A DNA stretch of 64,000 bases from Gandjariella thermophila (GTDB lineage: Bacteria > Actinomycetota > Actinomycetes > Mycobacteriales > Pseudonocardiaceae). Below, piece after piece: positions 1 to 64,000 of this stretch. The notes beneath the pieces were generated by a model. The model did not search any database. It was given only the letters and a program-made list of their open reading frames with translations, and had not been told where the DNA came from. Location: assembly GCF_005405885.1 (NCBI RefSeq), contig NZ_BJFL01000011.1, positions 62,001 through 126,000 on the forward strand. Direction: 5' to 3'. Position 1 is the first letter of the stretch. Each line of letters opens with the position of its first letter. Both the position numbers and the translations under genes were made by a program.

Positions 1-369
1 CCTTACCTGCATAACGTAAGCCCCCATTTCGGCGGATCACCGCAGTCGAGTCGGGGGTGGCCGAGCCTGCCGTCGACCACCTGCTGTCCCCCGGTACCGG
101 CGACGCTAACGGCGCTGCCTCGACGCTCGCTAGACCGACCGTTGACCGCGGATGGAGCAGCCGCATCGCGTTTTCGCGGTCGCCGGCCGAACGTCGCGCG
201 CCATGACGTGACCGGACGGAACAATCCGCGATTGGTCGGCTACCGGAATCGGCGAACCCGGCCGTCCACCGGGATCAGGCCGGCGCGGCGGGCGGCGCCT
301 ACCGGGACAATTATTCCTAGTATGATTATCGGACGACCACTCGTGAACGTGGACCGGAGGCGGAGGGCG
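1..369. other. Left-edge non-coding stretch upstream of the PadR gene
   Basis: I see no convincing gene here; the reading frame that continues upstream of the PadR start has no ribosome site and no family match. Near 46-150 there are several TCGA-centred heptamers, described separately. An unusually AT-rich patch at about 309-332 (around TAGTATGATTAT) lies just before the PadR gene and could hold its -10 element or an operator. The stretch may also contain the promoter of a leftward gene beyond the window. Confidence 0.5.
120..148 (+). promoter_or_regulatory. Possible SARP-type repeats (weak match)
   Basis: Three heptamers at exact 11-bp steps: TCGACGC (120), TAGACCG (131) and TTGACCG (142). 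They resemble the SARP boxes found further right but match the TCGAGCN core less well. They may serve PadR or a gene outside the window on the left. Confidence 0.3.
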
Positions 370-966
370 ATGCCGGACACCACAGCGCGGCCTCCCCGGC
401 GCTCGTCCCTGGCCATGGCCGTGCTCCTGCTGCTCAGCGACGAACCGATGCACCCCTACGGTCTGCGGCAGCGGATCCAGGAGTGGGACAAGGACCGGGT
501 GGTCAACGTCAGCCAGCGCAACGCCATCTACCAGACCATCGAGCGGCTGGAGCGCAGCGGCCTGATCACCGTGCTGCGGACCACCCGGCAGGAGCGGCGT
601 CCGGAGCGGACGGTGTACCAGGCCACCGAGGAGGGGGTGGCGACCGCCGGGCGGTGGCTGCGGGAGATGCTGTCCACCCCCGCCCCGGAGTTCCCGGAGT
701 TCCCCGCGGCCCTGGCGTTCCTGCCGTCGCTGCCGGGCCCGACCGTGCTGGATGCGCTGCGGGCGCGCGTCGCGGCGCTGGAGACGAACATCGCCCGGCT
801 CGACAAGGAGGTCGCCGACCGGGTCGCCGAGTTTCCCGGCGGGGTGGACCGGATCCACCTGGTGGAGATCGACTACCTGCGGGCGATGTGGCAGGCCGAA
901 CTGAACTGGGTGCGGGACCTCGTCGACGACCTGGGCCCCCGGCTCGCCCCGGGGCAGGACGGCTGA
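370..966 (+). CDS. PadR family transcriptional regulator
   Basis: A 198-residue protein with an N-terminal winged helix (about residues 10-85: SDEPMHPYGL, a recognition region with QRNAIYQTIERLE, then the wing) and a C-terminal helical dimerisation region (VADRVAEF, WQAELNWVRDLV), as in PadR/Vir-type regulators. PadR proteins are usually repressors that release DNA on binding a phenolic or drug-like ligand, and they often sit in aromatic polyketide clusters. The start at 370 was chosen because the family homology begins shortly after it; longer in-frame starts upstream add low-complexity sequence. It converges on accC with only 42 bases between. Its target is not known; its own promoter and cluster oxygenase genes are candidates. 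Confidence 0.85.
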   Translation: MPDTTARPPRRSSLAMAVLLLLSDEPMHPYGLRQRIQEWDKDRVVNVSQRNAIYQTIERLERSGLITVLRTTRQERRPERTVYQATEEGVATAGRWLREMLSTPAPEFPEFPAALAFLPSLPGPTVLDALRARVAALETNIARLDKEVADRVAEFPGGVDRIHLVEIDYLRAMWQAELNWVRDLVDDLGPRLAPGQDG

Positions 967-1014
967 CCCGGGGCGCGCGGCCGCGCGGCGCCCGCGGGTC
1001 CCGCCCGGTCAGCC
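961..1014. terminator. Bidirectional hairpin between padR and accC
   Basis: A perfect 8-bp stem, GGCTGACC (961-968) with GGTCAGCC (1007-1014), encloses further GC-rich pairing (GGGCGC with GCGCCC). It includes both convergent stop codons, which suits a shared terminator. No U-tract is present, as is usual in high-GC actinomycetes. Confidence 0.5.
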
Positions 1015-2427
1015 GGCCGCCCGGTGATCCGTCGCGTCGCCCGCCATCTGCCGCAACAGGGACGTGCTGTGCTCACCGGCCCGGAACACCGGGTCGGCCA
1101 GGACGTCCATCAGCAGTTCGGTGGTTGTGCGGACGCCGGGCCCGGAGATCCGGAACTCGCCAAGCGCGCGCCGCATCCGGTCGATCGCCGCCTCCCGGTC
1201 CGGAGCCCAGACGATCACCTTCGCCAGCAGCGAGTCGTAGTAGGGCGGGATGCGCCACCCCGGATAGGCGTGCGTGTCCACCCGCACGAACGGGCCGCCC
1301 GGCGGCACGAACTCGACCAGCTCGCCGGGACACGGCGCGAAGTCGCGGCTCGGGTCCTCGGCGTTGACCCGGCACTCGATCGCCACGCCCCTCGGCCGCG
1401 CGTCCTCCTCGGTAACCGACAGCGGCAGCCCCGCGGCCACCCGGATCTGCTCCCGCACCAGGTCGATGCCGGTCACCGCCTCGGTCACCGGATGCTCGAC
1501 CTGGATGCGGCAGTTCACCTCGATGAACGCCGCGTCGTGCCCGCTGACCAGGAACTCGAACGTGCCGGCGCCGGTGTAGCCGGCGGCCAGCGCACCGCGC
1601 ACCGCCGCCTCGGTCAACCGCGCGCGCATCCCGGGCGGCAGCCCGGGAGCCGGGCTCTCCTCCACCAGCTTCTGGTGGCGGCGCTGCACGGAGCAGTCCC
1701 GCTCGCCGAGGTGCACGACGTTGCCGTGGCCGTCGGCGAGCACCTGCACCTCGACGTGCCGCGCATGTTCCCAGAACCGCTCCAGGTAGACGCGGTCGTC
1801 GTTGAAGACGGCGCGCGCGGTGGCGCGCGTGGCGCGGAACGTGGGCAGCAGTTCGTCCCACTGCCGCACCACGGACATGCCCCGGCCGCCGCCCCCGGCG
1901 GACGCCTTGATGATCACCGGGAGGCCGATGCGTTTCGCGGTCGCGTACAGGTCGGTCGGGTTGCTCACCGTCCGCGCCGACCCGGGGACGACCGGCAGGC
2001 CGGCGCCGGCCATCAGGTCGCGGGCCAGCGCCTTGTCCCCCAACCGCGCCATCACCTCGGGGCGGGGACCGATGAACACGATGCCGTTCTCCGCGCAGAT
2101 CTGGGCGAAGTCGGGATCCTCGGAGAGGAAGCCGTACCCGGGGTGGATCGCCTGCGCGCCGGTGCGCAGCGCGGCCTCGACGATCATCGGCGGGTACAGG
2201 TAGCTCTTCCTCGGCACCCCCGGTCCGATCTGGACCGACTCGTCGGCCGCGCGCACCGCGGCCGAGTCACGGTCGGCGGTCGAGTGCACCACGACCGTGC
2301 GGATGCCCATCTCCCGGCAGGTGCGCACCACCCGCAGCGCGATCTCGCCCCGGTTGGCGACCAGCACCGTGTCGAACAGTGGCCCGCCCGCGCCGGCGGG
2401 CCGCGCCGCCGAAGACACCGCGCTCAC
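1009..2427 (-). CDS. accC: Acetyl-CoA carboxylase, biotin carboxylase subunit (AccC)
   Basis: ATP-dependent carboxylation of the biotin carried by AccB, the first half-reaction of malonyl-CoA synthesis. The 472-residue length fits AccC. Visible features are the N-terminal VLVANRGEIALRV motif, HPGYGFLSED, the glycine-rich ATP loop SAGGGGRGM, ERDCSVQRRHQKL and the catalytic EVNCRIQVEHPVTE segment. The GTG start at 2427 overlaps the accB stop (GTGA), implying translational coupling. It is the last gene of the long leftward polyketide operon, downstream of accDA and accB. Acetyl-CoA carboxylase genes embedded in type II PKS clusters supply extender units; that role here is inferred from position. 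Confidence 0.93.
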   Translation of the reverse strand: MSAVSSAARPAGAGGPLFDTVLVANRGEIALRVVRTCREMGIRTVVVHSTADRDSAAVRAADESVQIGPGVPRKSYLYPPMIVEAALRTGAQAIHPGYGFLSEDPDFAQICAENGIVFIGPRPEVMARLGDKALARDLMAGAGLPVVPGSARTVSNPTDLYATAKRIGLPVIIKASAGGGGRGMSVVRQWDELLPTFRATRATARAVFNDDRVYLERFWEHARHVEVQVLADGHGNVVHLGERDCSVQRRHQKLVEESPAPGLPPGMRARLTEAAVRGALAAGYTGAGTFEFLVSGHDAAFIEVNCRIQVEHPVTEAVTGIDLVREQIRVAAGLPLSVTEEDARPRGVAIECRVNAEDPSRDFAPCPGELVEFVPPGGPFVRVDTHAYPGWRIPPYYDSLLAKVIVWAPDREAAIDRMRRALGEFRISGPGVRTTTELLMDVLADPVFRAGEHSTSLLRQMAGDATDHRAAG

Positions 2428-2951
2428 CCTTCGGAGCGCGGCCGGAGCAGCAGCAGCGGCTGGCCGTACTCGACCGGTTCGGCGTCGTCCACGACCACCT
2501 TGGCGACCGTGCCCGCCGCCTCCGCCAGGATCGGGTTCATCAGCTTCATCGCCTCCACGATCCCGACCTGCTGACCGGCCGCCACCTCGTCGCCGACCTC
2601 GACGAACGGCCGCGCGCCCGGTTCCGGCGCGCGGTAGAAGGTGCCGACCACCGGGGCGGTCACGGCCAGCAGCCCGTCGGCCGCGTCCTCGGCCGGCTCG
2701 GCCTGGTCCCGCGGAAGCCCGGGGGCCGCCGGGGTTCCCGGGGCCGCCGGCCACTCGACCTCGATGCTCGCGCAGCCGAACCGCACCAGCGCCCTGCTCG
2801 GCACGCACGGCGCGGCGCGGACGGCGTGTGCGAGGCTGCGGCTGAGAATGTCCATCGCGGCCTCGGCACCCAACCCGGCCATCTCCTGCTCGAGCGAGTC
2901 CACGTAATCGCCGTCCCCGGTCGCCGGGGCCTGCGCGCGCGACCTGGTCAT
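2424..2951 (-). CDS. accB: Acetyl-CoA carboxylase biotin carboxyl carrier protein (AccB/BCCP)
   Basis: Carries biotin between the AccC and AccDA active sites. The 175-residue protein has a variable N-terminus, a Pro/Ala-rich hinge (about residues 67-90) and a C-terminal biotinyl domain starting near [13 protein letters not shown]. The biotinylation motif is EAMKLMN, with Lys136 as the modified residue. The ATG at 2951 overlaps the stop of accA (ATGA) and its own stop overlaps the accC start, so the three are translationally coupled. The N-terminal 60 residues (with two cysteines) are longer than minimal BCCPs and of unknown use. Confidence 0.92.
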
Positions 2952-3799
2952 CTCGCCGTCACCTCGATCCCCGTCGACGCCTCGACCGTCCCGAACCGGC
3001 GGAACCTCGCCCGCCGGGTCGCCACCAACGCGGCACCGTCCCGGCCGCGCAGGTCACGCAGCGCGCACACCACCGCGTCCCGCACCCGGATGGTGGCCTG
3101 TGCCGGGTTGCGGTGCGCGCCGCCGGGCGGCTCCGGTATCACCCCGTCGACCAGGCCGAGTTCCAGCAGCGACCGGGCGTCCAGGCGGAGCGCCCGCGCG
3201 GCCGCCGCGGCGGCGTCCGGGGTGCGCCACAGGATCGCCGCGCAGCCCTCCGGGCTGATCACCGAGTAGGTCGCGTTCTCGCACAGCAGCACGCGGTCGG
3301 CGACGGCCAGCGCGAGCGCGCCGCCGCTGCCGCCCTCACCGGTGACCACGCTGACCACCGGGACGGACAGCCCACCCATGATCCGCAGGCAGTCCGCGAT
3401 CGCGTTGGCCTGGCCGTGGCGCTCGGCGTCCAGGCCGGGATGCGCGCCCGGCGTGTCCACCAGGGTCACCAGCGGGATGCGCAGCTTCTCGGCCAGCCGC
3501 ATCAGCCGTGCCGCCTTCCGGTAGCCGGCCGGGGACGGCATCCCGAAGTTGCGCCGCACCAACTCGTCGGTGGTGTGGCCCTTCTGGTGGCCGATCACCA
3601 TCACCGGCAGCCCGTCCAGGTCGGCCAGCCCGCCGACGATCGCGGGGCAGTCGGCGCCGGCGCGGTCGCCGTGCAGTTCCAGGAAGCCGTCGAACCCGTT
3701 CGCGGCATGGTCGAGGGTAGTGGGCCGGTCGGCGTGGCGGGCGCGCTCGATCACCCGCTCGACGTCGCGCGCCTCGAGCCGGGCCGGGTCGCGGACCAC
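2948..3799 (-). CDS. accA: Acetyl-CoA carboxylase carboxyltransferase alpha part (AccA)
   Basis: The alpha half of the carboxyltransferase, which moves the carboxyl group from carboxybiotin to acetyl-CoA. Conserved features are [50 protein letters not shown] and [13 protein letters not shown] separate start would be GTG 3799, but the frame stays open and looks like authentic linker further upstream ([13 protein letters not shown]). This suggests the domain is really the C-terminal half of an AccD-AccA fusion whose frame breaks at the C5 run 3818-3822. If that base is corrected, 2948-4661 encodes one protein of about 570 residues, a fusion form known in actinomycete PKS clusters. Confidence 0.85.
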
Positions 3800-4661
3800 C
3801 GGGTCGGTCTCGCCGCACCCCCAGTCCGCCGGCCGGTTGCCCGGTGCCCAGCAGCGTGGCCAGCACGTGCGGCAGTTCGGCGCGGCCGCGGACGTCGTCG
3901 ACGAGGCCGTGCTCGAGCAGGAACTCGGCGGACTGGAAGCCGTCGGGAAGCCGCTGCCGGATGGTCTGCTCGATGACCCGGGGGCCGGCGAAACCCATCC
4001 TCGCTCCCGGTTCGGCGACGATCACGTCCGACAGCGTGGCGAACGACGCCGCGACCCCGCCGAAGGTCGGGTCGGTGACCAGGGTGACGGTGAGCAGCCC
4101 GGCCTCGTCCAGCGCGGCCATGGCATTGCTCGTCTTGGCCATCTGCATCAGTGACAGCGCGCCCTCCTGCATCCGGGCCCCGCCGGACGCGGTGACCAGC
4201 AGCAGCGGCAGCCGGTGCGCGAGCGCCGTCTCCGCTGCGGTCGCGACCGCCTCGCCGGCGGCGCAGCCGAGGCTGCCGCCGAGGAACCGGAAGTCCATGG
4301 CCGCCACCACGACCGGGTGGCCGCGCACGCTGCCGCGCACCACCCGCACGGCGTCGTCCAGGCCGGTGGCCCGCCGCGCCTGCGCCAGCCGGTGCCGGTA
4401 CGGCACCAGGTCGGTGAACAGCAGCGGGTCGTGCACGGCCGGCGCCGGCTCGACGCGTTCGGCCGAGCCGGGGTCGAGCAGCCGGTCGAGCCGCTCCGCC
4501 GCGGTGAGCCTGGTGTGCCGCCCGCACTCGTAGCACACCTTGGCGAGGCGTTCGAACCGCCTGCGGTACAGCAGGGCGTGGCAGTCCGGGCAGCGCAGCC
4601 ACTCATTCGCCGTCGGCGCCTGCCGCGTCGCGGCGGGCGGGCGGTGCATCGTGGTCGTCAT
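3336..4661 (-). CDS. accD: Acetyl-CoA carboxylase carboxyltransferase beta part (AccD), frame-broken at its C-terminus
   Basis: The beta half of the carboxyltransferase. It has the N-terminal four-cysteine zinc finger (Cys24, Cys27, Cys43, Cys46), then [31 protein letters not shown] and [12 protein letters not shown], all classic AccD signatures. Homology ends near residue 280 (position about 3822). Beyond it this frame only reads through the accA gene out of phase to a stop at 3336, giving an Arg/Pro/Gly-rich tail with no family character. Removing one G from the five-G run at 3818-3822 (coding strand) joins it directly to the AccA frame. The start ATG 4661 has a GGGGAG ribosome site. Either a fused accDA has mutated, or the sequence has one extra base. 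Confidence 0.8.
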
Positions 4662-4845
4662 GTCGCGCCGTCTCCCCTGTTCTTCCTCGGTGGTACGGGT
4701 CCGCGCCGCCCGCCGGCTCCGCTGGGATCGGCAGGTAGCCGGACATGATCGCGGCGCCGGCCAACGCGTCCAGCAACAGCCGGCCGACCGCCCGCCAGCG
4801 GGCGCGGAGCCGCTCGTCGTGGTCGTTTCCGGTCGGTTGCCGCAT
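4603..4845 (-). CDS. Small ORF between the ABM monooxygenase and accD, function unknown
   Basis: An 80-residue reading frame that starts 14 bases after the stop of the ABM gene. Its first 55 or so codons have the high third-position GC of real genes here, and they include the hydrophobic run [19 protein letters not shown]. The last 20 codons run through the accD ribosome site and into accD (59-base overlap), which is unusual. I recognise no family. It could be a genuine small cluster gene whose end has drifted into accD, or a spacer that is fortuitously open. Confidence 0.45.
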
Positions 4846-4859
4846 CGCCGCCGCCCACC

Positions 4860-5240
4860 TCACGGCGCCCGGTAGGACGCGGTGACCTGGTAGACACCGA
4901 ACGGCCGGCGCATCGACATGTCGCGGTAGGGCCGCAGCGGCGCCGTCTGGTCCCGGTGCTCGGCGCCTCGTTCCCACTGCTGGAACGCGGCGAGGTCACG
5001 CCACGAACTGACCACCACGAAACCGCCGGGGTCGTGCACCGAGCGCAGCAGTTCGTTGCCGAGCAGGCCGGGCACCCCGGCCAGCCGCGTGCTCGCCTCG
5101 TGGTACGCCGACTCGATGCCGGGCACGTCGTCGGTCACGTGGTACAGCAACACGCGCAGCCCGCCACTCCACCCGGCTCGCCTTTCCCCGAGTTCGCGGC
5201 GACCGTGGTCGAGTTGGCTCGCGCGGCCTGACGCGCGCAT
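4860..5240 (-). CDS. Antibiotic biosynthesis monooxygenase (ABM) domain protein
   Basis: A 126-residue ferredoxin-like-fold protein of the ABM/cofactor-free monooxygenase superfamily. Typical elements are LLYHVTDDVPGIESAYHEA, GNELLRS and the SWRDLAAFQQWERG segment with a conserved Trp pair and C-terminal HRDQTAPLRPY. Members of this family oxidise anthrones or assist quinone formation and ring closure in aromatic polyketide pathways. It follows another ABM gene, sharing an ATGA overlap at 5240. The N-terminal 30 residues are extra and basic. Its precise reaction, oxygenase or cyclase helper, cannot be told from sequence. Confidence 0.85.
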   Translation of the reverse strand: MRASGRASQLDHGRRELGERRAGWSGGLRVLLYHVTDDVPGIESAYHEASTRLAGVPGLLGNELLRSVHDPGGFVVVSSWRDLAAFQQWERGAEHRDQTAPLRPYRDMSMRRPFGVYQVTASYRAP

Positions 5241-5593
5241 CAGCGAGCCGCCTCCCACTCCTGGTGGGTGTGGCCGGGCTCGGCACTGCCCGGCAGGTGC
5301 GCGACGACCCGCATGGTCGTCATCGACCCGCCGGAGCGGTACGGGTGCAGCTTCTGCCGGTGGTTCAGGTGCCGCTCGCTGGTCTCGAACTCGCGAAACC
5401 GCGGCTCGTCCACCCAGTCGCTGACGATGTAGTAGACGCCGTCCTCGCCGCGCGCCAACCACTGGCCGAGGTTCGCCGGGTGCGAGGTGACCGCGTCGCC
5501 GATCTCCCGCCACACCCGCTCGAACTCCTGCTCCATGCCGGGCCTGATGCGCATCTGGAGCATCACCCGGAACGGTCCCTCGGACACCATCAT
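5240..5593 (-). CDS. Antibiotic biosynthesis monooxygenase (ABM) domain protein
   Basis: A 117-residue single-domain protein: [53 protein letters not shown] and a C-terminal strand TTMRVVAHL are all consistent with the ABM fold. Small proteins of this kind accompany the first-ring ketoreductase and aromatase in pentangular polyketide clusters and are thought to act on early cyclised intermediates. The ATG at 5593 overlaps the stop of the upstream SDR (ATGA), and its stop overlaps the next ABM gene, so all three are probably made together. It is distinct in sequence from its neighbour, so this is a pair of divergent paralogues, not a recent duplicate. Confidence 0.85.
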
Positions 5594-6342
5594 GCGATCC
5601 CTCCGTCGACCGGGATGACCGCGCCGGTCACGTACCGGGACAGGTCGCTGGCCAGCCACAGCACGGCGTCGGCGACCTCGTCCGGCGTGCCGAGCCGGCC
5701 GAGCGACGTTTTCTCCGAGTAGCGCCTGATCATCGCGTCACGCTGGTCGTAGGGCAGCGCGTCGACCGCCTCGGTGTGGATCATCCCGAGGGACAGCACG
5801 TTGAACCGGATTCCCCTGCCGCCGAACTCCCGCGCCAGCGTGCGGTTCAGCCCGTGCAGGGCCGCCTTGGTCGCCGTGTAGTGCGCGCGGAGCGGGATGC
5901 CAACCTCGATGGATTTCGAGCTGATGCTCACCACCGAGCTACCGTCGCGCAGCAGCGTAAGCGCGTTCTGGATCACCAGGTGCACGGCGGTGAGGTTGGT
6001 GCCGACCGTGCGCTGCCAGTCCTCGAGGGACAGTTCGCCGTACGGCACGTGGTTGATCACGGCGGCGTTGTTGACGATCAGGTCGAGCCGGCCGAACCGC
6101 GACCCGCACTCGCCGACCAGGTCGGCGATCTGGCCGGGTTCGGTCAGGTCGGCGCGCACCGCGTGATGCCGCCCACCGATCTCCTTGAGTTCCCGCTCCA
6201 GCGAGGCCGCCGCCTCGCCCTCCCGGCGGTAGCAGGTGATCACGTCCACGCCGTGGCGGGCGAGCGTGCGCACCACGCCTCTGCCCACACCGCGGGTGCC
6301 GCCGGTCACCAGCGCCTTCTTGCCTGCCAAGCCCAGATCCAT
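5590..6342 (-). CDS. SDR ketoreductase of the polyketide cluster
   Basis: A 250-residue classical short-chain dehydrogenase: TGGTRGVG nucleotide loop near the N-terminus, NNAAV, catalytic Ser in VSISSKS, and the YTATK catalytic Tyr-Lys pair, ending VDGGIA. It is placed between the aromatase and the ABM genes, as are the polyketide ketoreductases of pentangular clusters that reduce a carbonyl of the nascent chain with NADPH. The start ATG 6342 has a GGAGG ribosome site; a GTG at 6378 is an alternative. Reduction of a specific ring carbonyl is inference. A tailoring quinone reductase is the main alternative. Confidence 0.85.
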
Positions 6343-6400
6343 CTGACGGTCCTCCACGTCTGGCGGTGACTGGTCCACTCGTTGCCGCCCCTTTCCGGGG

Positions 6401-7127
<727 letters not shown>

Positions 7128-7167
7128 CCAGCCTCTCCTCACCTCGTCCGGTGGTCTCCGGCGGTGG

Positions 7168-8409
7168 TCAGTCCGAACCGGATCGCCGCAGCACCAGGGC
7201 GGCGTTGAACCCGCCGTGGCCCCGGGCGACGACGAGCGCGGTCCGCGGCCCGGTGTTCCGGGGCTCACCGCTCACCAGGTCGATGTCGCAGCCCGGTGCC
7301 AGCCGGGTCGGGCCGACCGTGTGCGGGATGACCCCGTGCCGCAGGGCCAGCAGCGCGGTAGCGACGTCCAGCGCCGCCCCACCGCCGTACAGCCGGCCGG
7401 TCAACGTCTTCGGCGCGGTGACCGGTACCGACCCTGGCCCGAAGGTCTCGACGAGCGCTCGAGCCTCGATCACGTCGTCCTCCGGCACTCCGGAGGCGTC
7501 CGCGAACACGACGTCCACATCGGACGGTGTGACACCTGCGTCGGCGAGCGCGCGCTCGATGGTGCGGCGCAGCGCCGGCGGCCGGGACGAGCCGGGCGGC
7601 GGGTCGAAGCCGGCGGCGTAGCCGGCGATGACGCCGTACCCCTGCCCGGCGCCGCGGTCGCGGGCGCCGTCCGCGCTCTCCACGATCAGCATGGCGCCGC
7701 CCTCGCCGGGCAGGTAGCCGGACGCCTCCACGTCGAACGGCAGGTATGCCCGCGCCGGGTCGTCCACCGTGGACAGGCGCCGGTTGGAGAGCTGGGCGAC
7801 CAGGCCGTACGGGCACAGCGACGCGTCCGTGCCGCCGCTGACCACCAGGCGCGCCCCGAGCCGGACCAGCCGGCGCGCCTGGCCGAGCACATCCAGCCCG
7901 CCGGCCTGCTCGCAACACATCACCCCGCACGGTCCGCGCATGCCGTGCCGGATGGAGATCTGGCCCGTGGTCGCCGCGTAGAACCACGCGATCGACTGGT
8001 AGGCGCCCACCCAGGACGGGCCGTGCCGGTACAGCCGCTCCATCTCGTGCTGCCCGAACTCGGTGCCGCCCGACGAGCTGGACGTGACGACCGCCATCTC
8101 GTACTCGGGCAGGTCGGCCGGGTCGACTCCGGCGTCGGCGAGCGCCGACGCGGCGGCGGCGAGACCGAGGTGCGTCCCGTGGTCGGTCTGCGGAATGAGC
8201 CGGCCGGGTATCCGGTCCTGCGCCGAGAAACCCGGCACCTGCCCGGCGTACCGCACCGGGTACCGGGCCGGGTCGAAGCGCTCGATCCTGCCGATGCCCG
8301 ACTTTCCGGCCAGCACCGCCTGCCAGTGCGTTTCGACGCCGATTCCGGTCGGCGCGCATACCCCGATGCCGGTGACCACGGGGCCGGTGACCACATCGGA
8401 CGTGCTCAT
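7168..8409 (-). CDS. Type II PKS ketosynthase beta subunit (chain length factor)
   Basis: A 413-residue thiolase-fold protein in which the active-site Cys is replaced by Gln168 (CCEQAGGLDVLG), the diagnostic change of KS-beta. It pairs with KS-alpha to decarboxylate malonyl-ACP and set chain length. Start ATG 8409 has GGGAGGT upstream; the reading frame extends further but lacks homology. The partner KS-alpha is not next to it but at 22004-23278 on the other strand, which is abnormal for this family. A run of SARP-type repeats at 8448-8487 indicates that it has its own promoter within the operon. A pentangular-length chain (about 24-30 carbons) is expected from context, not measured. Confidence 0.93.
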   Translation of the reverse strand: MSTSDVVTGPVVTGIGVCAPTGIGVETHWQAVLAGKSGIGRIERFDPARYPVRYAGQVPGFSAQDRIPGRLIPQTDHGTHLGLAAAASALADAGVDPADLPEYEMAVVTSSSSGGTEFGQHEMERLYRHGPSWVGAYQSIAWFYAATTGQISIRHGMRGPCGVMCCEQAGGLDVLGQARRLVRLGARLVVSGGTDASLCPYGLVAQLSNRRLSTVDDPARAYLPFDVEASGYLPGEGGAMLIVESADGARDRGAGQGYGVIAGYAAGFDPPPGSSRPPALRRTIERALADAGVTPSDVDVVFADASGVPEDDVIEARALVETFGPGSVPVTAPKTLTGRLYGGGAALDVATALLALRHGVIPHTVGPTRLAPGCDIDLVSGEPRNTGPRTALVVARGHGGFNAALVLRRSGSD

Positions 8410-8447
8410 CGGCGACCTCCCGGGTATTCGCTGACCACGTTTCCAGG

Positions 8448-8487
8448 CTGGCGATCCGGGCTGGAAACCAACTCGAACGGCGCTCGA
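8448..8487 (-). promoter_or_regulatory. SARP-type activator box upstream of KS-beta
   Basis: On the minus strand, four heptamers start at exact 11-bp intervals: TCGAGCG (8487), TCGAGTT (8476), TCCAGCC (8465) and TCGCCAG (8454). They end 39 bases before the KS-beta ATG. SARP regulators of the DnrI/ActII-ORF4 type bind TCGAGC-like direct repeats at this spacing just upstream of the -10 element. Confidence 0.7.
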
Positions 8488-8568
8488 CGGTGCCGGGCGA
8501 ACCGCGCGCCGACCCGGCGGAAGAAACATGACGGTGTGCCTGGCCACGGAATAACCGCATTGGCGACA

Positions 8569-9018
8569 TCACGCCAGGACGACGCCGACCGCGTTGGCGA
8601 CGACCGCGAGCAGCGCGAGCGTGGTGCGCAGTAGGTGCCACCGCCGCCACAGCGGCCGGGGGTCGCGCCACCCGGCCGGGATGTCGGCCGGGTCCAGCGA
8701 CTTGACGACCCGGTTGATGGGCACGTTGCAGAAGTGCGAGACCACGGACACCGCGAGCAGCAGCGCGGCGGCCACCGCGAACAGCGCGGTCCCCTTCCTG
8801 GCCAGCACGGCGAGCGCGACGTCGGCGGCCGTCGAGGTCAGCACGATGATCGGCATGGTGGGATCCCACCGCCGGCCGATCAACTGGTGCGCGTAGACGT
8901 ACCGGTCCGCCGGCATGGCGAGCAGTGCGGGGAGCACGCTCAGCGCCACCGCGAACAGCACCCCGGCCACCACCCCGCTGCCGACCAGCACCGCGACCGA
9001 GAGCAGACCACTGATCAC
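8569..9018 (-). CDS. DUF1772 / anthrone oxygenase-like membrane protein
   Basis: A 149-residue integral membrane protein with about four hydrophobic segments (VAVLVGSGVVAGVLFAVAL; PIIVLTSTAADVALAVLA; ALFAVAAALLLAVSVV; LALLAVVANAVGVVLA). It has the family hallmark FCNVPINRVVKSLDP and a C-terminal W-x-x-x-H-x-L-R-T segment. DUF1772 proteins are found in many aromatic polyketide clusters, where some act as cofactor-free anthrone oxygenases giving quinones. The GTG start at 9018 overlaps the stop of the upstream dehydrogenase. A second member is at 30481-30960. Confidence 0.85.
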   Translation of the reverse strand: MISGLLSVAVLVGSGVVAGVLFAVALSVLPALLAMPADRYVYAHQLIGRRWDPTMPIIVLTSTAADVALAVLARKGTALFAVAAALLLAVSVVSHFCNVPINRVVKSLDPADIPAGWRDPRPLWRRWHLLRTTLALLAVVANAVGVVLA

Positions 9019-9905
9019 GGCGGCGACTCACCCGGCTCGGGTGCCGACCGCAGTTCGACCACCGCCGCCGCGTCGTCGTCGCCGCGCCCGCCGCCGAGCA
9101 GCGCACCGAACCGGTCCGACGCGCGTTCGGTCACCGGCAGGCCGACGCCGTGGTCCGCGGCCTCCCGGGCGGCGAGCCGGAGGTCCTTGTGCATCAGCGC
9201 GGCGCGGAACGCGGCCGGCCGGTAGGCGCGCTTCCGCATGAAGTCCGCGCGGAACGCGAGCACCGGCGACCGCCAGCCGCTGCCCGCGAACGCGTCCAGC
9301 AGCAGTTCCCGGTCCATGCCCATGGCCTCCACGAACGCGACCGCCTCGGCCAGTCCCGCGGTCTGCACGCCGAGTAGCAGGTTGAGGGCGAGTTTGAGCA
9401 CGCTGGCGTTGCCGGGCCCGCCGAGGTACCGCACGTCCGGTCCGAGCGCGTCCAGCACGTCGGACACCGCGTCCGCGTCGGCCCGGTCGCCGGCGACGAA
9501 CACGCGCAGCCCACCGGACGCCGCCATCCGCGGGTTGCCGATCACGCACGCCTCCACCCGGCGCACCCCGGCGCCGGCGAGCCGCTTCGCGGTGTCCCGC
9601 GCGAACGCCGGCGACACCGTCGAGGTGTCCACCACGGTCAGCCCGGGGCGCAGCGTGCCGCCCAGCGCACCGAACAGCACTTGCTCGACGGCGTCCTCGC
9701 CGGCGAGGCTGAGCAGCAGCACGTCCGCCGCGGCCACGGCGTCCGCCGGGGTGGCCGCGAGGGTGGCGCCCGCGCGCACCACCGGCTCGGCCTTCGCGGC
9801 GGTCCGGTTGAACGCGGTGACCCGGAATCCCCTGGCGAGCAGGGCGCGTGCCATGCCGGCGCCCATCGCGCCGAGCCCGACCACCCCGATCGGTGCCGTC
9901 CGCAT
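9015..9905 (-). CDS. NAD(P)-dependent oxidoreductase, 6PGDH/3-hydroxyisobutyrate dehydrogenase family
   Basis: A 296-residue two-domain dehydrogenase. The N-terminal Rossmann domain shows GVVGLGAMGAGMA and an FNRT segment suggesting NADP preference, and the C-terminal all-helical domain contains the catalytic Lys region GNASVLKLALNLLLG. Family members reduce or oxidise beta-hydroxyacids, and related proteins occur in natural-product clusters as imine or keto reductases. It sits between the SchA/CurD gene and the DUF1772 gene with 3-base spacing and a GTGA overlap, so it belongs to the pathway. The substrate is unknown. Confidence 0.82.
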   Translation of the reverse strand: MRTAPIGVVGLGAMGAGMARALLARGFRVTAFNRTAAKAEPVVRAGATLAATPADAVAAADVLLLSLAGEDAVEQVLFGALGGTLRPGLTVVDTSTVSPAFARDTAKRLAGAGVRRVEACVIGNPRMAASGGLRVFVAGDRADADAVSDVLDALGPDVRYLGGPGNASVLKLALNLLLGVQTAGLAEAVAFVEAMGMDRELLLDAFAGSGWRSPVLAFRADFMRKRAYRPAAFRAALMHKDLRLAAREAADHGVGLPVTERASDRFGALLGGGRGDDDAAAVVELRSAPEPGESPP

Positions 9906-9908
9906 GGC

Positions 9909-10289
9909 TCACCCCCGCGCCGGATGGGTGTCCACGGACAGCTGGGAGACGCAGCGCATGGTGGCGTCCCGGAAGTAGCTGGCGAAGCCCTCGGCGCTGC
10001 TGGTGTCGCGGGGCTCGGCCAGGTAGGGCGAAAGCCGGTCCTCGATGAGGTGCACCCCGCGCTGCGCGGCCATGTGCCGCCCGATGGCGGCGAAGTCGCC
10101 CTCGTAGTGGATGACCCGCACGACGATGTCGTCCTTGACGAACACCGCGGTGCCGAGCAACCGCCCGGCCGGGGTGCCGTCCTCGCCGAGGAACGTCGGC
10201 GTGTCCACCCGCTGGAAGTCGGCGAAGATGTCGGCGATCTCGTCGTCGTGCCCTGGTTTGACGCGATAGCTGATCGCTGCGTACGGCAT
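9909..10289 (-). CDS. SchA/CurD-like domain protein (copy 1)
   Basis: A 126-residue protein beginning MPYAAISYRVKPGHDDEIA, with FADFQR, GRLLGTAVFVKDD, HYEGDFAAIGRHMA and the C-terminal MRCVSQLSVDT block. These match the SchA/CurD/WhiE-ORFI family of type II PKS clusters, known mainly from spore-pigment and pentangular systems. The fold resembles small ABM-like oxygenases or cyclase helpers; the catalytic role is not established for most members. A second copy lies at 16292-16660. It sits between an FAD hydroxylase and the 6PGDH-like gene in the long leftward operon. Confidence 0.85.
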   Translation of the reverse strand: MPYAAISYRVKPGHDDEIADIFADFQRVDTPTFLGEDGTPAGRLLGTAVFVKDDIVVRVIHYEGDFAAIGRHMAAQRGVHLIEDRLSPYLAEPRDTSSAEGFASYFRDATMRCVSQLSVDTHPARG

Positions 10290-10333
10290 GGCGTTCGTCC
10301 TTTCTGGAATCCTGAGAACCGCGGGTCACCCGC

Positions 10334-12004
10334 TCATCCCGTTACCGCGCTCTGGTCGCGGTGCGCGCCACCGTGCCCGCCGGGCGCCACCTCGCCGGGC
10401 GCCAACCCGCACGCGCGGGCCAGCGCGCCGGCGAGCACCCCGTCCTGGTCGGCCACCCGGCCGGCCGAGCGCGCCGCCACGAACGCGTCCGGGCGCACCA
10501 GCACCGCGCCGTCCTCGGACACGCCGTACGCCGCCGCCCAGTCCCGGTCCACCGGGGTGAGCCCACCGGCGCCGATCACGTGGCTGCGCAGCGGCAGCGA
10601 CAACTGCTTGGCGACCCGCTCGGCCGCGTCCACCCACCCGTTCGCGCGGGAGGCGGTCAGCAGCACGAACTCGTCCCAGAACAGGTCTATTGTGGACAGC
10701 CGCTCGCCGTCCCGGTCGAGCCACACGTGCGGGGCGCGGGTGCCCGGCTCGCCGGTCAGTTCCAGCCGGGGGCTGAGCACCGGCGCGTCCGGCCGGCCGC
10801 CGGTGATCGCGCCGGACCGGTACCGGTACCCGAGCGTGATGATGATGTCGTCGACGAGCGAGGCGTGGGTGTCCTCGTCGGCGTAGCCGTGCCGGATCCG
10901 GTTGCGCACCATCGCCTGCCGCGCCATGGCGGCGCCGACCCCCCGCCGTTCCGCGTCGTAGCTGTCCAGCAGCGCGTCCCCGGCCGTGCCATGCAGCACG
11001 GCCGCGAGCTTCCAGGCGAGGTTGTGCGCGTCGTGGATGCCCGTGTTGGCGCCGAACCCGCCGGCCGGCGGGTGTACGTGCGCGGCGTCGCCGGCGAGGA
11101 ACACCCGGCCCCGGCGGAAGGTTTCGGCCACCAGTTGCGCGCCCTGCCACGGCACCCTGGCGACGATCTCGACCCGCATGTCCGGCTTGCCGGCCGCGGT
11201 GCGCAGGATCTCGACGCACCGCTCGTCCGGGTAGTCGTCCGGGGTCTCCCCCCGGTCCGGGTAGTACAGCGGGGCGGCCAGCCACGGGTCGCAGCCGTGC
11301 AGCCGGGACAGTCCCATCAGCGTGCCGGGTGCCGCGGTCGCGTAGCAGAGGATGAACTTGCGGTCCTTGAGCAGGGTGGTCAGTTCCGGCGCGCGGAAGT
11401 AGATGCTCAGCGCGTTGAAGACGGTGCCGATGCCGGTGCGCCGCACGCCGAGCGCCTGCCGGGTGCGGCTGTTCGCGCCGTCCGCGCCGACCAGGTAGTC
11501 GGCCCGGACCGTGGTCTCCGCGCCGGAGCGGAGGTCCTTGATGGTCGCGGTGACGCCGTCGGCGTCCTGGCTGAACGACGTCAACCGGGTGCCGAACCGG
11601 ACGTCCGCGCCGGACCGGACGGCGAGGTCCGCCAGCACCCGCTCGTAGCGGTCCTGGCCGCAGCCCATCACCCGTTCCGGGCTGACCGTCGGACCGTCCA
11701 GCGACGGCGCCTCGAGCACCACCGCGTCGTCGATCTCGGCGAACGTCCGGACCTGGATGATGCCGCCCTCGAAGTAGGGGTGCGAGTCGCCCACCTCCAG
11801 CGCGCGGATCTCCCGGTGCACCCCCGCCGAGCGGAACAACTCCATGGTGCGCGCCTGCAGCCCCGGCGCGCGCGGCAGCGTCGACGTGCCGTCCCGCTGC
11901 TCGACCAGCAGCGGCCGGACGCCGTGCCGCGCGAGGAAAAGCGCGGTCGAGATCCCGACCGGTCCGGCACCCACCACGAGCACCGGCACGCTGATGTCAG
12001 CCAT
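10334..12004 (-). CDS. FAD-dependent aromatic hydroxylase with C-terminal thioredoxin-like domain
   Basis: A 556-residue class A flavoprotein monooxygenase (PHBH fold). It has an FAD GAGPVGIS loop at the N-terminus, the DG motif region (YLVGADGANS), and GDAAHVHPPAGGFGANTGIHDAHNLAWKL. The C-terminal 150 residues (ELTGEPGTRAPHVWLD onward) form the thioredoxin-like domain typical of RdmE/PgaE/OxyS-type polyketide hydroxylases. It uses NADPH and O2 to hydroxylate an aromatic ring and is probably a tailoring enzyme. It resembles 28838-30469 in domain layout, so the cluster has two of this type. Start ATG 12004. Confidence 0.92.
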   Translation of the reverse strand: MADISVPVLVVGAGPVGISTALFLARHGVRPLLVEQRDGTSTLPRAPGLQARTMELFRSAGVHREIRALEVGDSHPYFEGGIIQVRTFAEIDDAVVLEAPSLDGPTVSPERVMGCGQDRYERVLADLAVRSGADVRFGTRLTSFSQDADGVTATIKDLRSGAETTVRADYLVGADGANSRTRQALGVRRTGIGTVFNALSIYFRAPELTTLLKDRKFILCYATAAPGTLMGLSRLHGCDPWLAAPLYYPDRGETPDDYPDERCVEILRTAAGKPDMRVEIVARVPWQGAQLVAETFRRGRVFLAGDAAHVHPPAGGFGANTGIHDAHNLAWKLAAVLHGTAGDALLDSYDAERRGVGAAMARQAMVRNRIRHGYADEDTHASLVDDIIITLGYRYRSGAITGGRPDAPVLSPRLELTGEPGTRAPHVWLDRDGERLSTIDLFWDEFVLLTASRANGWVDAAERVAKQLSLPLRSHVIGAGGLTPVDRDWAAAYGVSEDGAVLVRPDAFVAARSAGRVADQDGVLAGALARACGLAPGEVAPGGHGGAHRDQSAVTG

Positions 12005-12043
12005 ACTCTTCGTCCTTCGCTCGATACCGGCGACAGTCGGGGA

Positions 12044-12901
12044 TCAGGGGAAGCACACCTTGGCCAGCAGTTCGAGCTGGTCCACGTCGGCGGTGCACGG
12101 GAAGAGCAGCAACTCGTCGCATCCGGCGGCGGCGTAGCCGTCGATCGTCTCCCGCAGCCGGCCCTCGTCGGCGATCACGCCGGAGGCGAGGAACCGGGCC
12201 TTCTCGCCCAGGTAGGAGTAGTAGTCGAGCAGGTACTCGCCACCCTGCCGTTTCCGGTCGTCGCCGAGCGCCACGTAGGTGAGCGCGCCCAGCTTCGGCG
12301 TGTCCGTCCGGCCGGCCTGCGCCCACGCGGCCCGCACCTTCTCGGCCTGCTCGGGATACCGGGCCACCGGGCCGCCGCCGGACACCCAGCCGATGCCGTG
12401 CCGGGCGGCGCGCGGCAGTGCTGCCGGCGAGTTGCCGCCGATCCACAGTGGAACGGTGCCGCTGGTTGGTTTCGGGCCGATGCCGGGCACCGCGCCCCCG
12501 CCGGACCACACCCGCTTCATCTCGTCCAGCAGTTCGTCCAGCCACCGGCCGCGGGTGTGGTAGTCGACGCCGGTGGCCTGGAAGTCGTCCTCCCGCCCGC
12601 CGGCGGCGACGCCGACCACGAGCCGCCCGCCAGCGATCCGGTCCACGCTGGCCAACTGCTTGGCCAGCAGCGCGGCGCTCGGCCAGTACGCGGCCAGCAG
12701 GATGGTCGGCGCCAGGGTGATGCGGGTGGTGACGGCGGCGGCCGCGGCGAGCGTCACGGTGGCGTCGTAGCTGTCGTAGACCATCCGGTCGAGCACGGCG
12801 AGCGTGCTGAACCCCAGCCCGTCCGCGCGGGCGGCGAACTCGACCAGTTGCCGGCCGTCGGCGCCGGGAACGGTGTTCGGCAGCCCAACTCCAATGTCCA
12901 T
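12044..12901 (-). CDS. LLM-class flavin-dependent oxidoreductase
   Basis: A 285-residue TIM-barrel protein of the bacterial luciferase-like family (FMN- or F420-dependent). It begins MDIGVGLPNTVPG and has FAARADGLGFSTLAVLDR, RITLAPTILLAAYW, LASVDRIAGGRLVVGVAAGG and a C-terminal DELLLFPCTADVDQLELLA. In aromatic polyketide clusters such enzymes act as flavin monooxygenases or F420 reductases; sequence alone does not separate these. Start ATG 12901 was chosen because family homology begins at once; an in-frame upstream extension is Arg-rich. It lies between two FAD monooxygenases, with 40- and 58-base gaps. Confidence 0.85.
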   Translation of the reverse strand: MDIGVGLPNTVPGADGRQLVEFAARADGLGFSTLAVLDRMVYDSYDATVTLAAAAAVTTRITLAPTILLAAYWPSAALLAKQLASVDRIAGGRLVVGVAAGGREDDFQATGVDYHTRGRWLDELLDEMKRVWSGGGAVPGIGPKPTSGTVPLWIGGNSPAALPRAARHGIGWVSGGGPVARYPEQAEKVRAAWAQAGRTDTPKLGALTYVALGDDRKRQGGEYLLDYYSYLGEKARFLASGVIADEGRLRETIDGYAAAGCDELLLFPCTADVDQLELLAKVCFP

Positions 12902-12959
12902 CACGGTCCTCCTCCGGGTTGGTTTCTCGTGGCGGGACGGGCGCCGCACCGCCGGCCGG

Positions 12960-14246
12960 TCACCCGGTGGTGTTCGCCGCCAGCACCGACTCGTCGAAAT
13001 CGATCCGCTGCAGCGACCACTTCGCCACCTGCAGTGACATCGCCACCGCCTCGGTGGCGTAGCCGAGCATCTCGGCCTGGTAGCGCTCGGCCGCCTCGGT
13101 CACCGAGCGCTCGCCCCGGTCGGCGGCGAGCAGTTCGCGGACCAGCGTGCTGGCGTCCCGCACCGCCGTGTTCGCGCCCACCCCGCCGGAGGGCGGCATG
13201 GCGTGCGCGGCGTCCCCGACCGGGATGACGGGGCCGGGCTGCCACGGTTCGATCGGCGCGGTGGCCCGCACGACGACCGGGAACGTCTCGGCGACGTCGG
13301 CGTACCTCAGCACGGCACGCAGGGCCGGATGCCAGCCCGCGGTGCGCTCCTGGACGAACCGCCACAGGCGCGGGCCGTCCATGGCGAGGAACTCCGCGTC
13401 CGGCATCCCGGTCACGGTGCGGTGCATGGAGAACACCGACATGACGTAGTCCTCGCTGTCGCCGAGGTCGAGTCCCGGCCACAGCCGCGCCGCCGCCTCC
13501 GCCGGCCTGGTACGGAACACCATCGGCATCAGGCCGAGCTTGTGCCCGTCGGAGCCGATCACCCAGGTGAACCGGTCCTGCAGGAACTCGGGCAGCTCGC
13601 GGCGCAGTTCCCCGGTCATCGGGATACGGCCGAAAACGGTCCGGACGCCGAGGTCCCGGGGCTCGGCGTGGATTCCGCGCTGCCGCCGGATCGGCGAGTT
13701 GCCGCCGTCCGCCGCGACCAGGACGTCACCGGCGGCCACCGTGCCGTCCGCGAAGTGGGCGACGACGGCGCCGTCCGGCGCTGTCTCGTAGCGGACGAAC
13801 CGCTTTCCGAAGTGGACGATGCCGTTGAGCCCGGCGAGCAGCACCCGGCGCAGCGTCACCCGGTCCACGGCGTCCACCTTGTCCGGGTCGGCGGCGCGCG
13901 GGTCGTCGAACCGCGGCGCCCACTGGCTGGCCAGGTGCTCGTCGTAGACGGCCATGCCGTAGCCGTAGCGGCTGTTCGCGGTGGCGCTCAGCAGTTCCGC
14001 CGCCCGCGGGGGCAGGCAGTCGCGCAGCGCGCGTTCCCCCTCCGGGCTGATGTGCAGCCGGTATCCCTGGTTGCGGCCACGCACCGAGCCGTCCCGCTCG
14101 TACACGGCGACCCGGATGCCGGCGGTGCGCAGCCCCTGCGCGAGGCACAGCCCGCCGACCCCGCCGCCGATCACGACGACCCGCAGGCCGCGCCGCGACT
14201 CCCCGCGGCCGCCGCCGCTGCCGGTGGCCACCGCGTCACACCCCAC
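12960..14246 (-). CDS. FAD-dependent monooxygenase, compact type (no thioredoxin domain)
   Basis: A 428-residue flavoprotein: GGGVGGLCLAQGLR nucleotide loop, YRLHISPEGERAL, the DRVTLRRVLL segment, VLVAADGGNSPIRRQ and GDAAHAMPPSGGVGANTAVRDA. It lacks the C-terminal thioredoxin domain of the larger hydroxylases and shares this form with 31243-32592. Compact flavin monooxygenases of lysolipin/xantholipin-type clusters carry out ring-opening and xanthone-forming oxidations, so this pair are candidates for such chemistry; that is inference. The GTG start at 14246 overlaps the upstream SDR by 11 bases; GTG 14231 is an alternative. Confidence 0.88.
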   Translation of the reverse strand: MGCDAVATGSGGGRGESRRGLRVVVIGGGVGGLCLAQGLRTAGIRVAVYERDGSVRGRNQGYRLHISPEGERALRDCLPPRAAELLSATANSRYGYGMAVYDEHLASQWAPRFDDPRAADPDKVDAVDRVTLRRVLLAGLNGIVHFGKRFVRYETAPDGAVVAHFADGTVAAGDVLVAADGGNSPIRRQRGIHAEPRDLGVRTVFGRIPMTGELRRELPEFLQDRFTWVIGSDGHKLGLMPMVFRTRPAEAAARLWPGLDLGDSEDYVMSVFSMHRTVTGMPDAEFLAMDGPRLWRFVQERTAGWHPALRAVLRYADVAETFPVVVRATAPIEPWQPGPVIPVGDAAHAMPPSGGVGANTAVRDASTLVRELLAADRGERSVTEAAERYQAEMLGYATEAVAMSLQVAKWSLQRIDFDESVLAANTTG

Positions 14247-14973
14247 CGTCGACGTTCAGCGTGACGCCGCTGATGTACCGGGACGTGTCGCCGGCGAGGA
14301 ACAGCACGGCGCCGGCGACGTCCTCGGGTTGGCAGATCCGGCCCAGCGCGGTCATGCCGACGATGCGTTCCACCGCGTGCGGCGGCAGTCCCGCGCCCGG
14401 CTCGGTTTCGGTCAGGCCGGGAGCGACGGTGTTGACGCGGATGCCGCGCGGGCCGAGTTCCTTGCACAGTCCCCGGGTGAAGCCGATCACGGCGGCTTTG
14501 GACGCGGTGTAGTGCACGCCGTTGACCCGGCCGCGCAGCGCGACAGAGGAGCCGACGTTCACCACGGACGCTCCGTCCACCAACAGTTCCAGCATCGCCT
14601 GGGTGACCAGGTAGGCGGCGGTGACGTTGTGGCCGAGCAGCCGGTGCCACTCGGTGTCGGTGATGTCGGCGAACGCCACGCCGCCGTCCACGCCGACGTT
14701 GTTGACCAGGACGTCCAACCGTTCCCATTCGGTGCGCACCACGTCCGCCAACCGCTCGACGTCCCGCCGGCTGGTCACGTCGGCACGGACCACCCCGTTG
14801 CGCTCGCCCAGGTCCTTCAGTTCGCGGGCGAGACTCTCCGCCGCCTCGTCCGCGCTGTGATGGCAGGCCAACACCCACGCGCCGGCGCGGGCGAACGCGA
14901 GCGTCGTGGCGCGCCCGATCCCCCTGGTGCCACCGGTCACCAGCACCCGTTTGCCGTGCAGTCCCTGATCCAC
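14236..14973 (-). CDS. SDR family oxidoreductase
   Basis: A 245-residue classical SDR with TGGTRGIG, NNVGV, catalytic Ser in NVGSSVAL and YTASK, ending NVDGGV. It is a 3-ketoacyl reductase-like enzyme using NADPH. It opens the long leftward operon and is driven by a SARP-type box at 15049-15077. The GTG start at 14973 has an AGAAAGG ribosome site; upstream sequence in frame is the promoter region. It is similar to the ketoreductase at 5590-6342 (about the same length and motifs), so one of the two may reduce the nascent chain and the other a late quinone or ketone. Confidence 0.87.
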   Translation of the reverse strand: MDQGLHGKRVLVTGGTRGIGRATTLAFARAGAWVLACHHSADEAAESLARELKDLGERNGVVRADVTSRRDVERLADVVRTEWERLDVLVNNVGVDGGVAFADITDTEWHRLLGHNVTAAYLVTQAMLELLVDGASVVNVGSSVALRGRVNGVHYTASKAAVIGFTRGLCKELGPRGIRVNTVAPGLTETEPGAGLPPHAVERIVGMTALGRICQPEDVAGAVLFLAGDTSRYISGVTLNVDGGV

Positions 14974-15048
14974 CGGACGCCACCTTTCTCGGCCAACCGA
15001 CTCGCGGCGTGGTCGCCTGTGATCCGTCGCGGCGATGCTGGCAACGCC

Positions 15049-15077
15049 GGGCCGAGCGGTACTCGAAACCCGGTCGA
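15049..15077 (-). promoter_or_regulatory. SARP-type box for the long leftward operon
   Basis: On the minus strand, TCGACCG (15077), TCGAGTA (15066) and TCGGCCC (15055) start exactly 11 bp apart, 76 bases before the GTG of the SDR gene. The 15060 region also forms a 12-bp inverted repeat with 15130-15141 (ACTCGAAACCCG against CGGGTTTCGAGT), which joins this box to the divergent one. Confidence 0.68.
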
Positions 15078-15123
15078 GAACACCGACCCGGCCGCGCCAC
15101 CGGTGCCGAGGCGTTCGCCGGCT

Positions 15124-15152
15124 TCCAACGGGTTTCGAGTCCTGCTCCACCT
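15124..15152 (+). promoter_or_regulatory. SARP-type box for the rightward O-methyltransferase
   Basis: On the plus strand, TCCAACG (15124), TCGAGTC (15135) and TCCACCT (15146) start at exact 11-bp steps, 54 bases before the ATG at 15206. With the minus-strand box at 15049-15077 this makes a divergent, probably co-activated, promoter region. Confidence 0.65.
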
Positions 15153-15205
15153 CGGGGTGGAACCTGAACAGGGCACTCTGGTTTTCGAGAAAGGGAGTCG
15201 AGCAC

Positions 15206-16213
15206 ATGACGAGTACCGCTCCGGATGTCAGCACCCCGGCAGGAATCATCAGGCTGTGCAACGCCTTCTGCGATGCCAAGGCGTTGCTCACCGCGGCAGA
15301 ACTCGATCTGTTCAGCACCCTGCACCCGGGTCCGTTGACCGAGGAGGAGATCCGGCAACGGCTGGCGTTGCACGGCCGCGGCCTCCGCGACTTCCTGCAC
15401 CTGCTGGTGGCCCTCGGCCTGCTCGAGAAGGACGGCGAGAAGTACCGCAACTCCCCCGGAGCCGACCGGTACCTGGTACGCGACCAGCCGACCTACGTCG
15501 GCGGGTTCCTGCACCGGGCCAACAACAACCTCTACCCGGCGTGGGGTCGGCTGGCCGAGGCGCTGCGCACCGGGAAGCCGCAGGCGGCCGGCGACTTCGA
15601 GCAGGTCGTCAACAACCCGAAGGTGCTCGGCCAGTTCATCCGGATGATGGACGCGCTGACCCAGGTCCTCGGCCCGCGACTGGTGGAGTCGTTCGACTGG
15701 TCGGGATACCGGACGGTGCTGGACGTCGGTGGCTGCCGGGGCAACATGGCCGGGCAGATCGTCAAGGCCTGCCCCGACCTGACCGGCCACGTGTTCGACC
15801 TGCCGCAGATGGAGCCGTTCTTCACCGAGCACATGGCGAACCTCGGCCTCACCGGGCGGATCGAGTTCCACGGGGGCAACTTCTTCCACGACCCGCTGCC
15901 CTCGGCGGACCTGGTGATCCTCGGCCACGTGCTGCACGACTTCGACCGCGAGCGGCGCAGGTTCCTCGTGCACAGGGCGTGCCAGTCGGTCAACCCCGGG
16001 GGCGCGCTGCTGGTCTACGACCGGATGCTTGGCGAGGAGCCCGACCACGTGGAGAACCTGGTGATCAGCCTCGACATGCTGCTGGTCAGCGACGGCGGCT
16101 CGGAGTACCCGGCGAGCGAGATCCATGAGCACGCCGCCGGCGCCGGCTTCACCTCGTTCGAGGACAAGCCGCTCGGCGACGACGACACGCTGGTGATCTG
16201 CCGGCGCGGATGA
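15206..16213 (+). CDS. SAM-dependent O-methyltransferase (acetylserotonin OMT-like)
   Basis: A 335-residue small-molecule methyltransferase. The N-terminal dimerisation winged helix covers about residues 15-100 (FCDAKALLTAAELDLF, LHGRGLRDFLHLLVALGLLE). The C-terminal Rossmann domain has the SAM motif VLDVGGCRGNMA and LGHVLHDF, where the His is the usual catalytic base. Related enzymes methylate phenolic hydroxyls of aromatic polyketides. The ATG at 15206 has GAAAGGGAG upstream. It is transcribed alone to the right, ending at a strong hairpin. It is a paralogue of 16693-17748, so two methylations on different positions are likely. Confidence 0.9.
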   Translation: MTSTAPDVSTPAGIIRLCNAFCDAKALLTAAELDLFSTLHPGPLTEEEIRQRLALHGRGLRDFLHLLVALGLLEKDGEKYRNSPGADRYLVRDQPTYVGGFLHRANNNLYPAWGRLAEALRTGKPQAAGDFEQVVNNPKVLGQFIRMMDALTQVLGPRLVESFDWSGYRTVLDVGGCRGNMAGQIVKACPDLTGHVFDLPQMEPFFTEHMANLGLTGRIEFHGGNFFHDPLPSADLVILGHVLHDFDRERRRFLVHRACQSVNPGGALLVYDRMLGEEPDHVENLVISLDMLLVSDGGSEYPASEIHEHAAGAGFTSFEDKPLGDDDTLVICRRG

Positions 16214-16237
16214 GCGCGGGCGGCACCCCCGCGGGAG

Positions 16238-16263
16238 GGGCCGGGATCGTGCGATCCCGGCCC
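16238..16263. terminator. Bidirectional terminator hairpin
   Basis: A perfect 12-bp stem, GGGCCGGGATCG with CGATCCCGGCCC, with a 2-base loop. It lies between the convergent O-methyltransferase and SchA/CurD genes. Confidence 0.75.
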
Positions 16264-16291
16264 GTCCCGTTCGGCCCCGTGGTCGCGGCGG

Positions 16292-16660
16292 TCAGCTGCG
16301 CGGCACCGCGAACTGGGTGATGCATCGCAGCATGCTGGCCTTGAAGGTGCGCACGAAACCGTCCACCGTGCCGGTGTCCCTCGGCGTGTTCAGGTACGGC
16401 GCGAGCCGGCGTTCCACCTCCCGCACCCCCGGCTGGCCGGCCATGAACCGGGCCACCGCGTCCAGGTCGCCCTCGTACTCGATGAACCGCACCAGCGTGG
16501 CGTCCCGGATGAACACCGCAGTGGCGAGGATCCGGCCGGCCGGCCTGCCCTCGCCGTCCGGGACCACGGTGGACTTCGGCCGCTGGAAGTCGCGGAAGAC
16601 CTCGGCGACCTCGTCCTCGCATCCGCTCCTGATGTCGTAGGTGATGGCCGCGTACGGCAT
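16292..16660 (-). CDS. SchA/CurD-like domain protein (copy 2)
   Basis: A 122-residue homologue of the protein at 9909-10289: it begins MPYAAITYDIRSG and has FRDFQRPKS, GRILATAVFIRDA, RFIEYEGDLDAVARFMAG and the C-terminal SMLRCITQFAVPR block. The family (WhiE-ORFI, CurD, SchA) is tied to type II PKS operons and has no agreed biochemical function. It is the last gene of the leftward operon GT-P450-OMT-CurD and lies 32 bases after the OMT stop. Two such genes in one cluster, one per operon, is not the usual arrangement. Confidence 0.85.
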   Translation of the reverse strand: MPYAAITYDIRSGCEDEVAEVFRDFQRPKSTVVPDGEGRPAGRILATAVFIRDATLVRFIEYEGDLDAVARFMAGQPGVREVERRLAPYLNTPRDTGTVDGFVRTFKASMLRCITQFAVPRS

Positions 16661-16692
16661 GGGTCGCTCCCTCCCCCGTCCGTGGGTTCGCG

Positions 16693-17748
16693 TCAGCGCG
16701 ACTTCCTGGCGACCACCGCGGTTTCCAGGCCGTCGAACAGCGGCAGCGCGGCGACCGAGGCGAACCCCGCGTCGGTCGCGTACCGGCGGCAGTCGGCCAC
16801 CGTGTACTCCGCGCCGCCCGGGGTCACCACCAGTAGGTTCAGGCAGCCGAGGAGGCCGAGCGCGTTCTCGCGCCGGTCGTCGTCAATCATCCGGTCGTAG
16901 ATCACCACGATGCCGCCGGGCCGCACCGCGTCGTGCGCCTTGCGCACCAGCGTGGCCCGCTCCGCCTCGTCCCAGTCGTGCAGGATGTGCCCGAAGATCA
17001 GCACGTCGGCGGGGGGCAGCGGCTCGGTGAAGAAGTCGCCGACCACGAAGTCGACGCGGTCGGCGGTGCCCTTGTCCCGCATGTGCTCGGTGAACAGGTC
17101 GGCGATCTCCGGCCGGTCGAACACCACCCCGCGCAGGTGCGGGTGCGCGTTGACCAGGTGCGCGGACAGGTTCCCCCGGGCGCCGCCGACGTCGACGAAC
17201 GTGGTGTGCTCGCGCCAGTCGAGCCCCGTGGCGAGTTCGGTGGCGATGTGCGTGGTCCACGCGTCCATCGCCGCGATGAAGCCGCGCCGCTCGTCCCTGT
17301 CCTCGTACAGGCGCTCGAAGTAGTCCGCGCTGTCCCAACCGATGTACGGCTTGCCGGTGCGCAGGCTCTCGGTGAGGCCGCCCCACGCGCGGAAGAGGTG
17401 CTTGCTGGCCTGCCGCATCCACCCGCCGAGGTAGGTGTCCCTGTTCTCGTCGAGGAAGTAGCCGGTGGCCGGCGTGTTGCGGTACAGCCCGTCGTCCCGC
17501 TCCAGCATGCCGAGCGCCACCAGCGCGTCCAGGAAGTCCCGCGCCGAGCGGGGATGCAGGTCCAGCCGCGCGCGTAGCTGCTCCACGCTCGCCGGCCCGG
17601 CGCCGAGTTCGGTGAACAGTCCGATCTCGACGGCGGTGAGCAGCGTCTTGGCGCCCCAGAACGAGGTGCCCAGCTCGATGATGGGTCGGGCGCTGGGCGC
17701 GCCGTGCGCCGCGCGCGTCAGGGTCGTGGCGCGGTCCGTGGTGGTCAT
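16693..17748 (-). CDS. SAM-dependent O-methyltransferase (acetylserotonin OMT-like)
   Basis: A 351-residue methyltransferase with the same two-domain plan as 15206-16213. The dimerisation domain contains FWGAKTLLTAVEIGLF and LHPRSARDFLDALVALGML; the SAM motif is FVDVGGARGNLS; LIFGHILHDWDE carries the likely catalytic His. It probably methylates a phenol of the polyketide core. It is 49 bases downstream of the P450 gene and 32 bases upstream of the SchA/CurD gene in one operon, so hydroxylation by the P450 followed by methylation is plausible, though not shown. Confidence 0.9.
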   Translation of the reverse strand: MTTTDRATTLTRAAHGAPSARPIIELGTSFWGAKTLLTAVEIGLFTELGAGPASVEQLRARLDLHPRSARDFLDALVALGMLERDDGLYRNTPATGYFLDENRDTYLGGWMRQASKHLFRAWGGLTESLRTGKPYIGWDSADYFERLYEDRDERRGFIAAMDAWTTHIATELATGLDWREHTTFVDVGGARGNLSAHLVNAHPHLRGVVFDRPEIADLFTEHMRDKGTADRVDFVVGDFFTEPLPPADVLIFGHILHDWDEAERATLVRKAHDAVRPGGIVVIYDRMIDDDRRENALGLLGCLNLLVVTPGGAEYTVADCRRYATDAGFASVAALPLFDGLETAVVARKSR

Positions 17749-17796
17749 GGTGTCGCGGTCCTTCCTCGGGTTTCCGGCGGGGTCGGGGGCGGGCCG

Positions 17797-19050
17797 TCAC
17801 CACCGCAGCGGCAGGGTGTCCGGCCGGGTGAACGCGCGGTTCGCCGTCCACCGCAGCTCGCCGGCCGGCACGGCGACGCGGAACTCGCCGAGGTGTTCCA
17901 GCAGCCGGTCCAGCGCGACGGTCAGCTCCACCCGCCCGAGGTGCGCGCCGAGGCAGTGGTGGATGCCGTGGCCGAAGGCGAGGTGCGGGTTCGGCGTCCT
18001 GGTCAGGTCGAGTTCCTCGGCGCCGGCGAAGACGCTCTCGTCGCGGTTCGCCGAGTTGATGCACGGCAGCACGGCGTCGCCGGCGCGGATCGGGACACCG
18101 CCGATCTCCATGTCCGCCAGCGCGATCCGGATGGGGCCGACGCCGCCGCCGGCCTGCGAGTACCGCAGCAGTTCGTCCACGGCGACCGGGAGTTGGTCGC
18201 GGTGCTCGACCAGCCGCCGGACGGCGCCGGGCCGCTCGGTCAGGGTGAGCACGCCGTGCGCGATCTCCGAGGTGGTCGCGTGGTAGCCGGCCATCAGCAT
18301 GGTCTCGCCGAACGCGAGCAGTTCCTCGGTGGACAGCGAGTCATCCTCGTCCCGTGCCGTGATCAGCACGGTGAGCAGGTCGTCGGCGGGGTGGCGCTGC
18401 TTCGTCTCGATCAGCGCGGTGAGGTACCGGCGCAGCCTGGCGGCGGCGTCACTGACCTCGGCGGAGGTGCGGGCGCTGACGCTGAGCATCACGTCCGTCC
18501 ACTCCCGGAACAGCAGGTGGTCCCGCTGCGGGACGCCGAGCATCTCGCAGATCACCGTGATGGGCAGCGGCTGGGCAAGGTGCGCGATGAGGTCGGCCGG
18601 GGGTCCCTGCGCGACCATGCCGGACACCATCTGCTCGGCGAGTTCCTCGACCCTCGGCCGCAGGTTCTCCACCTGCCGGGTGGTGAACACCCGGCCCACC
18701 AGCCTGCGCAGCCGGGTGTGCTCCGGCGGGTCCATCACGAAGATCGACTTGGATCCGGCGGCGACCGGCAGCAGCCGCGGCGCGCCCGGCCGGGTGATCG
18801 CCTCCCGGCTGAACCGGGGGTCGGCCAGCACCCTGCGCACCTCCGCGTGCCGGGTCACCAGCCAGACGGTGTGCCCGTTGGCCAGCGCGACCCTGGCGAC
18901 CGGCCGCTCCGCGCGCAGCCGGGCGTACTCCCCGGGCGGTCGCAACGGGTCCGCACTGGCGAACGGGAAGCGGAGCAGCCCGTCGTCCCGCCGTACCGCC
19001 TCGGCCGACTCGTCCCGGTGCTCCGGTGGCGCGACCGCGTCGTTCGTCAT
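17797..19050 (-). CDS. Cytochrome P450 with unusual I-helix
   Basis: A 417-residue P450. The heme-binding loop is FGHGIHHCLGAHLGR with Cys366 as thiolate ligand, and DELLRY is the ExxR motif. DPPEHTRLRRLVGRVFT is a typical actinomycete C-helix. The I-helix reads LMAGYHATTSEIA: aligned to the usual AGHETT it has His and Ala where the acid-alcohol pair (Asp/Glu-Thr) normally protonates bound oxygen. This may indicate coupling or ring-forming chemistry instead of simple hydroxylation, but other P450s tolerate such changes. The ATG overlaps the stop of the glycosyltransferase gene (ATGA). Confidence 0.92.
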   Translation of the reverse strand: MTNDAVAPPEHRDESAEAVRRDDGLLRFPFASADPLRPPGEYARLRAERPVARVALANGHTVWLVTRHAEVRRVLADPRFSREAITRPGAPRLLPVAAGSKSIFVMDPPEHTRLRRLVGRVFTTRQVENLRPRVEELAEQMVSGMVAQGPPADLIAHLAQPLPITVICEMLGVPQRDHLLFREWTDVMLSVSARTSAEVSDAAARLRRYLTALIETKQRHPADDLLTVLITARDEDDSLSTEELLAFGETMLMAGYHATTSEIAHGVLTLTERPGAVRRLVEHRDQLPVAVDELLRYSQAGGGVGPIRIALADMEIGGVPIRAGDAVLPCINSANRDESVFAGAEELDLTRTPNPHLAFGHGIHHCLGAHLGRVELTVALDRLLEHLGEFRVAVPAGELRWTANRAFTRPDTLPLRW

Positions 19051-20279
19051 CTCTCCCGCTCCTCGCTCCCGTTCCCTGGCACGGCAGGTTCACAGCACCC
19101 GCTCGGAGCCGGCTCGACGGCGGATCGAGGGTGGTGGGATGCCCGCAGCGACTCCAGCGCGGCGACCACGCTCGTCGCGGGCGGCTGCCCGCGCATCTCC
19201 GCGGCCACCGCCCTGGCGGCCGCCCGCTCCGGTGCGTCCCCGGCCACCAGGCGGCCGATCGCCTCCCGCAGCACGGCCGGCTCGGCCTCGCCGATGCCCA
19301 GCACCAGGCCGGCACCGCGCGCGGCCACCCGCGCCGCGTGGCCGGCGTGGTCCGGTAACTGCGGCACCAGCAGCAGCGGCACGCCGCCCAGCAGCGCGGT
19401 GAGGATGCTGCTCGCGCCGCCGTGGCCGACGAGCAGGTCACAGCCGGCCAGGACGTGCTGGAGGGGCTTGTCGACCAGGACCCGGACGCCGTCCGGCAGC
19501 GGAGCGAGCAGCGGGCGCTGCGCCGCCGACACGGCGAGCACCACCTCGACGTCGAGGTCCGCCGCGGCGGCGACGACCCGGTTCACCGGGAACCGGTGCG
19601 GTTCGACCCTGGCGATGGTGTGTCCCCAGCTCACGCACACCCGAGGCCGGTCGCCGGCGGTGGGCAGGCCGACCGGCAGCACGGCGGGACCGTTGAACGG
19701 CACGTACCGGATGGGCAGCCGGCGGTGGTCGCCGGTCACCTGCATGCTGGCCGGCACCGGGTCGACGGTGGCGACCCCGCACGGGTCGAACCCCGTGCCG
19801 CCGCACCGGTCGGCCAGCGGCGCGAACGCCTCGGTGAGCACCGCGCTCACCGGCCCGAGCAGGTCGGCCCCGTACAGGTGCCGCACGGCGGGCACCCCGG
19901 CCGCCGCGGCCGCCAGCGGGCCGGCCAGCGCGGTCGGGTGGTAGACCACCAGGTCCGCCCGCCAGTCGCCAACCAGCTCCACCAGATCGTCCACCATGGA
20001 CTCGGCGTGCGCGAGCAGCATGCGGACCGCCCGGGGACGGCCGCCGTTGCCTGCCGCGCGGCCACCGCCGGTGGGCAGCAGGTACTCGCGCACCATGCCG
20101 GCGGTGTCCACGTCCGTGCCGACCGTCGCGGCCGGCAGCCCGGCGCGCAGGATGTCGCCGAGCAGTCCGGGCTGGCTGGCGAACAGGACGTCGTGCCCTG
20201 CCGCGCGGCACGCCCAGGCCAGCGGCGCGAGCGCGTACAGGTGCGTCGGCCACGCCCAGGTCGTGAACACCACCCGCAT
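19047..20279 (-). CDS. GT1-family glycosyltransferase (natural product type)
   Basis: A 410-residue GT-B fold enzyme. It begins MRVVFTTWAWPTHLYALAPLAWA, the acceptor-domain opening common in antibiotic glycosyltransferases. It has VRHLYGADLLGP in the middle and the nucleotide-sugar signature VGHGGASSILTALLGGVPLLLVPQLPDHAGHAARV near the C-terminus. It probably transfers a (deoxy)sugar from a TDP or UDP donor onto the polyketide. No deoxysugar biosynthesis gene lies in the window, so the donor must come from elsewhere. It is the first gene of the leftward operon with a P450, an OMT and SchA/CurD copy 2, behind a two-repeat SARP-like box at 20344-20361. Confidence 0.9.
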   Translation of the reverse strand: MRVVFTTWAWPTHLYALAPLAWACRAAGHDVLFASQPGLLGDILRAGLPAATVGTDVDTAGMVREYLLPTGGGRAAGNGGRPRAVRMLLAHAESMVDDLVELVGDWRADLVVYHPTALAGPLAAAAAGVPAVRHLYGADLLGPVSAVLTEAFAPLADRCGGTGFDPCGVATVDPVPASMQVTGDHRRLPIRYVPFNGPAVLPVGLPTAGDRPRVCVSWGHTIARVEPHRFPVNRVVAAAADLDVEVVLAVSAAQRPLLAPLPDGVRVLVDKPLQHVLAGCDLLVGHGGASSILTALLGGVPLLLVPQLPDHAGHAARVAARGAGLVLGIGEAEPAVLREAIGRLVAGDAPERAAARAVAAEMRGQPPATSVVAALESLRASHHPRSAVEPAPSGCCEPAVPGNGSEERER

Positions 20280-20343
20280 GTCGGCCTCCCTCCTCGGATT
20301 CGCTCGGCGCCGGCGGCGCGCGGACGGTGACCGTGGCATCGCG

Positions 20344-20361
20344 GGCTGGAGGCTCGCTCGA
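20344..20361 (-). promoter_or_regulatory. SARP-type box (two repeats) for the glycosyltransferase operon
   Basis: On the minus strand, TCGAGCG (20361) and TCCAGCC (20350) are 11 bp apart, 64 bases before the ATG. The TCGAGC core is palindromic; a further TCGAGCC at 20407-20413 on the plus strand may serve the divergent SDR gene. Confidence 0.55.
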
Positions 20362-20464
20362 GCAGCCGCCGCGCGGTGGCCGGCGTGACCCGTTCACCAG
20401 CACGGGTCGAGCCGGCCCGGCGAGCATCGGCGCGAACCGCAGCCGAGCAGCCGATGGGGGCGCC

Positions 20465-21148
20465 GTGGCCGACCAGCGCACCGCACTGATCACCGGGGCG
20501 AACCGGGGGCTGGGGCACGCCGTCGCCGCCGAACTCGCCCGCCGGGGCCTGCGGGTGATCGTGACCGCGCGGGACCCGGCGTCCGCCGGGCGCGCCGCCG
20601 CCGAGATCGGGCCGGACGTCCGATCGCATCAGCTCGACGTGACCGACCCGGCCAGCGTGCGGCGGGCGGCCGGCGAACTGGCCGGCGTGGACGTGCTGGT
20701 GTGCAACGCCGGCGTGCTGCTCGACGGCGGCCACGACCCGCTCACCGTGCCGCTGGACCTGGTGGAACGCACGCTGGCGGTGAACCTGCTCGGCGGGTGG
20801 CGGGTCGCGCAGTCGTTCCTGCCGGGCATGGTGGCGCGCGGCTGGGGCCGGGTGGTGTTCGTGTCCAGCGCCACCGGGTCGTTCCATGTCGGGCTGTGGA
20901 CCGGCGCGCCGGCGTACTCGCTGTCCAAGACGGCGGTCAACGGCCTGACCAGCCTGCTCGCCGCCCGCACCAGGGGCACCGGCGTCCTGGTGAACGCGGT
21001 GAACCCCGGCCGGGTGCGGACCAGGATGGTGCCCACCGCGGACCGCGCCGCCGAGGACGCCGCCGTGGACGTCGCGGACGCGGCGACCCTGCCGGACGAC
21101 GGTCCGACCGGGACGTTCCTGCGCGGCGGGCAACCCGTCCCCTGGTGA
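20465..21148 (+). CDS. SDR family oxidoreductase (carbonyl reductase-like)
   Basis: A 227-residue SDR: ITGANRGLGHAVAAEL, CNAGVL, VSSATGSF with the catalytic Ser, and YSLSK with the Tyr-Lys pair. It lacks the C-terminal DGG sequence of FabG-like members and instead ends TGTFLRGGQPVPW, like carbonyl/quinone reductases. It would reduce a ketone or quinone of the intermediate with NADPH. The GTG start at 20465 sits at the edge of homology. It is divergent from the glycosyltransferase and followed, after 92 bases, by the TcmI-like cyclase operon. Confidence 0.85.
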   Translation: MADQRTALITGANRGLGHAVAAELARRGLRVIVTARDPASAGRAAAEIGPDVRSHQLDVTDPASVRRAAGELAGVDVLVCNAGVLLDGGHDPLTVPLDLVERTLAVNLLGGWRVAQSFLPGMVARGWGRVVFVSSATGSFHVGLWTGAPAYSLSKTAVNGLTSLLAARTRGTGVLVNAVNPGRVRTRMVPTADRAAEDAAVDVADAATLPDDGPTGTFLRGGQPVPW

Positions 21149-21158
21149 CGGGGCGGGT

Positions 21159-21187
21159 CCGAGGCGGGTTCGAGCCGGTCTCCATCG
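21159..21187 (+). promoter_or_regulatory. SARP-type box for the cyclase/KS-alpha operon
   Basis: CCGAGGC (21159), TCGAGCC (21170) and TCCATCG (21181) start at 11-bp steps on the plus strand, 54 bases before the GTG at 21241. This spacing matches the boxes at other cluster promoters. Confidence 0.6.
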
Positions 21188-21240
21188 CGGGCGCCGAGCA
21201 TCGACCCGCCCGTCCGACCACGTTCGCAGGAGGCGAGACC

Positions 21241-21576
21241 GTGCACCGCACCCTGATCGTCGCCAGGCTCAGGACCACAGACCCGCAGCGGATCGCGGAC
21301 GTCTTCGCCGCGTCCGACGCCACCGATCTGCCGCACATGGTCGGCGTGTCCCGAAGGACGCTGTTCAGCTTCCACGACCTGTACTTCCACCTGGTCGAGG
21401 CGGACCAGGACATCGCGCCGAACCTGTACCGTGCCCGCAGCCACCCGCTGTACCAGGACATCAACACCAAACTCGCCCGGTTCGTGGCGCCGTACGACCC
21501 CGGCTGGAAGGAACCGAAGGACGCGATGGCGTCGCCGTTCTACGTGTGGACGGCCGAGGAGGGCCGGGTGCGATGA
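21241..21576 (+). CDS. TcmI family polyketide cyclase
   Basis: A 111-residue single-domain protein of the polyketide synthesis cyclase family (TcmI, WhiE-ORFVII). It begins HRTLIVARL and has DVFAASDATDLPHMVGVSRR, LFSFHDLYFHLVEA, SHPLYQDINTKLARFV and a final SPFYVW. The family closes later rings of pentangular polyketides. The GTG start at 21241 has GGAGGCGAG upstream. Its stop overlaps the start of the cupin gene (ATGA), which in turn overlaps KS-alpha, so cyclase-cupin-KS-alpha form a tight translationally coupled operon. Confidence 0.92.
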   Translation: MHRTLIVARLRTTDPQRIADVFAASDATDLPHMVGVSRRTLFSFHDLYFHLVEADQDIAPNLYRARSHPLYQDINTKLARFVAPYDPGWKEPKDAMASPFYVWTAEEGRVR

Positions 21577-22007
21577 CCACGGTTCGCGCGGAGAACGTGA
21601 GGGTCAACGTCGCCGACGCGGTGCCGAACCGGCGCAGGGGCGGCGACATCCGGGTCACGCTGAGCCCGAAGACGGTCGGCTCGACCTCCGGCTTCGGCGG
21701 GTTCCTCCACCTCGGGCCCGGCGAGTTCGTCACCGAGCACTACCACCCCTACTCCGAGGAGTTCCTGCACGTCGTCGCCGGCGACCTGGAGATGACGGTG
21801 GACGGCGTGCCGATCCGCCTCGGCCCCGGTGACTCGCTGATCGTGCCGATCGGTCTGCGGCACCGGCTGGTGAACGTCGGCGAGTCCGTCGCGCAGGCGG
21901 TGTTCCACCTGTCCCCGCTGGCGCCGCGCCCGGAACTCGGCCACGTCGACACCGAGCAGCCGGGGAACCCGGACGCACCGAACCCGGCGGTCGGAGGTGC
22001 CCGATGA
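21573..22007 (+). CDS. Cupin-domain polyketide cyclase/helper (WhiE-ORFII type)
   Basis: A 144-residue single cupin. Motif 1 lies in [21 protein letters not shown] (metal-binding His residues and Glu) and motif 2 in [16 protein letters not shown]. Cupins next to KS-alpha are a hallmark of spore-pigment and pentangular PKS clusters and are thought to assist ring closure or oxidation. Coupled by ATGA overlaps to the TcmI-like gene upstream and KS-alpha downstream. The last 25 residues are Pro/Asn-rich and outside the fold. Confidence 0.9.
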
Positions 22008-23278
22008 GCAGGACGGCCACCATCACCGGCATCGGTGTCGTGGCGCCGGGGGGCGTGGGCCGGGAACCCTTCTGGGAGTTGCTGGCCGCCGGACGGACGG
22101 CCACCCGCCGGATCACCCTGTTCGACCCCGCCGAGTTCCGCTCGCAGATCGCCGCCGAGGTCGACTTCGATCCGAAGGCGGCGGGCCTTTCCGCGCAGCA
22201 GGTTCGGCGGATGGACCGGGCCGCGCAGTTCGCCACGGTCTGCACCCGGGAGGCGGTGGCCGACAGCGGCCTCGATCTGTCCTCAGTAGACCCGGAGCGG
22301 GTCGCGGTGAGCATCGGCAGCGCCGTCGGCTGCACCATGGGTCTGGAGGAGGAGTACGCGGTGCTCGCCGACGACGGCCGGCGCTGGCTGGTCGACCACA
22401 CCTACGGCGTGCCGCACCTGTACGGCTACATGGTGCCGAGCACCCTCGCCGTGGAGGTCGCCTGGGAGGTGGCCGCCGAGGGTCCGACCGCGCTGATCTC
22501 CACCGGGTGCACGTCCGGGCTGGACGCGGTCGGCCACGGTGCCGCGCTGATCGAGGAGGGCTCGGCGGACGTGGTGCTCGCCGGCGCCACGGACGCGCCG
22601 CTGTCCCCGATCACCTCGGCGTGCTTCGACGCGATCCGGGCGACCTCGCCCAACAACGACGACGCCGAGCACGCCTCCCGGCCGTTCGACGCCAGGCGCG
22701 ACGGGTTCGTGCTGGGCGAGGGGGCCGCGGTGCTGGTGCTGGAGGAGGCGGGGGCGGCCCGCCGCCGCGGCGCCCGGGAGTACGCGCACGTCGTCGGGTT
22801 CGCCAGCCGCAGCAACGCCTTTCACATGACCGGCCTGAAACCGGACGGGCGGGAGATGGCCGAGGCCATCCGGATCGCCATGGCCGCCGCCCGGGTCGAC
22901 CCGGCCGACGTGGACTACGTCAACGCCCACGGCTCCGGCACGAAGCAGAACGACCGGCACGAGACGGCGGCGTTCAAGCGCAGCCTCGGGCCCCGTGCCT
23001 ACGAGGTCCCGGTCAGCTCGATCAAGTCGATGATCGGTCACTCGCTCGGCGCGATCGGCTCGCTGGAGATCGCCGCCTGCGCGCTCGCCCTGGACCGCCA
23101 GGTGGTGCCGCCGACGGCGAACCTGCACAACGCCGATCCGCTGTGCGACCTCGACTACGTTCCGGTCACCGCCCGGGAGCACCGGATGGACGTGGTGCTG
23201 ACCGTGGGCAGCGGGTTCGGCGGTTTCCAGAGCGCGATGCTGCTCGCCGGGCCGGAAGCGGCGCGCGACCGGAAGTAG
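22004..23278 (+). CDS. Type II PKS ketosynthase alpha subunit
   Basis: A 424-residue catalytic ketosynthase. Active residues are Cys169 ([12 protein letters not shown]), His309 (NAHGSGT) and His346 ([12 protein letters not shown]), the same numbering as in the actinorhodin enzyme as I recall it. It extends the polyketide on ACP as a heterodimer with KS-beta. The expected neighbour KS-beta is absent here; downstream is a terminator hairpin and a convergent P450 gene. KS-alpha therefore ends its operon, and KS-beta lies 14 kb away on the opposite strand. Dimer assembly would need balanced expression from two promoters, both with SARP-type boxes. Confidence 0.95.
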
Positions 23279-23296
23279 GCGCGCCCGACGGAATCG

Positions 23297-23322
23297 TGCC
23301 GCCCGGGTCAACCCGGGCGGCA
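23297..23322. terminator. Bidirectional terminator hairpin
   Basis: An 11-bp perfect stem, TGCCGCCCGGG with CCCGGGCGGCA, and a TCAA loop, between the convergent KS-alpha and P450 genes. Confidence 0.75.
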
Positions 23323-23342
23323 TGCCGTCTTCGGATACCCGG

Positions 23343-24554
23343 CTACCAGGTGACCGGCAGTTCGTGGGCGCCGTAGATCTGCATGTCGGAGCGCATCGGC
23401 ACCTCCTCGAGCGGCACGGCCAGCCGGAGGTCGGGCAGCCGCCGGGTCAGCCTGGCGAACGCGATCCGCATCTCCATCCGGGCGAGCTGCTGGCCGAGGC
23501 ACTGGTGGGCGCCGTAGGCGAACCCGACGTGCCGCCGGGGTGCCCGGGTCACGTCCATGAGGTCCGGGGAGTCGAACCGCGCGGGGTCCCGGTTGGCCGA
23601 CTCGATGGACAGCACGATCGGGTCGCCCGCCCGGATCCGCTGCCCGCCGATCTCGGTGTCGGCCTTCGCGGTGCGCGGCAGGCCGAACGGGGCCACCGAC
23701 AGGAAACGGAGGATCTCCTCGACGCCGCGCTCGATGGTCTCCGGGTGGTCCCGCAGCGTCTCCCACTGGTTCCGGTAGGTCAGCAGCGCGAGCGCGCCCA
23801 TCGCGATCATGTTGGCGGTGGTGGCGTATCCCGCGATCATCAGCAGGTTGCCGATCGCCACCAGCTCGTCGTCGGTCAGCGGCACGCCGTCCCCGGGCGT
23901 GGCCTGGATCAGGCCGCTGATCAGCCCGTCGTCCGGGTGCGCGCGCTTGTCCTGGACGAGGGTGCGGATGGCGGCGGCCATGCCGGTCATCGCGTCCAGC
24001 AGTTCCTCTTTGGACCTTTCCAGCCGCTGCATCACGTCCGCGTGCTGCTGGAACTGCTTGCTGTCCGCGTACGGCATGCCGAGCAGCTCGCAGATCACCA
24101 GCGAGGGGACGGGCTCCGCGAAGTCCCGGACCAGGTCCGCCGGCGGTCCCGCGGCGACGATCGCGTCCAGGTGCTCGTCGACGATCTGCTCGATCCGCGG
24201 GGCGAGCGCCTTCATCCGGCGGACGGTGAACTGGCCGGTCAGCATCCGCCGGTACCGGGTGTGCTCCGGTGGGTCCATCCCGATGAACGAGGTGCCGAAC
24301 CCGGAGGCCCGCCATTCCTCGGGGGTGAGCGTGACCGACGAGACGTTGGTCTGGAACGTCCGCTGCGCGCTCACCGCCGGGTTGACCAGCGCGGCGGTCA
24401 CGTCCTCGAACCGGGTCACCAGCCAACCGACGTTCCCGTCGGGTAACGCCAGCGGGCTGACCGGGGCTTCGGCACGGAGGCGGGCGTACTCGGCCGGCGG
24501 GGCCAGCGGGCACTCCCGGGTCAGCGGCAGCGGTCGTGGGGCCATCTCGGTCAT
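23343..24554 (-). CDS. Cytochrome P450 lacking the I-helix acidic residue
   Basis: A 403-residue P450. The heme loop is FAYGAHQCLGQQLAR with Cys352, EEILR is the ExxR motif and DPPEHTRYRRMLTGQFT the C-helix. The I-helix reads MIAGYATTANMIA: Ala replaces the usual Asp/Glu before the conserved Thr. It shares an operon with the upstream amidotransferase gene (gap 42 bases), so it may act on or prepare the amidated scaffold. Candidate reactions from known polycyclic xanthone pathways include methylenedioxy bridge formation and hydroxylation; sequence does not decide. ATG 24554 was chosen; a GTG codon precedes it. Confidence 0.92.
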   Translation of the reverse strand: MTEMAPRPLPLTRECPLAPPAEYARLRAEAPVSPLALPDGNVGWLVTRFEDVTAALVNPAVSAQRTFQTNVSSVTLTPEEWRASGFGTSFIGMDPPEHTRYRRMLTGQFTVRRMKALAPRIEQIVDEHLDAIVAAGPPADLVRDFAEPVPSLVICELLGMPYADSKQFQQHADVMQRLERSKEELLDAMTGMAAAIRTLVQDKRAHPDDGLISGLIQATPGDGVPLTDDELVAIGNLLMIAGYATTANMIAMGALALLTYRNQWETLRDHPETIERGVEEILRFLSVAPFGLPRTAKADTEIGGQRIRAGDPIVLSIESANRDPARFDSPDLMDVTRAPRRHVGFAYGAHQCLGQQLARMEMRIAFARLTRRLPDLRLAVPLEEVPMRSDMQIYGAHELPVTW

Positions 24555-24596
24555 CACCGTTCTCCTTTTTCTCCGCGAGGTCGCGGCCCCCGCGGG

Positions 24597-26459
24597 TCAC
24601 AGGACCAGCTCGACCTCGTAGTGCCGCAGCCAGAGGTCGAGTTGCAGCACCAACTCGATGTTCATGCGGCTGTGCCAGGTGTAGGCCACGTCGGACGTGT
24701 CACCCGCCGCGCGGCGGGCACCGTCCACATCGATCAGTTGCAGCACCGGCGCGTCCAAGCGGGCCAGCAGCGCGGACAGCTCGCGGTGCAGGACATGCGT
24801 GTAGGCCGGGTCCTGGGTCACCGGCCACGGGCTCTTCGGCCGCTGCAGCACCGGCTGCGGCAGCTTGTCCGCCACCGCCGCCCGCAGCAGGCTCTTCTCC
24901 CTGCCGTCGAAGGTCTTCATCGACCACGGCACGTTGTACAGGTACTCCACCAGCCGGTGGTCGCAGAACGGGACGCGGACCTCGAGGCCGGAGGCCATGC
25001 TGAGCCGGTCGTCGCGGTCGAGCAGCATCGGCAACCATCGGGTCAGGTGCAGGTGGCACAGTTCGCGCATGCGGTGCTCGGCGGCGCTCTCGCCGTCCTG
25101 GTGCGGAGCCTCCGCACACGCCTGCCGGTAGATCTCGGCGTAGTGGCCCGGCATGTCGATCTTCTCCAGCAGGCCGGGGTCGAGCAGGCCGCGTCCCAGG
25201 CCCGCCGCGCGGCAGCCGTCGTGCAGCGCCTCCATGGCCACCCACGGGAAGGTTGGTGCCCGGACGAAGTCGGGCTGGTGCAGCCAGATGTAGCCGCCGA
25301 AGATCTCGTCCGCTCCCTCGCCGATGAGCGCGACGGTGGAATGCTCCCGGATGCGGCGGAACGTGCGGTACAGCGACGCGTCCATGTCCCCGTACGGCGT
25401 GGGCATGTCCTGCGCGCGTATCGCCGCCAGCCTGGTGGTTCTCTCGATGAGGTCCGAGGTTTTCAGCACGATGTCGACGTGGTCGGATCCGACCCGGCGC
25501 ACCACCTCGGCGGCGAACGGCGCGTCCGGCGCGCTGCGGGTGTCGTCGGGGCGGAAGTTGTCGCTGTAGCCCTCGAACGTGGTCGTGATCGTCCGTACCC
25601 GGTGACCGTCCCGCCCGCCGAGGATGCCGGCGGCGACCGCGGTGAGCGCGCTGGAGTCCAGCCCGCCGGACAGCGCCGTGCACAGCGGCACGTCGGACAC
25701 GAGTTCGCGGCGGACGATGTCGTCCAGCAGGGTGCTGACCGTCTCGACCGTGGTGGGCAGGTCGTCGGTGTGCGGCTCGGCCCGCAACGCCCAGTACCTG
25801 CTCTCGGAGATCCCGCGTCGGCTCACCACGGCGGTGTGGCCGGGTGGCAGTTCCCGCATGTCGCGGAACACCGCCTGCCCCGGTGTCTTGGCGGTGGACA
25901 GCAGCTCCCGCAGCCCGTCCCGGTCGACCACCGGGCGGACGAGCGGGTTCGCCAGCAGCGCCTTGGGTTCCGAGCCGAACAGCACGCCGTCCGGCTGCGC
26001 GGCGTAGAACAGGGGTTTCACCCCGAGCCGGTCGCGGACCAGCAGCAGCTCCTCGCGGCTCGGATCCCAGACCGCGAACGCGAACATGCCCTCCAGGTGC
26101 TCCGCGCAGCTCGCGCCCCATTCCAGGTAGGCGCGCAGCACGACCTCGGTGTCACTGCTGGTGCGGAAGCGGTGCCCGGCCCGCCGCAACCGGTCGCGCA
26201 GCGCACCGAAGTTGTAGACCTCACCGCTGTAGGTGAGCACCGCCAGCGTCCGGCCGTCCTGCTCCGCCACCATTGGCTGCGAGCCGCCGGCCAGGTCGAT
26301 GACGGCGGTCCGGGTGTGCCCGAGCGCGGCGTGATGATCGAGCCATACGCCGTCCGCGTCCGGGCCGCGGTTGCCGAGCGCACGGGTCATCGACTCCATC
26401 GTTGGGCGCGCGATGCTCAGGTCTCGGGAGAAGCTCACCCAACCGGTGATGCCGCACAT
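24597..26459 (-). CDS. Asparagine synthetase-like glutamine amidotransferase
   Basis: A 620-residue class II amidotransferase. After Met removal, Cys2 (MCGITGW) is the glutaminase nucleophile; NRGPDADG and YSGEVYNF belong to the N-terminal domain. The synthetase domain has the pyrophosphate loop SGGLDSSALT at about residue 260, GEGADEIFGGY and EVRVPFCDH. The chemistry is ATP-dependent activation of a carboxylate and amide formation with glutamine nitrogen. In pentangular and xanthone clusters (fredericamycin, lysolipin, xantholipin) such an enzyme installs the lactam nitrogen, and that is its probable role here. It heads an operon with a P450 behind a three-repeat SARP box. Confidence 0.93.
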   Translation of the reverse strand: MCGITGWVSFSRDLSIARPTMESMTRALGNRGPDADGVWLDHHAALGHTRTAVIDLAGGSQPMVAEQDGRTLAVLTYSGEVYNFGALRDRLRRAGHRFRTSSDTEVVLRAYLEWGASCAEHLEGMFAFAVWDPSREELLLVRDRLGVKPLFYAAQPDGVLFGSEPKALLANPLVRPVVDRDGLRELLSTAKTPGQAVFRDMRELPPGHTAVVSRRGISESRYWALRAEPHTDDLPTTVETVSTLLDDIVRRELVSDVPLCTALSGGLDSSALTAVAAGILGGRDGHRVRTITTTFEGYSDNFRPDDTRSAPDAPFAAEVVRRVGSDHVDIVLKTSDLIERTTRLAAIRAQDMPTPYGDMDASLYRTFRRIREHSTVALIGEGADEIFGGYIWLHQPDFVRAPTFPWVAMEALHDGCRAAGLGRGLLDPGLLEKIDMPGHYAEIYRQACAEAPHQDGESAAEHRMRELCHLHLTRWLPMLLDRDDRLSMASGLEVRVPFCDHRLVEYLYNVPWSMKTFDGREKSLLRAAVADKLPQPVLQRPKSPWPVTQDPAYTHVLHRELSALLARLDAPVLQLIDVDGARRAAGDTSDVAYTWHSRMNIELVLQLDLWLRHYEVELVL

Positions 26460-26521
26460 ACGGCCCTCCATGTCCAGCGGATCTCGGGTGGTGATCGGAC
26501 CACCGGCATCGTGGGCGCCGC

Positions 26522-26550
26522 TGCTCGACACGGGCTCGACGGCTCCTCGA
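26522..26550 (-). promoter_or_regulatory. SARP-type box upstream of the amidotransferase gene
   Basis: The clearest example in the window: on the minus strand TCGAGGA (26550), TCGAGCC (26539) and TCGAGCA (26528) at exact 11-bp spacing, 63 bases before the ATG. The TCGAGC core is that recognised by DnrI-type SARP activators. Confidence 0.75.
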
Positions 26551-26621
26551 CAACGCCGCCGAGGCACCAGGGGGCGCGGCCGCGACCGGCGGCGGAACCG
26601 GCGGCCGCCGGACAGATCGGC

Positions 26622-27281
26622 TCAGCCCTGGCGTGATGGGGCCGCGCTGTCGGCGGATTCGAGGCCGAGCAGCCGGGCGACGATGACGAGTTGGTCGGCG
26701 TAGTGCTCGATGAACTCCGCCGAGCTGGGGTCCATCCCGGACACGCCCTCGATCACGTGCGGGAGCGTGGTGGGCGCCATCGCGGCCGCCATCAGCATGA
26801 TGGTCAGGCAGGCCGGGTCCACCTCGGCGGGCAGCCGGCCGGCCGCCTGCAGCGCGCGCACCTCGTCGATGCTGCCCTGCAGCCGCTTCGAGCGGGGGCC
26901 GTGGTCCGGATCGGTTTCCGGACCGGCGTATTCCAGGCCGCTCCACGCCATCAGCCGGACCGCGTCCGGGTTTCTCAGCGCCTCCAGCGCGTACCGGCGG
27001 ATCTGCTCGGGCAGCGGCGTGCCCGGTGCCACCAACTCGGTCTCGCGTTCCCGCCAGCGTTCCGAAATGGCCCGGTAGAGACCTTCCTTGCCGTCGAAGT
27101 AGTACGAGATCAGCTGCTGGTTGACGCCGGCCCGGGCGGCGATCGCGCCGATCCGGGCGCCCGCGTACCCGTGCGCGGCGAACTCGGCCGAGGCCGCGTC
27201 CAGGATCAGCCGGCGGGTGCGGTCCGGATCGCGCTGCCGCTCCTGCGGCCTGGGCGACCGGCGGGGCTTCGACGGTGGCAC
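26622..27281 (-). CDS. TetR family transcriptional regulator
   Basis: A 219-residue TetR repressor: N-terminal helix-turn-helix (about residues 22-70) with IAARAGVNQQLISYYFDGKEGLYRAI, and a helical ligand-binding domain. It is divergent from an MFS exporter gene with a 123-base intergenic region that holds a palindrome, the standard layout of a ligand-induced efflux pair. It probably represses the exporter, and perhaps itself, until the cluster product binds. The position inside the polyketide cluster supports a self-resistance role; the ligand is not known. Confidence 0.9.
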   Translation of the reverse strand: MPPSKPRRSPRPQERQRDPDRTRRLILDAASAEFAAHGYAGARIGAIAARAGVNQQLISYYFDGKEGLYRAISERWRERETELVAPGTPLPEQIRRYALEALRNPDAVRLMAWSGLEYAGPETDPDHGPRSKRLQGSIDEVRALQAAGRLPAEVDPACLTIMLMAAAMAPTTLPHVIEGVSGMDPSSAEFIEHYADQLVIVARLLGLESADSAAPSRQG

Positions 27282-27319
27282 ACGTCGACTATACGGCCAC
27301 CTGGCAGTATCAACTTACT

Positions 27320-27345
27320 GTCTGAGTTAACCAAACAACTGTTTG
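27320..27345. promoter_or_regulatory. Palindromic operator between tetR and the MFS exporter
   Basis: A perfect inverted repeat CAAACA-AC-TGTTTG (27332-27345), preceded by AACT...AGTT symmetry (27312-27328), lies in an AT-rich stretch rare in this DNA. It is midway between the divergent tetR and exporter genes, so it is the probable TetR binding site. Confidence 0.6.
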
Positions 27346-27404
27346 ACACAGTCGTGTGGGTCGTTGATTATGGAGTGGTCGGGTGAGCGCGGGAGGAGTA
27401 CGTC

Positions 27405-28841
27405 GTGGCGAGGCATCCGCTCAGGTGGTGGGCGCTGGCGGTGACGGTGCTGGCCGTCCTGGTGGACATGGTGGACAACCAGATCGTGTCGGTGGCGCTG
27501 CCGACCATCCAGCGCCAACTCGGCACCGGGGAGGCCGCGCTGCAGTGGATCTCCGCCGGTTACGCGCTGGGATTCGCGCTCACCCTGATCACCGGCGGCC
27601 GGCTGGGCGACAGGTACGGCCGCAAGCGGCTGTTCGTGCTCGGGATGGCCGCCTTCACGGTGGCGTCCCTGCTAGCCGGGCTCGCGCCGCAGGTCGGCGT
27701 GCTGATCGCCGCGCGGGTGGCGCAGGGCATCGGTTCCGGGCTGATGGTGCCGCAGGTGCTGTCGTTCATCTTCGCCGAGTTCGCCGAGGACGAGCGCCCG
27801 AAGGCGATGACGTACTACTCGGCCGCCTTCCCGATCGGTGGGCTGGCCGGGCCCCTGCTGGGCGGGGTGCTCACCGAGGCCAACCTGTTCGGTTCCGGTT
27901 GGCGGGCGATCTTCCTGGTCAACCTGCCGATCGGGGTGCTCGCGGTGGCCGGCGCCCTGCTGACCATGCCGGCCCGGCCGCACACCGCCGGGCAGCGCGT
28001 CGACCCGGGCGGGCTCGGTCTGCTCACCGCCGGGCTGTTCGCGGTGTTCTACCCGCTGGTGCAGGGCCGCGAACTGGGCTGGCCGTCGTGGGTGATCACG
28101 CTGCTGGTGGCGGCCGCGCCGCTGTTCGGACTGTTCGCCTACCAGCAGCGGGCGCACGCCCGCCGCGGCGGTGAGCCGCTGATCTCGCCGGGACTGCTGC
28201 GGTACCGCGGCCTGGTGGCGGGCCAGGCGGTGATGTTCTCGGTCAACACCGCGGTCGGGGTGTTCTTCGTGCTGACCCTGCACCTGCAGGTGGGGCTCGG
28301 GTTTTCACCGCTGGCGACGGCGCTGACCTTCCTGCCGGCGACGCTGGGCATCGTGGTGGGCAATGTCGTGGCGATGCGGATGGCGCCGCGCCTCGGGCGG
28401 TCGTTCACCGCCGCCGGGATCGTGGTGTTGATGGTGAGCCTGGCGGCGATCGCGGTCCTGGTGTGGTGGCTCGGCATGGCGTTGCGCGGCTGGGTGCTCA
28501 TCGTCCCCGAGGTCGGGTTCGGGGTGGGTATCGGCGCGGTGTTGAACTCGCTGTTCGGCACGTCGATGGCGGAGGTCAAACCGTACGAGGCGGGGTCGGC
28601 GTCCGGGGTGGTGAACACGACCGTCCAACTGGGAACGGCGACCGGAATCGCGCTGCTGGGCACGGTTTTCTTCAGCCGGCTGGGCAGCGGGTTCGTGGCG
28701 GCCACGGCGGCGGCGATGGCGGTGAGCATCGGGGTGCTGCTGCTGGGGCTGGTGGTGACGGCCGCGCTGCCCCGGGTGCGGCCGGGTGGGGATTCGTCCG
28801 ATGTGGCCGGTGGCATGACGACAGGAGCAGCGAAACGATGA
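27405..28841 (+). CDS. MFS drug exporter (DHA2/EmrB-QacA type, 14 TM)
   Basis: A 478-residue membrane protein. It has an N-terminal first TM segment (WWALAVTVLAVLVDMVDNQIVSVALP), the inter-TM motif GGRLGDRYGRKRLF (MFS motif A) and the motif C region (PIGGLAGPLLGG). Fourteen hydrophobic segments are expected from the length and pattern. Proton-driven efflux of the cluster product or of toxic intermediates is the likely role. The GTG start at 27405 has GGGAGGAG upstream. Its stop overlaps the start of the following FAD hydroxylase (ATGA), so both are induced together under TetR control. Confidence 0.92.
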   Translation: MARHPLRWWALAVTVLAVLVDMVDNQIVSVALPTIQRQLGTGEAALQWISAGYALGFALTLITGGRLGDRYGRKRLFVLGMAAFTVASLLAGLAPQVGVLIAARVAQGIGSGLMVPQVLSFIFAEFAEDERPKAMTYYSAAFPIGGLAGPLLGGVLTEANLFGSGWRAIFLVNLPIGVLAVAGALLTMPARPHTAGQRVDPGGLGLLTAGLFAVFYPLVQGRELGWPSWVITLLVAAAPLFGLFAYQQRAHARRGGEPLISPGLLRYRGLVAGQAVMFSVNTAVGVFFVLTLHLQVGLGFSPLATALTFLPATLGIVVGNVVAMRMAPRLGRSFTAAGIVVLMVSLAAIAVLVWWLGMALRGWVLIVPEVGFGVGIGAVLNSLFGTSMAEVKPYEAGSASGVVNTTVQLGTATGIALLGTVFFSRLGSGFVAATAAAMAVSIGVLLLGLVVTAALPRVRPGGDSSDVAGGMTTGAAKR

Positions 28842-30469
28842 CCGAACCGGATCACCACAGGACCGCCGTGCTCGTCGTGGGGGGAGGGATCGCCGGCCTG
28901 TCCGCGGCACTCTTCCTCGCCCGGCAGGGGGTCCGGCCGATCCTGGTCGAGCGGCACCCGTCCACGGCGCTGCTGCCGCAGGCGCGGGCGTTCAACCCGC
29001 GCTCGATGGAGATCTACCGCGCCTTCGGCCTGGCCGAGGCGATCGGCGGCCGCACCTCGATCCTGACCGACCTCCCGGAGATGATCGGCGCGGACACGCT
29101 GGCCGGCCAGGAACGCTTCCGCTTCGATCTGCTGGCCCAGGTCCGGCCGCCGGCGACGCTCAGCCCCACCGACTGGGGAATGATCGACCAGGACGAGTTG
29201 GAACGCCTGGTGCGCGGCGCCACCGAGCGGAGCGGCGCCGACGTGCGGTTCGGCACCGAACTGGTCTCCTTCGTCTCCGCCGACGACGGCGTGACGGCCA
29301 CCGTGCGCGATCTCGCCAGCGGCGGCGAGTACCGCATCCACGCCGACTACCTGGTCGCCGCGGACGGCAACCGCGCGGGCATCCGCACCCGGCTCGGCAT
29401 CGGCGCGGACGGACCCGGCGTCCTGCTGCACGTCGCGAACTACGTCTTCGACGCCGACCTCGGTGCCGCGCTGCGGGGCCGCCGGTTCCTGCTCGCCTAC
29501 CTGGACCAGCCGAGGGCGGGCACCACGCTGAGCCCGCTGCGCGAGTTCGGGCGGTGGGCGCTGGCGGTGCCCTACCGCCCGGAGGCGGGCGAGAGCCTCG
29601 ACGACTTCTCCGAGCGGCGCTGCGCCGAACTGGCCCGCCTCGCGGTCGGGGACCCAGGCCTCGACATCACGCTCGTCCCGCCGGTGCCCGGGTGGACCCG
29701 GAAGGTCACCGGCACCCGGATCGGCGGGTGGGTCGCACACCGGTACCGGGCCGGGCGGGTGTTCTTCGTCGGCGACGCCGCCCACGTCGTGCCGCCCTCC
29801 GGTTCCTACGGCGCGAACACCGGCATCGCGGACGCGCACAACCTGGCGTGGAAGCTCGCCGCCGTGGTCCGGGGCCAGGCCGGGGACGCCCTGCTGGACA
29901 GCTACGAGGACGAGCGCCGCCCGGTCGCGCAGGTCACGCTGGAACAGGCGATGCGGCTGCTGCACGGCCGCCACGAGGGAACCGGCGCCACCGCCGTCGA
30001 CGACCTGACCATGATCTTCGGGTACCGGTACGACTCGGCGGCCGTCCTCGCCGACGGGCCCGCCCCGGACGGCCCGGTGGAGGACCCGCGCAAGCCGAGC
30101 GGGCACCCGGGCCTGCGCGCCCCGCACGTCTGGCTGGATCGGGCCGGGACACGGCTGTCCACGCTGGACCTGTGCCACGACGCGTTCACTCTGCTGGTCG
30201 GACCGGACGGCGCGGAGTGGACGACGGCGGCCCGGACGGCGGCGGGGTCGTGCGGCGTCGACCTGCGGACCCACCACATCGGCGTCGAGTTGACCGACTT
30301 CGAGGACCGGTGGCTGGCCGCCTACGGCGTGACCAGGACGGGCGCGACGCTGGTCCGCCCGGACGGATTCGTCGCCTGGCGCGCCGGCGACCTCCCCCGA
30401 CACCCGGCACAGGAACTCCGGCAGGCGTTGCGCCGCCTGCTCGCGCGGGATGCCCGCCACCAGCCATGA
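28838..30469 (+). CDS. FAD-dependent aromatic hydroxylase with C-terminal thioredoxin-like domain
   Basis: A 543-residue class A flavin monooxygenase: GGGIAGLSAALFLARQG, RAFNPRSMEIYRAFG, YLVAADGNRAGIR and GDAAHVVPPSGSYGANTGIADAHN, with a C-terminal thioredoxin-like region (HVWLDRAGTRLSTLDL onward). It is related to 10334-12004. It hydroxylates an aromatic ring using NADPH and O2. Translational coupling to the MFS exporter is unusual for a pure biosynthetic step and might mean that it makes, or inactivates, the exported form; this is speculation. Alternatively it is simply co-regulated by TetR. Confidence 0.92.
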   Translation: MTEPDHHRTAVLVVGGGIAGLSAALFLARQGVRPILVERHPSTALLPQARAFNPRSMEIYRAFGLAEAIGGRTSILTDLPEMIGADTLAGQERFRFDLLAQVRPPATLSPTDWGMIDQDELERLVRGATERSGADVRFGTELVSFVSADDGVTATVRDLASGGEYRIHADYLVAADGNRAGIRTRLGIGADGPGVLLHVANYVFDADLGAALRGRRFLLAYLDQPRAGTTLSPLREFGRWALAVPYRPEAGESLDDFSERRCAELARLAVGDPGLDITLVPPVPGWTRKVTGTRIGGWVAHRYRAGRVFFVGDAAHVVPPSGSYGANTGIADAHNLAWKLAAVVRGQAGDALLDSYEDERRPVAQVTLEQAMRLLHGRHEGTGATAVDDLTMIFGYRYDSAAVLADGPAPDGPVEDPRKPSGHPGLRAPHVWLDRAGTRLSTLDLCHDAFTLLVGPDGAEWTTAARTAAGSCGVDLRTHHIGVELTDFEDRWLAAYGVTRTGATLVRPDGFVAWRAGDLPRHPAQELRQALRRLLARDARHQP

Positions 30470-30480
30470 ATCGTGGCCGG

Positions 30481-30960
30481 TCAGCCCCGCCCGGCCGCCA
30501 TCAGCAGCAGGGTGACGGCCACGCAGTTGGTGAGCAGGGCGAGGACGGTCAGCGTGGTGCGTACCCGGTTCCACGCCGCCCACGGGCGGCGCGGGTCCCG
30601 GCTCGGGAAGTCGGCCGGCAGGTTGTCCGGGTCGAGGGTGCGCACCCACCGGTTCACCGGCACGTTCTTGACCAGCGAGATGGTGATCGCGGCGAGCGTG
30701 AGCACCGCGCCCACCGCGTACAGCCCGCGTGCCGCGCTCGCCCGCACCGCCACCAGCAGCACCAGGTCACCGACCGCGGTCGTCACCAGGCAGATCGGCA
30801 TGAACGGGTCGTAGCGGGTGGAGAAGAACGCGTGCGCGTGCACGTAGCGGTCCGGCGGTAGCGACGACAGCAGCGGCCAGCCACCGAGTTGCGTGCCCAT
30901 CAGCACACCCGCGGCGAGCCCGTTGGCGAGCAGCACGACCGAAACGACGACAGCGACCAC
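30481..30960 (-). CDS. DUF1772 / anthrone oxygenase-like membrane protein (copy 2)
   Basis: A 159-residue protein with about four hydrophobic segments (VVVSVVLLANGLAAGVLMGT; ICLVTTAVGDLVLLVAV; GAVLTLAAITISLV; TVLALLTNCVAVTLLLM) and the family block VKNVPVNRWVRTLDP. It is a homologue of 8569-9018. Family members next to aromatic polyketide genes can act as anthrone oxygenases. The GTG start at 30960 is the first usable start in the homologous region. It is a single-gene transcription unit with its own SARP-like box, convergent with the FAD hydroxylase 11 bases away. Confidence 0.83.
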   Translation of the reverse strand: MVAVVVSVVLLANGLAAGVLMGTQLGGWPLLSSLPPDRYVHAHAFFSTRYDPFMPICLVTTAVGDLVLLVAVRASAARGLYAVGAVLTLAAITISLVKNVPVNRWVRTLDPDNLPADFPSRDPRRPWAAWNRVRTTLTVLALLTNCVAVTLLLMAAGRG

Positions 30961-31011
30961 GGCACACCCTCGGTTGGCGTCGGAACGAACCGGGCCAACC
31001 CTGCTGCGGTC

Positions 31012-31040
31012 GGCTTGAACGGCTCTCGAGCGCGGCTGAA
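31012..31040 (-). promoter_or_regulatory. SARP-type box upstream of the second DUF1772 gene
   Basis: On the minus strand TTCAGCC (31040), TCGAGAG (31029) and TCAAGCC (31018) start 11 bp apart, 52 bases before the GTG at 30960. Confidence 0.6.
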
Positions 31041-31135
31041 TCCCGGTCGGGCAGCCCTCCCGGCGCCCTGGCGAAACCGGCAGATCAGCAGGACGGCCGC
31101 CGGGCCCCGTGGATGGCCAACCCGGCCTGAGGACA

Positions 31136-31180
31136 CCATAGTACGTATAGCCATAATATGACTGTCCATATAGCATCTAG
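31136..31180 (+). repeat. Three 15-bp CCATA-led direct repeats, probable operator
   Basis: CCATA recurs at 31136, 31151 and 31166, exactly 15 bp apart; the first and third units also share a TAG end. The block is strikingly AT-rich for this DNA and includes the palindromes TACGTA and CATAATATG. It lies 63 bases before the FAD monooxygenase start at 31243, so it may hold the promoter or a regulator site, possibly for PadR. Confidence 0.45.
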
Positions 31181-31242
31181 TCGTCCGCCGAGCGGCGCCC
31201 CGACGGGTTCCGCTCCGCTCTCGCCCAAGGGGGTACCGGCTC

Positions 31243-32592
31243 ATGGCCAGCCCGTTCCACGTGATCGTGATCGGCGCCGGCACCGGAGGCATGTGCCTGG
31301 CGCACGGCCTCCGGCGCGCGGGCATCGGCGTCGCCGTCTACGAGCGCGACCGCACCCGCTCCGACGGCCTGTACGGCTACCGGGTCGGCATCGACCCGGA
31401 CGGCAGCCGCGCGCTGCACCAGTGCCTGCCGCCCGACCTGTACGAGACCTTCGTCGCCACCTGCGCCCGCGCGCCGCGCTACTTCAACATGCTGGACGAG
31501 CACTTCGACGAGGTGCTGTCGCTGCGGTTGCGCGACGACACCGACCCGGTCGACAGCGAGAAGTCGGTCAGCAGGATGACGCTGCGCCAGGTACTGCTCA
31601 CCGGCCTCGAGGACGCCGTCCACTTCGGCAAGGACTTCCAGCGCTACCAGACCAACCCGGACGGAACGGTCACCGCGTTCTTCGCGGACGGCACGTCGGC
31701 GACCGGCGACCTCCTGGTCGCCGCCGACGGCACCCGCTCCCGGGTCCGCAGGCAGTACCTGCCGCACGCCAGGGTGGTGCCGAGCGGCATCGTGGCGATC
31801 AGCGCCAAGGTCCCGCTCACCGACGAGACCAGGAACCTGTTGCCGCCCAAGGTGTTCTTCGGTATCTCCACGATCTTCGCGCCGAAGGGCTTCTTCGGGA
31901 TCCTGCACGTCATGGAGTTCCCCTGGGACCGTGCCGGCCGGGTGAAGGGCGGCATCGGCGGCAACGACGCGGAACTGATCGCGCAGTGGCCGGGTCTGCT
32001 CTACGACAACACCCGCGACTACATCAACTGGGGCTTCGCCGCGTCCACCCGGTGGCTGCCCGGCGACGTGCTGAGCCTGAGCGGGCCGGAACTGGTCACG
32101 GTGGTCCGGGAACTGACGCCCACCTGGAGCCCCACCTTCCACACCCTGCTGGACCGCACCGACACCAGCACCTGCGTGCCGATCGACGTGGCCACCTCCG
32201 AGCCCATCCCGGCATGGCCGACCACGAACGTCACGCTGCTCGGCGACGCCATCCACACGATGACGCCCGGTCGCGGCGTGGGCGCCAACACGGCGCTGCG
32301 GGACGCCGCGTTACTGACCCGCAGGCTGATCGACGCCCGCGACGGCAGGCTGTCCCTGCTCGAGGCGGTCCACCGGTACGAGACCAAGATGATCGACTAC
32401 GGGTTCCGGGCGGTGCTGGACTCCCGCAAGCAGCAGGGCGGCGACAACCCCATGCACCGGCCGGTCATCGGCCGGCTGGCACTGGCCGGCATGCGCACCG
32501 CGATGCGGACGGTCAACCACCTGCCACCCCTGAAGAAGAAGATGACCGACGACCTGTACCGCTACCGGGGCTTCGAGCGCGACGACGACTGA
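31243..32592 (+). CDS. FAD-dependent monooxygenase, compact type
   Basis: A 449-residue flavoprotein related to 12960-14246: GAGTGGMCLAHGLRRAGI, YRVGIDPDGSRALHQCLPP, RMTLRQVLL, LLVAADGTRSRVRRQYLP and GDAIHTMTPGRGVGANTALRDA. It has no thioredoxin domain. In place of the usual GD-A-A-H it has GDAIH. It is a candidate for the Baeyer-Villiger or ring-rearranging oxidation that makes a xanthone, by analogy with lysolipin/xantholipin-type enzymes (inference). Start ATG 31243 follows AAGGGGG. It is the last evident cluster gene on the right and overlaps the next gene tail to tail by 31 bases. Confidence 0.9.
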   Translation: MASPFHVIVIGAGTGGMCLAHGLRRAGIGVAVYERDRTRSDGLYGYRVGIDPDGSRALHQCLPPDLYETFVATCARAPRYFNMLDEHFDEVLSLRLRDDTDPVDSEKSVSRMTLRQVLLTGLEDAVHFGKDFQRYQTNPDGTVTAFFADGTSATGDLLVAADGTRSRVRRQYLPHARVVPSGIVAISAKVPLTDETRNLLPPKVFFGISTIFAPKGFFGILHVMEFPWDRAGRVKGGIGGNDAELIAQWPGLLYDNTRDYINWGFAASTRWLPGDVLSLSGPELVTVVRELTPTWSPTFHTLLDRTDTSTCVPIDVATSEPIPAWPTTNVTLLGDAIHTMTPGRGVGANTALRDAALLTRRLIDARDGRLSLLEAVHRYETKMIDYGFRAVLDSRKQQGGDNPMHRPVIGRLALAGMRTAMRTVNHLPPLKKKMTDDLYRYRGFERDDD

Positions 32593-33332
32593 GCACCCGC
32601 CCCGCGCCGCGTGATGGAGATGATCTCCGGGCTGGTCGCGGTGAGCGGACCACCAGTCCAGTCCCCGAACTGCTGCTCGACCACCAGGCCGGCCTCGGCC
32701 AGCAACGCGGACAGCGCATCGGGACCGAGGAACCGCAGCGTGCTCCGGCTCGTCCTGGGTCGCTCCCAGCCGGGACTGCTGAACGTCGTGGTGAACCGGA
32801 CGACGTCCCCCACGACCGGAGTGCGGACCTGGTGCCACATCCGCAGTGCCACACCATCCGCATTGGTCACCTCGACAACGTGCTCAGGCGTCCACCGCCG
32901 CCACGCCCGCGCCGCCGGGTTGCGCGTCTCGAACACGAACCGGCCGTTCTCGGTGAGTGCCGACCAGATCGCGGCCAGCGCGGCGCGCAACTCCTCGTCG
33001 GTGACGAAAACCTGGAACGCGTGGCCGGTCATCACCACCAGATCGAACTCGCGTTCCCAGGCGACCGAGGACAGATCGCCGAGCACCCATTCGATGTCCG
33101 ACCGCCTGCGCGCCTGCGCCAGCATCCCCACCGCCGGGTCCAGCCCGCACAGCCGCCCGGTGTGGCCGGCGTCCCGCGCCGCGTGCAGCAGCGCACCCGT
33201 CCCGCACCCGACGTCCAGCACCGACTCCGCAGCCATCACCAACGGCAGGTAGAAGTCGCGGTCGTCGCGTGCCGGGTTCAGCACGTCGTACCACGCCGCA
33301 AGCTCGGCATCCGCGAACTGGCGATCCACCAT
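32562..33332 (-). CDS. Class I SAM-dependent methyltransferase
   Basis: A 256-residue methyltransferase: FADAELAAWYDVLNP, the SAM motif SVLDVGCGTGALLHAARD, GLDPAVGMLAQARRR, VLGDLSSVAWEREFDLVVMTGHAFQ and FETRNPAARAWRRW. It resembles uncharacterised actinomycete methyltransferases of general metabolism more than the cluster O-methyltransferases. Its C-terminal 31 bases overlap the end of the FAD monooxygenase on the other strand, so it may mark the cluster boundary. Substrate unknown. Confidence 0.85.
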   Translation of the reverse strand: MVDRQFADAELAAWYDVLNPARDDRDFYLPLVMAAESVLDVGCGTGALLHAARDAGHTGRLCGLDPAVGMLAQARRRSDIEWVLGDLSSVAWEREFDLVVMTGHAFQVFVTDEELRAALAAIWSALTENGRFVFETRNPAARAWRRWTPEHVVEVTNADGVALRMWHQVRTPVVGDVVRFTTTFSSPGWERPRTSRSTLRFLGPDALSALLAEAGLVVEQQFGDWTGGPLTATSPEIISITRRGAGAQSSSRSKPR

Positions 33333-33377
33333 CAGGCCACCGTGCCGAGCGCCGTGTCCCAACGCGACCGAATAAGT

Positions 33378-33581
33378 TCACCGCGCACCGTCGGCCCCGA
33401 AGCAGCCGGCGCAACACGGCCAGCCGGCACTCGCACCGTCGCATCGGGGAACGCATACCGCCCCACACGGCGCGGCGTGCAGCGGAACACCCCAGCAGAC
33501 GATCACCCGTCCGTCCGGCTCCAGCCGGTGCAGCAGCCGCCGGAACACACCCGTACCGACCCGCCGGCCCGGCTCAGTCAC
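33378..33581 (-). CDS. Small Cys-rich protein, function unknown
   Basis: A 67-residue ORF that starts at GTG 33581 and overlaps the end of the next upstream ORF by 8 bases. The second half contains seven cysteines (WGVPLHAAPCGAVC, CDGASAGWPCCAGC), suggesting metal binding. I recognise no named family. Its overlap with the neighbouring small gene supports its being real. Confidence 0.5.
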   Translation of the reverse strand: MTEPGRRVGTGVFRRLLHRLEPDGRVIVCWGVPLHAAPCGAVCVPRCDGASAGWPCCAGCFGADGAR

Positions 33582-33816
33582 CAGCGGAAAGCCGGTCCGG
33601 CCGCGGCAGCGGTGCGCGCAACAGGCAGGCGGTGCACGGCATCCCAGCCGGTTCTGGGAGCAACTCCGCCGCACCGGGCGGAATCCGCGCGCCGCAGTAC
33701 GCCACCAGGACTGCGGGCACCGCGCTGCCCGCGGGCACCGGCACCACGTGCACCACTCGACGCGACTCGCCGACCACGCCGGGACGCAGCCGCACCAGCA
33801 GGACCGGCCGCGTCAC
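33574..33816 (-). CDS. Small conserved-looking actinomycete protein, function unknown
   Basis: An 80-residue protein: VVHVVPVPAGSAVPAVLVAYCGARIPPGAAELL, then PAGMPCTACLL. The CG and CTAC segments could bind a metal. It looks like the small proteins that accompany XRE-type regulators in Pseudonocardiales, but I cannot name the family. The GTG start at 33816 is assigned from the onset of non-polar, structured sequence. It is followed by the Cys-rich ORF, with overlapping stop and start, and preceded by the XRE regulator gene. Confidence 0.6.
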   Translation of the reverse strand: MTRPVLLVRLRPGVVGESRRVVHVVPVPAGSAVPAVLVAYCGARIPPGAAELLPEPAGMPCTACLLRAPLPRPDRLSAGD

Positions 33817-33934
33817 GCCCGCCTCCGGACCGGGTCAAGATCGATCACGTACTCGTCGTCGGCTGCCGGGGCCTCGTCGCTCAGGGCAGAAGCGTGGGCA
33901 CCCTGGGGCAGATCGGGGCGACAAGGCGGCAGGT

Positions 33935-35326
33935 TCACGGTTCGATCGCTGGCGATCGCGGGAGCGCGTCGGCGGCGTCCCACAACTCGCGCACCTCGGG
34001 AACGGAGCGGTAGGGCCGGAGTTTGCCGAGCAGCACGCGCACCCGTTCGTTGCTTCGCGCACTGGCCGTCCGGGCGGACATCTCGGCCACCCGCAGCCCG
34101 ATGGCTGCCCCACCGGCCACGTCGCCCGCCTGAACCCGCGCCTCGGCAAGCCACGACAGGTAGAGCGCGACCTCGCGGGTGAACCGGTCGTCGTACCGGG
34201 ACAGCGCGCGTTCCAGCGGAGGCTCGGCACGCGCCGGGACCCCGAGTTCGGTCCAGCAGCGGCCGGCCATCACGTCGATCTCGTCCGCGTTGAGCCAGTA
34301 CACCCACTCCGGGTCGGCGTCGGGTCGCCGCCGCGCGAAGGCGTCCTCGACGGCACCGAGCGTGCGGTCGGTGCCCGCGCGGTCTCCGCTCTTCGCCTGC
34401 GCCCACGCCAACCGCTCGAGAAACAACGCACGGGTGGTGGCGGTCACGGTGTTCCTGCTGCCGGCGAGCGCGGACTGGGCGAGCAGCACCGCGTCGCGTG
34501 CCCGCCCGGTGTTCGCGACGTGGTAGGCCAGGCTGGACACCAGGTTGCCGGCCAGCGCGGCGTCACCCGCCGCATGCGCGGCGGAAACGCCCGCCAGGTA
34601 GTGCCGGCCGGCCCGCTGGTTCAGGCCGGCGTCGGCGGCCACCCATCCGGCGAGCTGGCACAGCTCCCCGAGCGCGGCGAGCAGGCGGCGGCCCACGGCG
34701 TCGGTGTAGCTGGCGGTACGGACGAGGTGCGCGGTCGCCCGCAGCTCACGCTCGATCGCCGGGTTGAGATCACCGCCGGCCACGAAGTCGTCCAGCCGTC
34801 GCAGGCTGGCCACCCGCCGGACGATGCCGTCGACCAGGTCGACACCGATGCGTCGGCCCGCGCGCAGTTCCACCCGCTGCGGCGGCTCGGCCACCAGCCA
34901 CGCGTGTGCCAGGCGCAACGCGGTGGTCTCGGCGATCGGCCGCCCGTCACCGGCCTCGACGGCGGCCACCCATTCCTCGGCCGCCCGCTCGGTCCACTCG
35001 TCGGGCATCGCCGGATCGGATGCGGCATCCGGCGGTTCCTGGTCCGGCACGCACCGCCGGGGCGGGCGGAACCCGATGTCCTCGTCGCTTCGCACCCCGA
35101 GCACGGCCCGGAACCCCGCCCGGTAGTTGTTGCCGGGCCAACGAATCACGCCACGCTCGAGGCGGGCGACGTAGTGCCCGTCCAGCGCTCCGGCGCGCCC
35201 GGTGTGCGCCCGCACCCAGGCGTTCACCGCCTCGGCCAACTCGGCACGCGACATGTGCGCGTTCGGCAGGCGCGGCGAGCGGGCCCGCTCGCGCGCGGCG
35301 CGCAGCAGACGATTCGGTTCGACCAC
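33935..35326 (-). CDS. XRE-like regulator with helical repeat C-terminus
   Basis: A 463-residue protein. The N-terminal domain (LLRAARERARSP, MSRAELAEAVNAWVRAHTG, YVARLERGVIRWP) is a helix-turn-helix of the XRE type common in Streptomyces and Pseudonocardiales. Residues about 130-460 are Ala/Leu/Arg-rich helical pairs of TPR kind (ALGELCQLAGWVAADAG, ALFLERLAWAQAKSG). These abundant actinomycete regulators usually pair with small DUF397-like or unknown proteins; here the two small Cys-containing ORFs lie immediately downstream. The start GTG 35326 precedes VEPNRLLR. Confidence 0.8.
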   Translation of the reverse strand: MVEPNRLLRAARERARSPRLPNAHMSRAELAEAVNAWVRAHTGRAGALDGHYVARLERGVIRWPGNNYRAGFRAVLGVRSDEDIGFRPPRRCVPDQEPPDAASDPAMPDEWTERAAEEWVAAVEAGDGRPIAETTALRLAHAWLVAEPPQRVELRAGRRIGVDLVDGIVRRVASLRRLDDFVAGGDLNPAIERELRATAHLVRTASYTDAVGRRLLAALGELCQLAGWVAADAGLNQRAGRHYLAGVSAAHAAGDAALAGNLVSSLAYHVANTGRARDAVLLAQSALAGSRNTVTATTRALFLERLAWAQAKSGDRAGTDRTLGAVEDAFARRRPDADPEWVYWLNADEIDVMAGRCWTELGVPARAEPPLERALSRYDDRFTREVALYLSWLAEARVQAGDVAGGAAIGLRVAEMSARTASARSNERVRVLLGKLRPYRSVPEVRELWDAADALPRSPAIEP

Positions 35327-35441
35327 GGCAACCCCCGGCTGTCGGCCCACCGCCGACGATCAAGTATGGCGCACCGGACAACGATCATGCCGCTGGCAAA
35401 ACCGAGTTGCCGGAGGTACGGAAAACTGGTCGGATCGGCGG

Positions 35442-36008
35442 GTGGTGGAGACCGAGCGGTTGGTGCTGCGGCGGTTCACCGAGGCGGACGTGGACGATCT
35501 GGCCGCGCTGCACGGGGACCCGGCGGTGATGCGGTTCGTCGACGACGGCCGTCCGGTGCCGAGGTCCGTGGTCGAGCAAGAGACCCTGCCGGCGATCCTC
35601 CGCGAGTACGCCGAGTTGCCGGCTGGGCTGGGTTGCTGGGCGGCCGTCGAGAAGTCCACCGGCACATTCATCGGTTGGTTCTCGCTCCGGCCGGCGAGCA
35701 GCATCGGCCTTTCCGGCGGGATCGAACTCGGTTACCGGCTGCGGCCGGCCGCATGGGGCCGCGGCTATGCCACCGAGGGCGCGCGGGCGCTGGTCCGCCG
35801 CGCGTTCGACGAGCTGGGCCTCGACCGCGTGGTGGCCACCACGATGACCGTGAACACCGCCTCGCGCCGGGTGCTGGAGAACGCCGGGCTGACCCTGGTG
35901 CGCACCTTCTTCGCCGAGTGGCCGGAGTACCTGGCCGGCGCCGAGCAGGGGGATGTGGAGTACGCCCTGACCAGGATGGCCTGGCGAGCGCGGCAGGCCG
36001 GCCCCTGA
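35442..36008 (+). CDS. GNAT family N-acetyltransferase (RimJ/RimL-like)
   Basis: A 188-residue acetyltransferase: ETERLVLRRFTEADVDDLAALHGDPAVMRF at the N-terminus, GFSLR-like strand WFSLRPA, GYRLRPAAWGRGYATEGARALVRRAF (the acetyl-CoA pyrophosphate loop) and ASRRVLENAGL. It is typical of the RimJ/RimL group acting on protein N-termini, amino groups or antibiotics. The GTG start at 35442 or 35445 cannot be decided. Divergent from the XRE regulator and convergent with the MerR gene. Confidence 0.88.
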   Translation: MVETERLVLRRFTEADVDDLAALHGDPAVMRFVDDGRPVPRSVVEQETLPAILREYAELPAGLGCWAAVEKSTGTFIGWFSLRPASSIGLSGGIELGYRLRPAAWGRGYATEGARALVRRAFDELGLDRVVATTMTVNTASRRVLENAGLTLVRTFFAEWPEYLAGAEQGDVEYALTRMAWRARQAGP

Positions 36009-36029
36009 TCGGGAGGCCCCGGGTTGCGC

Positions 36030-36938
36030 TCAGGAGTGCGCGCGCAGCGCGGCGATCGTCCACTCGAACGCGGGGACGCCCGACGGAAACGGCGGCCAGC
36101 CGTTGAGGATGCCCAGCAGCTGCCAGTACCGCTCCACCCGGCGGTCGGTGAAGGTGGCCATCAGGTCGGCGAGCCGGACGCGCTCCTCCGCGGGCATGCC
36201 CGGGTCGACGATCCGGTGCAGGATCTCCCTGCCCTCCGCCGACTCGGGGGCGATGCCCGCGTCGACCGCCATGCCGGCGTGGTCCCGGACCGGCTTCGGG
36301 TCGTAGGTTTGGCCCTGCTCCCCCGCCTGCACGCCGGCCACGGCCATCTCCCGCGCCCGCGCGCGGAAGTCCTCGTCGCTCACCAGCTCCGCCAGCTCGA
36401 TCCAGGCGTCCACCTGCTCCGGGGACGGGTCCGCCGGTAGTTCCGCCGGCATCCTCCGCATCGCGTGGGCGATGTGCGCGCCCGGCGCGTCCGGGTCGAT
36501 GCCGTCGAACACCTCCCCGACGAACTCGTCGATGATCCGCTGCCGCTCCTCGGCGGACATGCGGGCCAGTTTGGTCATGAGTCTCATCTCCTCGGTCGTG
36601 CTGCCACGCCTGGCGACCGACCGCAGCACCGCACGGCGCAACTGCAGCGTGCGGATCTCCGCGTCCAGGGCGCACACGTGCGCCCTGGCCACGTCGCTCA
36701 CCGTGACCTGGCGGGCCAGCACCCTGCGCACGGTGTCCAGGTCCAACCCCAGCTCGCGCAGCGTGCTGACCAGGTCCAGGCGGGCCACGGCCTCGGCGTC
36801 GTAGAGCCGGTACCCGCCCGCCGAGCGGCCGGTCGGCGCGACGACGCCGCTGTCCGACCAGAACCGGATCGTGCGCACCGGCAGCCCGGTACGGCGGGCG
36901 AGCTGGCCGATGGTGAACAGCTCGGTGTGGTCGCTCAC
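36030..36938 (-). CDS. MerR family transcriptional regulator
   Basis: A 302-residue regulator. The N-terminal winged helix (FTIGQLARRTGLPVRTIRFWSDSGVV, GGYRLYDAEAVARL) is followed by a coiled-coil helix and a long C-terminal effector domain of about 180 residues with repeated acidic and aromatic helices. It lacks the Cys residues of metal-sensing MerR members, so a small-molecule ligand is more likely. A 13-bp palindrome lies 19-31 bases upstream of its GTG start and fits autoregulation. Confidence 0.85.
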   Translation of the reverse strand: MSDHTELFTIGQLARRTGLPVRTIRFWSDSGVVAPTGRSAGGYRLYDAEAVARLDLVSTLRELGLDLDTVRRVLARQVTVSDVARAHVCALDAEIRTLQLRRAVLRSVARRGSTTEEMRLMTKLARMSAEERQRIIDEFVGEVFDGIDPDAPGAHIAHAMRRMPAELPADPSPEQVDAWIELAELVSDEDFRARAREMAVAGVQAGEQGQTYDPKPVRDHAGMAVDAGIAPESAEGREILHRIVDPGMPAEERVRLADLMATFTDRRVERYWQLLGILNGWPPFPSGVPAFEWTIAALRAHS

Positions 36939-36956
36939 GGGACCAACCTTCGACCT

Positions 36957-36969
36957 TCCAGCGACTGGA
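36957..36969. promoter_or_regulatory. MerR operator candidate
   Basis: A perfect inverted repeat TCCAG-CGA-CTGGA just upstream of the MerR gene, within ACCTTCCAG...CTGGAGACT. MerR proteins bind such dyads in long promoter spacers. Confidence 0.5.
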
Positions 36970-37026
36970 GACTCAAGCCGATTGTCCGCCGCGGCGACGC
37001 GGTAGCCGGGTGTGCGGCCGTGCCGG

Positions 37027-37608
37027 TCAGGGCCGCCGGCCGAGGAAGGCGACCAGCCGGTCCGCCGGGCGCGCCAGTGGCGGCACGTCGACCGGCGGGT
37101 CGAACCGTCCCGGCCGGTCGGCGTCGCCGACCAGCAGCGGGGCCAGTTCCAGCAGCCGCGCACCGAGATCGTCGGGGATGGGCCGGCGCTGCCCGCAGGC
37201 GCGGGCGACGTCCCAGCCGTGCACCGCGACCTCGATGGCGCCCGCGCCGGTGACCAGGCCGGTGGTGACCGGGGCGCCGGCCACCGCGACCAGGTCGTGG
37301 CCGCCGGCGCCGGTGCACGCGCCGAGCAGCCGGCGCGCCCGGTCGCGCACCGCGGCCACCGGGTCGGCTTCCGGGTCGGCGGCGGTCGCGTCCAGGCCGA
37401 CCCATCCGGCGGCGACGGCCTCGTGCAGCGCCTCGATGGAGTCGCCGAGGTGGGCCAGCAGCGCGCGGACGTCCCAGTCCCGGCACGGCGTCTCCCGGTT
37501 CATCGCGTCCGGGGTGACCAGGCGCACGCTGCCCAGGGTGTAGTTGACGGCGCGTTCCAGCAGCGCGAGGCCCCCGATGATGGCCGCCGGCACGCAGGGC
37601 TCGGTCAT
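37027..37608 (-). CDS. DinB/MDMPI-type TIGR03086 family metal-binding protein
   Basis: A 193-residue protein of the mycothiol-dependent maleylpyruvate isomerase-like superfamily: TPCRDWDVRALLAHLGDSIEALH carries the conserved metal-ligand His, and IEVAVHGWDVARACG the second His. The family binds a divalent metal and often uses mycothiol as cofactor. Its ATG overlaps the stop of the SigG-like sigma factor gene (ATGA), a pairing frequently seen in actinomycetes and suggesting a stress or detoxification role. Substrate unknown. Confidence 0.82.
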   Translation of the reverse strand: MTEPCVPAAIIGGLALLERAVNYTLGSVRLVTPDAMNRETPCRDWDVRALLAHLGDSIEALHEAVAAGWVGLDATAADPEADPVAAVRDRARRLLGACTGAGGHDLVAVAGAPVTTGLVTGAGAIEVAVHGWDVARACGQRRPIPDDLGARLLELAPLLVGDADRPGRFDPPVDVPPLARPADRLVAFLGRRP

Positions 37609-38618
37609 GGGCCGTCCGCGACCGCGGGCCCTGCCGGCAGCGTGTCCGGCAGGCCGAAGGCGTTGAACAGGCGCACGTCGAAGAAGCAGGCGACGTGCCC
37701 GATGCCGCCGCCGGTGAGGGTCAGCACGTGCAGCGCGAACGCCCGGTGCACGCCGTCGGCACGGTCCCGCATGTACATGGCGAACGCGGGCTGGCCGTTC
37801 GCCTCCGCCGGAACCAGCCGCATGTCGCCCGGCCCCTCCGCCGGGCACTGCGCCTTGACGAGCCGGCCGATGTTCTCCGCGCCCCGGTACCAGGAGGTGA
37901 ACGGCGGCATCTCCCAGACGGCGTCCTCGGTGAACAGCTTCACCAGGCCGGCGATGTCGTACTCCTCGAACGCCGCGACATAGCGGTCCAGCAACTCGCG
38001 CTGGCCGGGTTCGGTGGGTTCGACGATCTCGTCCTCGCTCGGCGACACCTCGGCGAGTTGCGCCCTGGCCCGCTGCAGGATGCTGTTCACCGCGACGGTC
38101 GTGGTGTCCAGCGCCTCGGCCACCTCGGCGGCCCGCCACCTCAGCACGTCCCGCAGGATCAGCACGGCCCGCTGGCGCGGCGGGAGGTGCTGCAACGCGG
38201 CGATCAGCGCCAGCCGCAGGCTCTCCCGGGAGGTGACGATCGCGGCCGGGTCGCTCTGCTCGGCGCCGACCATCGCGTCCGGGATGGGCTCCAGCCACGG
38301 CACCTCGGGCCGCTCCACCAGCGTGTCGGTGGGGTCGGCGCTCGGCTCGCCCAGACCGGTGGGCAGCGGCCGCCGGCCCCGGTCCTCCAGCGCGGTCAGG
38401 CACGCCCGGGTGGCGATCCGGTGCAGCCAGGTGCGCAGCGACGACCGGCCCTCGAACTTGTCGTAGGCGCGCCACGCGCGCAGGTAGGTCTCCTGGACCA
38501 GGTCCTCGGCGTCGTGCACCGAGCCCAGCATGCGGTAGCAGTGCGCCAGGAGCTCGCGCCGGTAGGGGTCGGCGAGGCGGAGGAAGTCCTCGTCGACCGG
38601 ATGGTCTGCGGTCGTCAC
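37605..38618 (-). CDS. ECF-type RNA polymerase sigma factor (SigG-like) with SnoaL-like C-terminal domain
   Basis: A 337-residue sigma factor. Region 2 (about residues 15-80: LLAHCYRMLGSVHDAEDLVQETYLRAWRAYDKFEG) and region 4 (LPPRQRAVLILRDVLRWRAAEVAEALDTTTVAVNSILQRAR) are clear. Residues about 210-330 form a SnoaL/NTF2-like domain (FEEYDIAGLVKLFTEDAVWEMPP). The extra domain is typical of SigG/ECF41-like groups and can replace a classical anti-sigma factor in control. It is coupled to the TIGR03086 gene and has no anti-sigma gene beside it. Confidence 0.88.
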   Translation of the reverse strand: MTTADHPVDEDFLRLADPYRRELLAHCYRMLGSVHDAEDLVQETYLRAWRAYDKFEGRSSLRTWLHRIATRACLTALEDRGRRPLPTGLGEPSADPTDTLVERPEVPWLEPIPDAMVGAEQSDPAAIVTSRESLRLALIAALQHLPPRQRAVLILRDVLRWRAAEVAEALDTTTVAVNSILQRARAQLAEVSPSEDEIVEPTEPGQRELLDRYVAAFEEYDIAGLVKLFTEDAVWEMPPFTSWYRGAENIGRLVKAQCPAEGPGDMRLVPAEANGQPAFAMYMRDRADGVHRAFALHVLTLTGGGIGHVACFFDVRLFNAFGLPDTLPAGPAVADGP

Positions 38619-38843
38619 GGCGGTGCGCTCCTCCCCTGCCCGCGCCGGCGGCGCACCGGCGGTGCGCGATCGGGCGTGCGCGGGCGTCCCGGTGGATGCT
38701 CTCGCCGGAATGGACCCGGCGCGAGTCCGGAATTCATCGCTGCTCGGCGCGGGAACGTTTCCGGACGGCTACCGCCACCAGCGGTACCGGCCGGTTCCGC
38801 GCGGATTCGCTTTCGGGGCGGGGAGAGGCCGTTCCGTGCCACA

Positions 38844-40544
38844 ATGCTCTCCGTGTCCAGGGGATCGCCGTCCGGCGCCGGAGGGACGCCCGTGCGCGTG
38901 CCCGGCCCGGTCGGCGAGCCCGCGCGCGGCGAACCCAGCGACCTGACCGAGGCCAGCGACGACTGGTTACTCTCCCGGTCCCGCGAGCTGGTCCGCGCCG
39001 CCCAGTTCGGTCCGCTGGAGCAGCAGGTCGATGCGGCGGCCGAGATGCTCGATCTGCTGGCCGAGGCCCGCCGCCGGGGACCGAATCCCACCTTCCTCAC
39101 CTTGCTGAGCAGCACGGTGAGCACCTTCGTCGCGTCGGCCGGCACCGGCCATCGCGCGGACGGGCTGCTCGAGGAGTTGCTGCGGCACGCACGCCAGCGC
39201 GGCCTGTGGTTGCACGAGGCCGCCGGCCGCGCCTACCTGGCGCGGCAGGCGCTGTTCGCCGGGCGGGAGGACGACGCCCTGACCCACGCCGCCACCGCGA
39301 TGGCCATCCTCGACGCAGGCGGCGAACCCTACCCCGGGTTCACCCCCGACGCCTGGCTCCGGACGCTGATCTCCACGCTGAACGCCATCGGGCTGGTGCT
39401 CGCCCAGCTCGGCCTGTTCGAGCAGGCGGACGAGTTCGTGGCGCGGGCCGCCCGGCTGGACCGCGACGTCGGCCAGCCCGGCGGCGCCGTCATCCTGCTG
39501 ATCAACCGGGTGCGCGTGCTGCTCGGCTGGGCGCTGCACCTGGAGCGCGCGGGCCGTCACGCCGAGGGGGCCGAGAAGTTCGCCGCCGCCGCGGCGACCA
39601 CCGGCGCGATCGAGGCGCCGTGGTCGCAGTTCGAGCACCCGGGACGGGACCGCCCGCCGGCCGAGGTCGACCCCATGGTCGGGGCCGCGCACGCGCTGGC
39701 CGATCCGCATCCGGGGCACCGGGACCGGCTGTACCGGCTGCTGGACGGCGCCCTCTACGCGCGCGAGCAGATCGTCGTGGCGATCGCGCTGGCCCGGTGC
39801 TGGATGTCCGAGAACCGCCCGGACGAGGCGGCGCGGGTGCTTCGCCGGGTGAGCCGGCGGCTGGTCGGCAACGCCTCGGAGCCCGCGCTGGCGCTGTCCC
39901 TGGCACACGAGTTGGCCACGGTGTCCCAGGCCGGGCAGAGCCGGCGTGACTACGCCGACGCCCTGGAGGCCGAGCTGTGGGCGCTGCACGAGGCGCGGGT
40001 GGCCACGGTACGCGCCCGGGTGGAACACGCCCGCCTGGACCGCCGGCACCGGGACGCCGCCCGGCTGGCCCGGCAGGACCCGCTGACCAGGCTGCCGAAC
40101 CGGCGGGCGCTGGCCGAGGCGATCGCGGCGACCGGCGCCGAGCCCGGCTGGACACCGGCCGCGGTCGCCCTGGTCGACCTGGACGGGTTCAAGCGCGTCA
40201 ACGACGGCGGGTCGCACGCCCGGGGCGACGAGGTGCTGCGCGCGGTCGCCGCCACCCTGCGCGAGGCGATGCGCGCGGACGACCTGGTGGCCCGGTACGG
40301 CGGCGACGAGTTCGTGGTGCTGCTGCGCCGCACCGCGCCGGCCGCGGCGCGGGCGGCGATGCGCCGGGCGGTGCGGGCGGTGGCCGCGTTACCCCTCGCC
40401 CGGGAGCACGGGATCACCGCGTCGGTTGGGCTGACCCGGCTGCGGGCCGAGGACTCGGTGGAGGCCGCGCTGCGCCGCGCGGACGCCGCGATGTACCTGG
40501 CCAAGCGGGGCGGCGGCAACCAGGTGCGGATGGCCGGGGACTGA
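38844..40544 (+). CDS. GGDEF diguanylate cyclase with N-terminal helical repeats
   Basis: A 566-residue protein. Residues about 30-400 are TPR-like helical repeats (LLEELLRHARQRGLWLHEAAGRAYLARQAL, ALAQLGLFEQADEFVARAARL). The C-terminal 165 residues are a GGDEF domain: DPLTRLPNRRAL, the active RYGGDEFVVLL signature and a product-inhibition I-site RADD exactly five residues before GGDEF. It should therefore make c-di-GMP from GTP, which in actinomycetes controls development and antibiotic onset. Start ATG 38844. No EAL domain is present. It is divergent from the SigG-like gene, so a sensory role through the helical domain is likely. Confidence 0.9.
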   Translation: MLSVSRGSPSGAGGTPVRVPGPVGEPARGEPSDLTEASDDWLLSRSRELVRAAQFGPLEQQVDAAAEMLDLLAEARRRGPNPTFLTLLSSTVSTFVASAGTGHRADGLLEELLRHARQRGLWLHEAAGRAYLARQALFAGREDDALTHAATAMAILDAGGEPYPGFTPDAWLRTLISTLNAIGLVLAQLGLFEQADEFVARAARLDRDVGQPGGAVILLINRVRVLLGWALHLERAGRHAEGAEKFAAAAATTGAIEAPWSQFEHPGRDRPPAEVDPMVGAAHALADPHPGHRDRLYRLLDGALYAREQIVVAIALARCWMSENRPDEAARVLRRVSRRLVGNASEPALALSLAHELATVSQAGQSRRDYADALEAELWALHEARVATVRARVEHARLDRRHRDAARLARQDPLTRLPNRRALAEAIAATGAEPGWTPAAVALVDLDGFKRVNDGGSHARGDEVLRAVAATLREAMRADDLVARYGGDEFVVLLRRTAPAAARAAMRRAVRAVAALPLAREHGITASVGLTRLRAEDSVEAALRRADAAMYLAKRGGGNQVRMAGD

Positions 40545-40557
40545 CCGTCCACATGCC

Positions 40558-40589
40558 GGTGGCCCCGACTCCGCGGAGCCGGGGCCACC
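40558..40589. terminator. Terminator hairpin between GGDEF and cold-shock genes
   Basis: A perfect 10-bp stem, GGTGGCCCCG with CGGGGCCACC, between two convergent genes. Confidence 0.7.
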
Positions 40590-40606
40590 CGATGCGGGTT
40601 CGCGAC

Positions 40607-40810
40607 TCAGAGAGCGCGCACGGACTGGGCCTGGGGGCCCTTGGCGCCCTGGCCGACCTCGAACTCCACCCGCTGGTTCTCGTCCAGGGAGCGGAAGCCG
40701 CCGCCCTGGATCGCCGAGTAGTGCACGAACACGTCGGCGCCACCCTCGTCGGGGGAGATGAAGCCGAAGCCCTTCTCCGAGTTGAACCACTTCACCGTGC
40801 CCTGCGCCAT
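40607..40810 (-). CDS. Cold-shock protein (CspA family)
   Basis: A 67-residue single OB-fold RNA chaperone: [15 protein letters not shown] (RNP1), DVFVHYSAI (RNP2) and [16 protein letters not shown]. It binds single-stranded RNA and DNA. ATG 40810 has GAGGAGA upstream. The 197-base region before it (to 41007) contains no gene; a TAAACT element at about 40981 could be the -10, giving an untranslated leader of about 160 bases, as is common for cold-shock genes. No specific thermosensor fold can be asserted. Confidence 0.95.
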
Positions 40811-41007
40811 CACTGTCTCCTCAACAGACGCCAGGTTCGAGGGCCACGGGCGTGACCCTCGGGCCGGATGTCGGACCGTACTTCTCCGGATAGGCGTCTG
40901 GAGGAAAGCAACGACCAAACAACAACACTCTCGGGCCGGCCACCGGGCGGTGACGTCGCCCCGAAAAACGACCACGACCAGTTTACCGCCGCGCCGGCGT
41001 TCGGCCG

Positions 41008-41961
41008 TCAACAGGTGCGCAGACCCACCGGGAAGGTGCGCGGCGGGGGCGTGCTGGACGGCACGGCGGTGGCGTCCGACACCGGGTGCGCCCCGCCGGT
41101 GAACGCGTCGAGGTCGGCGCCGTGCACCAGGCGGGCGGGGAACGGATCACCGGCGGCCAGCCGGGTCAGCTCGGCCATCGGCAGCGGCCGGTGGCCGGCC
41201 ACCAGCACCAGGTTGCCGAACCGCCGGCCGCGCAGCACCGGGGCGTCGGCGAGCAGGCAGACGTGCGGGAACACCGCCCGGATGGTGGCCGCCTGGGCGC
41301 GGGCGAAGGTCAGCGGCGGGCCGTCCGCGATGTTCAGCGCGTACCGGCCGCCCGGGGCGAGCACCCCGGACACCTGCTCCGCGCACTCCACCGAGGTCAG
41401 GTGGGCCGGCACCAGGGCTCCGGCGAAGACGTCCCCAACGACCAGGTCGAACCGGCCGTCCGGATAGCGGGCCAGCGCCTCCCTGGCGTCGGAGACCCGT
41501 ACCCGGACCCGCATGGTGCGCGGCCACGGCAACTCCCGCCGGATCAGCTCGGCCAGCCGGCCGTCCACCTCGACGACCTGCTGCCAGGAGCCGGGACGGG
41601 TGGCGGCGACGTAGCGGGGCAGGGTGAGCGCGCCACCGCCGAGGTGCAGCACGCGCAGCGGCTGGCCGGGCCCGCCGGCCAGATCGACCAGGTGGGCGAT
41701 CCGCCGCAGGTACTCGTACTCGAGGTAGGTGGGCTCCGCCAGGTCGACGTGGGACTGCGGGGAGCCGTCCAGCAGCAGCGTCCAGCCGCCGGGACGGTCG
41801 CGGTCCGGCACGAGCTCGGCGATCCCGGTGTCCACCGGCTCGCGGACCACCCGGGACGGCCGGCCGGACCGCCGCGACGGTTTCCGCTGTCGGCCTCGTG
41901 CACCCGCCACCTGTCGAGTATCCCCGACCGGTGGGTGGCTGCGGCTCCCGCCCGCTGACAT
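41008..41961 (-). CDS. Spermidine synthase-like methyltransferase-fold protein
   Basis: A 317-residue protein: [78 protein letters not shown] and [22 protein letters not shown]. It has the Rossmann SAM/putrescine aminopropyltransferase fold common in actinomycetes as fused or stand-alone 'spermidine synthase' members, where true activity is uncertain. The DVFAG sequence differs from the usual catalytic D-x-x-D segment. The basic N-terminus before residue 55 is unstructured; the start ATG 41961 is the best guess. Confidence 0.8.
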
Positions 41962-42082
41962 CGCGCTGAGCCGGCGCCGAGCGGGGCCCGACCGGGCCGC
42001 GACCGCGCCCCGACCGCCTCGTGTCGTGCGGACCACGCCGCCGGGAGCCGCGCTCACCCACCGTCACCGCGCCGGAGAAGGA

Positions 42083-42125
42083 AGGGCGGGCCGGCGTGGC
42101 CCCTGCCACCACGCCGGCCCGCCCT
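42083..42125. terminator. Strong terminator hairpin
   Basis: A 17-bp perfect stem starting AGGGCGGGCC, with a 9-base loop, located between the SSI-like gene and the spermidine synthase-like gene. Both genes are leftward, so it would end the SSI transcript. Confidence 0.75.
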
Positions 42126-42152
42126 GGTCTGTGACGGGTTGGCTCGAGCCGA

Positions 42153-42554
42153 TCAGAAGCGGAATACCGAGCCCGTTCGGGTGAGCATCACGCAGTCGTT
42201 CGGGTAGGTCTGCTGGAATCTGACGGGCCGGCCGAGCCAGTACCCCTCAGCGGTCGCGGTCACCGGCCGGTAGATGAACGGGCACGGCCGGGGCTGGCTG
42301 CGCAACTCGCCCGGGTCGCCGTGCACCGCGTCCAGCTCGGCACACGCCTGCGCGGCGTACGGGTGGTCGCCGCCGGTCGGGCTGCACCGCAGCACCCGGT
42401 GCCGCGCGGGCTGCTGGCTCGGCGCGACGGTGAGCACCAGGACCGAGTCGCGGGCCGGCTCGGTCGGTGCCGGGGCCGCGGCAGCGCTCGGGGTGGCCAG
42501 CACGGCCGCGGTGGCGGCCACCGCGAAGGCGATGAGGAGCCGGAGACGGCTCAT
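42153..42554 (-). CDS. SSI-type subtilisin inhibitor (secreted)
   Basis: A 133-residue secreted protein. The signal peptide is MSRLRLLIAFAVAATAAVLATPSAAA. The mature domain shows the Streptomyces subtilisin inhibitor pattern: LTVAPSQ, VLRCSPTGGDHPYAAQACAELDAVHGD, then the reactive-loop CPFIYRPVTATAEGYWLGRPVRFQQTYPNDC. Four cysteines form two disulfides. In SSI the P1 residue is Met in CPM-VYDP; here it is Phe in CPF-IYRP, which would suit subtilisin or chymotrypsin-like proteases. It controls extracellular proteases during development. Confidence 0.85.
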   Translation of the reverse strand: MSRLRLLIAFAVAATAAVLATPSAAAAPAPTEPARDSVLVLTVAPSQQPARHRVLRCSPTGGDHPYAAQACAELDAVHGDPGELRSQPRPCPFIYRPVTATAEGYWLGRPVRFQQTYPNDCVMLTRTGSVFRF

Positions 42555-42825
42555 GGGGGTATCCCTCCTCGGACATTGACGACGGTTCGCGGGTCTCGCG
42601 ATCCAGTAGCCGTACGGATGGGTCCGCCCCAGCCTGACGCGGCTTCACTCGTCCGGACCAGGACGACTGGTTAACACCCCCGTTACGTGACGTTGCTAAC
42701 CGGACTCGCAGGGTGCACCCCGCCGGCCCAACCCGTACACAGGGTGACCGCGAGCGGAGGTGGACGAAGATTTTCCGTCTATTTCCACAAATTGAAGCAA
42801 TATTTCCGTCGGTGAGGGAGCCGTC

Positions 42826-43368
42826 ATGCAACGCCAGCCAGGCGGGAGCCATGCCCTGGAGGCACCGGCCGGCCTGTGGGAGGAGTACCTGAACGTCCGC
42901 GCCCACCTACTGAGGGTTGCCGTCCGGCACGCCGGCACACCCGCGCAGGCGGAGGACATCGTGCACGACGCGCTGATCCGCGCGGCCGAGTTCGGGGATC
43001 TGGACCTGGCGCGGCTGCGGCCGTTCCTGGTCGCCGTGGTCAAGCGGCTGTGCGCGGACGAGGCCCGCCGCAGCAGTACGGCCCGCCGGGTGCTCACCCA
43101 CACCCGGCTGCGCCCCGACCCGGCCGGCGATCCCGCGGACCGGGCCTGCGACCGCGCCGAGGCCGACTGGGTGGCGGCACGATGCGCGACGCTGTCGGCC
43201 TACGAGCGGTCCCTGCTCTCGCTGGCCGCGGAGGGCATGTCCGCCCCCGACATCGCCAGGCGGCTGGGCACCACCGCCGCGGCGACCCAGTCGGCGATGT
43301 ACCGGATCCGGGCGAAGATCAGAACCTGGCTGGGCGTCGACCCGCGGGTCGGCCGGCTCCGCCGCTGA
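42826..43368 (+). CDS. ECF-family RNA polymerase sigma factor
   Basis: A 180-residue sigma factor. Region 2 shows VRHAGTPAQAEDIVHDALIRAAEFGDLDLARLRPFLVAVVKRLCADEARR, and region 4 LSAYERSLLSLAAEGMSAPDIARRLGTTAAATQSAMYRIRAKI. It is a minimal two-domain ECF factor with no extra domain. Divergent from the SSI gene. No anti-sigma gene is adjacent. The upstream 270 bases are AT-richer than average and include GGTTA...TAACC symmetry at 42669-42703. Confidence 0.85.
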   Translation: MQRQPGGSHALEAPAGLWEEYLNVRAHLLRVAVRHAGTPAQAEDIVHDALIRAAEFGDLDLARLRPFLVAVVKRLCADEARRSSTARRVLTHTRLRPDPAGDPADRACDRAEADWVAARCATLSAYERSLLSLAAEGMSAPDIARRLGTTAAATQSAMYRIRAKIRTWLGVDPRVGRLRR

Positions 43369-43549
43369 CCGGCCCCGCCCCGGGCCACCGTTCACCCACC
43401 CGGCCGGTCCGGCGAACCCGACGCTCGGCCGGTGTGCCGCCTCGCACGGATCACCTACCGTGGTGGTCCGTGCGCGATCAGTGGATCTGTCCGGTGACTT
43501 CGTCCACAACGGACCGCACGAAACCGCACGCGCGGGATACCCTGTGCGC

Positions 43550-44134
43550 ATGAACCTCGCGTTGGAGACCGTGCTGGCGAAGGCCGGCCTGCGGGTCACC
43601 GCCACCGAGTTCCTGTCGCTCGTCGAGGACGCGGCACGGCGGCTGGCCCCACCGCACCCGGAGCCGGCCGCGTACTTCACACCGGACCAGCGCGAGGCAC
43701 TGGCCGAGGTCGGTCTCGATCTCGCGCCGCGCCGGGAGACCGACGCCGACCCGCGCGCCCGGGCGGTCGCCGCGCAGGCGGTGCTGCGGGACTCCGCGCT
43801 GACCGTCGGCGAGGTCGCCCGGCGGCTGTCGGTGGACCCGAGCCGCATCCGGCACCGCATCGCCGCCGGCCGGCTGGTCGGGTGGAAGGAGCGCGGCGGG
43901 TGGCGGCTGCCGTCCTGGCAGTTCACCGACGACGCGGTGCTGCCCGGCCTGGAACTGGTGCTCGCCGCCCTGCCGGGTGACCAGCCGCACCTCGTGGTGG
44001 CCGCGTTCATGACCAACCCGCAGGAGGACCTGCCGATCGCCGGCACGCCCACCTCGCCGAGAGACTGGCTGCTCGCCGGTGGCGATCCGCGGCGCGTCGC
44101 GGCCCTGGCGTCGATGATCGGCACCCCGGTCTGA
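43550..44134 (+). CDS. Xre-like antitoxin of a RES-domain toxin (Rv3188/MbcA-like)
   Basis: A 194-residue protein with an N-terminal region (LALETVLAKAGLRVTATEFLSLVEDAARRL) and a middle helix-turn-helix region (LTVGEVARRLSVDPSRIRHRIAAGRLVGWKERGGWRLPSWQF) of MerR/excisionase-like character. The C-terminal LPIAGTPTSPRDWLLAGGDPRRVAALA is the tail found in RES-partner antitoxins. It lies 37 bases upstream of the RES toxin gene. By homology with MbcA/Rv3188 it should neutralise the toxin and autorepress the operon. Confidence 0.75.
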   Translation: MNLALETVLAKAGLRVTATEFLSLVEDAARRLAPPHPEPAAYFTPDQREALAEVGLDLAPRRETDADPRARAVAAQAVLRDSALTVGEVARRLSVDPSRIRHRIAAGRLVGWKERGGWRLPSWQFTDDAVLPGLELVLAALPGDQPHLVVAAFMTNPQEDLPIAGTPTSPRDWLLAGGDPRRVAALASMIGTPV

Positions 44135-44171
44135 TCCGGCAGGCGAGCGCTCCCAGGACGACTGGACCCGT

Positions 44172-44828
44172 ATGGCACGGCTTCCCCAGCCGCCGGCACC
44201 CGCTGCACTGCAAGCCCTGCTGCGTCGCGCCGAGGACGTGGTCGCGGTGCACCGCGCGACCCGGCTGGTGCGGATCTTCACGCAGAGCGGCCGCCACCCC
44301 CAGCGCTGGAACACCTTCCGGTACACCGGCCCGCTGCCGCACGCCCGGTTCGACCCGCACCCGCCGGGGCCGGACGGCGAACCCGTGCCCAGCCCCGAGC
44401 ACGGCGTGCTCTACTTCGGCCTGTCGGTGCGCACCAGCGTGGCCGAGGTGTACCAGGCGACGTCCACGGTGGACCGGCGGACCCGTGGCCCCCACCTGGT
44501 GGTGCTGCGCCCCCGGCGCACCCTGCGGCTGCTCGACCTGGCGGGGCTGTGGCCGACCAGGGCGGGGGCCTCGCAGGCGCTGAGCAGCGGCCCCAAGGAC
44601 GTGACCCAGGCGTGGGCGCGGGCGATCCGTGCGGCCTACCCGGAACTGGATGGGCTGTGGTACCGGTCCTCGATGGACGCCGGCGACCCGGCGATCTGCC
44701 TGTGGGACCCGCCGGCGGCCAGCGCCCTGCCGGACACCCCGGACGTGCTGCTGCCGCTCGACCACCCCGGCCTGGACCTGCCGCTGGGCCGGATCTGCGA
44801 GGAACTCAACTACACGCTGCTCGCGTAA
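44172..44828 (+). CDS. RES-domain toxin (NAD+-degrading type)
   Basis: A 218-residue RES-family protein: HRATRLVRIF (first Arg), WNTFRYTGPLPHARFDPHPPG, GVLYFGLSVRTSVAEVYQA (Tyr, Ser and Glu), LWYRSSMDAGDPAICLW. RES toxins such as MbcT and Res use NAD+ and are paired with Xre-type antitoxins, so this gene with 43550-44134 forms a type II toxin-antitoxin module. Its 3' end overlaps the convergent GNAT gene by 19 bases. Confidence 0.82.
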   Translation: MARLPQPPAPAALQALLRRAEDVVAVHRATRLVRIFTQSGRHPQRWNTFRYTGPLPHARFDPHPPGPDGEPVPSPEHGVLYFGLSVRTSVAEVYQATSTVDRRTRGPHLVVLRPRRTLRLLDLAGLWPTRAGASQALSSGPKDVTQAWARAIRAAYPELDGLWYRSSMDAGDPAICLWDPPAASALPDTPDVLLPLDHPGLDLPLGRICEELNYTLLA

Positions 44829-45367
44829 CGGCTTCGGGTGGCGGGCAGGAACCGCGCGTAGCGCACCTCGGGCAGTTGCGCCTCGCCGGCCTCGTACTGC
44901 TTGCTGCCGCCGTCCGCGCGCCAGCCGCGGCTGCGGTAGAAGCGCCGCGCCGACGTGTTCGCCTCGAGCACCCACAGCACCGCGTACCGGAAACCCTGCT
45001 CGGCGAGGTGCCACACACCGGCGTCGTGCACCGCGCGCCCGGCGCCGGTGCCCAGGTTGGGCGGGTCGACGTAGATCGCGCACAGCTCCCCGGTGGGCAG
45101 GTCGGCGTGCCGGTCGCCCTCCTCCCGCACCGCGTCCACACCGCAGTAGGCACCGATCCGGCCGGTGGCGTCCACGGCGACGAACACCGCGGCGGGTGCC
45201 GGCAGGGCGAGCCAGCGCCGCCAGCCAGGCACCCGGCTCTCCGGCAACATGCGGTCCAGCACCGCGTCCGGGACGATCCCCCGGTAGGCGTGCCGCCAGG
45301 ACGCCACGTTGATCCTGGCGATCTCCTCGGCGTCGGCCGCACCGGCCCGCCGCACCGTCCACGACAT
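44810..45367 (-). CDS. GNAT family N-acetyltransferase
   Basis: A 185-residue acetyltransferase: RRAGAADAEEIARINVASWRHAYRGIVPDAVLDRM, VFVAVDATGRIGAYCGV, AIYVDPPNLGTGAGRAVHDAGVWHLAEQG and EANTSARRFYRSRGWRADG. The motif GTGAGRAV binds acetyl-CoA. Substrate unknown; similar actinomycete proteins act on small amines or protein N-termini. Start ATG 45367 (MSWTVRRAG). Its 3' end overlaps the RES toxin gene. Confidence 0.85.
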   Translation of the reverse strand: MSWTVRRAGAADAEEIARINVASWRHAYRGIVPDAVLDRMLPESRVPGWRRWLALPAPAAVFVAVDATGRIGAYCGVDAVREEGDRHADLPTGELCAIYVDPPNLGTGAGRAVHDAGVWHLAEQGFRYAVLWVLEANTSARRFYRSRGWRADGGSKQYEAGEAQLPEVRYARFLPATRSRYASSV

Positions 45368-45422
45368 GACCGCAGGGTGACCCAGCGCGCCGCGCCGGGC
45401 CACGCATTTTCCGCTCCGCCGG

Positions 45423-46406
45423 TCAGGCCCGGGTGTCCGGCGAGCAGCGCGCCTTCAGCAGGCTGGCGACCGTGGTGAGGGCGAGCACGGTGAGGATCAC
45501 CGCCAGCGACCACTCGATGCTGATGGTGGGCACCGGAATGGGTTCGCCGCTGTTGACGAACGGCAGGGAGTTCGCGTGCAACGCCTCCAGGATCAGCTTC
45601 ACGCCGATGAACGCCAGAATGACCGCCAGCCCGATCGGCAGGTAGATCAACTTGTTCAGCAACCCGCCGATGAGGAAGTACAACTGGCGGAGCCCCATCA
45701 GCGCGAACGCGTTCGCGGTGAACACCAGAAACGGTTCCTTGGTCAGCCCGAAAATGGCCGGAATGGAATCCACGGCGAACAGCAGGTCGGTGGTCGCGAT
45801 GGCCACCATCACGATGAACATCGGGGTCAGCATCCGCCGGCCGCCGACCCTGGTCAGCCAGCGTGCGCCGTGGTAGCGGTCGGTGACGGGCAACACCTTC
45901 CGCAGCGCCCGCAGGACCGCGTTCTCCTGGTACTCCTCGTCCCCGTCGGGCAGCCCGGACCGGGCCAGCTTGTAGGCCCCGTACACGAGAAAAGCGCCGA
46001 ACAGATAGAACACGGCGCTGAACTTCCCGATGACGAACGCTCCCGCGGCGATGAACACCCCGCGCAACACCAGCGCGAGCAGAATGCCGACGAGCAACAC
46101 CTTGTGCTGGTGTATCGGCGGGACCGCGAACGCGGACATGATCACCACCAGCACGAAGAGGTTGTCCACGCTCAGCGAGTACTCGGTGATGTAGCCGGCG
46201 AAGAACTCACCCGAGTAGCGACCGCCCCACACCACCCAGACCACCGCGCCGAACGCCAGCGCGCAGCAGACGTAGAACAGCACCCAGCTGGCCGCCTCGC
46301 GGACGGTCACCCGGTGCGGCACGCGGTCGACGATCACCAGGTCGAGGGCCAGCAGCGCCAGCAGACCGGCGATCGTGACCAACCAGACCCACAGCGGCAC
46401 GTTCAT
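45423..46406 (-). CDS. TerC family integral membrane protein
   Basis: A 327-residue membrane protein of the TerC/Alx family with about seven to nine hydrophobic segments. Conserved acidic membrane residues appear in the segment following GYITEYSLSVDNLFVLVVIMSAF and in TTDLLFAVDSIPAIFG. TerC proteins are implicated in manganese export or metal-ion homeostasis and in metallation of exported proteins. A probable yybP-ykoY manganese riboswitch lies upstream on the same strand. The ATG at 46406 is 80 bases after the riboswitch hairpin. Confidence 0.92.
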   Translation of the reverse strand: MNVPLWVWLVTIAGLLALLALDLVIVDRVPHRVTVREAASWVLFYVCCALAFGAVVWVVWGGRYSGEFFAGYITEYSLSVDNLFVLVVIMSAFAVPPIHQHKVLLVGILLALVLRGVFIAAGAFVIGKFSAVFYLFGAFLVYGAYKLARSGLPDGDEEYQENAVLRALRKVLPVTDRYHGARWLTRVGGRRMLTPMFIVMVAIATTDLLFAVDSIPAIFGLTKEPFLVFTANAFALMGLRQLYFLIGGLLNKLIYLPIGLAVILAFIGVKLILEALHANSLPFVNSGEPIPVPTISIEWSLAVILTVLALTTVASLLKARCSPDTRA

Positions 46407-46485
46407 GCCGGCCGCTCCACGCGCCCGCGCACCCGGGCATGACAGACCCGAACACCGCGACTCGACGCAGGAGTAACCATCAGGA

Positions 46486-46618
46486 ACCTCCGGTCTCAGG
46501 CATGCACCGATGACCGGAGGTCTCTTCCGCCGGCGGGCCGCCGACCGACGGCACCGGGGACCCTACGCCGCGTCCCGTGCTGACGATGCCGTCGCTGGGG
46601 AATACTCCCCTCCAACAT
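46486..46618 (-). ncRNA. Probable yybP-ykoY manganese riboswitch of terC
   Basis: Read on the minus strand, the leader shows GGAGGGGAGTA near 46614-46604, then CATCGTCAGCACGG, then GAGACCTCC near 46523-46515. The ends pair GGAGG/CCTCC. GGGGAGTA at the 5' side, CGTCA in the middle and GAGACC at the 3' side are the recurrent landmarks of the yybP-ykoY class. It is followed by a 10-bp perfect hairpin, ACCTCCGGTC with GACCGGAGGT (46512-46521 with 46486-46495), which could be the switching terminator. TerC genes are a known target of this riboswitch. A covariance search was not run. Confidence 0.65.
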
Positions 46619-46770
46619 CACACATTGTGGCGCACCACCGAGCGACATGCCATGCCGGGGTCGCCCCACCGCGCCGAAGCCGCCGATCGCCGGCCGGTGT
46701 TGGTGCTTCCGGACACCGAATCATGCCGCCGGCGCCACGCTCTCAGCTCGGTTCGCATACCGTCGCGTAC

Positions 46771-49770
46771 GTGCCCCCGCTGCCACGTTCCCGTCGCAGG
46801 TGGTCCCTGCTGTCCCTGATCGCGGTGCTCGCCGTGGTCGGCGGCCTGGTGCTGTGGTCCCGCGCCGACCGGCCGCCGCCGGCCGTGCACAGCAGGGACG
46901 CGGTGGTCGACGTGGTCGACGGCCCCGCCCAGGACCAGCACGTCCAGTTGCGGACCACGCTGTTCCTGCCGCAACACACACCGGCACCGGCGATCATCGT
47001 GGCCCACGGGTTCGGCGGCACCAAGGACAGCGTCGCGGACCAGGCTCGCGAGTTGGCCAGCCGCGGTTTCGTGGTGCTCACCTACACCGCCAGGGGATTC
47101 GGGAACAGCACCGGCCAGATCGGGCTGAACTCGCCGGACTACGAGGTCAGCGACGCCAGGCAGCTCGTCGACTGGTTGGCCCGGCAGCCCGAGGTGCTCA
47201 TGGACGGGCCCAACGACCCGAGGGTGGGCGTGACCGGCGGCTCCTACGGCGGCGCGCTGGCGCTGCTGCTCGCCGGGACGGACCGGCGGGTGGACACGAT
47301 CGCCCCGGTGATCACCTACAACGACCTGTCCCAGGCGCTGCTGCCGAACGCGGCGGCCGCCGGCACCCCGGCCGCCGGCACCCCGGCCGCCGGCGCGTTC
47401 GGCCCGGACGGCGTGTTCAAGCGGACCTGGGCGGGCCTGCTGTTCTCCGCCGGGCTGGGCGGCGGCAGCGAGCCCAGCGGCGAGGCCCCGGAGCGGGGCA
47501 CCGCCGGTAACTCCTCGGACTCCTCCCGGGGCGGCACGGGCAGCGGCACCGGCGGCGGGTTCGGCGGATCGGGCGGCAGCGGCGGCGGCTCGTCGTCCTC
47601 GACGTCGGCCTCCGCGGGCGGGTCGTCGGCCTCCGGCGGGCCGGCCAGCGGTGCCGCGGCCGGCTCCTCGGCGGCCGAGCCCGGCGGGTCCGGCCCACCC
47701 GGCGCGGGCCAACCCACCGGCGGATCGATCGCCGCCGGAATGTGCGGGCGGTTCCTGCCCGAGGTGTGCCGCGCCTACATCGAGGTGGCCACCACCGGCC
47801 GGGCCAGCCAGCAGACCGTGGACCTGCTGCGCCGTGACTCACCCGTGTCGGTCACCGACCGGATCACCGTGCCCACCCTGCTGGTCCAGGGCGAGCAGGA
47901 CACCCTGTTCGGGCTGGACCAGGCGGACGCCAACGCCCGGCAGATCACCAGGGCCGGCGGCAAGGTCAAGATGGTCTGGTACACCGGTGGGCACGACGGC
48001 GGCAACCCCGGCCCCGAGCTGCGCGGCGAGATCGCCGACTGGTTCGACTTCCACCTCGCCCACCGCGGCGCCGACCCGGGCACCGGATTCGAGTACGCCG
48101 TGCAGGGCGCGTTCCGCAACAGCGGCAGCCCCTCGGTGCGCACCGTGACCGCCGCCGGCTACCCGGGCCTGATCGGCGGTGGCACCAGCCGCACACCGCT
48201 GCGGCTCAGCGGCGGCCAGCAGACCGTGCTGGCCCCGCCCGGTGGCAGTCCCGCGTCGATCAGCGGCCTGCCCGGTTCCGGCTCGGCGCTCAGCCGCGCC
48301 TCGTCGGTGGCCGGTGGACTCGCCGCCGACCCACCCGGGGAGGCGGCCCGGTTCACCACCGTGCCGCTGGACGCGCAGCTGCTCGTCGCCGGATCGCCCA
48401 CGGTGCGGCTGCGGGTCGCCGCGCCACCCGGCCAGTCGCTGCCGGACGGCGCGGTGCTGTTCGCCAAGCTCTACGACGTCGGCCCGGACGGCGCCCGGGT
48501 GCTGCCCGGCTCGGCGGTGGCGCCGATGCGGCTCACCAACCTGCCCGCGGACGGCAGCCCGGTCGACGTCACCGTGACCCTGCCGGGCATCGTGCGGCCG
48601 GTCGAGGCCGGTCACCGGCTGCAACTCGTGGTGAGCAGCACCGACCAGGCTTACGCGAACCTGGTGCAGCCCGCGGTGCTCACCGTGGCCCTGGCCGGCG
48701 ACGGCGGGCTGGCGGTGCCCACCGTGCCCGGCGGCCGCAGCGTCGGCTCGACGGTGCCCACCGGGCCGCTGCTGGGCATCGCCGCGGTGCTCGCGCTGTG
48801 CCTGCTCGCGGCGCTGGCCGCGGCGGTGCGGCGCCGGCGGGGCGCCGACCACGACCCGGAACTGGCCGATGTGCCGCTGGTGATCAGCGGGCTGACCAAG
48901 TCCTACCCCGGCGGGGTCACCGCGGTGGAGGACCTGTCCTTCCGGGTCGAGCGAGGCCAGGTGCTCGGCCTGCTCGGCCCGAACGGCGCCGGCAAGACCA
49001 CCACGCTGCGCATGCTCATGGGCCTGGTGCGGCCCACCACGGGCGAGATCAGGGTGTTCGGGCACGCGGTGCACGCCGGCTCACCGGTGCTCTCCCGGGT
49101 CGGCTCGTTCGTGGAGGGCGCCGGGTTCCTGCCGCACCTCTCCGGCGCGGCGAACCTGCGGCTGTACTGGGCCGCGACCGGGCGGCCGGCCGAGGAAGCG
49201 CACGTCGCGGAGGCACTGGAGATCGCCGGGCTGGGTGACGCGGTGCGCCGCCGGGTCGGCACCTACAGCCAGGGCATGCGGCAGCGCCTGGCCATCGCGC
49301 AGGCCATGCTCGGCCTCCCGGACCTGCTCGTGCTGGACGAGCCCACCAACGGCCTTGACCCGCCGCAGATCCACCAGATGCGCGACGTACTGCGCCGCTA
49401 CGCGGCCACCGGGCGGACCGTGCTGGTGTCCAGCCACCTGCTCGCCGAGGTCGAGCAGACCTGCACGCACGTGGTGGTCATGCACCGCGGGCGGCTGGTC
49501 GCCGAGGGCGAGGTGGCGCAGATCGTGGCCGGCGGCGGCGAGGCCACCTTCCTGGTGGACCAGCCGGCGCGCGCGGCCGAGGTGCTCCGCGGCCTGGACG
49601 GCGTCGAGGCGGTGGTGGCCGACCACGTGGTGCACGCCGATCTCGGCGGGCTGCCCCGCTCCGCGGCGGTGGCCACGCTCGTGGAGGCCGGCGTGGCGGT
49701 CGAGCAGGCCGGACCGCGGCGCCGGCTGGAGGACGCCTTCCTGCAACTCGTGGGAGAGGAGACCCCGTGA
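46771..49770 (+). CDS. Alpha/beta hydrolase-ABC transporter ATPase fusion
   Basis: A protein of about 999 residues. An N-terminal membrane anchor (LLSLIAVLAVVGGLVLW) is followed by a serine hydrolase domain of the X-Pro dipeptidyl peptidase/CocE type with HGFGGTKDS, GGSYGGALALLL (catalytic Ser), the acid region GEQDTLFG and TGGHDGG (His). A Gly/Ser/Ala-rich insert of about 120 residues lies inside that domain. A second hydrophobic segment (LLGIAAVLALCLLAALAAAV) follows, then a complete ABC ATPase: GPNGAGKTTTLR (Walker A), YSQGMRQRLAIAQAM (signature) and LLVLDEPTNGLD (Walker B). The permease gene lies downstream. An actinomycete hydrolase-ABC fusion of this type is known, role unclear. The start GTG 46771 is uncertain; ATG 46723 is an alternative. 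Confidence 0.82.
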   Translation: MPPLPRSRRRWSLLSLIAVLAVVGGLVLWSRADRPPPAVHSRDAVVDVVDGPAQDQHVQLRTTLFLPQHTPAPAIIVAHGFGGTKDSVADQARELASRGFVVLTYTARGFGNSTGQIGLNSPDYEVSDARQLVDWLARQPEVLMDGPNDPRVGVTGGSYGGALALLLAGTDRRVDTIAPVITYNDLSQALLPNAAAAGTPAAGTPAAGAFGPDGVFKRTWAGLLFSAGLGGGSEPSGEAPERGTAGNSSDSSRGGTGSGTGGGFGGSGGSGGGSSSSTSASAGGSSASGGPASGAAAGSSAAEPGGSGPPGAGQPTGGSIAAGMCGRFLPEVCRAYIEVATTGRASQQTVDLLRRDSPVSVTDRITVPTLLVQGEQDTLFGLDQADANARQITRAGGKVKMVWYTGGHDGGNPGPELRGEIADWFDFHLAHRGADPGTGFEYAVQGAFRNSGSPSVRTVTAAGYPGLIGGGTSRTPLRLSGGQQTVLAPPGGSPASISGLPGSGSALSRASSVAGGLAADPPGEAARFTTVPLDAQLLVAGSPTVRLRVAAPPGQSLPDGAVLFAKLYDVGPDGARVLPGSAVAPMRLTNLPADGSPVDVTVTLPGIVRPVEAGHRLQLVVSSTDQAYANLVQPAVLTVALAGDGGLAVPTVPGGRSVGSTVPTGPLLGIAAVLALCLLAALAAAVRRRRGADHDPELADVPLVISGLTKSYPGGVTAVEDLSFRVERGQVLGLLGPNGAGKTTTLRMLMGLVRPTTGEIRVFGHAVHAGSPVLSRVGSFVEGAGFLPHLSGAANLRLYWAATGRPAEEAHVAEALEIAGLGDAVRRRVGTYSQGMRQRLAIAQAMLGLPDLLVLDEPTNGLDPPQIHQMRDVLRRYAATGRTVLVSSHLLAEVEQTCTHVVVMHRGRLVAEGEVAQIVAGGGEATFLVDQPARAAEVLRGLDGVEAVVADHVVHADLGGLPRSAAVATLVEAGVAVEQAGPRRRLEDAFLQLVGEETP

Positions 49771-49825
49771 TGGGTGGCACATGGCGCGACCACGGCGCGC
49801 CCGCCGGCGAGCGCAAGGAGAGCCC

Positions 49826-50824
49826 GTGAGCACCGGCAACGGTCGACGGCCGGGGAAGGTCACCGCGGTGCGGGTGCCGGCGGCGGCCCGCACCGGCGAG
49901 GCCGAGCACGACGTGCACACCGATCCGGCGGCGGTGGCCGATCTGGTGGCCGCCGCCGAGCGGGAACGGGCCGAGGTCGGCGCGGACGGAGCCACGGTGG
50001 GTTACCACGCCGGCCGCACGCTGCGGCTGCGCGTCGAACTCAGCCGGCAGCTTCGGCGCCGCCGCACCCAGATCGCGCTGGGCTTCCTGGCCGTGCTGCC
50101 GTTCCTGCTGCTGCTCGCGTTCACCCTTGGCTCCAACTCGCCGAACCGGCGCTCCGGTGGCCTGGTCGACCTGGCCACCGCCAGCGGGCTCAACTTCGTG
50201 GTGTTCGCGCTGTTCGCCTCGGCGAACTTCCTGCTGGTCGTGGTGGTGGCGCTGTTCTTCGGAGACACGGTGGCCAGCGAGGCGTCCTGGTCCAGCCTGA
50301 AGTACCTGCTGGCGATCCCGGTGCCGAGGGTGCGGCTGCTGGGCCAGAAGGCGGTGGTGTCCGCGCTGCTGTCGGTGCTCGGCCTGGTGCTGCTGCCCGC
50401 GGTGGCGCTGACCGTGGGCGTGGCCGCGTACGGCGCCGGCGAGATGGTCACCCCGACCGGGGACGCGCTGCCGTTCGGCACCGGGGTGCTGCGGGTCGCC
50501 CTGGCGGCCGCATACCTGGCGATCCACCTCAGCTGGGTGGCCGCGCTCGGGCTGCTGTTCACCGTGTCCACCGACACCCCGCTCGGCGCGGTGGGGGGTG
50601 TGGTGCTGGTGTCGATCCTGTCCCAGATTCTCGACTCGATCACCGCGCTGGGCGGCCTGCGCGACTACCTGCCCACGCATTACGCGCTGGCGTGGTCGGA
50701 CCTGCTCGGCTCGGACGTCGACTGGGGCGACATGACCAGGGGCACCTTCTCCGCGCTGGTCTACGCCGCGGTGTTCGCCGTGCTCGCGCTCCGCCGGTTC
50801 GCCACCAAGGACATCACCAGCTGA
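49826..50824 (+). CDS. ABC-2 type transporter permease
   Basis: A 332-residue membrane protein. A hydrophilic N-terminus (residues 1-70) precedes six hydrophobic segments: IALGFLAVLPFLLLLAF, GLNFVVFALFASANFLLVVVVALFF, AVVSALLSVLGLVLLPAVALTVGVAA, VALAAAYLAIHLSWVAALGLLF, GAVGGVVLVSILSQILDSI and LVYAAVFAVLALRRF. It is the export partner of the ATPase encoded just upstream. GTG 49826 has AAGGAG before it. The extra N-terminal region is rich in Ala/Arg/Glu and may be cytoplasmic. Confidence 0.85.
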   Translation: MSTGNGRRPGKVTAVRVPAAARTGEAEHDVHTDPAAVADLVAAAERERAEVGADGATVGYHAGRTLRLRVELSRQLRRRRTQIALGFLAVLPFLLLLAFTLGSNSPNRRSGGLVDLATASGLNFVVFALFASANFLLVVVVALFFGDTVASEASWSSLKYLLAIPVPRVRLLGQKAVVSALLSVLGLVLLPAVALTVGVAAYGAGEMVTPTGDALPFGTGVLRVALAAAYLAIHLSWVAALGLLFTVSTDTPLGAVGGVVLVSILSQILDSITALGGLRDYLPTHYALAWSDLLGSDVDWGDMTRGTFSALVYAAVFAVLALRRFATKDITS

Positions 50825-50859
50825 CGCGGTGCCTGCGGGCCTGCGGCCTCCCCCGGGAT

Positions 50860-51936
50860 CAGAGCGGATGGCGAGCATGTCGACGACGTCGCCGAGGTCG
50901 TTCCGCTTCGCGAACGCGGCGCGCTGACGCTGCGCGCCTCCGCCGCGGTCGCGGAGCCGGGCCAGGCCGTCCCGCACGAATTCCAGATCGCCGACGGTGC
51001 CCCGCAACGCCGGACGGACCAGGTCGACCAGCTCGCCGAGTTGCCCCTGCAGGGGCACGAGCTGCCCGGTCACCGGATGCAGGCAGCTGCCGGGTAGGCC
51101 GTCCCGGGCGGCCCACCACAGGTTGGCGCGCAGGACCTCCTGGGGCGGCACCGGCGGCACGGCCGTCAGGTCGTCGAGGGCCGCGGCCACCAGCCCGCGC
51201 ACCAGAACGCCGAGCAGCGCGGCGTCCTCAGGGCTGACGGTGACGTCGGCCACCCGGCATTCCAGGGTCGGGTGCCGCTCGGAAAGCCGGATGTCCCAGT
51301 AGATCATTCCACGGTCGAGCATGGCCTCGGCGCGCAGCATCGCCGCGACGATGCTCTCGTACTGGTCGAGCGACGCGAAGATCGACGGCGGTCCGGCCGA
51401 GGGCCAGCGCGACCACAGCACGTGCCGCCAGCTGCGGTACCGGGTGTCCTCGCCGTTGTCGTACGGCGAGTTCGCGGTCAACGCGAGCAGCACGGGCAGC
51501 CAGGGCCGCACGTGGTTGCTGACCGCAGTCGCGGTCTCGCGATCGAGCACGCCCACATGCACGTGGCAGCCGCAGGTGGTGCCGGTGCTGGTGATGGCCC
51601 CGAAGTGTTTCGCCATCCTGCGGTAACGGCGGGTCGGCGTGATGTCCGGCGGGGTCTGTTCGGACAGCAACGGAGTGGCGGTCGGCACCACCCGCAGGTC
51701 GCGCCGGCAGGCCTCCCGGGCCAGGCTGCCGCGCAGGTTCCGCAGCTGGCCGAGCAGTTCCGCCGCGCCGCGGCAGACCCGGTCGCCGACTCGACCTGGC
51801 AGCAGGCCAACTCGAGGTGGAGTTCGCCTTTCGGGTCTCTCGCCGCGCGGATCACGTCCGGCCCGCTGAGCGAGAGGTGACCAGCGCGGTCGACCAGCCG
51901 GAACTCTTCCTCGACGCCGACGGTGAGCACAGACAC
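50860..51936 (-). pseudogene. YbdK-type carboxylate-amine ligase (glutamate-cysteine ligase family), frame-broken
   Basis: The N-terminus VSVLTVGVEEEFRLVDRAG and CQVESATG match YbdK/GshA-like glutamate-cysteine ligases. At 51778-51780 the frame jumps: the family sequence continues as VCRGAAELLGQLRNLRG in another frame, and restoring one base to the G3/C3 run there joins them. Downstream motifs are intact (THRR-free TCGCHVHVGVLDRETA, SPYDNGEDTRYRSWR, RLSERHPTLECRVADVTV, GAQRQRAAFAKR). After DVVDMLAIRSD no stop follows in frame for over 1 kb, running antisense through the permease gene, so the true C-terminus is probably near 50860 and a second indel is likely. Pseudogene or sequence error. Confidence 0.65.
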
Positions 51937-52001
51937 GGATACCCGCCACCGGCGCGGTGACCCCTCGAAGGCGGGGCCCGCAGGGTGTCCCGCCAACGGC
52001 G

Positions 52002-52400
52002 TCATGCCTTCACATCGACAAGCGCGAGATCGGTGTGCACGAAGTCGTCACCCACGAACAGCAACGGTTCGGCGGCGAGATAGGCGGTCGCGTACGTCAG
52101 GCAGTCACCGAAGTTCAGCGCCGCCGGATGCCGGCCTTTGCCGTAGCGGTGAAACGCGTCGAGCGCGACCTCGGCGTGCTCGTCGGTGAAGGGTATGGTT
52201 TCGATCCTTCGCTCCTGCAGCAGCCGCGCGAGGAGCGTCTTGCCCCGAACACCCCACCGCGCCAGCGCGACCATGCCGGCTTCGAGCCTGGTCGGCGCGC
52301 CGATCTTGGACGCATCGGCACTGATCAGCGCCTGCTCCATACGGTCGTGGTCGGGCTCCCGACCGATAATCGCGATCAGTGCCGAGGAGTCGACGATCAT
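52002..52400 (-). CDS. vapC: VapC-type PIN-domain toxin
   Basis: A 132-residue PIN ribonuclease: MIVDSSALIAII gives the first catalytic Asp, RLEAGMVAL the Glu, and NFGDCLTYATAYL and FVGDDFVHTD further acidic residues. Mg2+-dependent RNA cleavage is expected. It lies immediately after vapB with an ATGA overlap, so antitoxin and toxin are co-translated. Confidence 0.9.
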   Translation of the reverse strand: MIVDSSALIAIIGREPDHDRMEQALISADASKIGAPTRLEAGMVALARWGVRGKTLLARLLQERRIETIPFTDEHAEVALDAFHRYGKGRHPAALNFGDCLTYATAYLAAEPLLFVGDDFVHTDLALVDVKA

Positions 52401-52669
52401 ACGCCGTCGGGTCCGAATCCGAGGATGCGTTCCTCTTCCTCTTTGGACAGTCGCTTCCCCAACTGGTCGGCCGGGATCTGAGACCAGACCTCCTCCTGCA
52501 GGAATCGCCGGAACCTCGCGAGACGCTGCTCGACGTTCTCCCGAGCGACAAGCTGATCGTGCTCCTTACGCAGGGCGGTGCGGATCGCCCCGGTCTTGGT
52601 CTGCCCGGTCAGCCGAGCGACCTCAGCGGCCAGCCGCTCTGTCTCGGGGTCCTTGATGTTCAGCGCCAT
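52397..52669 (-). CDS. vapB: VapB-type antitoxin
   Basis: A 90-residue antitoxin. The N-terminal ribbon-helix-helix part (ALNIKDPETERLAAEVARLTGQTKTGAIRTALRKEHDQ) binds DNA. The acidic C-terminus (LSKEEEERILGFGPDG) should block the VapC active site. The first gene of the vapBC operon. The operator palindrome at 52668-52685 overlaps its start codon. Confidence 0.9.
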   Translation of the reverse strand: MALNIKDPETERLAAEVARLTGQTKTGAIRTALRKEHDQLVARENVEQRLARFRRFLQEEVWSQIPADQLGKRLSKEEEERILGFGPDGV

Positions 52670-52685
52670 GGTAGAAGGCTACCAT
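52668..52685. promoter_or_regulatory. vapBC operator palindrome
   Basis: A perfect inverted repeat ATGGTAG-AAGG-CTACCAT spans the vapB start codon and is the likely VapBC autorepression site. Confidence 0.6.
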
Positions 52686-52811
52686 CATTGGTGTAACGGC
52701 TCATTCCGCAACGCGACTCGTCGACCCACACCAGCCCACGCGCAGTCCCCCACCGCGCCCGGCTTGGCCAGCCGTTCGGCGGGCACCCCGTCCGGCTCCG
52801 CCCCCGCGTGG

Positions 52812-54971
<2,160 letters not shown>

Positions 54972-55117
54972 GAGCGTATGCCTGTCCCCTGACAGTTTTC
55001 ATCGCCGCGAGCCGTTCCGCACCGGGCTCCGTCCGCCCCCGGCACCTCACCCGGACGGGTGACAGCGTGGCCCGCTTGGCGGGTCACGCGGGGCCACGCG
55101 ATGGGCAGGATGGCGGC

Positions 55118-55738
55118 ATGGCCGCCGAACTCCACCTCACAGGCTGTTCCAGACCGGTAGTGACCTGCGACGACGAGACCGGGAACGCGCCGGGGCGACA
55201 CCGCGGCGGCGACCCGCCCCACGCCCATCCACCCAAGATCGAGATCTTCGACCTCGCGGAGCGAACCAACACCGACCCGAAGGGCCGGGTGCGCCGCGTC
55301 GAGGAGTACCGGCTGGCACCGTTCGGCCTGTTCATGGCCCGGCCCGTGGTGGGCCACCCGACGCTGGCCTACTTCGAGTCGTGGCTGCTGCCCGAGCCGG
55401 GGCTGCGGGTGACCCGGCAGTGGTGGCACCCGGGCGCCGAGCGCGACTACGACTTCTACGTCGACGTGGTGGACATCGTCGCCGGCCAGGACCGGTGGCG
55501 GACCGTGGATCACTACCTGGACCTGCTCGTGCGCACCGGCCGGGACGTCGAACTGCTGGATGTGGACGAACTGCTCGCCGCGGTGGCCGCCGGTTTGCTG
55601 CCGGTGGCCGAGGGCCGCGACGCGCTGGAGGCCGCGTATCGGGCAGTGTCCGGGATCGCGGCGCACGACTACCGGCTGGAGCGGTGGCTGGCCACGTTGG
55701 GTATCCGGCTGACCTGGCGGCGGGCGCCAAGCCAATAG
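55118..55738 (+). CDS. DUF402 domain protein
   Basis: A 206-residue protein. After a His/Pro/Asp-rich N-terminus of about 40 residues, the DUF402 barrel follows: KIEIFDLAERTNTDPKGRVRRVEEYRLAPFGLFMAR, HPTLAYFESWLLPEPGLRVTRQWWHP, RDYDFYVDVVDI and LDVDELLAAVAAGLL. Related proteins act as nucleotidases or phosphatases or have unknown activity. The opposite strand holds uvrB, from which it is divergent. A related gene lies 145 bases downstream, so a tandem pair is likely. Confidence 0.85.
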   Translation: MAAELHLTGCSRPVVTCDDETGNAPGRHRGGDPPHAHPPKIEIFDLAERTNTDPKGRVRRVEEYRLAPFGLFMARPVVGHPTLAYFESWLLPEPGLRVTRQWWHPGAERDYDFYVDVVDIVAGQDRWRTVDHYLDLLVRTGRDVELLDVDELLAAVAAGLLPVAEGRDALEAAYRAVSGIAAHDYRLERWLATLGIRLTWRRAPSQ

Positions 55739-55883
55739 TGGTTACCCGGGCGGGTGGTCAACCGTCATCCGGGTGATCATGGTTCCCCGGTGCCGGATCG
55801 ATACGGGGTTGGTCGCGATCCGTGATGTAACGAATCGGTGCGGCGGATCACCCGGCGGACACCGGCGGCTACGCTCAGGCACC

Positions 55884-56402
55884 GTGGGAACGGTCACTAC
55901 GCCGCAGCTGGTCGATTCGATCGACACGCACACCGGGGTGCGCAGCTACTCGTCCGGAACGACCCGTCAACTCACCACCTGCCAGGTGGAGACCTGGGGT
56001 CTGCGGGTCGAGGCGCCGACACCGGAGGACCCGTTCGTGGACTCCCAGGTGACCTGGTTGTTTCCGGATGCCGGCCTACGGCTGACCCACGAGCGGCCCC
56101 GCTCCCGGCACGGCCGGGGCGCGCCGAGCACGCTCACCGCGGTGCGGGTGCGGCGGGACGGCCGGTCCTGGCGCACCACCGACCTGCTGCTCGGCCTGGC
56201 CGTGCCGGGCGGCAGCACGCCGCGGATCGTGCGGTCCGAGGAGTTCGCCGCCGCGGTGGCCGGCCGGGTACTCCGCGCCGAGGACGCCGACCTCGCGCTG
56301 CGCACCGTGCACCGGACCCTGGAGGAACTCAGCCGGCATCGGCACGACATGACCGCCTGGTTGGCCTCGCACGGCGTCATGGCGACCTGGCCGCCCCAGT
56401 AA
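55884..56402 (+). CDS. DUF402-related protein, tandem paralogue
   Basis: A 172-residue protein with recognisable relation to the preceding one: VETWGLRVEAPTPEDPFVDSQVTWLFPDAGLRLTHERPR aligns with its FESWLLPEPGLRVTRQWWHP region, and IVRSEEFAAAVAGRVLRAED with its DELLAAVAAGLLPVAE. It is shorter and lacks the conserved DYDFYVDVV acid block, so catalysis is doubtful. The GTG start at 55884 follows AGGCACC. The 145 bases between the pair hold nothing I can identify. Confidence 0.65.
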   Translation: MGTVTTPQLVDSIDTHTGVRSYSSGTTRQLTTCQVETWGLRVEAPTPEDPFVDSQVTWLFPDAGLRLTHERPRSRHGRGAPSTLTAVRVRRDGRSWRTTDLLLGLAVPGGSTPRIVRSEEFAAAVAGRVLRAEDADLALRTVHRTLEELSRHRHDMTAWLASHGVMATWPPQ

Positions 56403-56429
56403 GGTCGCTGGCACACCCGGCCGCCGGCC

Positions 56430-58820
56430 TCAGCGCACCCCCGGTTCCGCCTCCTGCTGGCTCACCCACGCCGCGATCCTGGCCCGCGAGTTGAAGCCCA
56501 GCTTGGTCAGCATGTTCTCCACGTGGGTGTCCACCGTGCGGGGCGCGATGACCAGCCGCTCGGCGATCTTGCGGGTGGACAACCCCTGGGCGACCAGTTC
56601 GGCGATCTCCCACTCCCGGCGGGTCAGCCGGGCGGCGGGGTCGGCCGGCCCCGCCGGCTCGGTGGCATCTCGCCGGTCGCGGTGCTCGGGGTCTCCGGCG
56701 GGCCGTTCCAGCGCGCAGGCGACGGCCGCGTCCTCCCCGTAGCCGCTGCCCTCCGCGTAGCCGGCGTCGAACGTGTCCCTGCCCAGCGCCGCTCGCCCGG
56801 CGGCCACGCACCGCTCGTCGAAGATGCCGCGGATCGCCTCCCGGGGCATCGCGGCCCCGGACAGCCGCCAGATCGGCTGGGTGGCGCCGAGCAGCCGGGC
56901 GGCCCACGCGTGCCGGCCGCTGGCGCCCGCGGCCCAGGCCAACCCGTGCAGGCACAGCGAGATGCCGGTGAGGTCGCGCACCGTGCGGAACCGCTCCACC
57001 GCCTCCTGGAGCAGGTCGATCGCCCGGCCGTGGTCACCGTCCCGCCACGCGGTCATCCCGACGATCCACAGCGGGTACGCCTTGGACCACTGGGCGCCGT
57101 GCGCGTCGCAGATCGCCAGGCTCTCCGCGCCGAGTTCGGCGGCGCGGGGATCGTCGTTGACGAACGCGGCGATGGCCATGTGCAGCAGCGCGTTGGACGC
57201 CCCGGCGTCGTCGCCGAGCTTCCGGTACTGCTCCAGCGCCTCCCGCTGCAGCCGGAACGACTCCTCCTTGTGGCCGTGGAAGTACCTGGCCACGCCGGTG
57301 ACCCAGGCGAGGTCGGCGAAGGACCGGGGATGGTTCAGCCGGTGGGCCAGCGCCTCGGCCTCGGCCAGCATCTCCAGCGGGGTGTCCCGGTAGCCGAGCA
57401 GGAGTGCGAGGAACCCGCACGACCACAGCGCGCGCAACCGGGACACGGACGGCTCGGTGTCCAGCGCCAGCGCCTGGCGCAGCCACCGCACGCCCTCCCG
57501 GAGGCAGCCCTCGGCGATCCAGTAGCCGCGCAGGTGGGCGGCGATCTGCAGGGCGCCGCGCGCCTGCCCCGGCTCGCGGAGGCAGAACTCCAGTGCCACG
57601 CGCAGGTTCGCGTGCTCGCTGCGAAGCTGGGCGAACCACTCGGTCTCGCGCGGGCTGAAGTACTCGGTGCGCACCTGCTCGGCGAGCCGCTGGTAGTGGT
57701 CCCGGTGCCGGGCGCGGATCGCCGCCTCCGCACCGCCCGCGGCCAGTTTCTGCCTGCCGTACTGCCGGAGCGTCTCCAGCATGGCGTACCGGGAGCGCCG
57801 GCCGTTCGGGTCCTGGTGGGTGACGATCGACTTCTCCACCAGGCCGGCCAGCAGGTCCAGTACCTCGCCGCGGTCGATGCCGTCGCCCGAGCAGACCTCC
57901 TCCGCCGCCTCCAGGTCGAACCCGCCGGCGAACACCGACAGTCGCGCCCACAGCAGCCGCTCCTGCGGCGAGCACAGCTCGAAGCCCCAGTCGATCGCGG
58001 CGGCCAGGGTGCGCTGGCGGGGGGCCACCGCGCGGTCGCCGGTGGCCAGCACGTGGAACCGGTCGGCGAGCTTGGCCCGCAGCGTGTCCAGCGGCAGGCT
58101 GCGCAGCCGCACCGCGGCCAGTTCGATGGCCAGCGGAATGCCGTCCAGCTGCCGGCAGATGTGCACCACCGTGGCCCGGTTCGTGCTGGTGACCTCGAAG
58201 CCCGGGAGCACCCTGGCGGCACGGTCGGCGAACAGGGCCACCGCGTCGTCGCTGGACTCGGCACCGTCGACGCTCCGGGGTTCGGGGACCGGCAGCGGGG
58301 GAACCGGCAACACCTGCTCCCCCACCACCCGCAGCACGTGCCGGCTGGTGGCCAGCACCCGCACCCCGGGCGCGGCCGGCAGCAGCCCGCCGACCAGTCG
58401 GGCGCACTCATCCAGCAGGTGCTCGCAGTTGTCCAGCACCAGCAGCAGGCGCTTGTCGGCCAGGTACTCGGCCAGCCGGGCGGCGGGGCCGGTGGTGTCG
58501 TCCCGAAGCCCGAAGGTGGCGGCGACCGTCTCGCCCAGCAACTCCGGGTCGCGTAGCACGGTCAGGTCGACGAACCACACGCCGTCCGGGAACGCCCGCC
58601 GGACCTCGTCGGCGACCTGCTGGGCCAGCCGGGTCTTGCCGACCCCGCCGGGGCCGGTGAGGGTCAGCAGCCGGGTGCCGGAGAGCATGCGACGGGCCTC
58701 GACGCGCTCCTGCCGGCGCCCGACGAAGCTCGTCGTGCCGATGGACAGGTTCCCCACCGGTGCTGGCGACGCGGTCGCGACCATGGTCCCGCTATGACCT
58801 TTTCCTCGTGCTTCGGACAT
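56430..58820 (-). CDS. NB-ARC ATPase transcriptional regulator with C-terminal LuxR domain
   Basis: A regulator of about 796 residues: P-loop GPGGVGKTRLAQQ near residue 50, LLLVLDNCEHLLDE (Walker B) and GIPLAIELAAVRL (sensor/winged region), then a long helical repeat domain (about 400-690). It ends in a LuxR helix-turn-helix (LTRREWEIAELVAQGLSTRKIAERLVIAPRTVDTHVENMLTKLGF). ATP-dependent assembly in response to a ligand bound by the repeats is the family model. There is no N-terminal SARP (BTAD) domain, so it is not the missing SARP of the cluster. Start ATG 58820 or 58784. Confidence 0.87.
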   Translation of the reverse strand: MSEARGKGHSGTMVATASPAPVGNLSIGTTSFVGRRQERVEARRMLSGTRLLTLTGPGGVGKTRLAQQVADEVRRAFPDGVWFVDLTVLRDPELLGETVAATFGLRDDTTGPAARLAEYLADKRLLLVLDNCEHLLDECARLVGGLLPAAPGVRVLATSRHVLRVVGEQVLPVPPLPVPEPRSVDGAESSDDAVALFADRAARVLPGFEVTSTNRATVVHICRQLDGIPLAIELAAVRLRSLPLDTLRAKLADRFHVLATGDRAVAPRQRTLAAAIDWGFELCSPQERLLWARLSVFAGGFDLEAAEEVCSGDGIDRGEVLDLLAGLVEKSIVTHQDPNGRRSRYAMLETLRQYGRQKLAAGGAEAAIRARHRDHYQRLAEQVRTEYFSPRETEWFAQLRSEHANLRVALEFCLREPGQARGALQIAAHLRGYWIAEGCLREGVRWLRQALALDTEPSVSRLRALWSCGFLALLLGYRDTPLEMLAEAEALAHRLNHPRSFADLAWVTGVARYFHGHKEESFRLQREALEQYRKLGDDAGASNALLHMAIAAFVNDDPRAAELGAESLAICDAHGAQWSKAYPLWIVGMTAWRDGDHGRAIDLLQEAVERFRTVRDLTGISLCLHGLAWAAGASGRHAWAARLLGATQPIWRLSGAAMPREAIRGIFDERCVAAGRAALGRDTFDAGYAEGSGYGEDAAVACALERPAGDPEHRDRRDATEPAGPADPAARLTRREWEIAELVAQGLSTRKIAERLVIAPRTVDTHVENMLTKLGFNSRARIAAWVSQQEAEPGVR

Positions 58821-59068
58821 ACCACACGGTACGCACCGGCGCGGCCGCTGGCCGGGCGCGCGCGTACCAGAGTATGAGCGACGCCCCAGCGGGCGTCGAG
58901 CGGGAGCCGTCAGGGCACGGCGGGCGCGGGCACGCGGCGGCGTGTGGGGGCGGTGAGACACCGGTCGGGGTTGGGGTGGGGTGTCGATGTCCCACCGCCC
59001 CGCGACCGAGCAGACCTGCCTGGGGGGACGGCAGGAAGGTCCGCTCGGTGGCGTGCCGGCAGGCCCGC

Positions 59069-59257
59069 TCAGCCGGCGGTCAGGGGAGTCTGGCCGCTGG
59101 TGGTGAGGGAGGCCAGCCGCCTCGGTTGGCTCGCCTCGTCACCGCACTGGGAGCGCCAGGTGCCGACGTGCACCCACTGCCTGCCCCAGCCATAGGTGGC
59201 CAGGACGGTCGGCCGGGCGCATTGCGGGCAGGGCTGCGGGCTGGAGTCGACGAACAT
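59069..59257 (-). CDS. Small zinc-ribbon-like protein, function unknown
   Basis: A 62-residue ORF with MFVDSSPQPCPQCARPT and WRSQCGDEA; CPQC and a lone Cys could form part of a metal site. ATG 59257 is preceded by GAGGAA at good spacing, which supports expression. I recognise no family. About 250 bases of G-rich sequence to its left (58821-59068) hold nothing recognisable. Confidence 0.45.
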   Translation of the reverse strand: MFVDSSPQPCPQCARPTVLATYGWGRQWVHVGTWRSQCGDEASQPRRLASLTTSGQTPLTAG

Positions 59258-59375
59258 ATCGGGGTTTCCTCGGGAGGTCGGTTTGCTCGGGGTTTGGTGA
59301 TCAGATCGGGGTCTTGGTCGTTCCCAGCCTGCCCCTCGCCCCCTACGGAGGGATCGGGCAAGTTTCGGATCGATG

Positions 59376-59396
59376 TACGTAGGTTTCGGCTACGTA
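59376..59396. repeat. TACGTAG/CTACGTA inverted repeat
   Basis: A perfect 7-bp inverted repeat with a 7-base spacer, TACGTAG-GTTTCGG-CTACGTA, in the gap between coaE and the small zinc-ribbon-like ORF. It contains two TACGTA palindromes. It could be an operator for the small gene or a weak hairpin after coaE. Confidence 0.45.
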
Positions 59397-59433
59397 GTCA
59401 CCCAGGGCGGCCACTCCGGCACCTGGCGTGGCG

Positions 59434-60618
59434 TTACGGCGTCCAGCCGGTGCGTCTGGCCCAGTTCTCGGCCCGCGGCAACGCGTCGTCGAACCAGGGT
59501 CGCTTGCCGGCCACGTACCCTTCGATATCCACGTCTTCCTTGACCAGACGCCGCTTGAGCTGCTCGTACTCGGTGCGGGCCGGGGCGTCGGCGCGGAGCC
59601 AGTCCCGGAACAGCAGCGTCTGCCGCCAGCCCGGCGAGCCGAGGACCCGCACGTGCAGGTTGACCCGCCGGCCCGGGTCGGCGTTGGTGTGCACCCGCTT
59701 GCGCCAGCGTTCCGGGTCCGGGTCGCCGGGCTTCGGGTCGTCCTGGTCGAACCCGGGAAGGTAGGGGAAGCCGGCCTGGCCGAGGGCGCCGGCGATGGCG
59801 TCGGCGTCGTCCAGCGAGGCCACGGTGAGCTGCAGGTCGATGACGTCCTTCGCGGCGAGGCCGGGGACGGCCGTGGAGCCCACGTGGTCCACCCGCAGCG
59901 CGGTCTCCCCCGCCGCCAGCCGGACCCGGGCGGCGAGCCGCTCGGCCTGGGCGGGCCACGTTGGGTCCGGCTCGACCAGCACCGGGACGGAGCACTGGGC
60001 ACCGCGGCCGTACCGCACGTTGGCCTCGAAGGGCACCAGCCGGTCGGTCCACAGCACGTCGACATCGGCGAGCACCCGCTCCGGCTCGCCGGTGTTGTCC
60101 AGCCACACGTCGGCGGCGGCGCGGCGCTGCTCGTCGCTCGCCTGGGCGGCCACCCTGGCGCGGGCGTCCCGCTCGGTCATGCCGCGCGTCGCGGCCAGCC
60201 GGCGCACCCGCGCCCGGACATCGGCGTGCACCACGAGCACGAGATGGTAGGTCGGGGCGAGGCCGTTCTCCACCAGCAGGGGAACGTCGTGCACCACGAT
60301 CGCGTCCGGCGGCGCGGCCGCCATCAACTCCGCGGTCCTGGCGCCGATCCGCGGGTGCAGGATGGCGTTCAGTCGCTGCCTGGCCGCGTCGTCGCCGAAC
60401 ACCCTGCCGGCCAGCGCCGCCCGGTCCAGGGCGCCGTCCGCGGTGAGGACGTCGGTGCCGAACGCGGCGACCACCTCGGCCAGCCCCTCGGTGCCGGGCT
60501 CGACCACCTCCCGGGCGATCCGGTCGGCGTCCAGCACCACGGCGCCGTGCTCGGCGAGCCGGCGGGCGACGGTGGACTTGCCGGCGCCGATGCCCCCGGT
60601 GAGCCCCACACGCAGCAT
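59434..60618 (-). CDS. coaE: Dephospho-CoA kinase fused to a GrpB/UPF0157 domain
   Basis: A 394-residue protein. Residues 1-195 are Coa[19 protein letters not shown] (P-loop), [27 protein letters not shown] and [13 protein letters not shown], catalysing the last step of CoA synthesis. Residues about 205-394 are a GrpB/UPF0157 nucleotidyltransferase-like domain ([41 protein letters not shown]). The fusion is normal for mycobacteria and relatives. ATG 60618. Downstream of rpsA and the lipoprotein gene, as in related genomes. Confidence 0.95.
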
Positions 60619-60719
60619 GGCGTGGAGTGTGCCAGCCCGCGCCGAGCCCGCGCGCGGCGGCCGGGGACGGGGCAGTGGCCACCCTGGTTGACCAGACGGG
60701 TTGCCTGGAAAGGCCGGGG

Positions 60720-61352
60720 CTACCCGGTGGTGGTGTCGGTGTGCGGGGTGAGCGCGCGCACGGCGAGTGCGGCGAGGATCTCCCCGGCCCGATCCTCGGG
60801 CAGCGCCCCCGGCGCGGCGCTGACCAGCACGGTGGTCTTGCCGTGCTGGTCGACCAGTGTGCGGTTCGGGTTGTCGGCGAGCAGCACGCCCCGGTCCGGA
60901 CCGACCTGCACCTCGCTCGTGGCCACGCCTCGCTGCCGGGCATCGTCCACGGTGGACCGCATCCGCTGCGCCGCGGTCGGCTCGTCGGCGTAGGTGGCCA
61001 TGGCGATGGACACCGCGGCCTTCTCGAACGGCTGCCCCTCGGGAACGCCGTAGTAGCAGTCGATCCGGGCGGTGCGGCTGATCCTCGGGTCGGGTACGCC
61101 GAGCACGAAGCCGGTGCTTCCGGCGAGCGGGTGGCCGACGATCTGGTCGACCTCGGGCCCGGTGGCCACGTTGAGGCAGTCCCTGGGCAGTTCCCGGTCG
61201 GTCACCGTGGGCCGCGGCGGTGGCGGCGAGGTTTCGAAGGTGGGGATATGGGCGGGGCCGGCGAGTTGCCGGGCCGCGCAGCCGACCAGCACGGCGGCGC
61301 ATGCGGCGGCGGAGATCAGGAGAAGCGGGCGAACCGCTCTGGCACTGTCCAC
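60720..61352 (-). CDS. Putative lipoprotein, DUF3558-like
   Basis: A 210-residue exported protein: hydrophobic signal [16 protein letters not shown] with the lipobox Cys25, then a Pro/Thr linker and a domain with [48 protein letters not shown] and [15 protein letters not shown]. The pattern of a C-x-x-G-like core and DxxC resembles DUF3558-type cell-envelope lipoproteins of Pseudonocardiales. It is downstream of rpsA (own terminator between). Start GTG 61352. Confidence 0.7.
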
Positions 61353-61379
61353 AGTGATCGGACGCTAGCGGAGAGAGCG

Positions 61380-61412
61380 AGGGGCCCGCGCCGGTTTCCG
61401 GCGCGGGCCCCT
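61380..61412 (-). terminator. rpsA terminator hairpin
   Basis: A 15-bp perfect GC stem, AGGGGCCCGCGCCGG with CCGGCGCGGGCCCCT, and a TTT loop, located 130 bases after the rpsA stop. No U-tract. Confidence 0.75.
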
Positions 61413-61542
61413 CGGACGGATGAAGCGTGCGCTCTGCCCATTCTCGAAATCGCGTCAGCGGGGCTCAGTCCCACTCAGCACCCGGCGGGTTGTGCCCGCC
61501 GGACCACCCGCCTCCGCGATCGCGCGGCTTCGCCGGGCGCGT

Positions 61543-63033
61543 TCACATGCCGCCGGAGAGCTTCTCCCGCAGCGCGGCCAGCTGCTCGTCGCTGGCCAGC
61601 GTGCCGCCGTTGGCGGCGGGCGCCTCACCGCTGGAGGACGGCACCTCCTCGTCGGTGCGACCGGTACCACCACCGCCGGCGCCGGCCTCCGCCTCGGCGG
61701 CCGCGGCCTTGGCGATCTGCTTCATGTGGGCCTCGTAGCGGGCGCGGGCCTCGGCGTACTGCCGCTCCCACTCCTCGCGCTGCTTCTCGTAGCCCTCCAT
61801 CCACTCCTGGGTCTCCGGGTCGAAGCCCTCGGGATAGATGTAGTTGCCCTGGTCGTCGTACTCGGCGGCCATGCCGTACTGGGTCGGGTCGAACTCGGTG
61901 TCCGGCGTCATGCCCTCGTTGGCCTGCTTCAGCGACAGCGAGATACGGCGCCGGTCCAGGTCGATGTCGATGACCTTGACCATCACCTCGTCGCCGACCT
62001 GGACGACCTGCTCCGGGATCTCCACGTGTCGCTCGGCCAGCTCGGAGATGTGCACCAGGCCCTCGATGCCCTCGTCGACCCGGACGAAGGCGCCGAACGG
62101 CACCAGCTTGGTGACCTTGCCCGGCACGATCTGGCCGATCGCGTGGGTCCGGGCGAACTGGCGCCACGGGTCCTCCTGGGTCGCCTTCAGCGACAACGAG
62201 ACCCGCTCGCGCTCCATGTCCACGTCGAGCACCTCGACGGTGACCTCCTGGCCCACCTCGACGACCTCGCTCGGGTGGTCGATGTGCTTCCAGGACAGCT
62301 CGGAGACGTGCACCAGGCCGTCCACGCCGCCGAGGTCGACGAACGCGCCGAAGTTGACGATGGAGGACACCACGCCCTTGCGGACCTGGCCCTTCTGCAA
62401 CTGGTTGAGGAACTCGCTGCGGACCTCGGACTGGGTCTGCTCCAGCCAGGCCCGGCGGGACAGCACCACGTTGTTGCGGTTCTTGTCCAGTTCGATGATC
62501 TTCGCCTCGAGCTCGCGGCCCACGTAGGGCTGCAGGTCGCGGACGCGGCGCATCTCGACCAGCGAGGCCGGGAGGAAGCCGCGGAGCCCGATGTCGAGGA
62601 TCAGGCCACCCTTGACCACCTCGATGACCGTGCCGCGGACCGGCTCGTCCTTCTCCTTGAGGGCCTCGATGGTGCCCCAGGCGCGCTCATACTGGGCGCG
62701 CTTCTTGGAGAGGATCAACCGGCCTTCCTTGTCCTCCTTCTGGAGGACCAGCGCTTCGACCTCGTCACCAACCTTGACGACCTCGGCCGGGTCGACGTCG
62801 TGCTTGATCGACAGCTCGCGCGAGGGGATGACACCCTCGGTCTTGTAGCCGATGTCGAGCAGCACCTCGTCACGGTCGACCTTGACGATGGTGCCTTCGA
62901 CGATGTCGCCGTCATTGAAGTACTTGATGGTCTTGTCGACGGCGGCGAGGAAGTCCTCCTCCGTCCCGACGTCGTTGATCGCAACCTGCTTGGGCGAGGC
63001 GCCAGCCGGGACAGCGGTGGTGTCGGTGGACAT
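61543..63033 (-). CDS. rpsA: 30S ribosomal protein S1
   Basis: A 496-residue protein with four S1 RNA-binding domains (VEGTIVKVDRDEVLLDIGYKTEG; VRGTVIEVVKGGLILDIG; RKGVVSSIVNFGAFVDLGGVDGLVHVSELSWKHIDHPSEV; VPGKVTKLVPFGAFVRVDEGIEGLVHISEL). A Glu/Ala-rich C-terminal tail with QEWMEGYEKQREEWERQYAEAR is typical of actinobacterial S1. It binds mRNA for translation initiation. ATG 63033. The leader of about 165 bases carries a strong hairpin. Confidence 0.97.
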   Translation of the reverse strand: MSTDTTAVPAGASPKQVAINDVGTEEDFLAAVDKTIKYFNDGDIVEGTIVKVDRDEVLLDIGYKTEGVIPSRELSIKHDVDPAEVVKVGDEVEALVLQKEDKEGRLILSKKRAQYERAWGTIEALKEKDEPVRGTVIEVVKGGLILDIGLRGFLPASLVEMRRVRDLQPYVGRELEAKIIELDKNRNNVVLSRRAWLEQTQSEVRSEFLNQLQKGQVRKGVVSSIVNFGAFVDLGGVDGLVHVSELSWKHIDHPSEVVEVGQEVTVEVLDVDMERERVSLSLKATQEDPWRQFARTHAIGQIVPGKVTKLVPFGAFVRVDEGIEGLVHISELAERHVEIPEQVVQVGDEVMVKVIDIDLDRRRISLSLKQANEGMTPDTEFDPTQYGMAAEYDDQGNYIYPEGFDPETQEWMEGYEKQREEWERQYAEARARYEAHMKQIAKAAAAEAEAGAGGGGTGRTDEEVPSSSGEAPAANGGTLASDEQLAALREKLSGGM

Positions 63034-63144
63034 TAGGTGGGTTGCTCCGGTACCGATTGGGGGTAGTTGGCCTGCAGTTTTCACGATGCGCGGCGGGTGT
63101 CTCCGCTGCGGGAAGTAGGCAACGACGCGAACAACGCACGACAG

Positions 63145-63230
63145 GCGCTGCCTGTTCCCGGGGTACCGGAACTGCAGGCAGCGCAAACCCACTGCGCGGG
63201 CGGTATCGTACGCGGTTACTCGATCGTCCG
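63145..63230 (-). promoter_or_regulatory. rpsA promoter and leader hairpin
   Basis: On the minus strand, TTGCCG and TACGAT (about 63234-63205) form a -35/-10 pair with an 18-bp spacer. Soon after the expected start, a perfect 10-bp inverted repeat GCGCTGCCTG/CAGGCAGCGC (63175-63184 with 63145-63154) with inner TTCC/GGAA pairing makes a stable leader hairpin. Leader structures regulate S1 in other bacteria. Confidence 0.5.
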
Positions 63231-63256
63231 GCAAACCGGTGCCCGGAAGGAGCAAC

Positions 63257-64000
63257 GTGACCACGTGGCCCGACACGGACGACGATCGGCCGGCGTCCGG
63301 CGGAGCGAACGCTCCGCATACCGACCGGCACGCCACGGCGGAACGGCTGCTCGGCACGGTCGACGTGGTGAAGCGCACGGTGGGGCCGGCGGAGTCCCGG
63401 GCGGCCAGCCGGGCCTGGTGGGACGCGGACGCCGACGACTACCAGGCCGAGCACGGCGACTTCCTCGGAGAGGCGGACTTCGTGTGGTGCCCGGAGGGGC
63501 TGCGCGAGGCGGACATCCGGTTGCTCGGCGAGGTGCGCGGCGCCGACGTGCTGGAGGTGGGCTGCGGCTCGGCGTCCTGCGCCCGGTGGCTGGCCGCGGA
63601 GGGCGCGCGCGTGGTGGCCGTGGACCTCTCCACCGGCATGCTCCGGCATGCGGCGGCCGGCAACCGGTCCACCGGGGTGGCGGTGCCGCTGGTGCAGGCG
63701 AGCGCCGACCAGTTGCCGTTCCGCGACGACGCGTTCGACGTCGCCTGCTCCGCCTTCGGGGCGGTGCCGTTCGTCGCCGACCTGGGCGCGGTGTTCCGCG
63801 AGGTGGCCAGGGTGCTGCGGCCCGGGGGCCGCTGGGTGTTCGCGGTGACTCACCCGATCCGGTGGATATTCCCGGACGATCCGGGGCCGCTCGGGCTGAC
63901 CGTGGCCCAGTCGTACTTCGACCGGACGCCGTACGTGGAGGTCGACGACGCCGGCCGGGTCACCTACGTCGAGCACCACCGCACCATCGGGGACTACCTG
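63257..64000 (+). CDS. Class I SAM-dependent methyltransferase (partial, runs off the window)
   Basis: At least 248 residues, cut by the window end. After a variable N-terminus comes RAWWDADADDYQAEHGDFLGEADFVWCPEGLREADI, then the SAM motif VLEVGCGSASCARWLAAEG, VAVDLSTGMLRHA and VLRPGGRWVFAVTHPIRWIFPDD. This conserved actinobacterial methyltransferase is commonly found next to rpsA, where its substrate is unknown. GTG 63257 has AAGGAG upstream. Divergent from rpsA. Confidence 0.85.
   Translation, partial: MTTWPDTDDDRPASGGANAPHTDRHATAERLLGTVDVVKRTVGPAESRAASRAWWDADADDYQAEHGDFLGEADFVWCPEGLREADIRLLGEVRGADVLEVGCGSASCARWLAAEGARVVAVDLSTGMLRHAAAGNRSTGVAVPLVQASADQLPFRDDAFDVACSAFGAVPFVADLGAVFREVARVLRPGGRWVFAVTHPIRWIFPDDPGPLGLTVAQSYFDRTPYVEVDDAGRVTYVEHHRTIGDYL

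Follow-up and report, generated by a model that had tools for sequence, protein, structure and literature searches.

The heterodimer of type II polyketide synthases (PKS), represented by the actinorhodin KS/CLF (1tqy), is recognized by (i) a Cys-His-His triad in the ketosynthase (KS-alpha), (ii) a Gln replacing the active-site Cys in the chain length factor (KS-beta), which lies nearest to the CLF chain, and (iii) adjacent genes, usually translationally coupled. Pentangular polyphenol clusters comprise, according to excerpts of PMC4383371, three kinds of cyclases (TcmN-, TcmI-, and TcmJ-like) together with a ketoreductase (KR). In the albofungin cluster, KS-beta and KS-alpha are numbered consecutively with the ACP apart (Alb36, Alb37, Alb44) in passages of PMC7902042, which also place an acetyl-CoA carboxylase there, and the ACP is likewise apart in the numbering found in an extract of a second source (abf23, abf24, abf32; PMC9469721). 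The SARP operators targeted by ActII-ORF4 and DnrI comprise heptamers TCGAGXX with 4-bp spacers and a period of 11 bp, as described in part of PMC6510168.

KS-alpha and KS-beta genes of the window

The window, the whole stretch of 64,000 nucleotides analysed here, preserves the residues of this heterodimer but, unlike albofungin, separates its genes. The initial annotation had described KS-alpha and KS-beta about 14 kb apart on opposite strands, each with the expected residues and a defined set of neighbours, and this description is borne out: both ORFs are open over the coordinates that it had assigned, 13,594 bp (~13.6 kb) lie between them, and Q168 of KS-beta as well as C169, H309, and H346 of KS-alpha are all found. 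The locus comprises:

1..27, minus strand: 5'-terminal part of a gene for an AfsR/SARP-type activator (Trans_reg_C + BTAD + NB-ARC), extending left beyond the window (contig 11, 60102-62027)
1009..4661, minus strand: acetyl-CoA carboxylase genes (biotin carboxylase, BCCP, and carboxyltransferase parts), closing the KS-beta block at its downstream side
5240..5659, minus strand: antibiotic biosynthesis monooxygenase (ABM; PF03992)
5590..6378, minus strand: ketoreductase (SDR), with an equivalent block in relatives
6401..6865, minus strand: aromatase/cyclase (polyketide cyclase/dehydrase; PF03364, PF10604)
6867..7127, minus strand: ACP (PF00550), start chosen within ORF 6867-7268 at the ATG preceding the conserved part
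7168..8409, minus strand: KS-beta (chain length factor), ATG start at 8409, active-site Cys replaced by Q168, motif CEQAGG
8569..9018, minus strand: anthrone oxygenase-like gene (PF08592) immediately upstream of KS-beta, a junction also seen in relatives
9015..20339: intervening tailoring genes (NAD-binding reductase, two SchA/CurD proteins, flavin and luciferase-type monooxygenases, SDR, two O-methyltransferases, P450, glycosyltransferase)
20327..21148, plus strand: SDR reductase preceding TcmI, with an approximate start
21241..21576, plus strand: TcmI-like polyketide cyclase (PF04673, in ORF 20701-21576), head of the KS-alpha unit, start read from sequence
21546..22007, plus strand: cupin cyclase (TcmJ-like; PF07883), true start probably downstream of 21546
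22004..23278, plus strand: KS-alpha (ketosynthase), C169/H309/K341/H346
23295..23324: strong hairpin after KS-alpha, between the convergent KS-alpha and P450 genes (z -3.39; 1/200 shuffles equally good), likely a bidirectional terminator
24597..26567, minus strand: asparagine-synthase-type amidotransferase, with a putative XanA/Arx5-like role

The neighbours agree with those first described, namely ACP, aromatase/cyclase, KR, and ABM by KS-beta, and, ahead of KS-alpha, SDR, TcmI-like cyclase, and cupin; the KS-alpha start and the cupin stop overlap by 4 bp, as read from the ORF ends. The predicted fold of both proteins is settled by sequence matches to 1tqy: KS-alpha and KS-beta group with its two chains by a wide margin (KS-alpha with 1tqy_A, E 2.8e-176, next match 6.4e-88; KS-beta with 1tqy_B, E 9.3e-142, next match 2.8e-54), and the KS-alpha catalytic residues are retained. 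The adjacency lacking here is a property of gene order, not of the KS/CLF enzyme. The absence of a second copy of either gene stands inside the window and fails genome-wide, where three further KS-alpha/KS-beta pairs, all adjacent, occur on contigs 17, 20, and 4, with KS-beta proteins 64, 55, and 51% identical to that of the window.

The cluster is of the pentangular-polyphenol type, and its product is probably a glycosylated polycyclic xanthone. At Pfam family level, the window encodes TcmN-, TcmI-, and TcmJ-like cyclases and a KR, as well as one ABM protein (5240) along with two SchA/CurD proteins (9909, 16292) that are not adjacent, candidate counterparts of PdmH/PdmI; the NCBIfam search returned no family for the cyclases or the SchA/CurD proteins. 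Polycyclic xanthone clusters of the xantholipin/arixanthomycin type are marked by a XanO4-type Baeyer-Villiger monooxygenase and an amidotransferase; the window encodes several FAD_binding_3 monooxygenases, as candidates for the former, and one AsnB-type protein.

Recurrence and history of the split

The rule of adjacency invoked in the initial annotation held in 112/112 KS-alpha/KS-beta pairs of a class-wide sample; one candidate KS-beta without KS-alpha in that sample (G594:C8) was rejected, its pair being adjacent. The same annotation had named, as a refutation of its reading, a known large family with the split as its standard layout; this is partly the case, because 27 distinct clusters, the window's and 26 others, are split. 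The host family contributes 19 split pairs among 76, and 11 split loci were found among the best 80 of 141 loci of the named relatives; the family and class searches scored four KS-beta candidates per genome. The distances, where measurable, range from 1.2 to 36.5 kb in several topologies, and six split clusters sit in single-contig genomes. Two blocks mostly travel together, TcmI-cupin-KS-alpha (22/27) and KS-beta with KR-ABM (24/27). Five of the closest relatives (G193, G211, G216, A. eburnea, and A. circi), with KS-beta 80-84% identical to the window's, have almost the same arrangement of genes although they were assembled independently, G211 and G216 each as a single contig. The split is therefore neither a sequencing accident nor a misassembly, and it is not unique to the window. 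Literature titles, abstract beginnings, and passages yielded no description of separated KS-alpha/KS-beta genes in this group.

The closest adjacent relative, the Streptomyces caatingaensis cluster (L034, G065; KS-alpha 87%, KS-beta 84%), largely shares the gene set and, unlike the window, displays TcmI-cupin-KSalpha-KSbeta-ACP joined, with an ATGA overlap. Because this adjacent cluster falls within the split clade in the trees, how many splits occurred is uncertain. One ancient break in the main clade, after which S. caatingaensis rejoined the genes or received a joined copy, is less likely than several independent splits. It would account for the anthrone oxygenase-KS-beta junction common to 10/17 main-clade split clusters, and on three trees 4, 5, or 8 changes suffice, starred branches forcing only 1-3. 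Conversely, the exact ATGA overlap is unlikely to have arisen anew; an AU test, nominal since the group was named after the tree was seen, rejects a split-only clade (p 0.030); and G195, G276, G029, a Micromonospora/Microtetraspora pair, and the G225/G154/G190 trio, outside the clade, differ in layout. The concatenated tree comprises 52 hand-picked rows without that trio and G029, and the 125-row trees follow removal of 3/128 rows as duplicates. Absent from the trees are [Actinomadura] parvosata (L036), whose KS-alpha is broken over two reading frames, and M. sicca, on two contigs.

Upstream repeats and proposed explanation

Both units of the window are preceded by predicted SARP-type boxes, i.e. 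TCGAG-like direct repeats with an 11-bp period:

8461..8488, minus strand: predicted box of three 11-bp repeats, GTCGAG/TTCGAG/TTCCAG, located 52-79 bp upstream of the KS-beta ATG
15062..15150: predicted boxes between SDR and O-methyltransferase (OMT) genes (15078 minus; 15123 and 15134 plus), which would form a promoter only if the OMT start lies downstream of the ORF start at 15035
20346..20362: predicted box between glycosyltransferase (GT) and SDR genes, scoring 12 when read on the minus strand and 11 on the plus
21158..21185, plus strand: predicted box of 11-bp repeats, TCCGAG/TTCGAG/CTCCAT, before TcmI-cupin-KS-alpha

The window contains 16 sites scoring at least 11, compared with 3.6 (sd 2.2) in 20 shuffles; period 15 likewise gives 16 such sites, none of score 12, whereas period 11 gives two, one upstream of KS-beta and the other in the GT-SDR interval. 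Within the first 40 kb, 5/15 period-11 sites are intragenic. Across clusters, a box scoring at least 11 lies on the coding strand within 220 bp of KS-beta in 12/27 split against 1/100 adjacent cases, with p-values that are partly circular because the consensus was written after viewing some of these upstream regions; periods of 7-15 bp other than 11 give 0-1/27 split. The count before TcmI (45/81; other periods, 0-7/81) and the period control are less affected by this circularity. In several of the 26 other split clusters, such a predicted box precedes both units. The remaining 15/27 split KS-beta genes score below 11, six of them at 10, a level also reached by 10/100 adjacent ones, and six intergenic stretches have no exact 11-mer in common. 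A SARP gene occurs at the left edge of the window's cluster and in the fetched stretch of 18/26 other split clusters, and is absent from that of the other eight. The sole adjacent KS-beta preceded by a box, that of L011, no longer overlaps KS-alpha. In five split clusters without such a box, KS-beta overlaps a POT-family transporter gene instead.

C169/H309/K341/H346 are invariant in 25/25 split and 100/100 adjacent KS-alpha proteins examined (two split clusters lie outside this set), and Gln occupies the KS-beta active-site position in 24/25 split and 96/100 adjacent ones. KS-alpha and KS-beta still co-evolve in split clusters: the correlation between their distance matrices is r = 0.910 for 21 split rows (without the G225/G154/G190 trio and G029) and 0.908 for 21 hand-chosen adjacent ones, values reached by 0/5000 re-pairings.

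We favour, with a probability of about 0.7, a working cluster whose operon broke between KS-alpha and KS-beta, the two proteins forming a normal KS/CLF heterodimer in trans and their expression being matched by a common SARP activator. An ancestral operon SDR-TcmI-cupin-KSalpha-KSbeta-ACP-aromatase-KR-ABM would have broken exactly at that junction, in keeping with S. caatingaensis, which has both half-operons joined; in the window the two halves would now be transcribed independently, from opposite strands, and the tailoring genes lie between them. The heterodimer would assemble after translation from two mRNAs, and matched supply, once aided by the ATGA overlap, would now be secured by transcription, the left-edge activator being predicted to bind the similar repeats before KS-beta and before TcmI-cupin-KS-alpha; in the subgroup without a box, the overlap with the POT-family transporter gene may take this place.

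Decay of the cluster, the split having broken a needed coupling and left the pathway silent or dead, is improbable: the translational overlap is gone and [Actinomadura] parvosata carries a broken KS-alpha, but the core ORFs of the window are intact, the KS-alpha catalytic residues are invariant, the layout is nearly preserved in the five further genomes, and SARP-type boxes are present. Slightly less probable still is partner exchange, in which one of the window's two proteins pairs with a partner from another type II PKS locus of the genome; the three other pairs offer candidates, but KS-alpha/KS-beta distances agree in split clusters as in adjacent ones, and the relatives examined retain both genes within one cluster. 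Contig misassembly, conceivable in a draft genome of 131 contigs, is in effect refuted by the independent assemblies of the five relatives.

Beyond the favoured break with pairing in trans, we tentatively suggest, at somewhat less than even odds, that in this clade the KS-alpha/KS-beta junction, the most conserved in aromatic polyketide operons, is dissolving by a repeatable route, with KS-beta becoming an independently tuned or exchangeable chain-length module. The overlap would be lost, a SARP promoter would arise between the genes (L011, perhaps L010), and the units would scatter; alternatively, ATGA may re-couple KS-beta to an unrelated gene such as the POT transporter, and even the ACP might leave (G243, G269).

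Comparison with known systems

The polycyclic-xanthone/pentangular clusters of xantholipin, lysolipin, albofungin, arixanthomycin, and amexanthomycin share with the window the three cyclase kinds, KR, ABM, and SchA/CurD proteins, as well as flavin monooxygenases, an amidotransferase, acetyl-CoA carboxylase, and a glycosyltransferase, the xantholipin and arixanthomycin enzymes being compared as described in excerpts of PMC9327801. A link between the product and amexanthomycin by way of G192 was rejected, the pair of that genome being adjacent and its KS-beta only 63% identical to the window's. AQ-256 belongs to the anthraquinone pathway of Gram-negative bacteria. Its CLF is reported to have no KS within 2000 bp in passages of PMC10132072, the source of a catalogue whose 6352 KS-CLF pairs all had to lie within that distance. 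This 2-kb rule is a blind spot, since 24/26 split pairs measurable on one contig lie more than 2000 bp apart and would be missed by such a catalogue.

The split suggests that tight KS-alpha/KS-beta linkage is not required and names a possible replacement, with implications for why operons keep the subunits of a complex together and for the design of hybrid synthases. The window's predicted boxes share the period of 11 bp with the ActII-ORF4/DnrI operators and differ in the half-site, YTCSAG, sometimes three in a row. Compared with actinorhodin-type KS/CLF and type II minimal PKS, the window's genes lie 13.6 kb apart and divergent, each with its own upstream repeats; the split minimal PKS is a variant of the known type II layout, and the SARP-type repeats upstream of split KS-beta genes are a new observation.

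The split pair in the window

Two genes of the minimal PKS concern us here:

7168-8409, minus strand, KS-beta (chain length factor), open, full-length reading frame
22004-23278, plus strand, KS-alpha (ketosynthase), open, full-length reading frame

The separation of these genes proposed in the initial annotation is borne out, with both reading frames intact on opposite strands and a gap of 13,594 bp filled by tailoring genes. The window spans 62001-126000 of contig 11 in a draft genome of 6.1 Mb. The residues named in that annotation are likewise in place: Q168 of KS-beta occupies the position of the ketosynthase cysteine, and KS-alpha carries C169, H309 and H346, as well as K341. Among solved structures, KS-beta comes closest to 1tqy_B and KS-alpha to 1tqy_A, separate chains of the actinorhodin heterodimer, and each of these outranks every FabF by a wide margin. 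KS-beta is followed by genes for ACP, aromatase, ketoreductase (KR), antibiotic biosynthesis monooxygenase (ABM) and acetyl-CoA carboxylase. KS-alpha comes last in a row behind the genes for SDR, TcmI-like cyclase and cupin, overlapping the cupin gene by 4 bp, and a strong hairpin 3' of it is common to a convergent P450 gene. That no second copy exists holds for the window but not for the genome, where three further KS-alpha/KS-beta pairs, each adjacent, lie elsewhere.

Outside the cluster core, 37605-38618 encodes a sigma-70-type factor with regions 2 and 4 and a C-terminal SnoaL-like domain. The gap between divergent TetR and MFS genes (27282-27404) is AT-richer, contains a palindrome-like sequence and is a probable export control site.

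Distribution and anatomy of split clusters

The rule of adjacency invoked in the initial annotation holds in 112/112 class-wide pairs: among 394 genomes, 85 with KS-beta at E <= 1e-110, 112 KS-beta genes (the host's own three left out) were matched to KS-alpha hits from the remaining 84 genomes, and KS-alpha lay within 195 bp in 111, the remaining one being adjacent on inspection. In the host family, where 66 of 390 genomes gave a match at E <= 1e-145, 19 of 76 KS-beta genes are separated from KS-alpha by over 300 bp. Because the class-wide and family searches each scored only four candidates per genome, either may have missed some KS-beta genes. Judging from coordinates that recur between records, Amycolatopsis and Kibdelosporangium genomes fall in this family group. 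Named genomes contributed 11 split and 69 adjacent clusters among the best 80 of 141 loci. The family and named-genome lists overlap by three genomes and together comprise 27 distinct split clusters, the window counted, including the single-contig genomes G211, G216, G164, G152, G276 and G269.

Layouts of the 27 split clusters (G, genomes of relatives)
KS-alpha upstream, other strand (11/27): window, G193, G211, G216, Amycolatopsis eburnea, A. circi, Kibdelosporangium persicum, G164, G273, G152, G015
KS-alpha downstream, other strand (8/27): Nonomuraea pusilla, N. aurantiaca, Nonomuraea sp. MG754425, [Actinomadura] parvosata, N. wenchangensis, Micromonospora veneta, G243, G276
Same strand (7/27): G269, G195, Microtetraspora glauca, G225, G154, G190, G029
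Two contigs: Micromonospora sicca

In [Actinomadura] parvosata (loci L036 / L207), KS-alpha seems to lie in two reading frames, through frameshift or sequencing error, in a cluster otherwise split.

Mapping the window proteins onto 31 other stretches discloses two mostly whole blocks amid much shuffled surroundings, TcmI-cupin-KS-alpha and KS-beta with KR-ABM. The former is found in 22/27 split clusters (absent in G195, G225, G154, G190 and G029), and the latter, mostly including ACP and aromatase, in 24/27 (absent in G273, A. circi and G029). In S. caatingaensis, the closest adjacent relative (87% identity to the window in KS-alpha, 84% in KS-beta), the former block runs straight into the latter through an ATGA overlap. 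Of the 17 split clusters that group with S. caatingaensis, 10 now have one and the same anthrone oxygenase gene in front of KS-beta. In G225, G154 and G190, the cupin gene immediately precedes KS-beta, and KS-alpha follows ABM, reading the same way. ACP and aromatase are also parted from KS-beta in G243 and G269.

In these two genomes (loci L171, L223, L224 and L172-L174, respectively) the three minimal-PKS genes occupy different places, ACP-aromatase behind an anthrone oxygenase, KS-alpha beside TcmI-cupin and KS-beta beside KR-ABM; the row of KS-alpha also takes in ACP-aromatase in G269. The stretches of N. pusilla, N. aurantiaca, Nonomuraea sp. MG754425 and [Actinomadura] parvosata yielded neither ACP nor aromatase.

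Proposed pairing in trans and history of the split

KS-alpha and KS-beta distances correlate with r = 0.910 across 21 split and 0.908 across 21 adjacent clusters, values matched by 0/5000 re-pairings in either set. The KS-alpha catalytic residues are invariant (25/25 split, 100/100 adjacent rows) and the KS-beta Gln is retained in 24/25 split and 96/100 adjacent rows. Co-varying distances and kept residues fit, rather than prove, contact in a heterodimer that would be assembled in trans.

On trees of 125 clusters (25 split, 100 adjacent), the trait requires eight changes for KS-beta and five for KS-alpha, three and two changes, respectively, being forced by firm branches; four suffice, one of them forced, when the two proteins are concatenated for 52 chosen rows. 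S. caatingaensis falls in one group with 17 split clusters (support 82/93); grouping the 17 without it is nominally rejected (AU p 0.030), the group having been named after seeing the tree.

Among 100 adjacent pairs, KS-beta has a start codon -30 to +15 bp from the KS-alpha stop in 87, at exactly -4 in 66 of these, and 13 have no start codon in that range. M. veneta and M. glauca share one group (support 88/88) whose adjacent rows, 7/7, are among these 13 uncoupled pairs (L010, L011, L149, L155, L158, G072 and G074); uncoupling therefore appears to be an intermediate stage towards the split. S. caatingaensis belongs to the main split group and is fully coupled, which is at odds with a simple series. 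In G072 (L215) a long inverted repeat, GAGCCTGTTTTTGAT...ATCAAAAACAGGCTC, occupies much of the 113-bp gap between the still adjacent genes.

Predicted operators, new partners and known systems

Three 11-bp repeats precede KS-beta in the window (GTCGAG-TTCGAG-TTCCAG) and TcmI (TCCGAG-TTCGAG-CTCCAT). Their period is that of the operators of the SARP activators ActII-ORF4 and DnrI, TCGAGXX heptamers with 4-bp spacers (PMC6510168); a SARP role in the window is predicted. A scan for YTCSAG twice at period 11 (top score 12, cut-off 11) gives 16 sites in the window versus 3.6 (sd 2.2) in 20 shuffles. Two reach score 12, before KS-beta and between the GT and SDR genes; others lie before TcmI, in the SDR/OMT gap and in the one that separates FMO4 from the second anthrone oxygenase. 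Against this, period 15 likewise yields 16 score-11 sites, although none of score 12, and five of the 15 period-11 sites in the first 40 kb are intragenic.

Within 220 bp before KS-beta on the coding strand, the box occurs in 12/27 split versus 1/100 adjacent clusters (opposite strand, 2/27 split; control periods 7 to 15, 0-1 of 27), a count that is partly circular because the consensus was picked after several of these upstream sequences had been inspected, the period control and the TcmI count being less so. Before TcmI it occurs in 45/81 clusters (15/25 split, 30/56 adjacent; other periods 0-7), and seven split clusters have both. Lowering the cut-off to score 10 weakens the KS-beta contrast (18/27 versus 10/100). 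The sole adjacent KS-beta with a score-11 box, L011, lacks the KS-alpha/KS-beta overlap and holds the box in the gap. A SARP gene stands at the left edge of the window's cluster and in the fetched stretches of 18 other split clusters; none was found in those of eight others.

Five clusters without the box (G243, N. pusilla, N. aurantiaca, Nonomuraea sp. MG754425 and [Actinomadura] parvosata) show an ATGA overlap of KS-beta with an ORF of 500-528 residues, which encodes a POT-family transporter in 3/3 tested and is the predicted new coupling partner of KS-beta:

L029 and L030, 8496-10004, gene for a POT-family transporter that shares an ATGA overlap with KS-beta
L171, 7684-9186, the same

The literature searched, as far as its accessible text extends, gave no description of split KS-alpha/KS-beta in this group; the layout may already be in print, unremarked in arixanthomycin/amexanthomycin gene maps outside the literature covered. 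A 2023 catalogue required KS and CLF within 2000 bp and names one characterised CLF, AQ-256, that it missed on this account (PMC10132072). The genes of the cluster suit a pentangular polyphenol; the product is probably a glycosylated polycyclic xanthone with an amide group, comparable to arixanthomycin or amexanthomycin (PMC9327801, PMC8037709).
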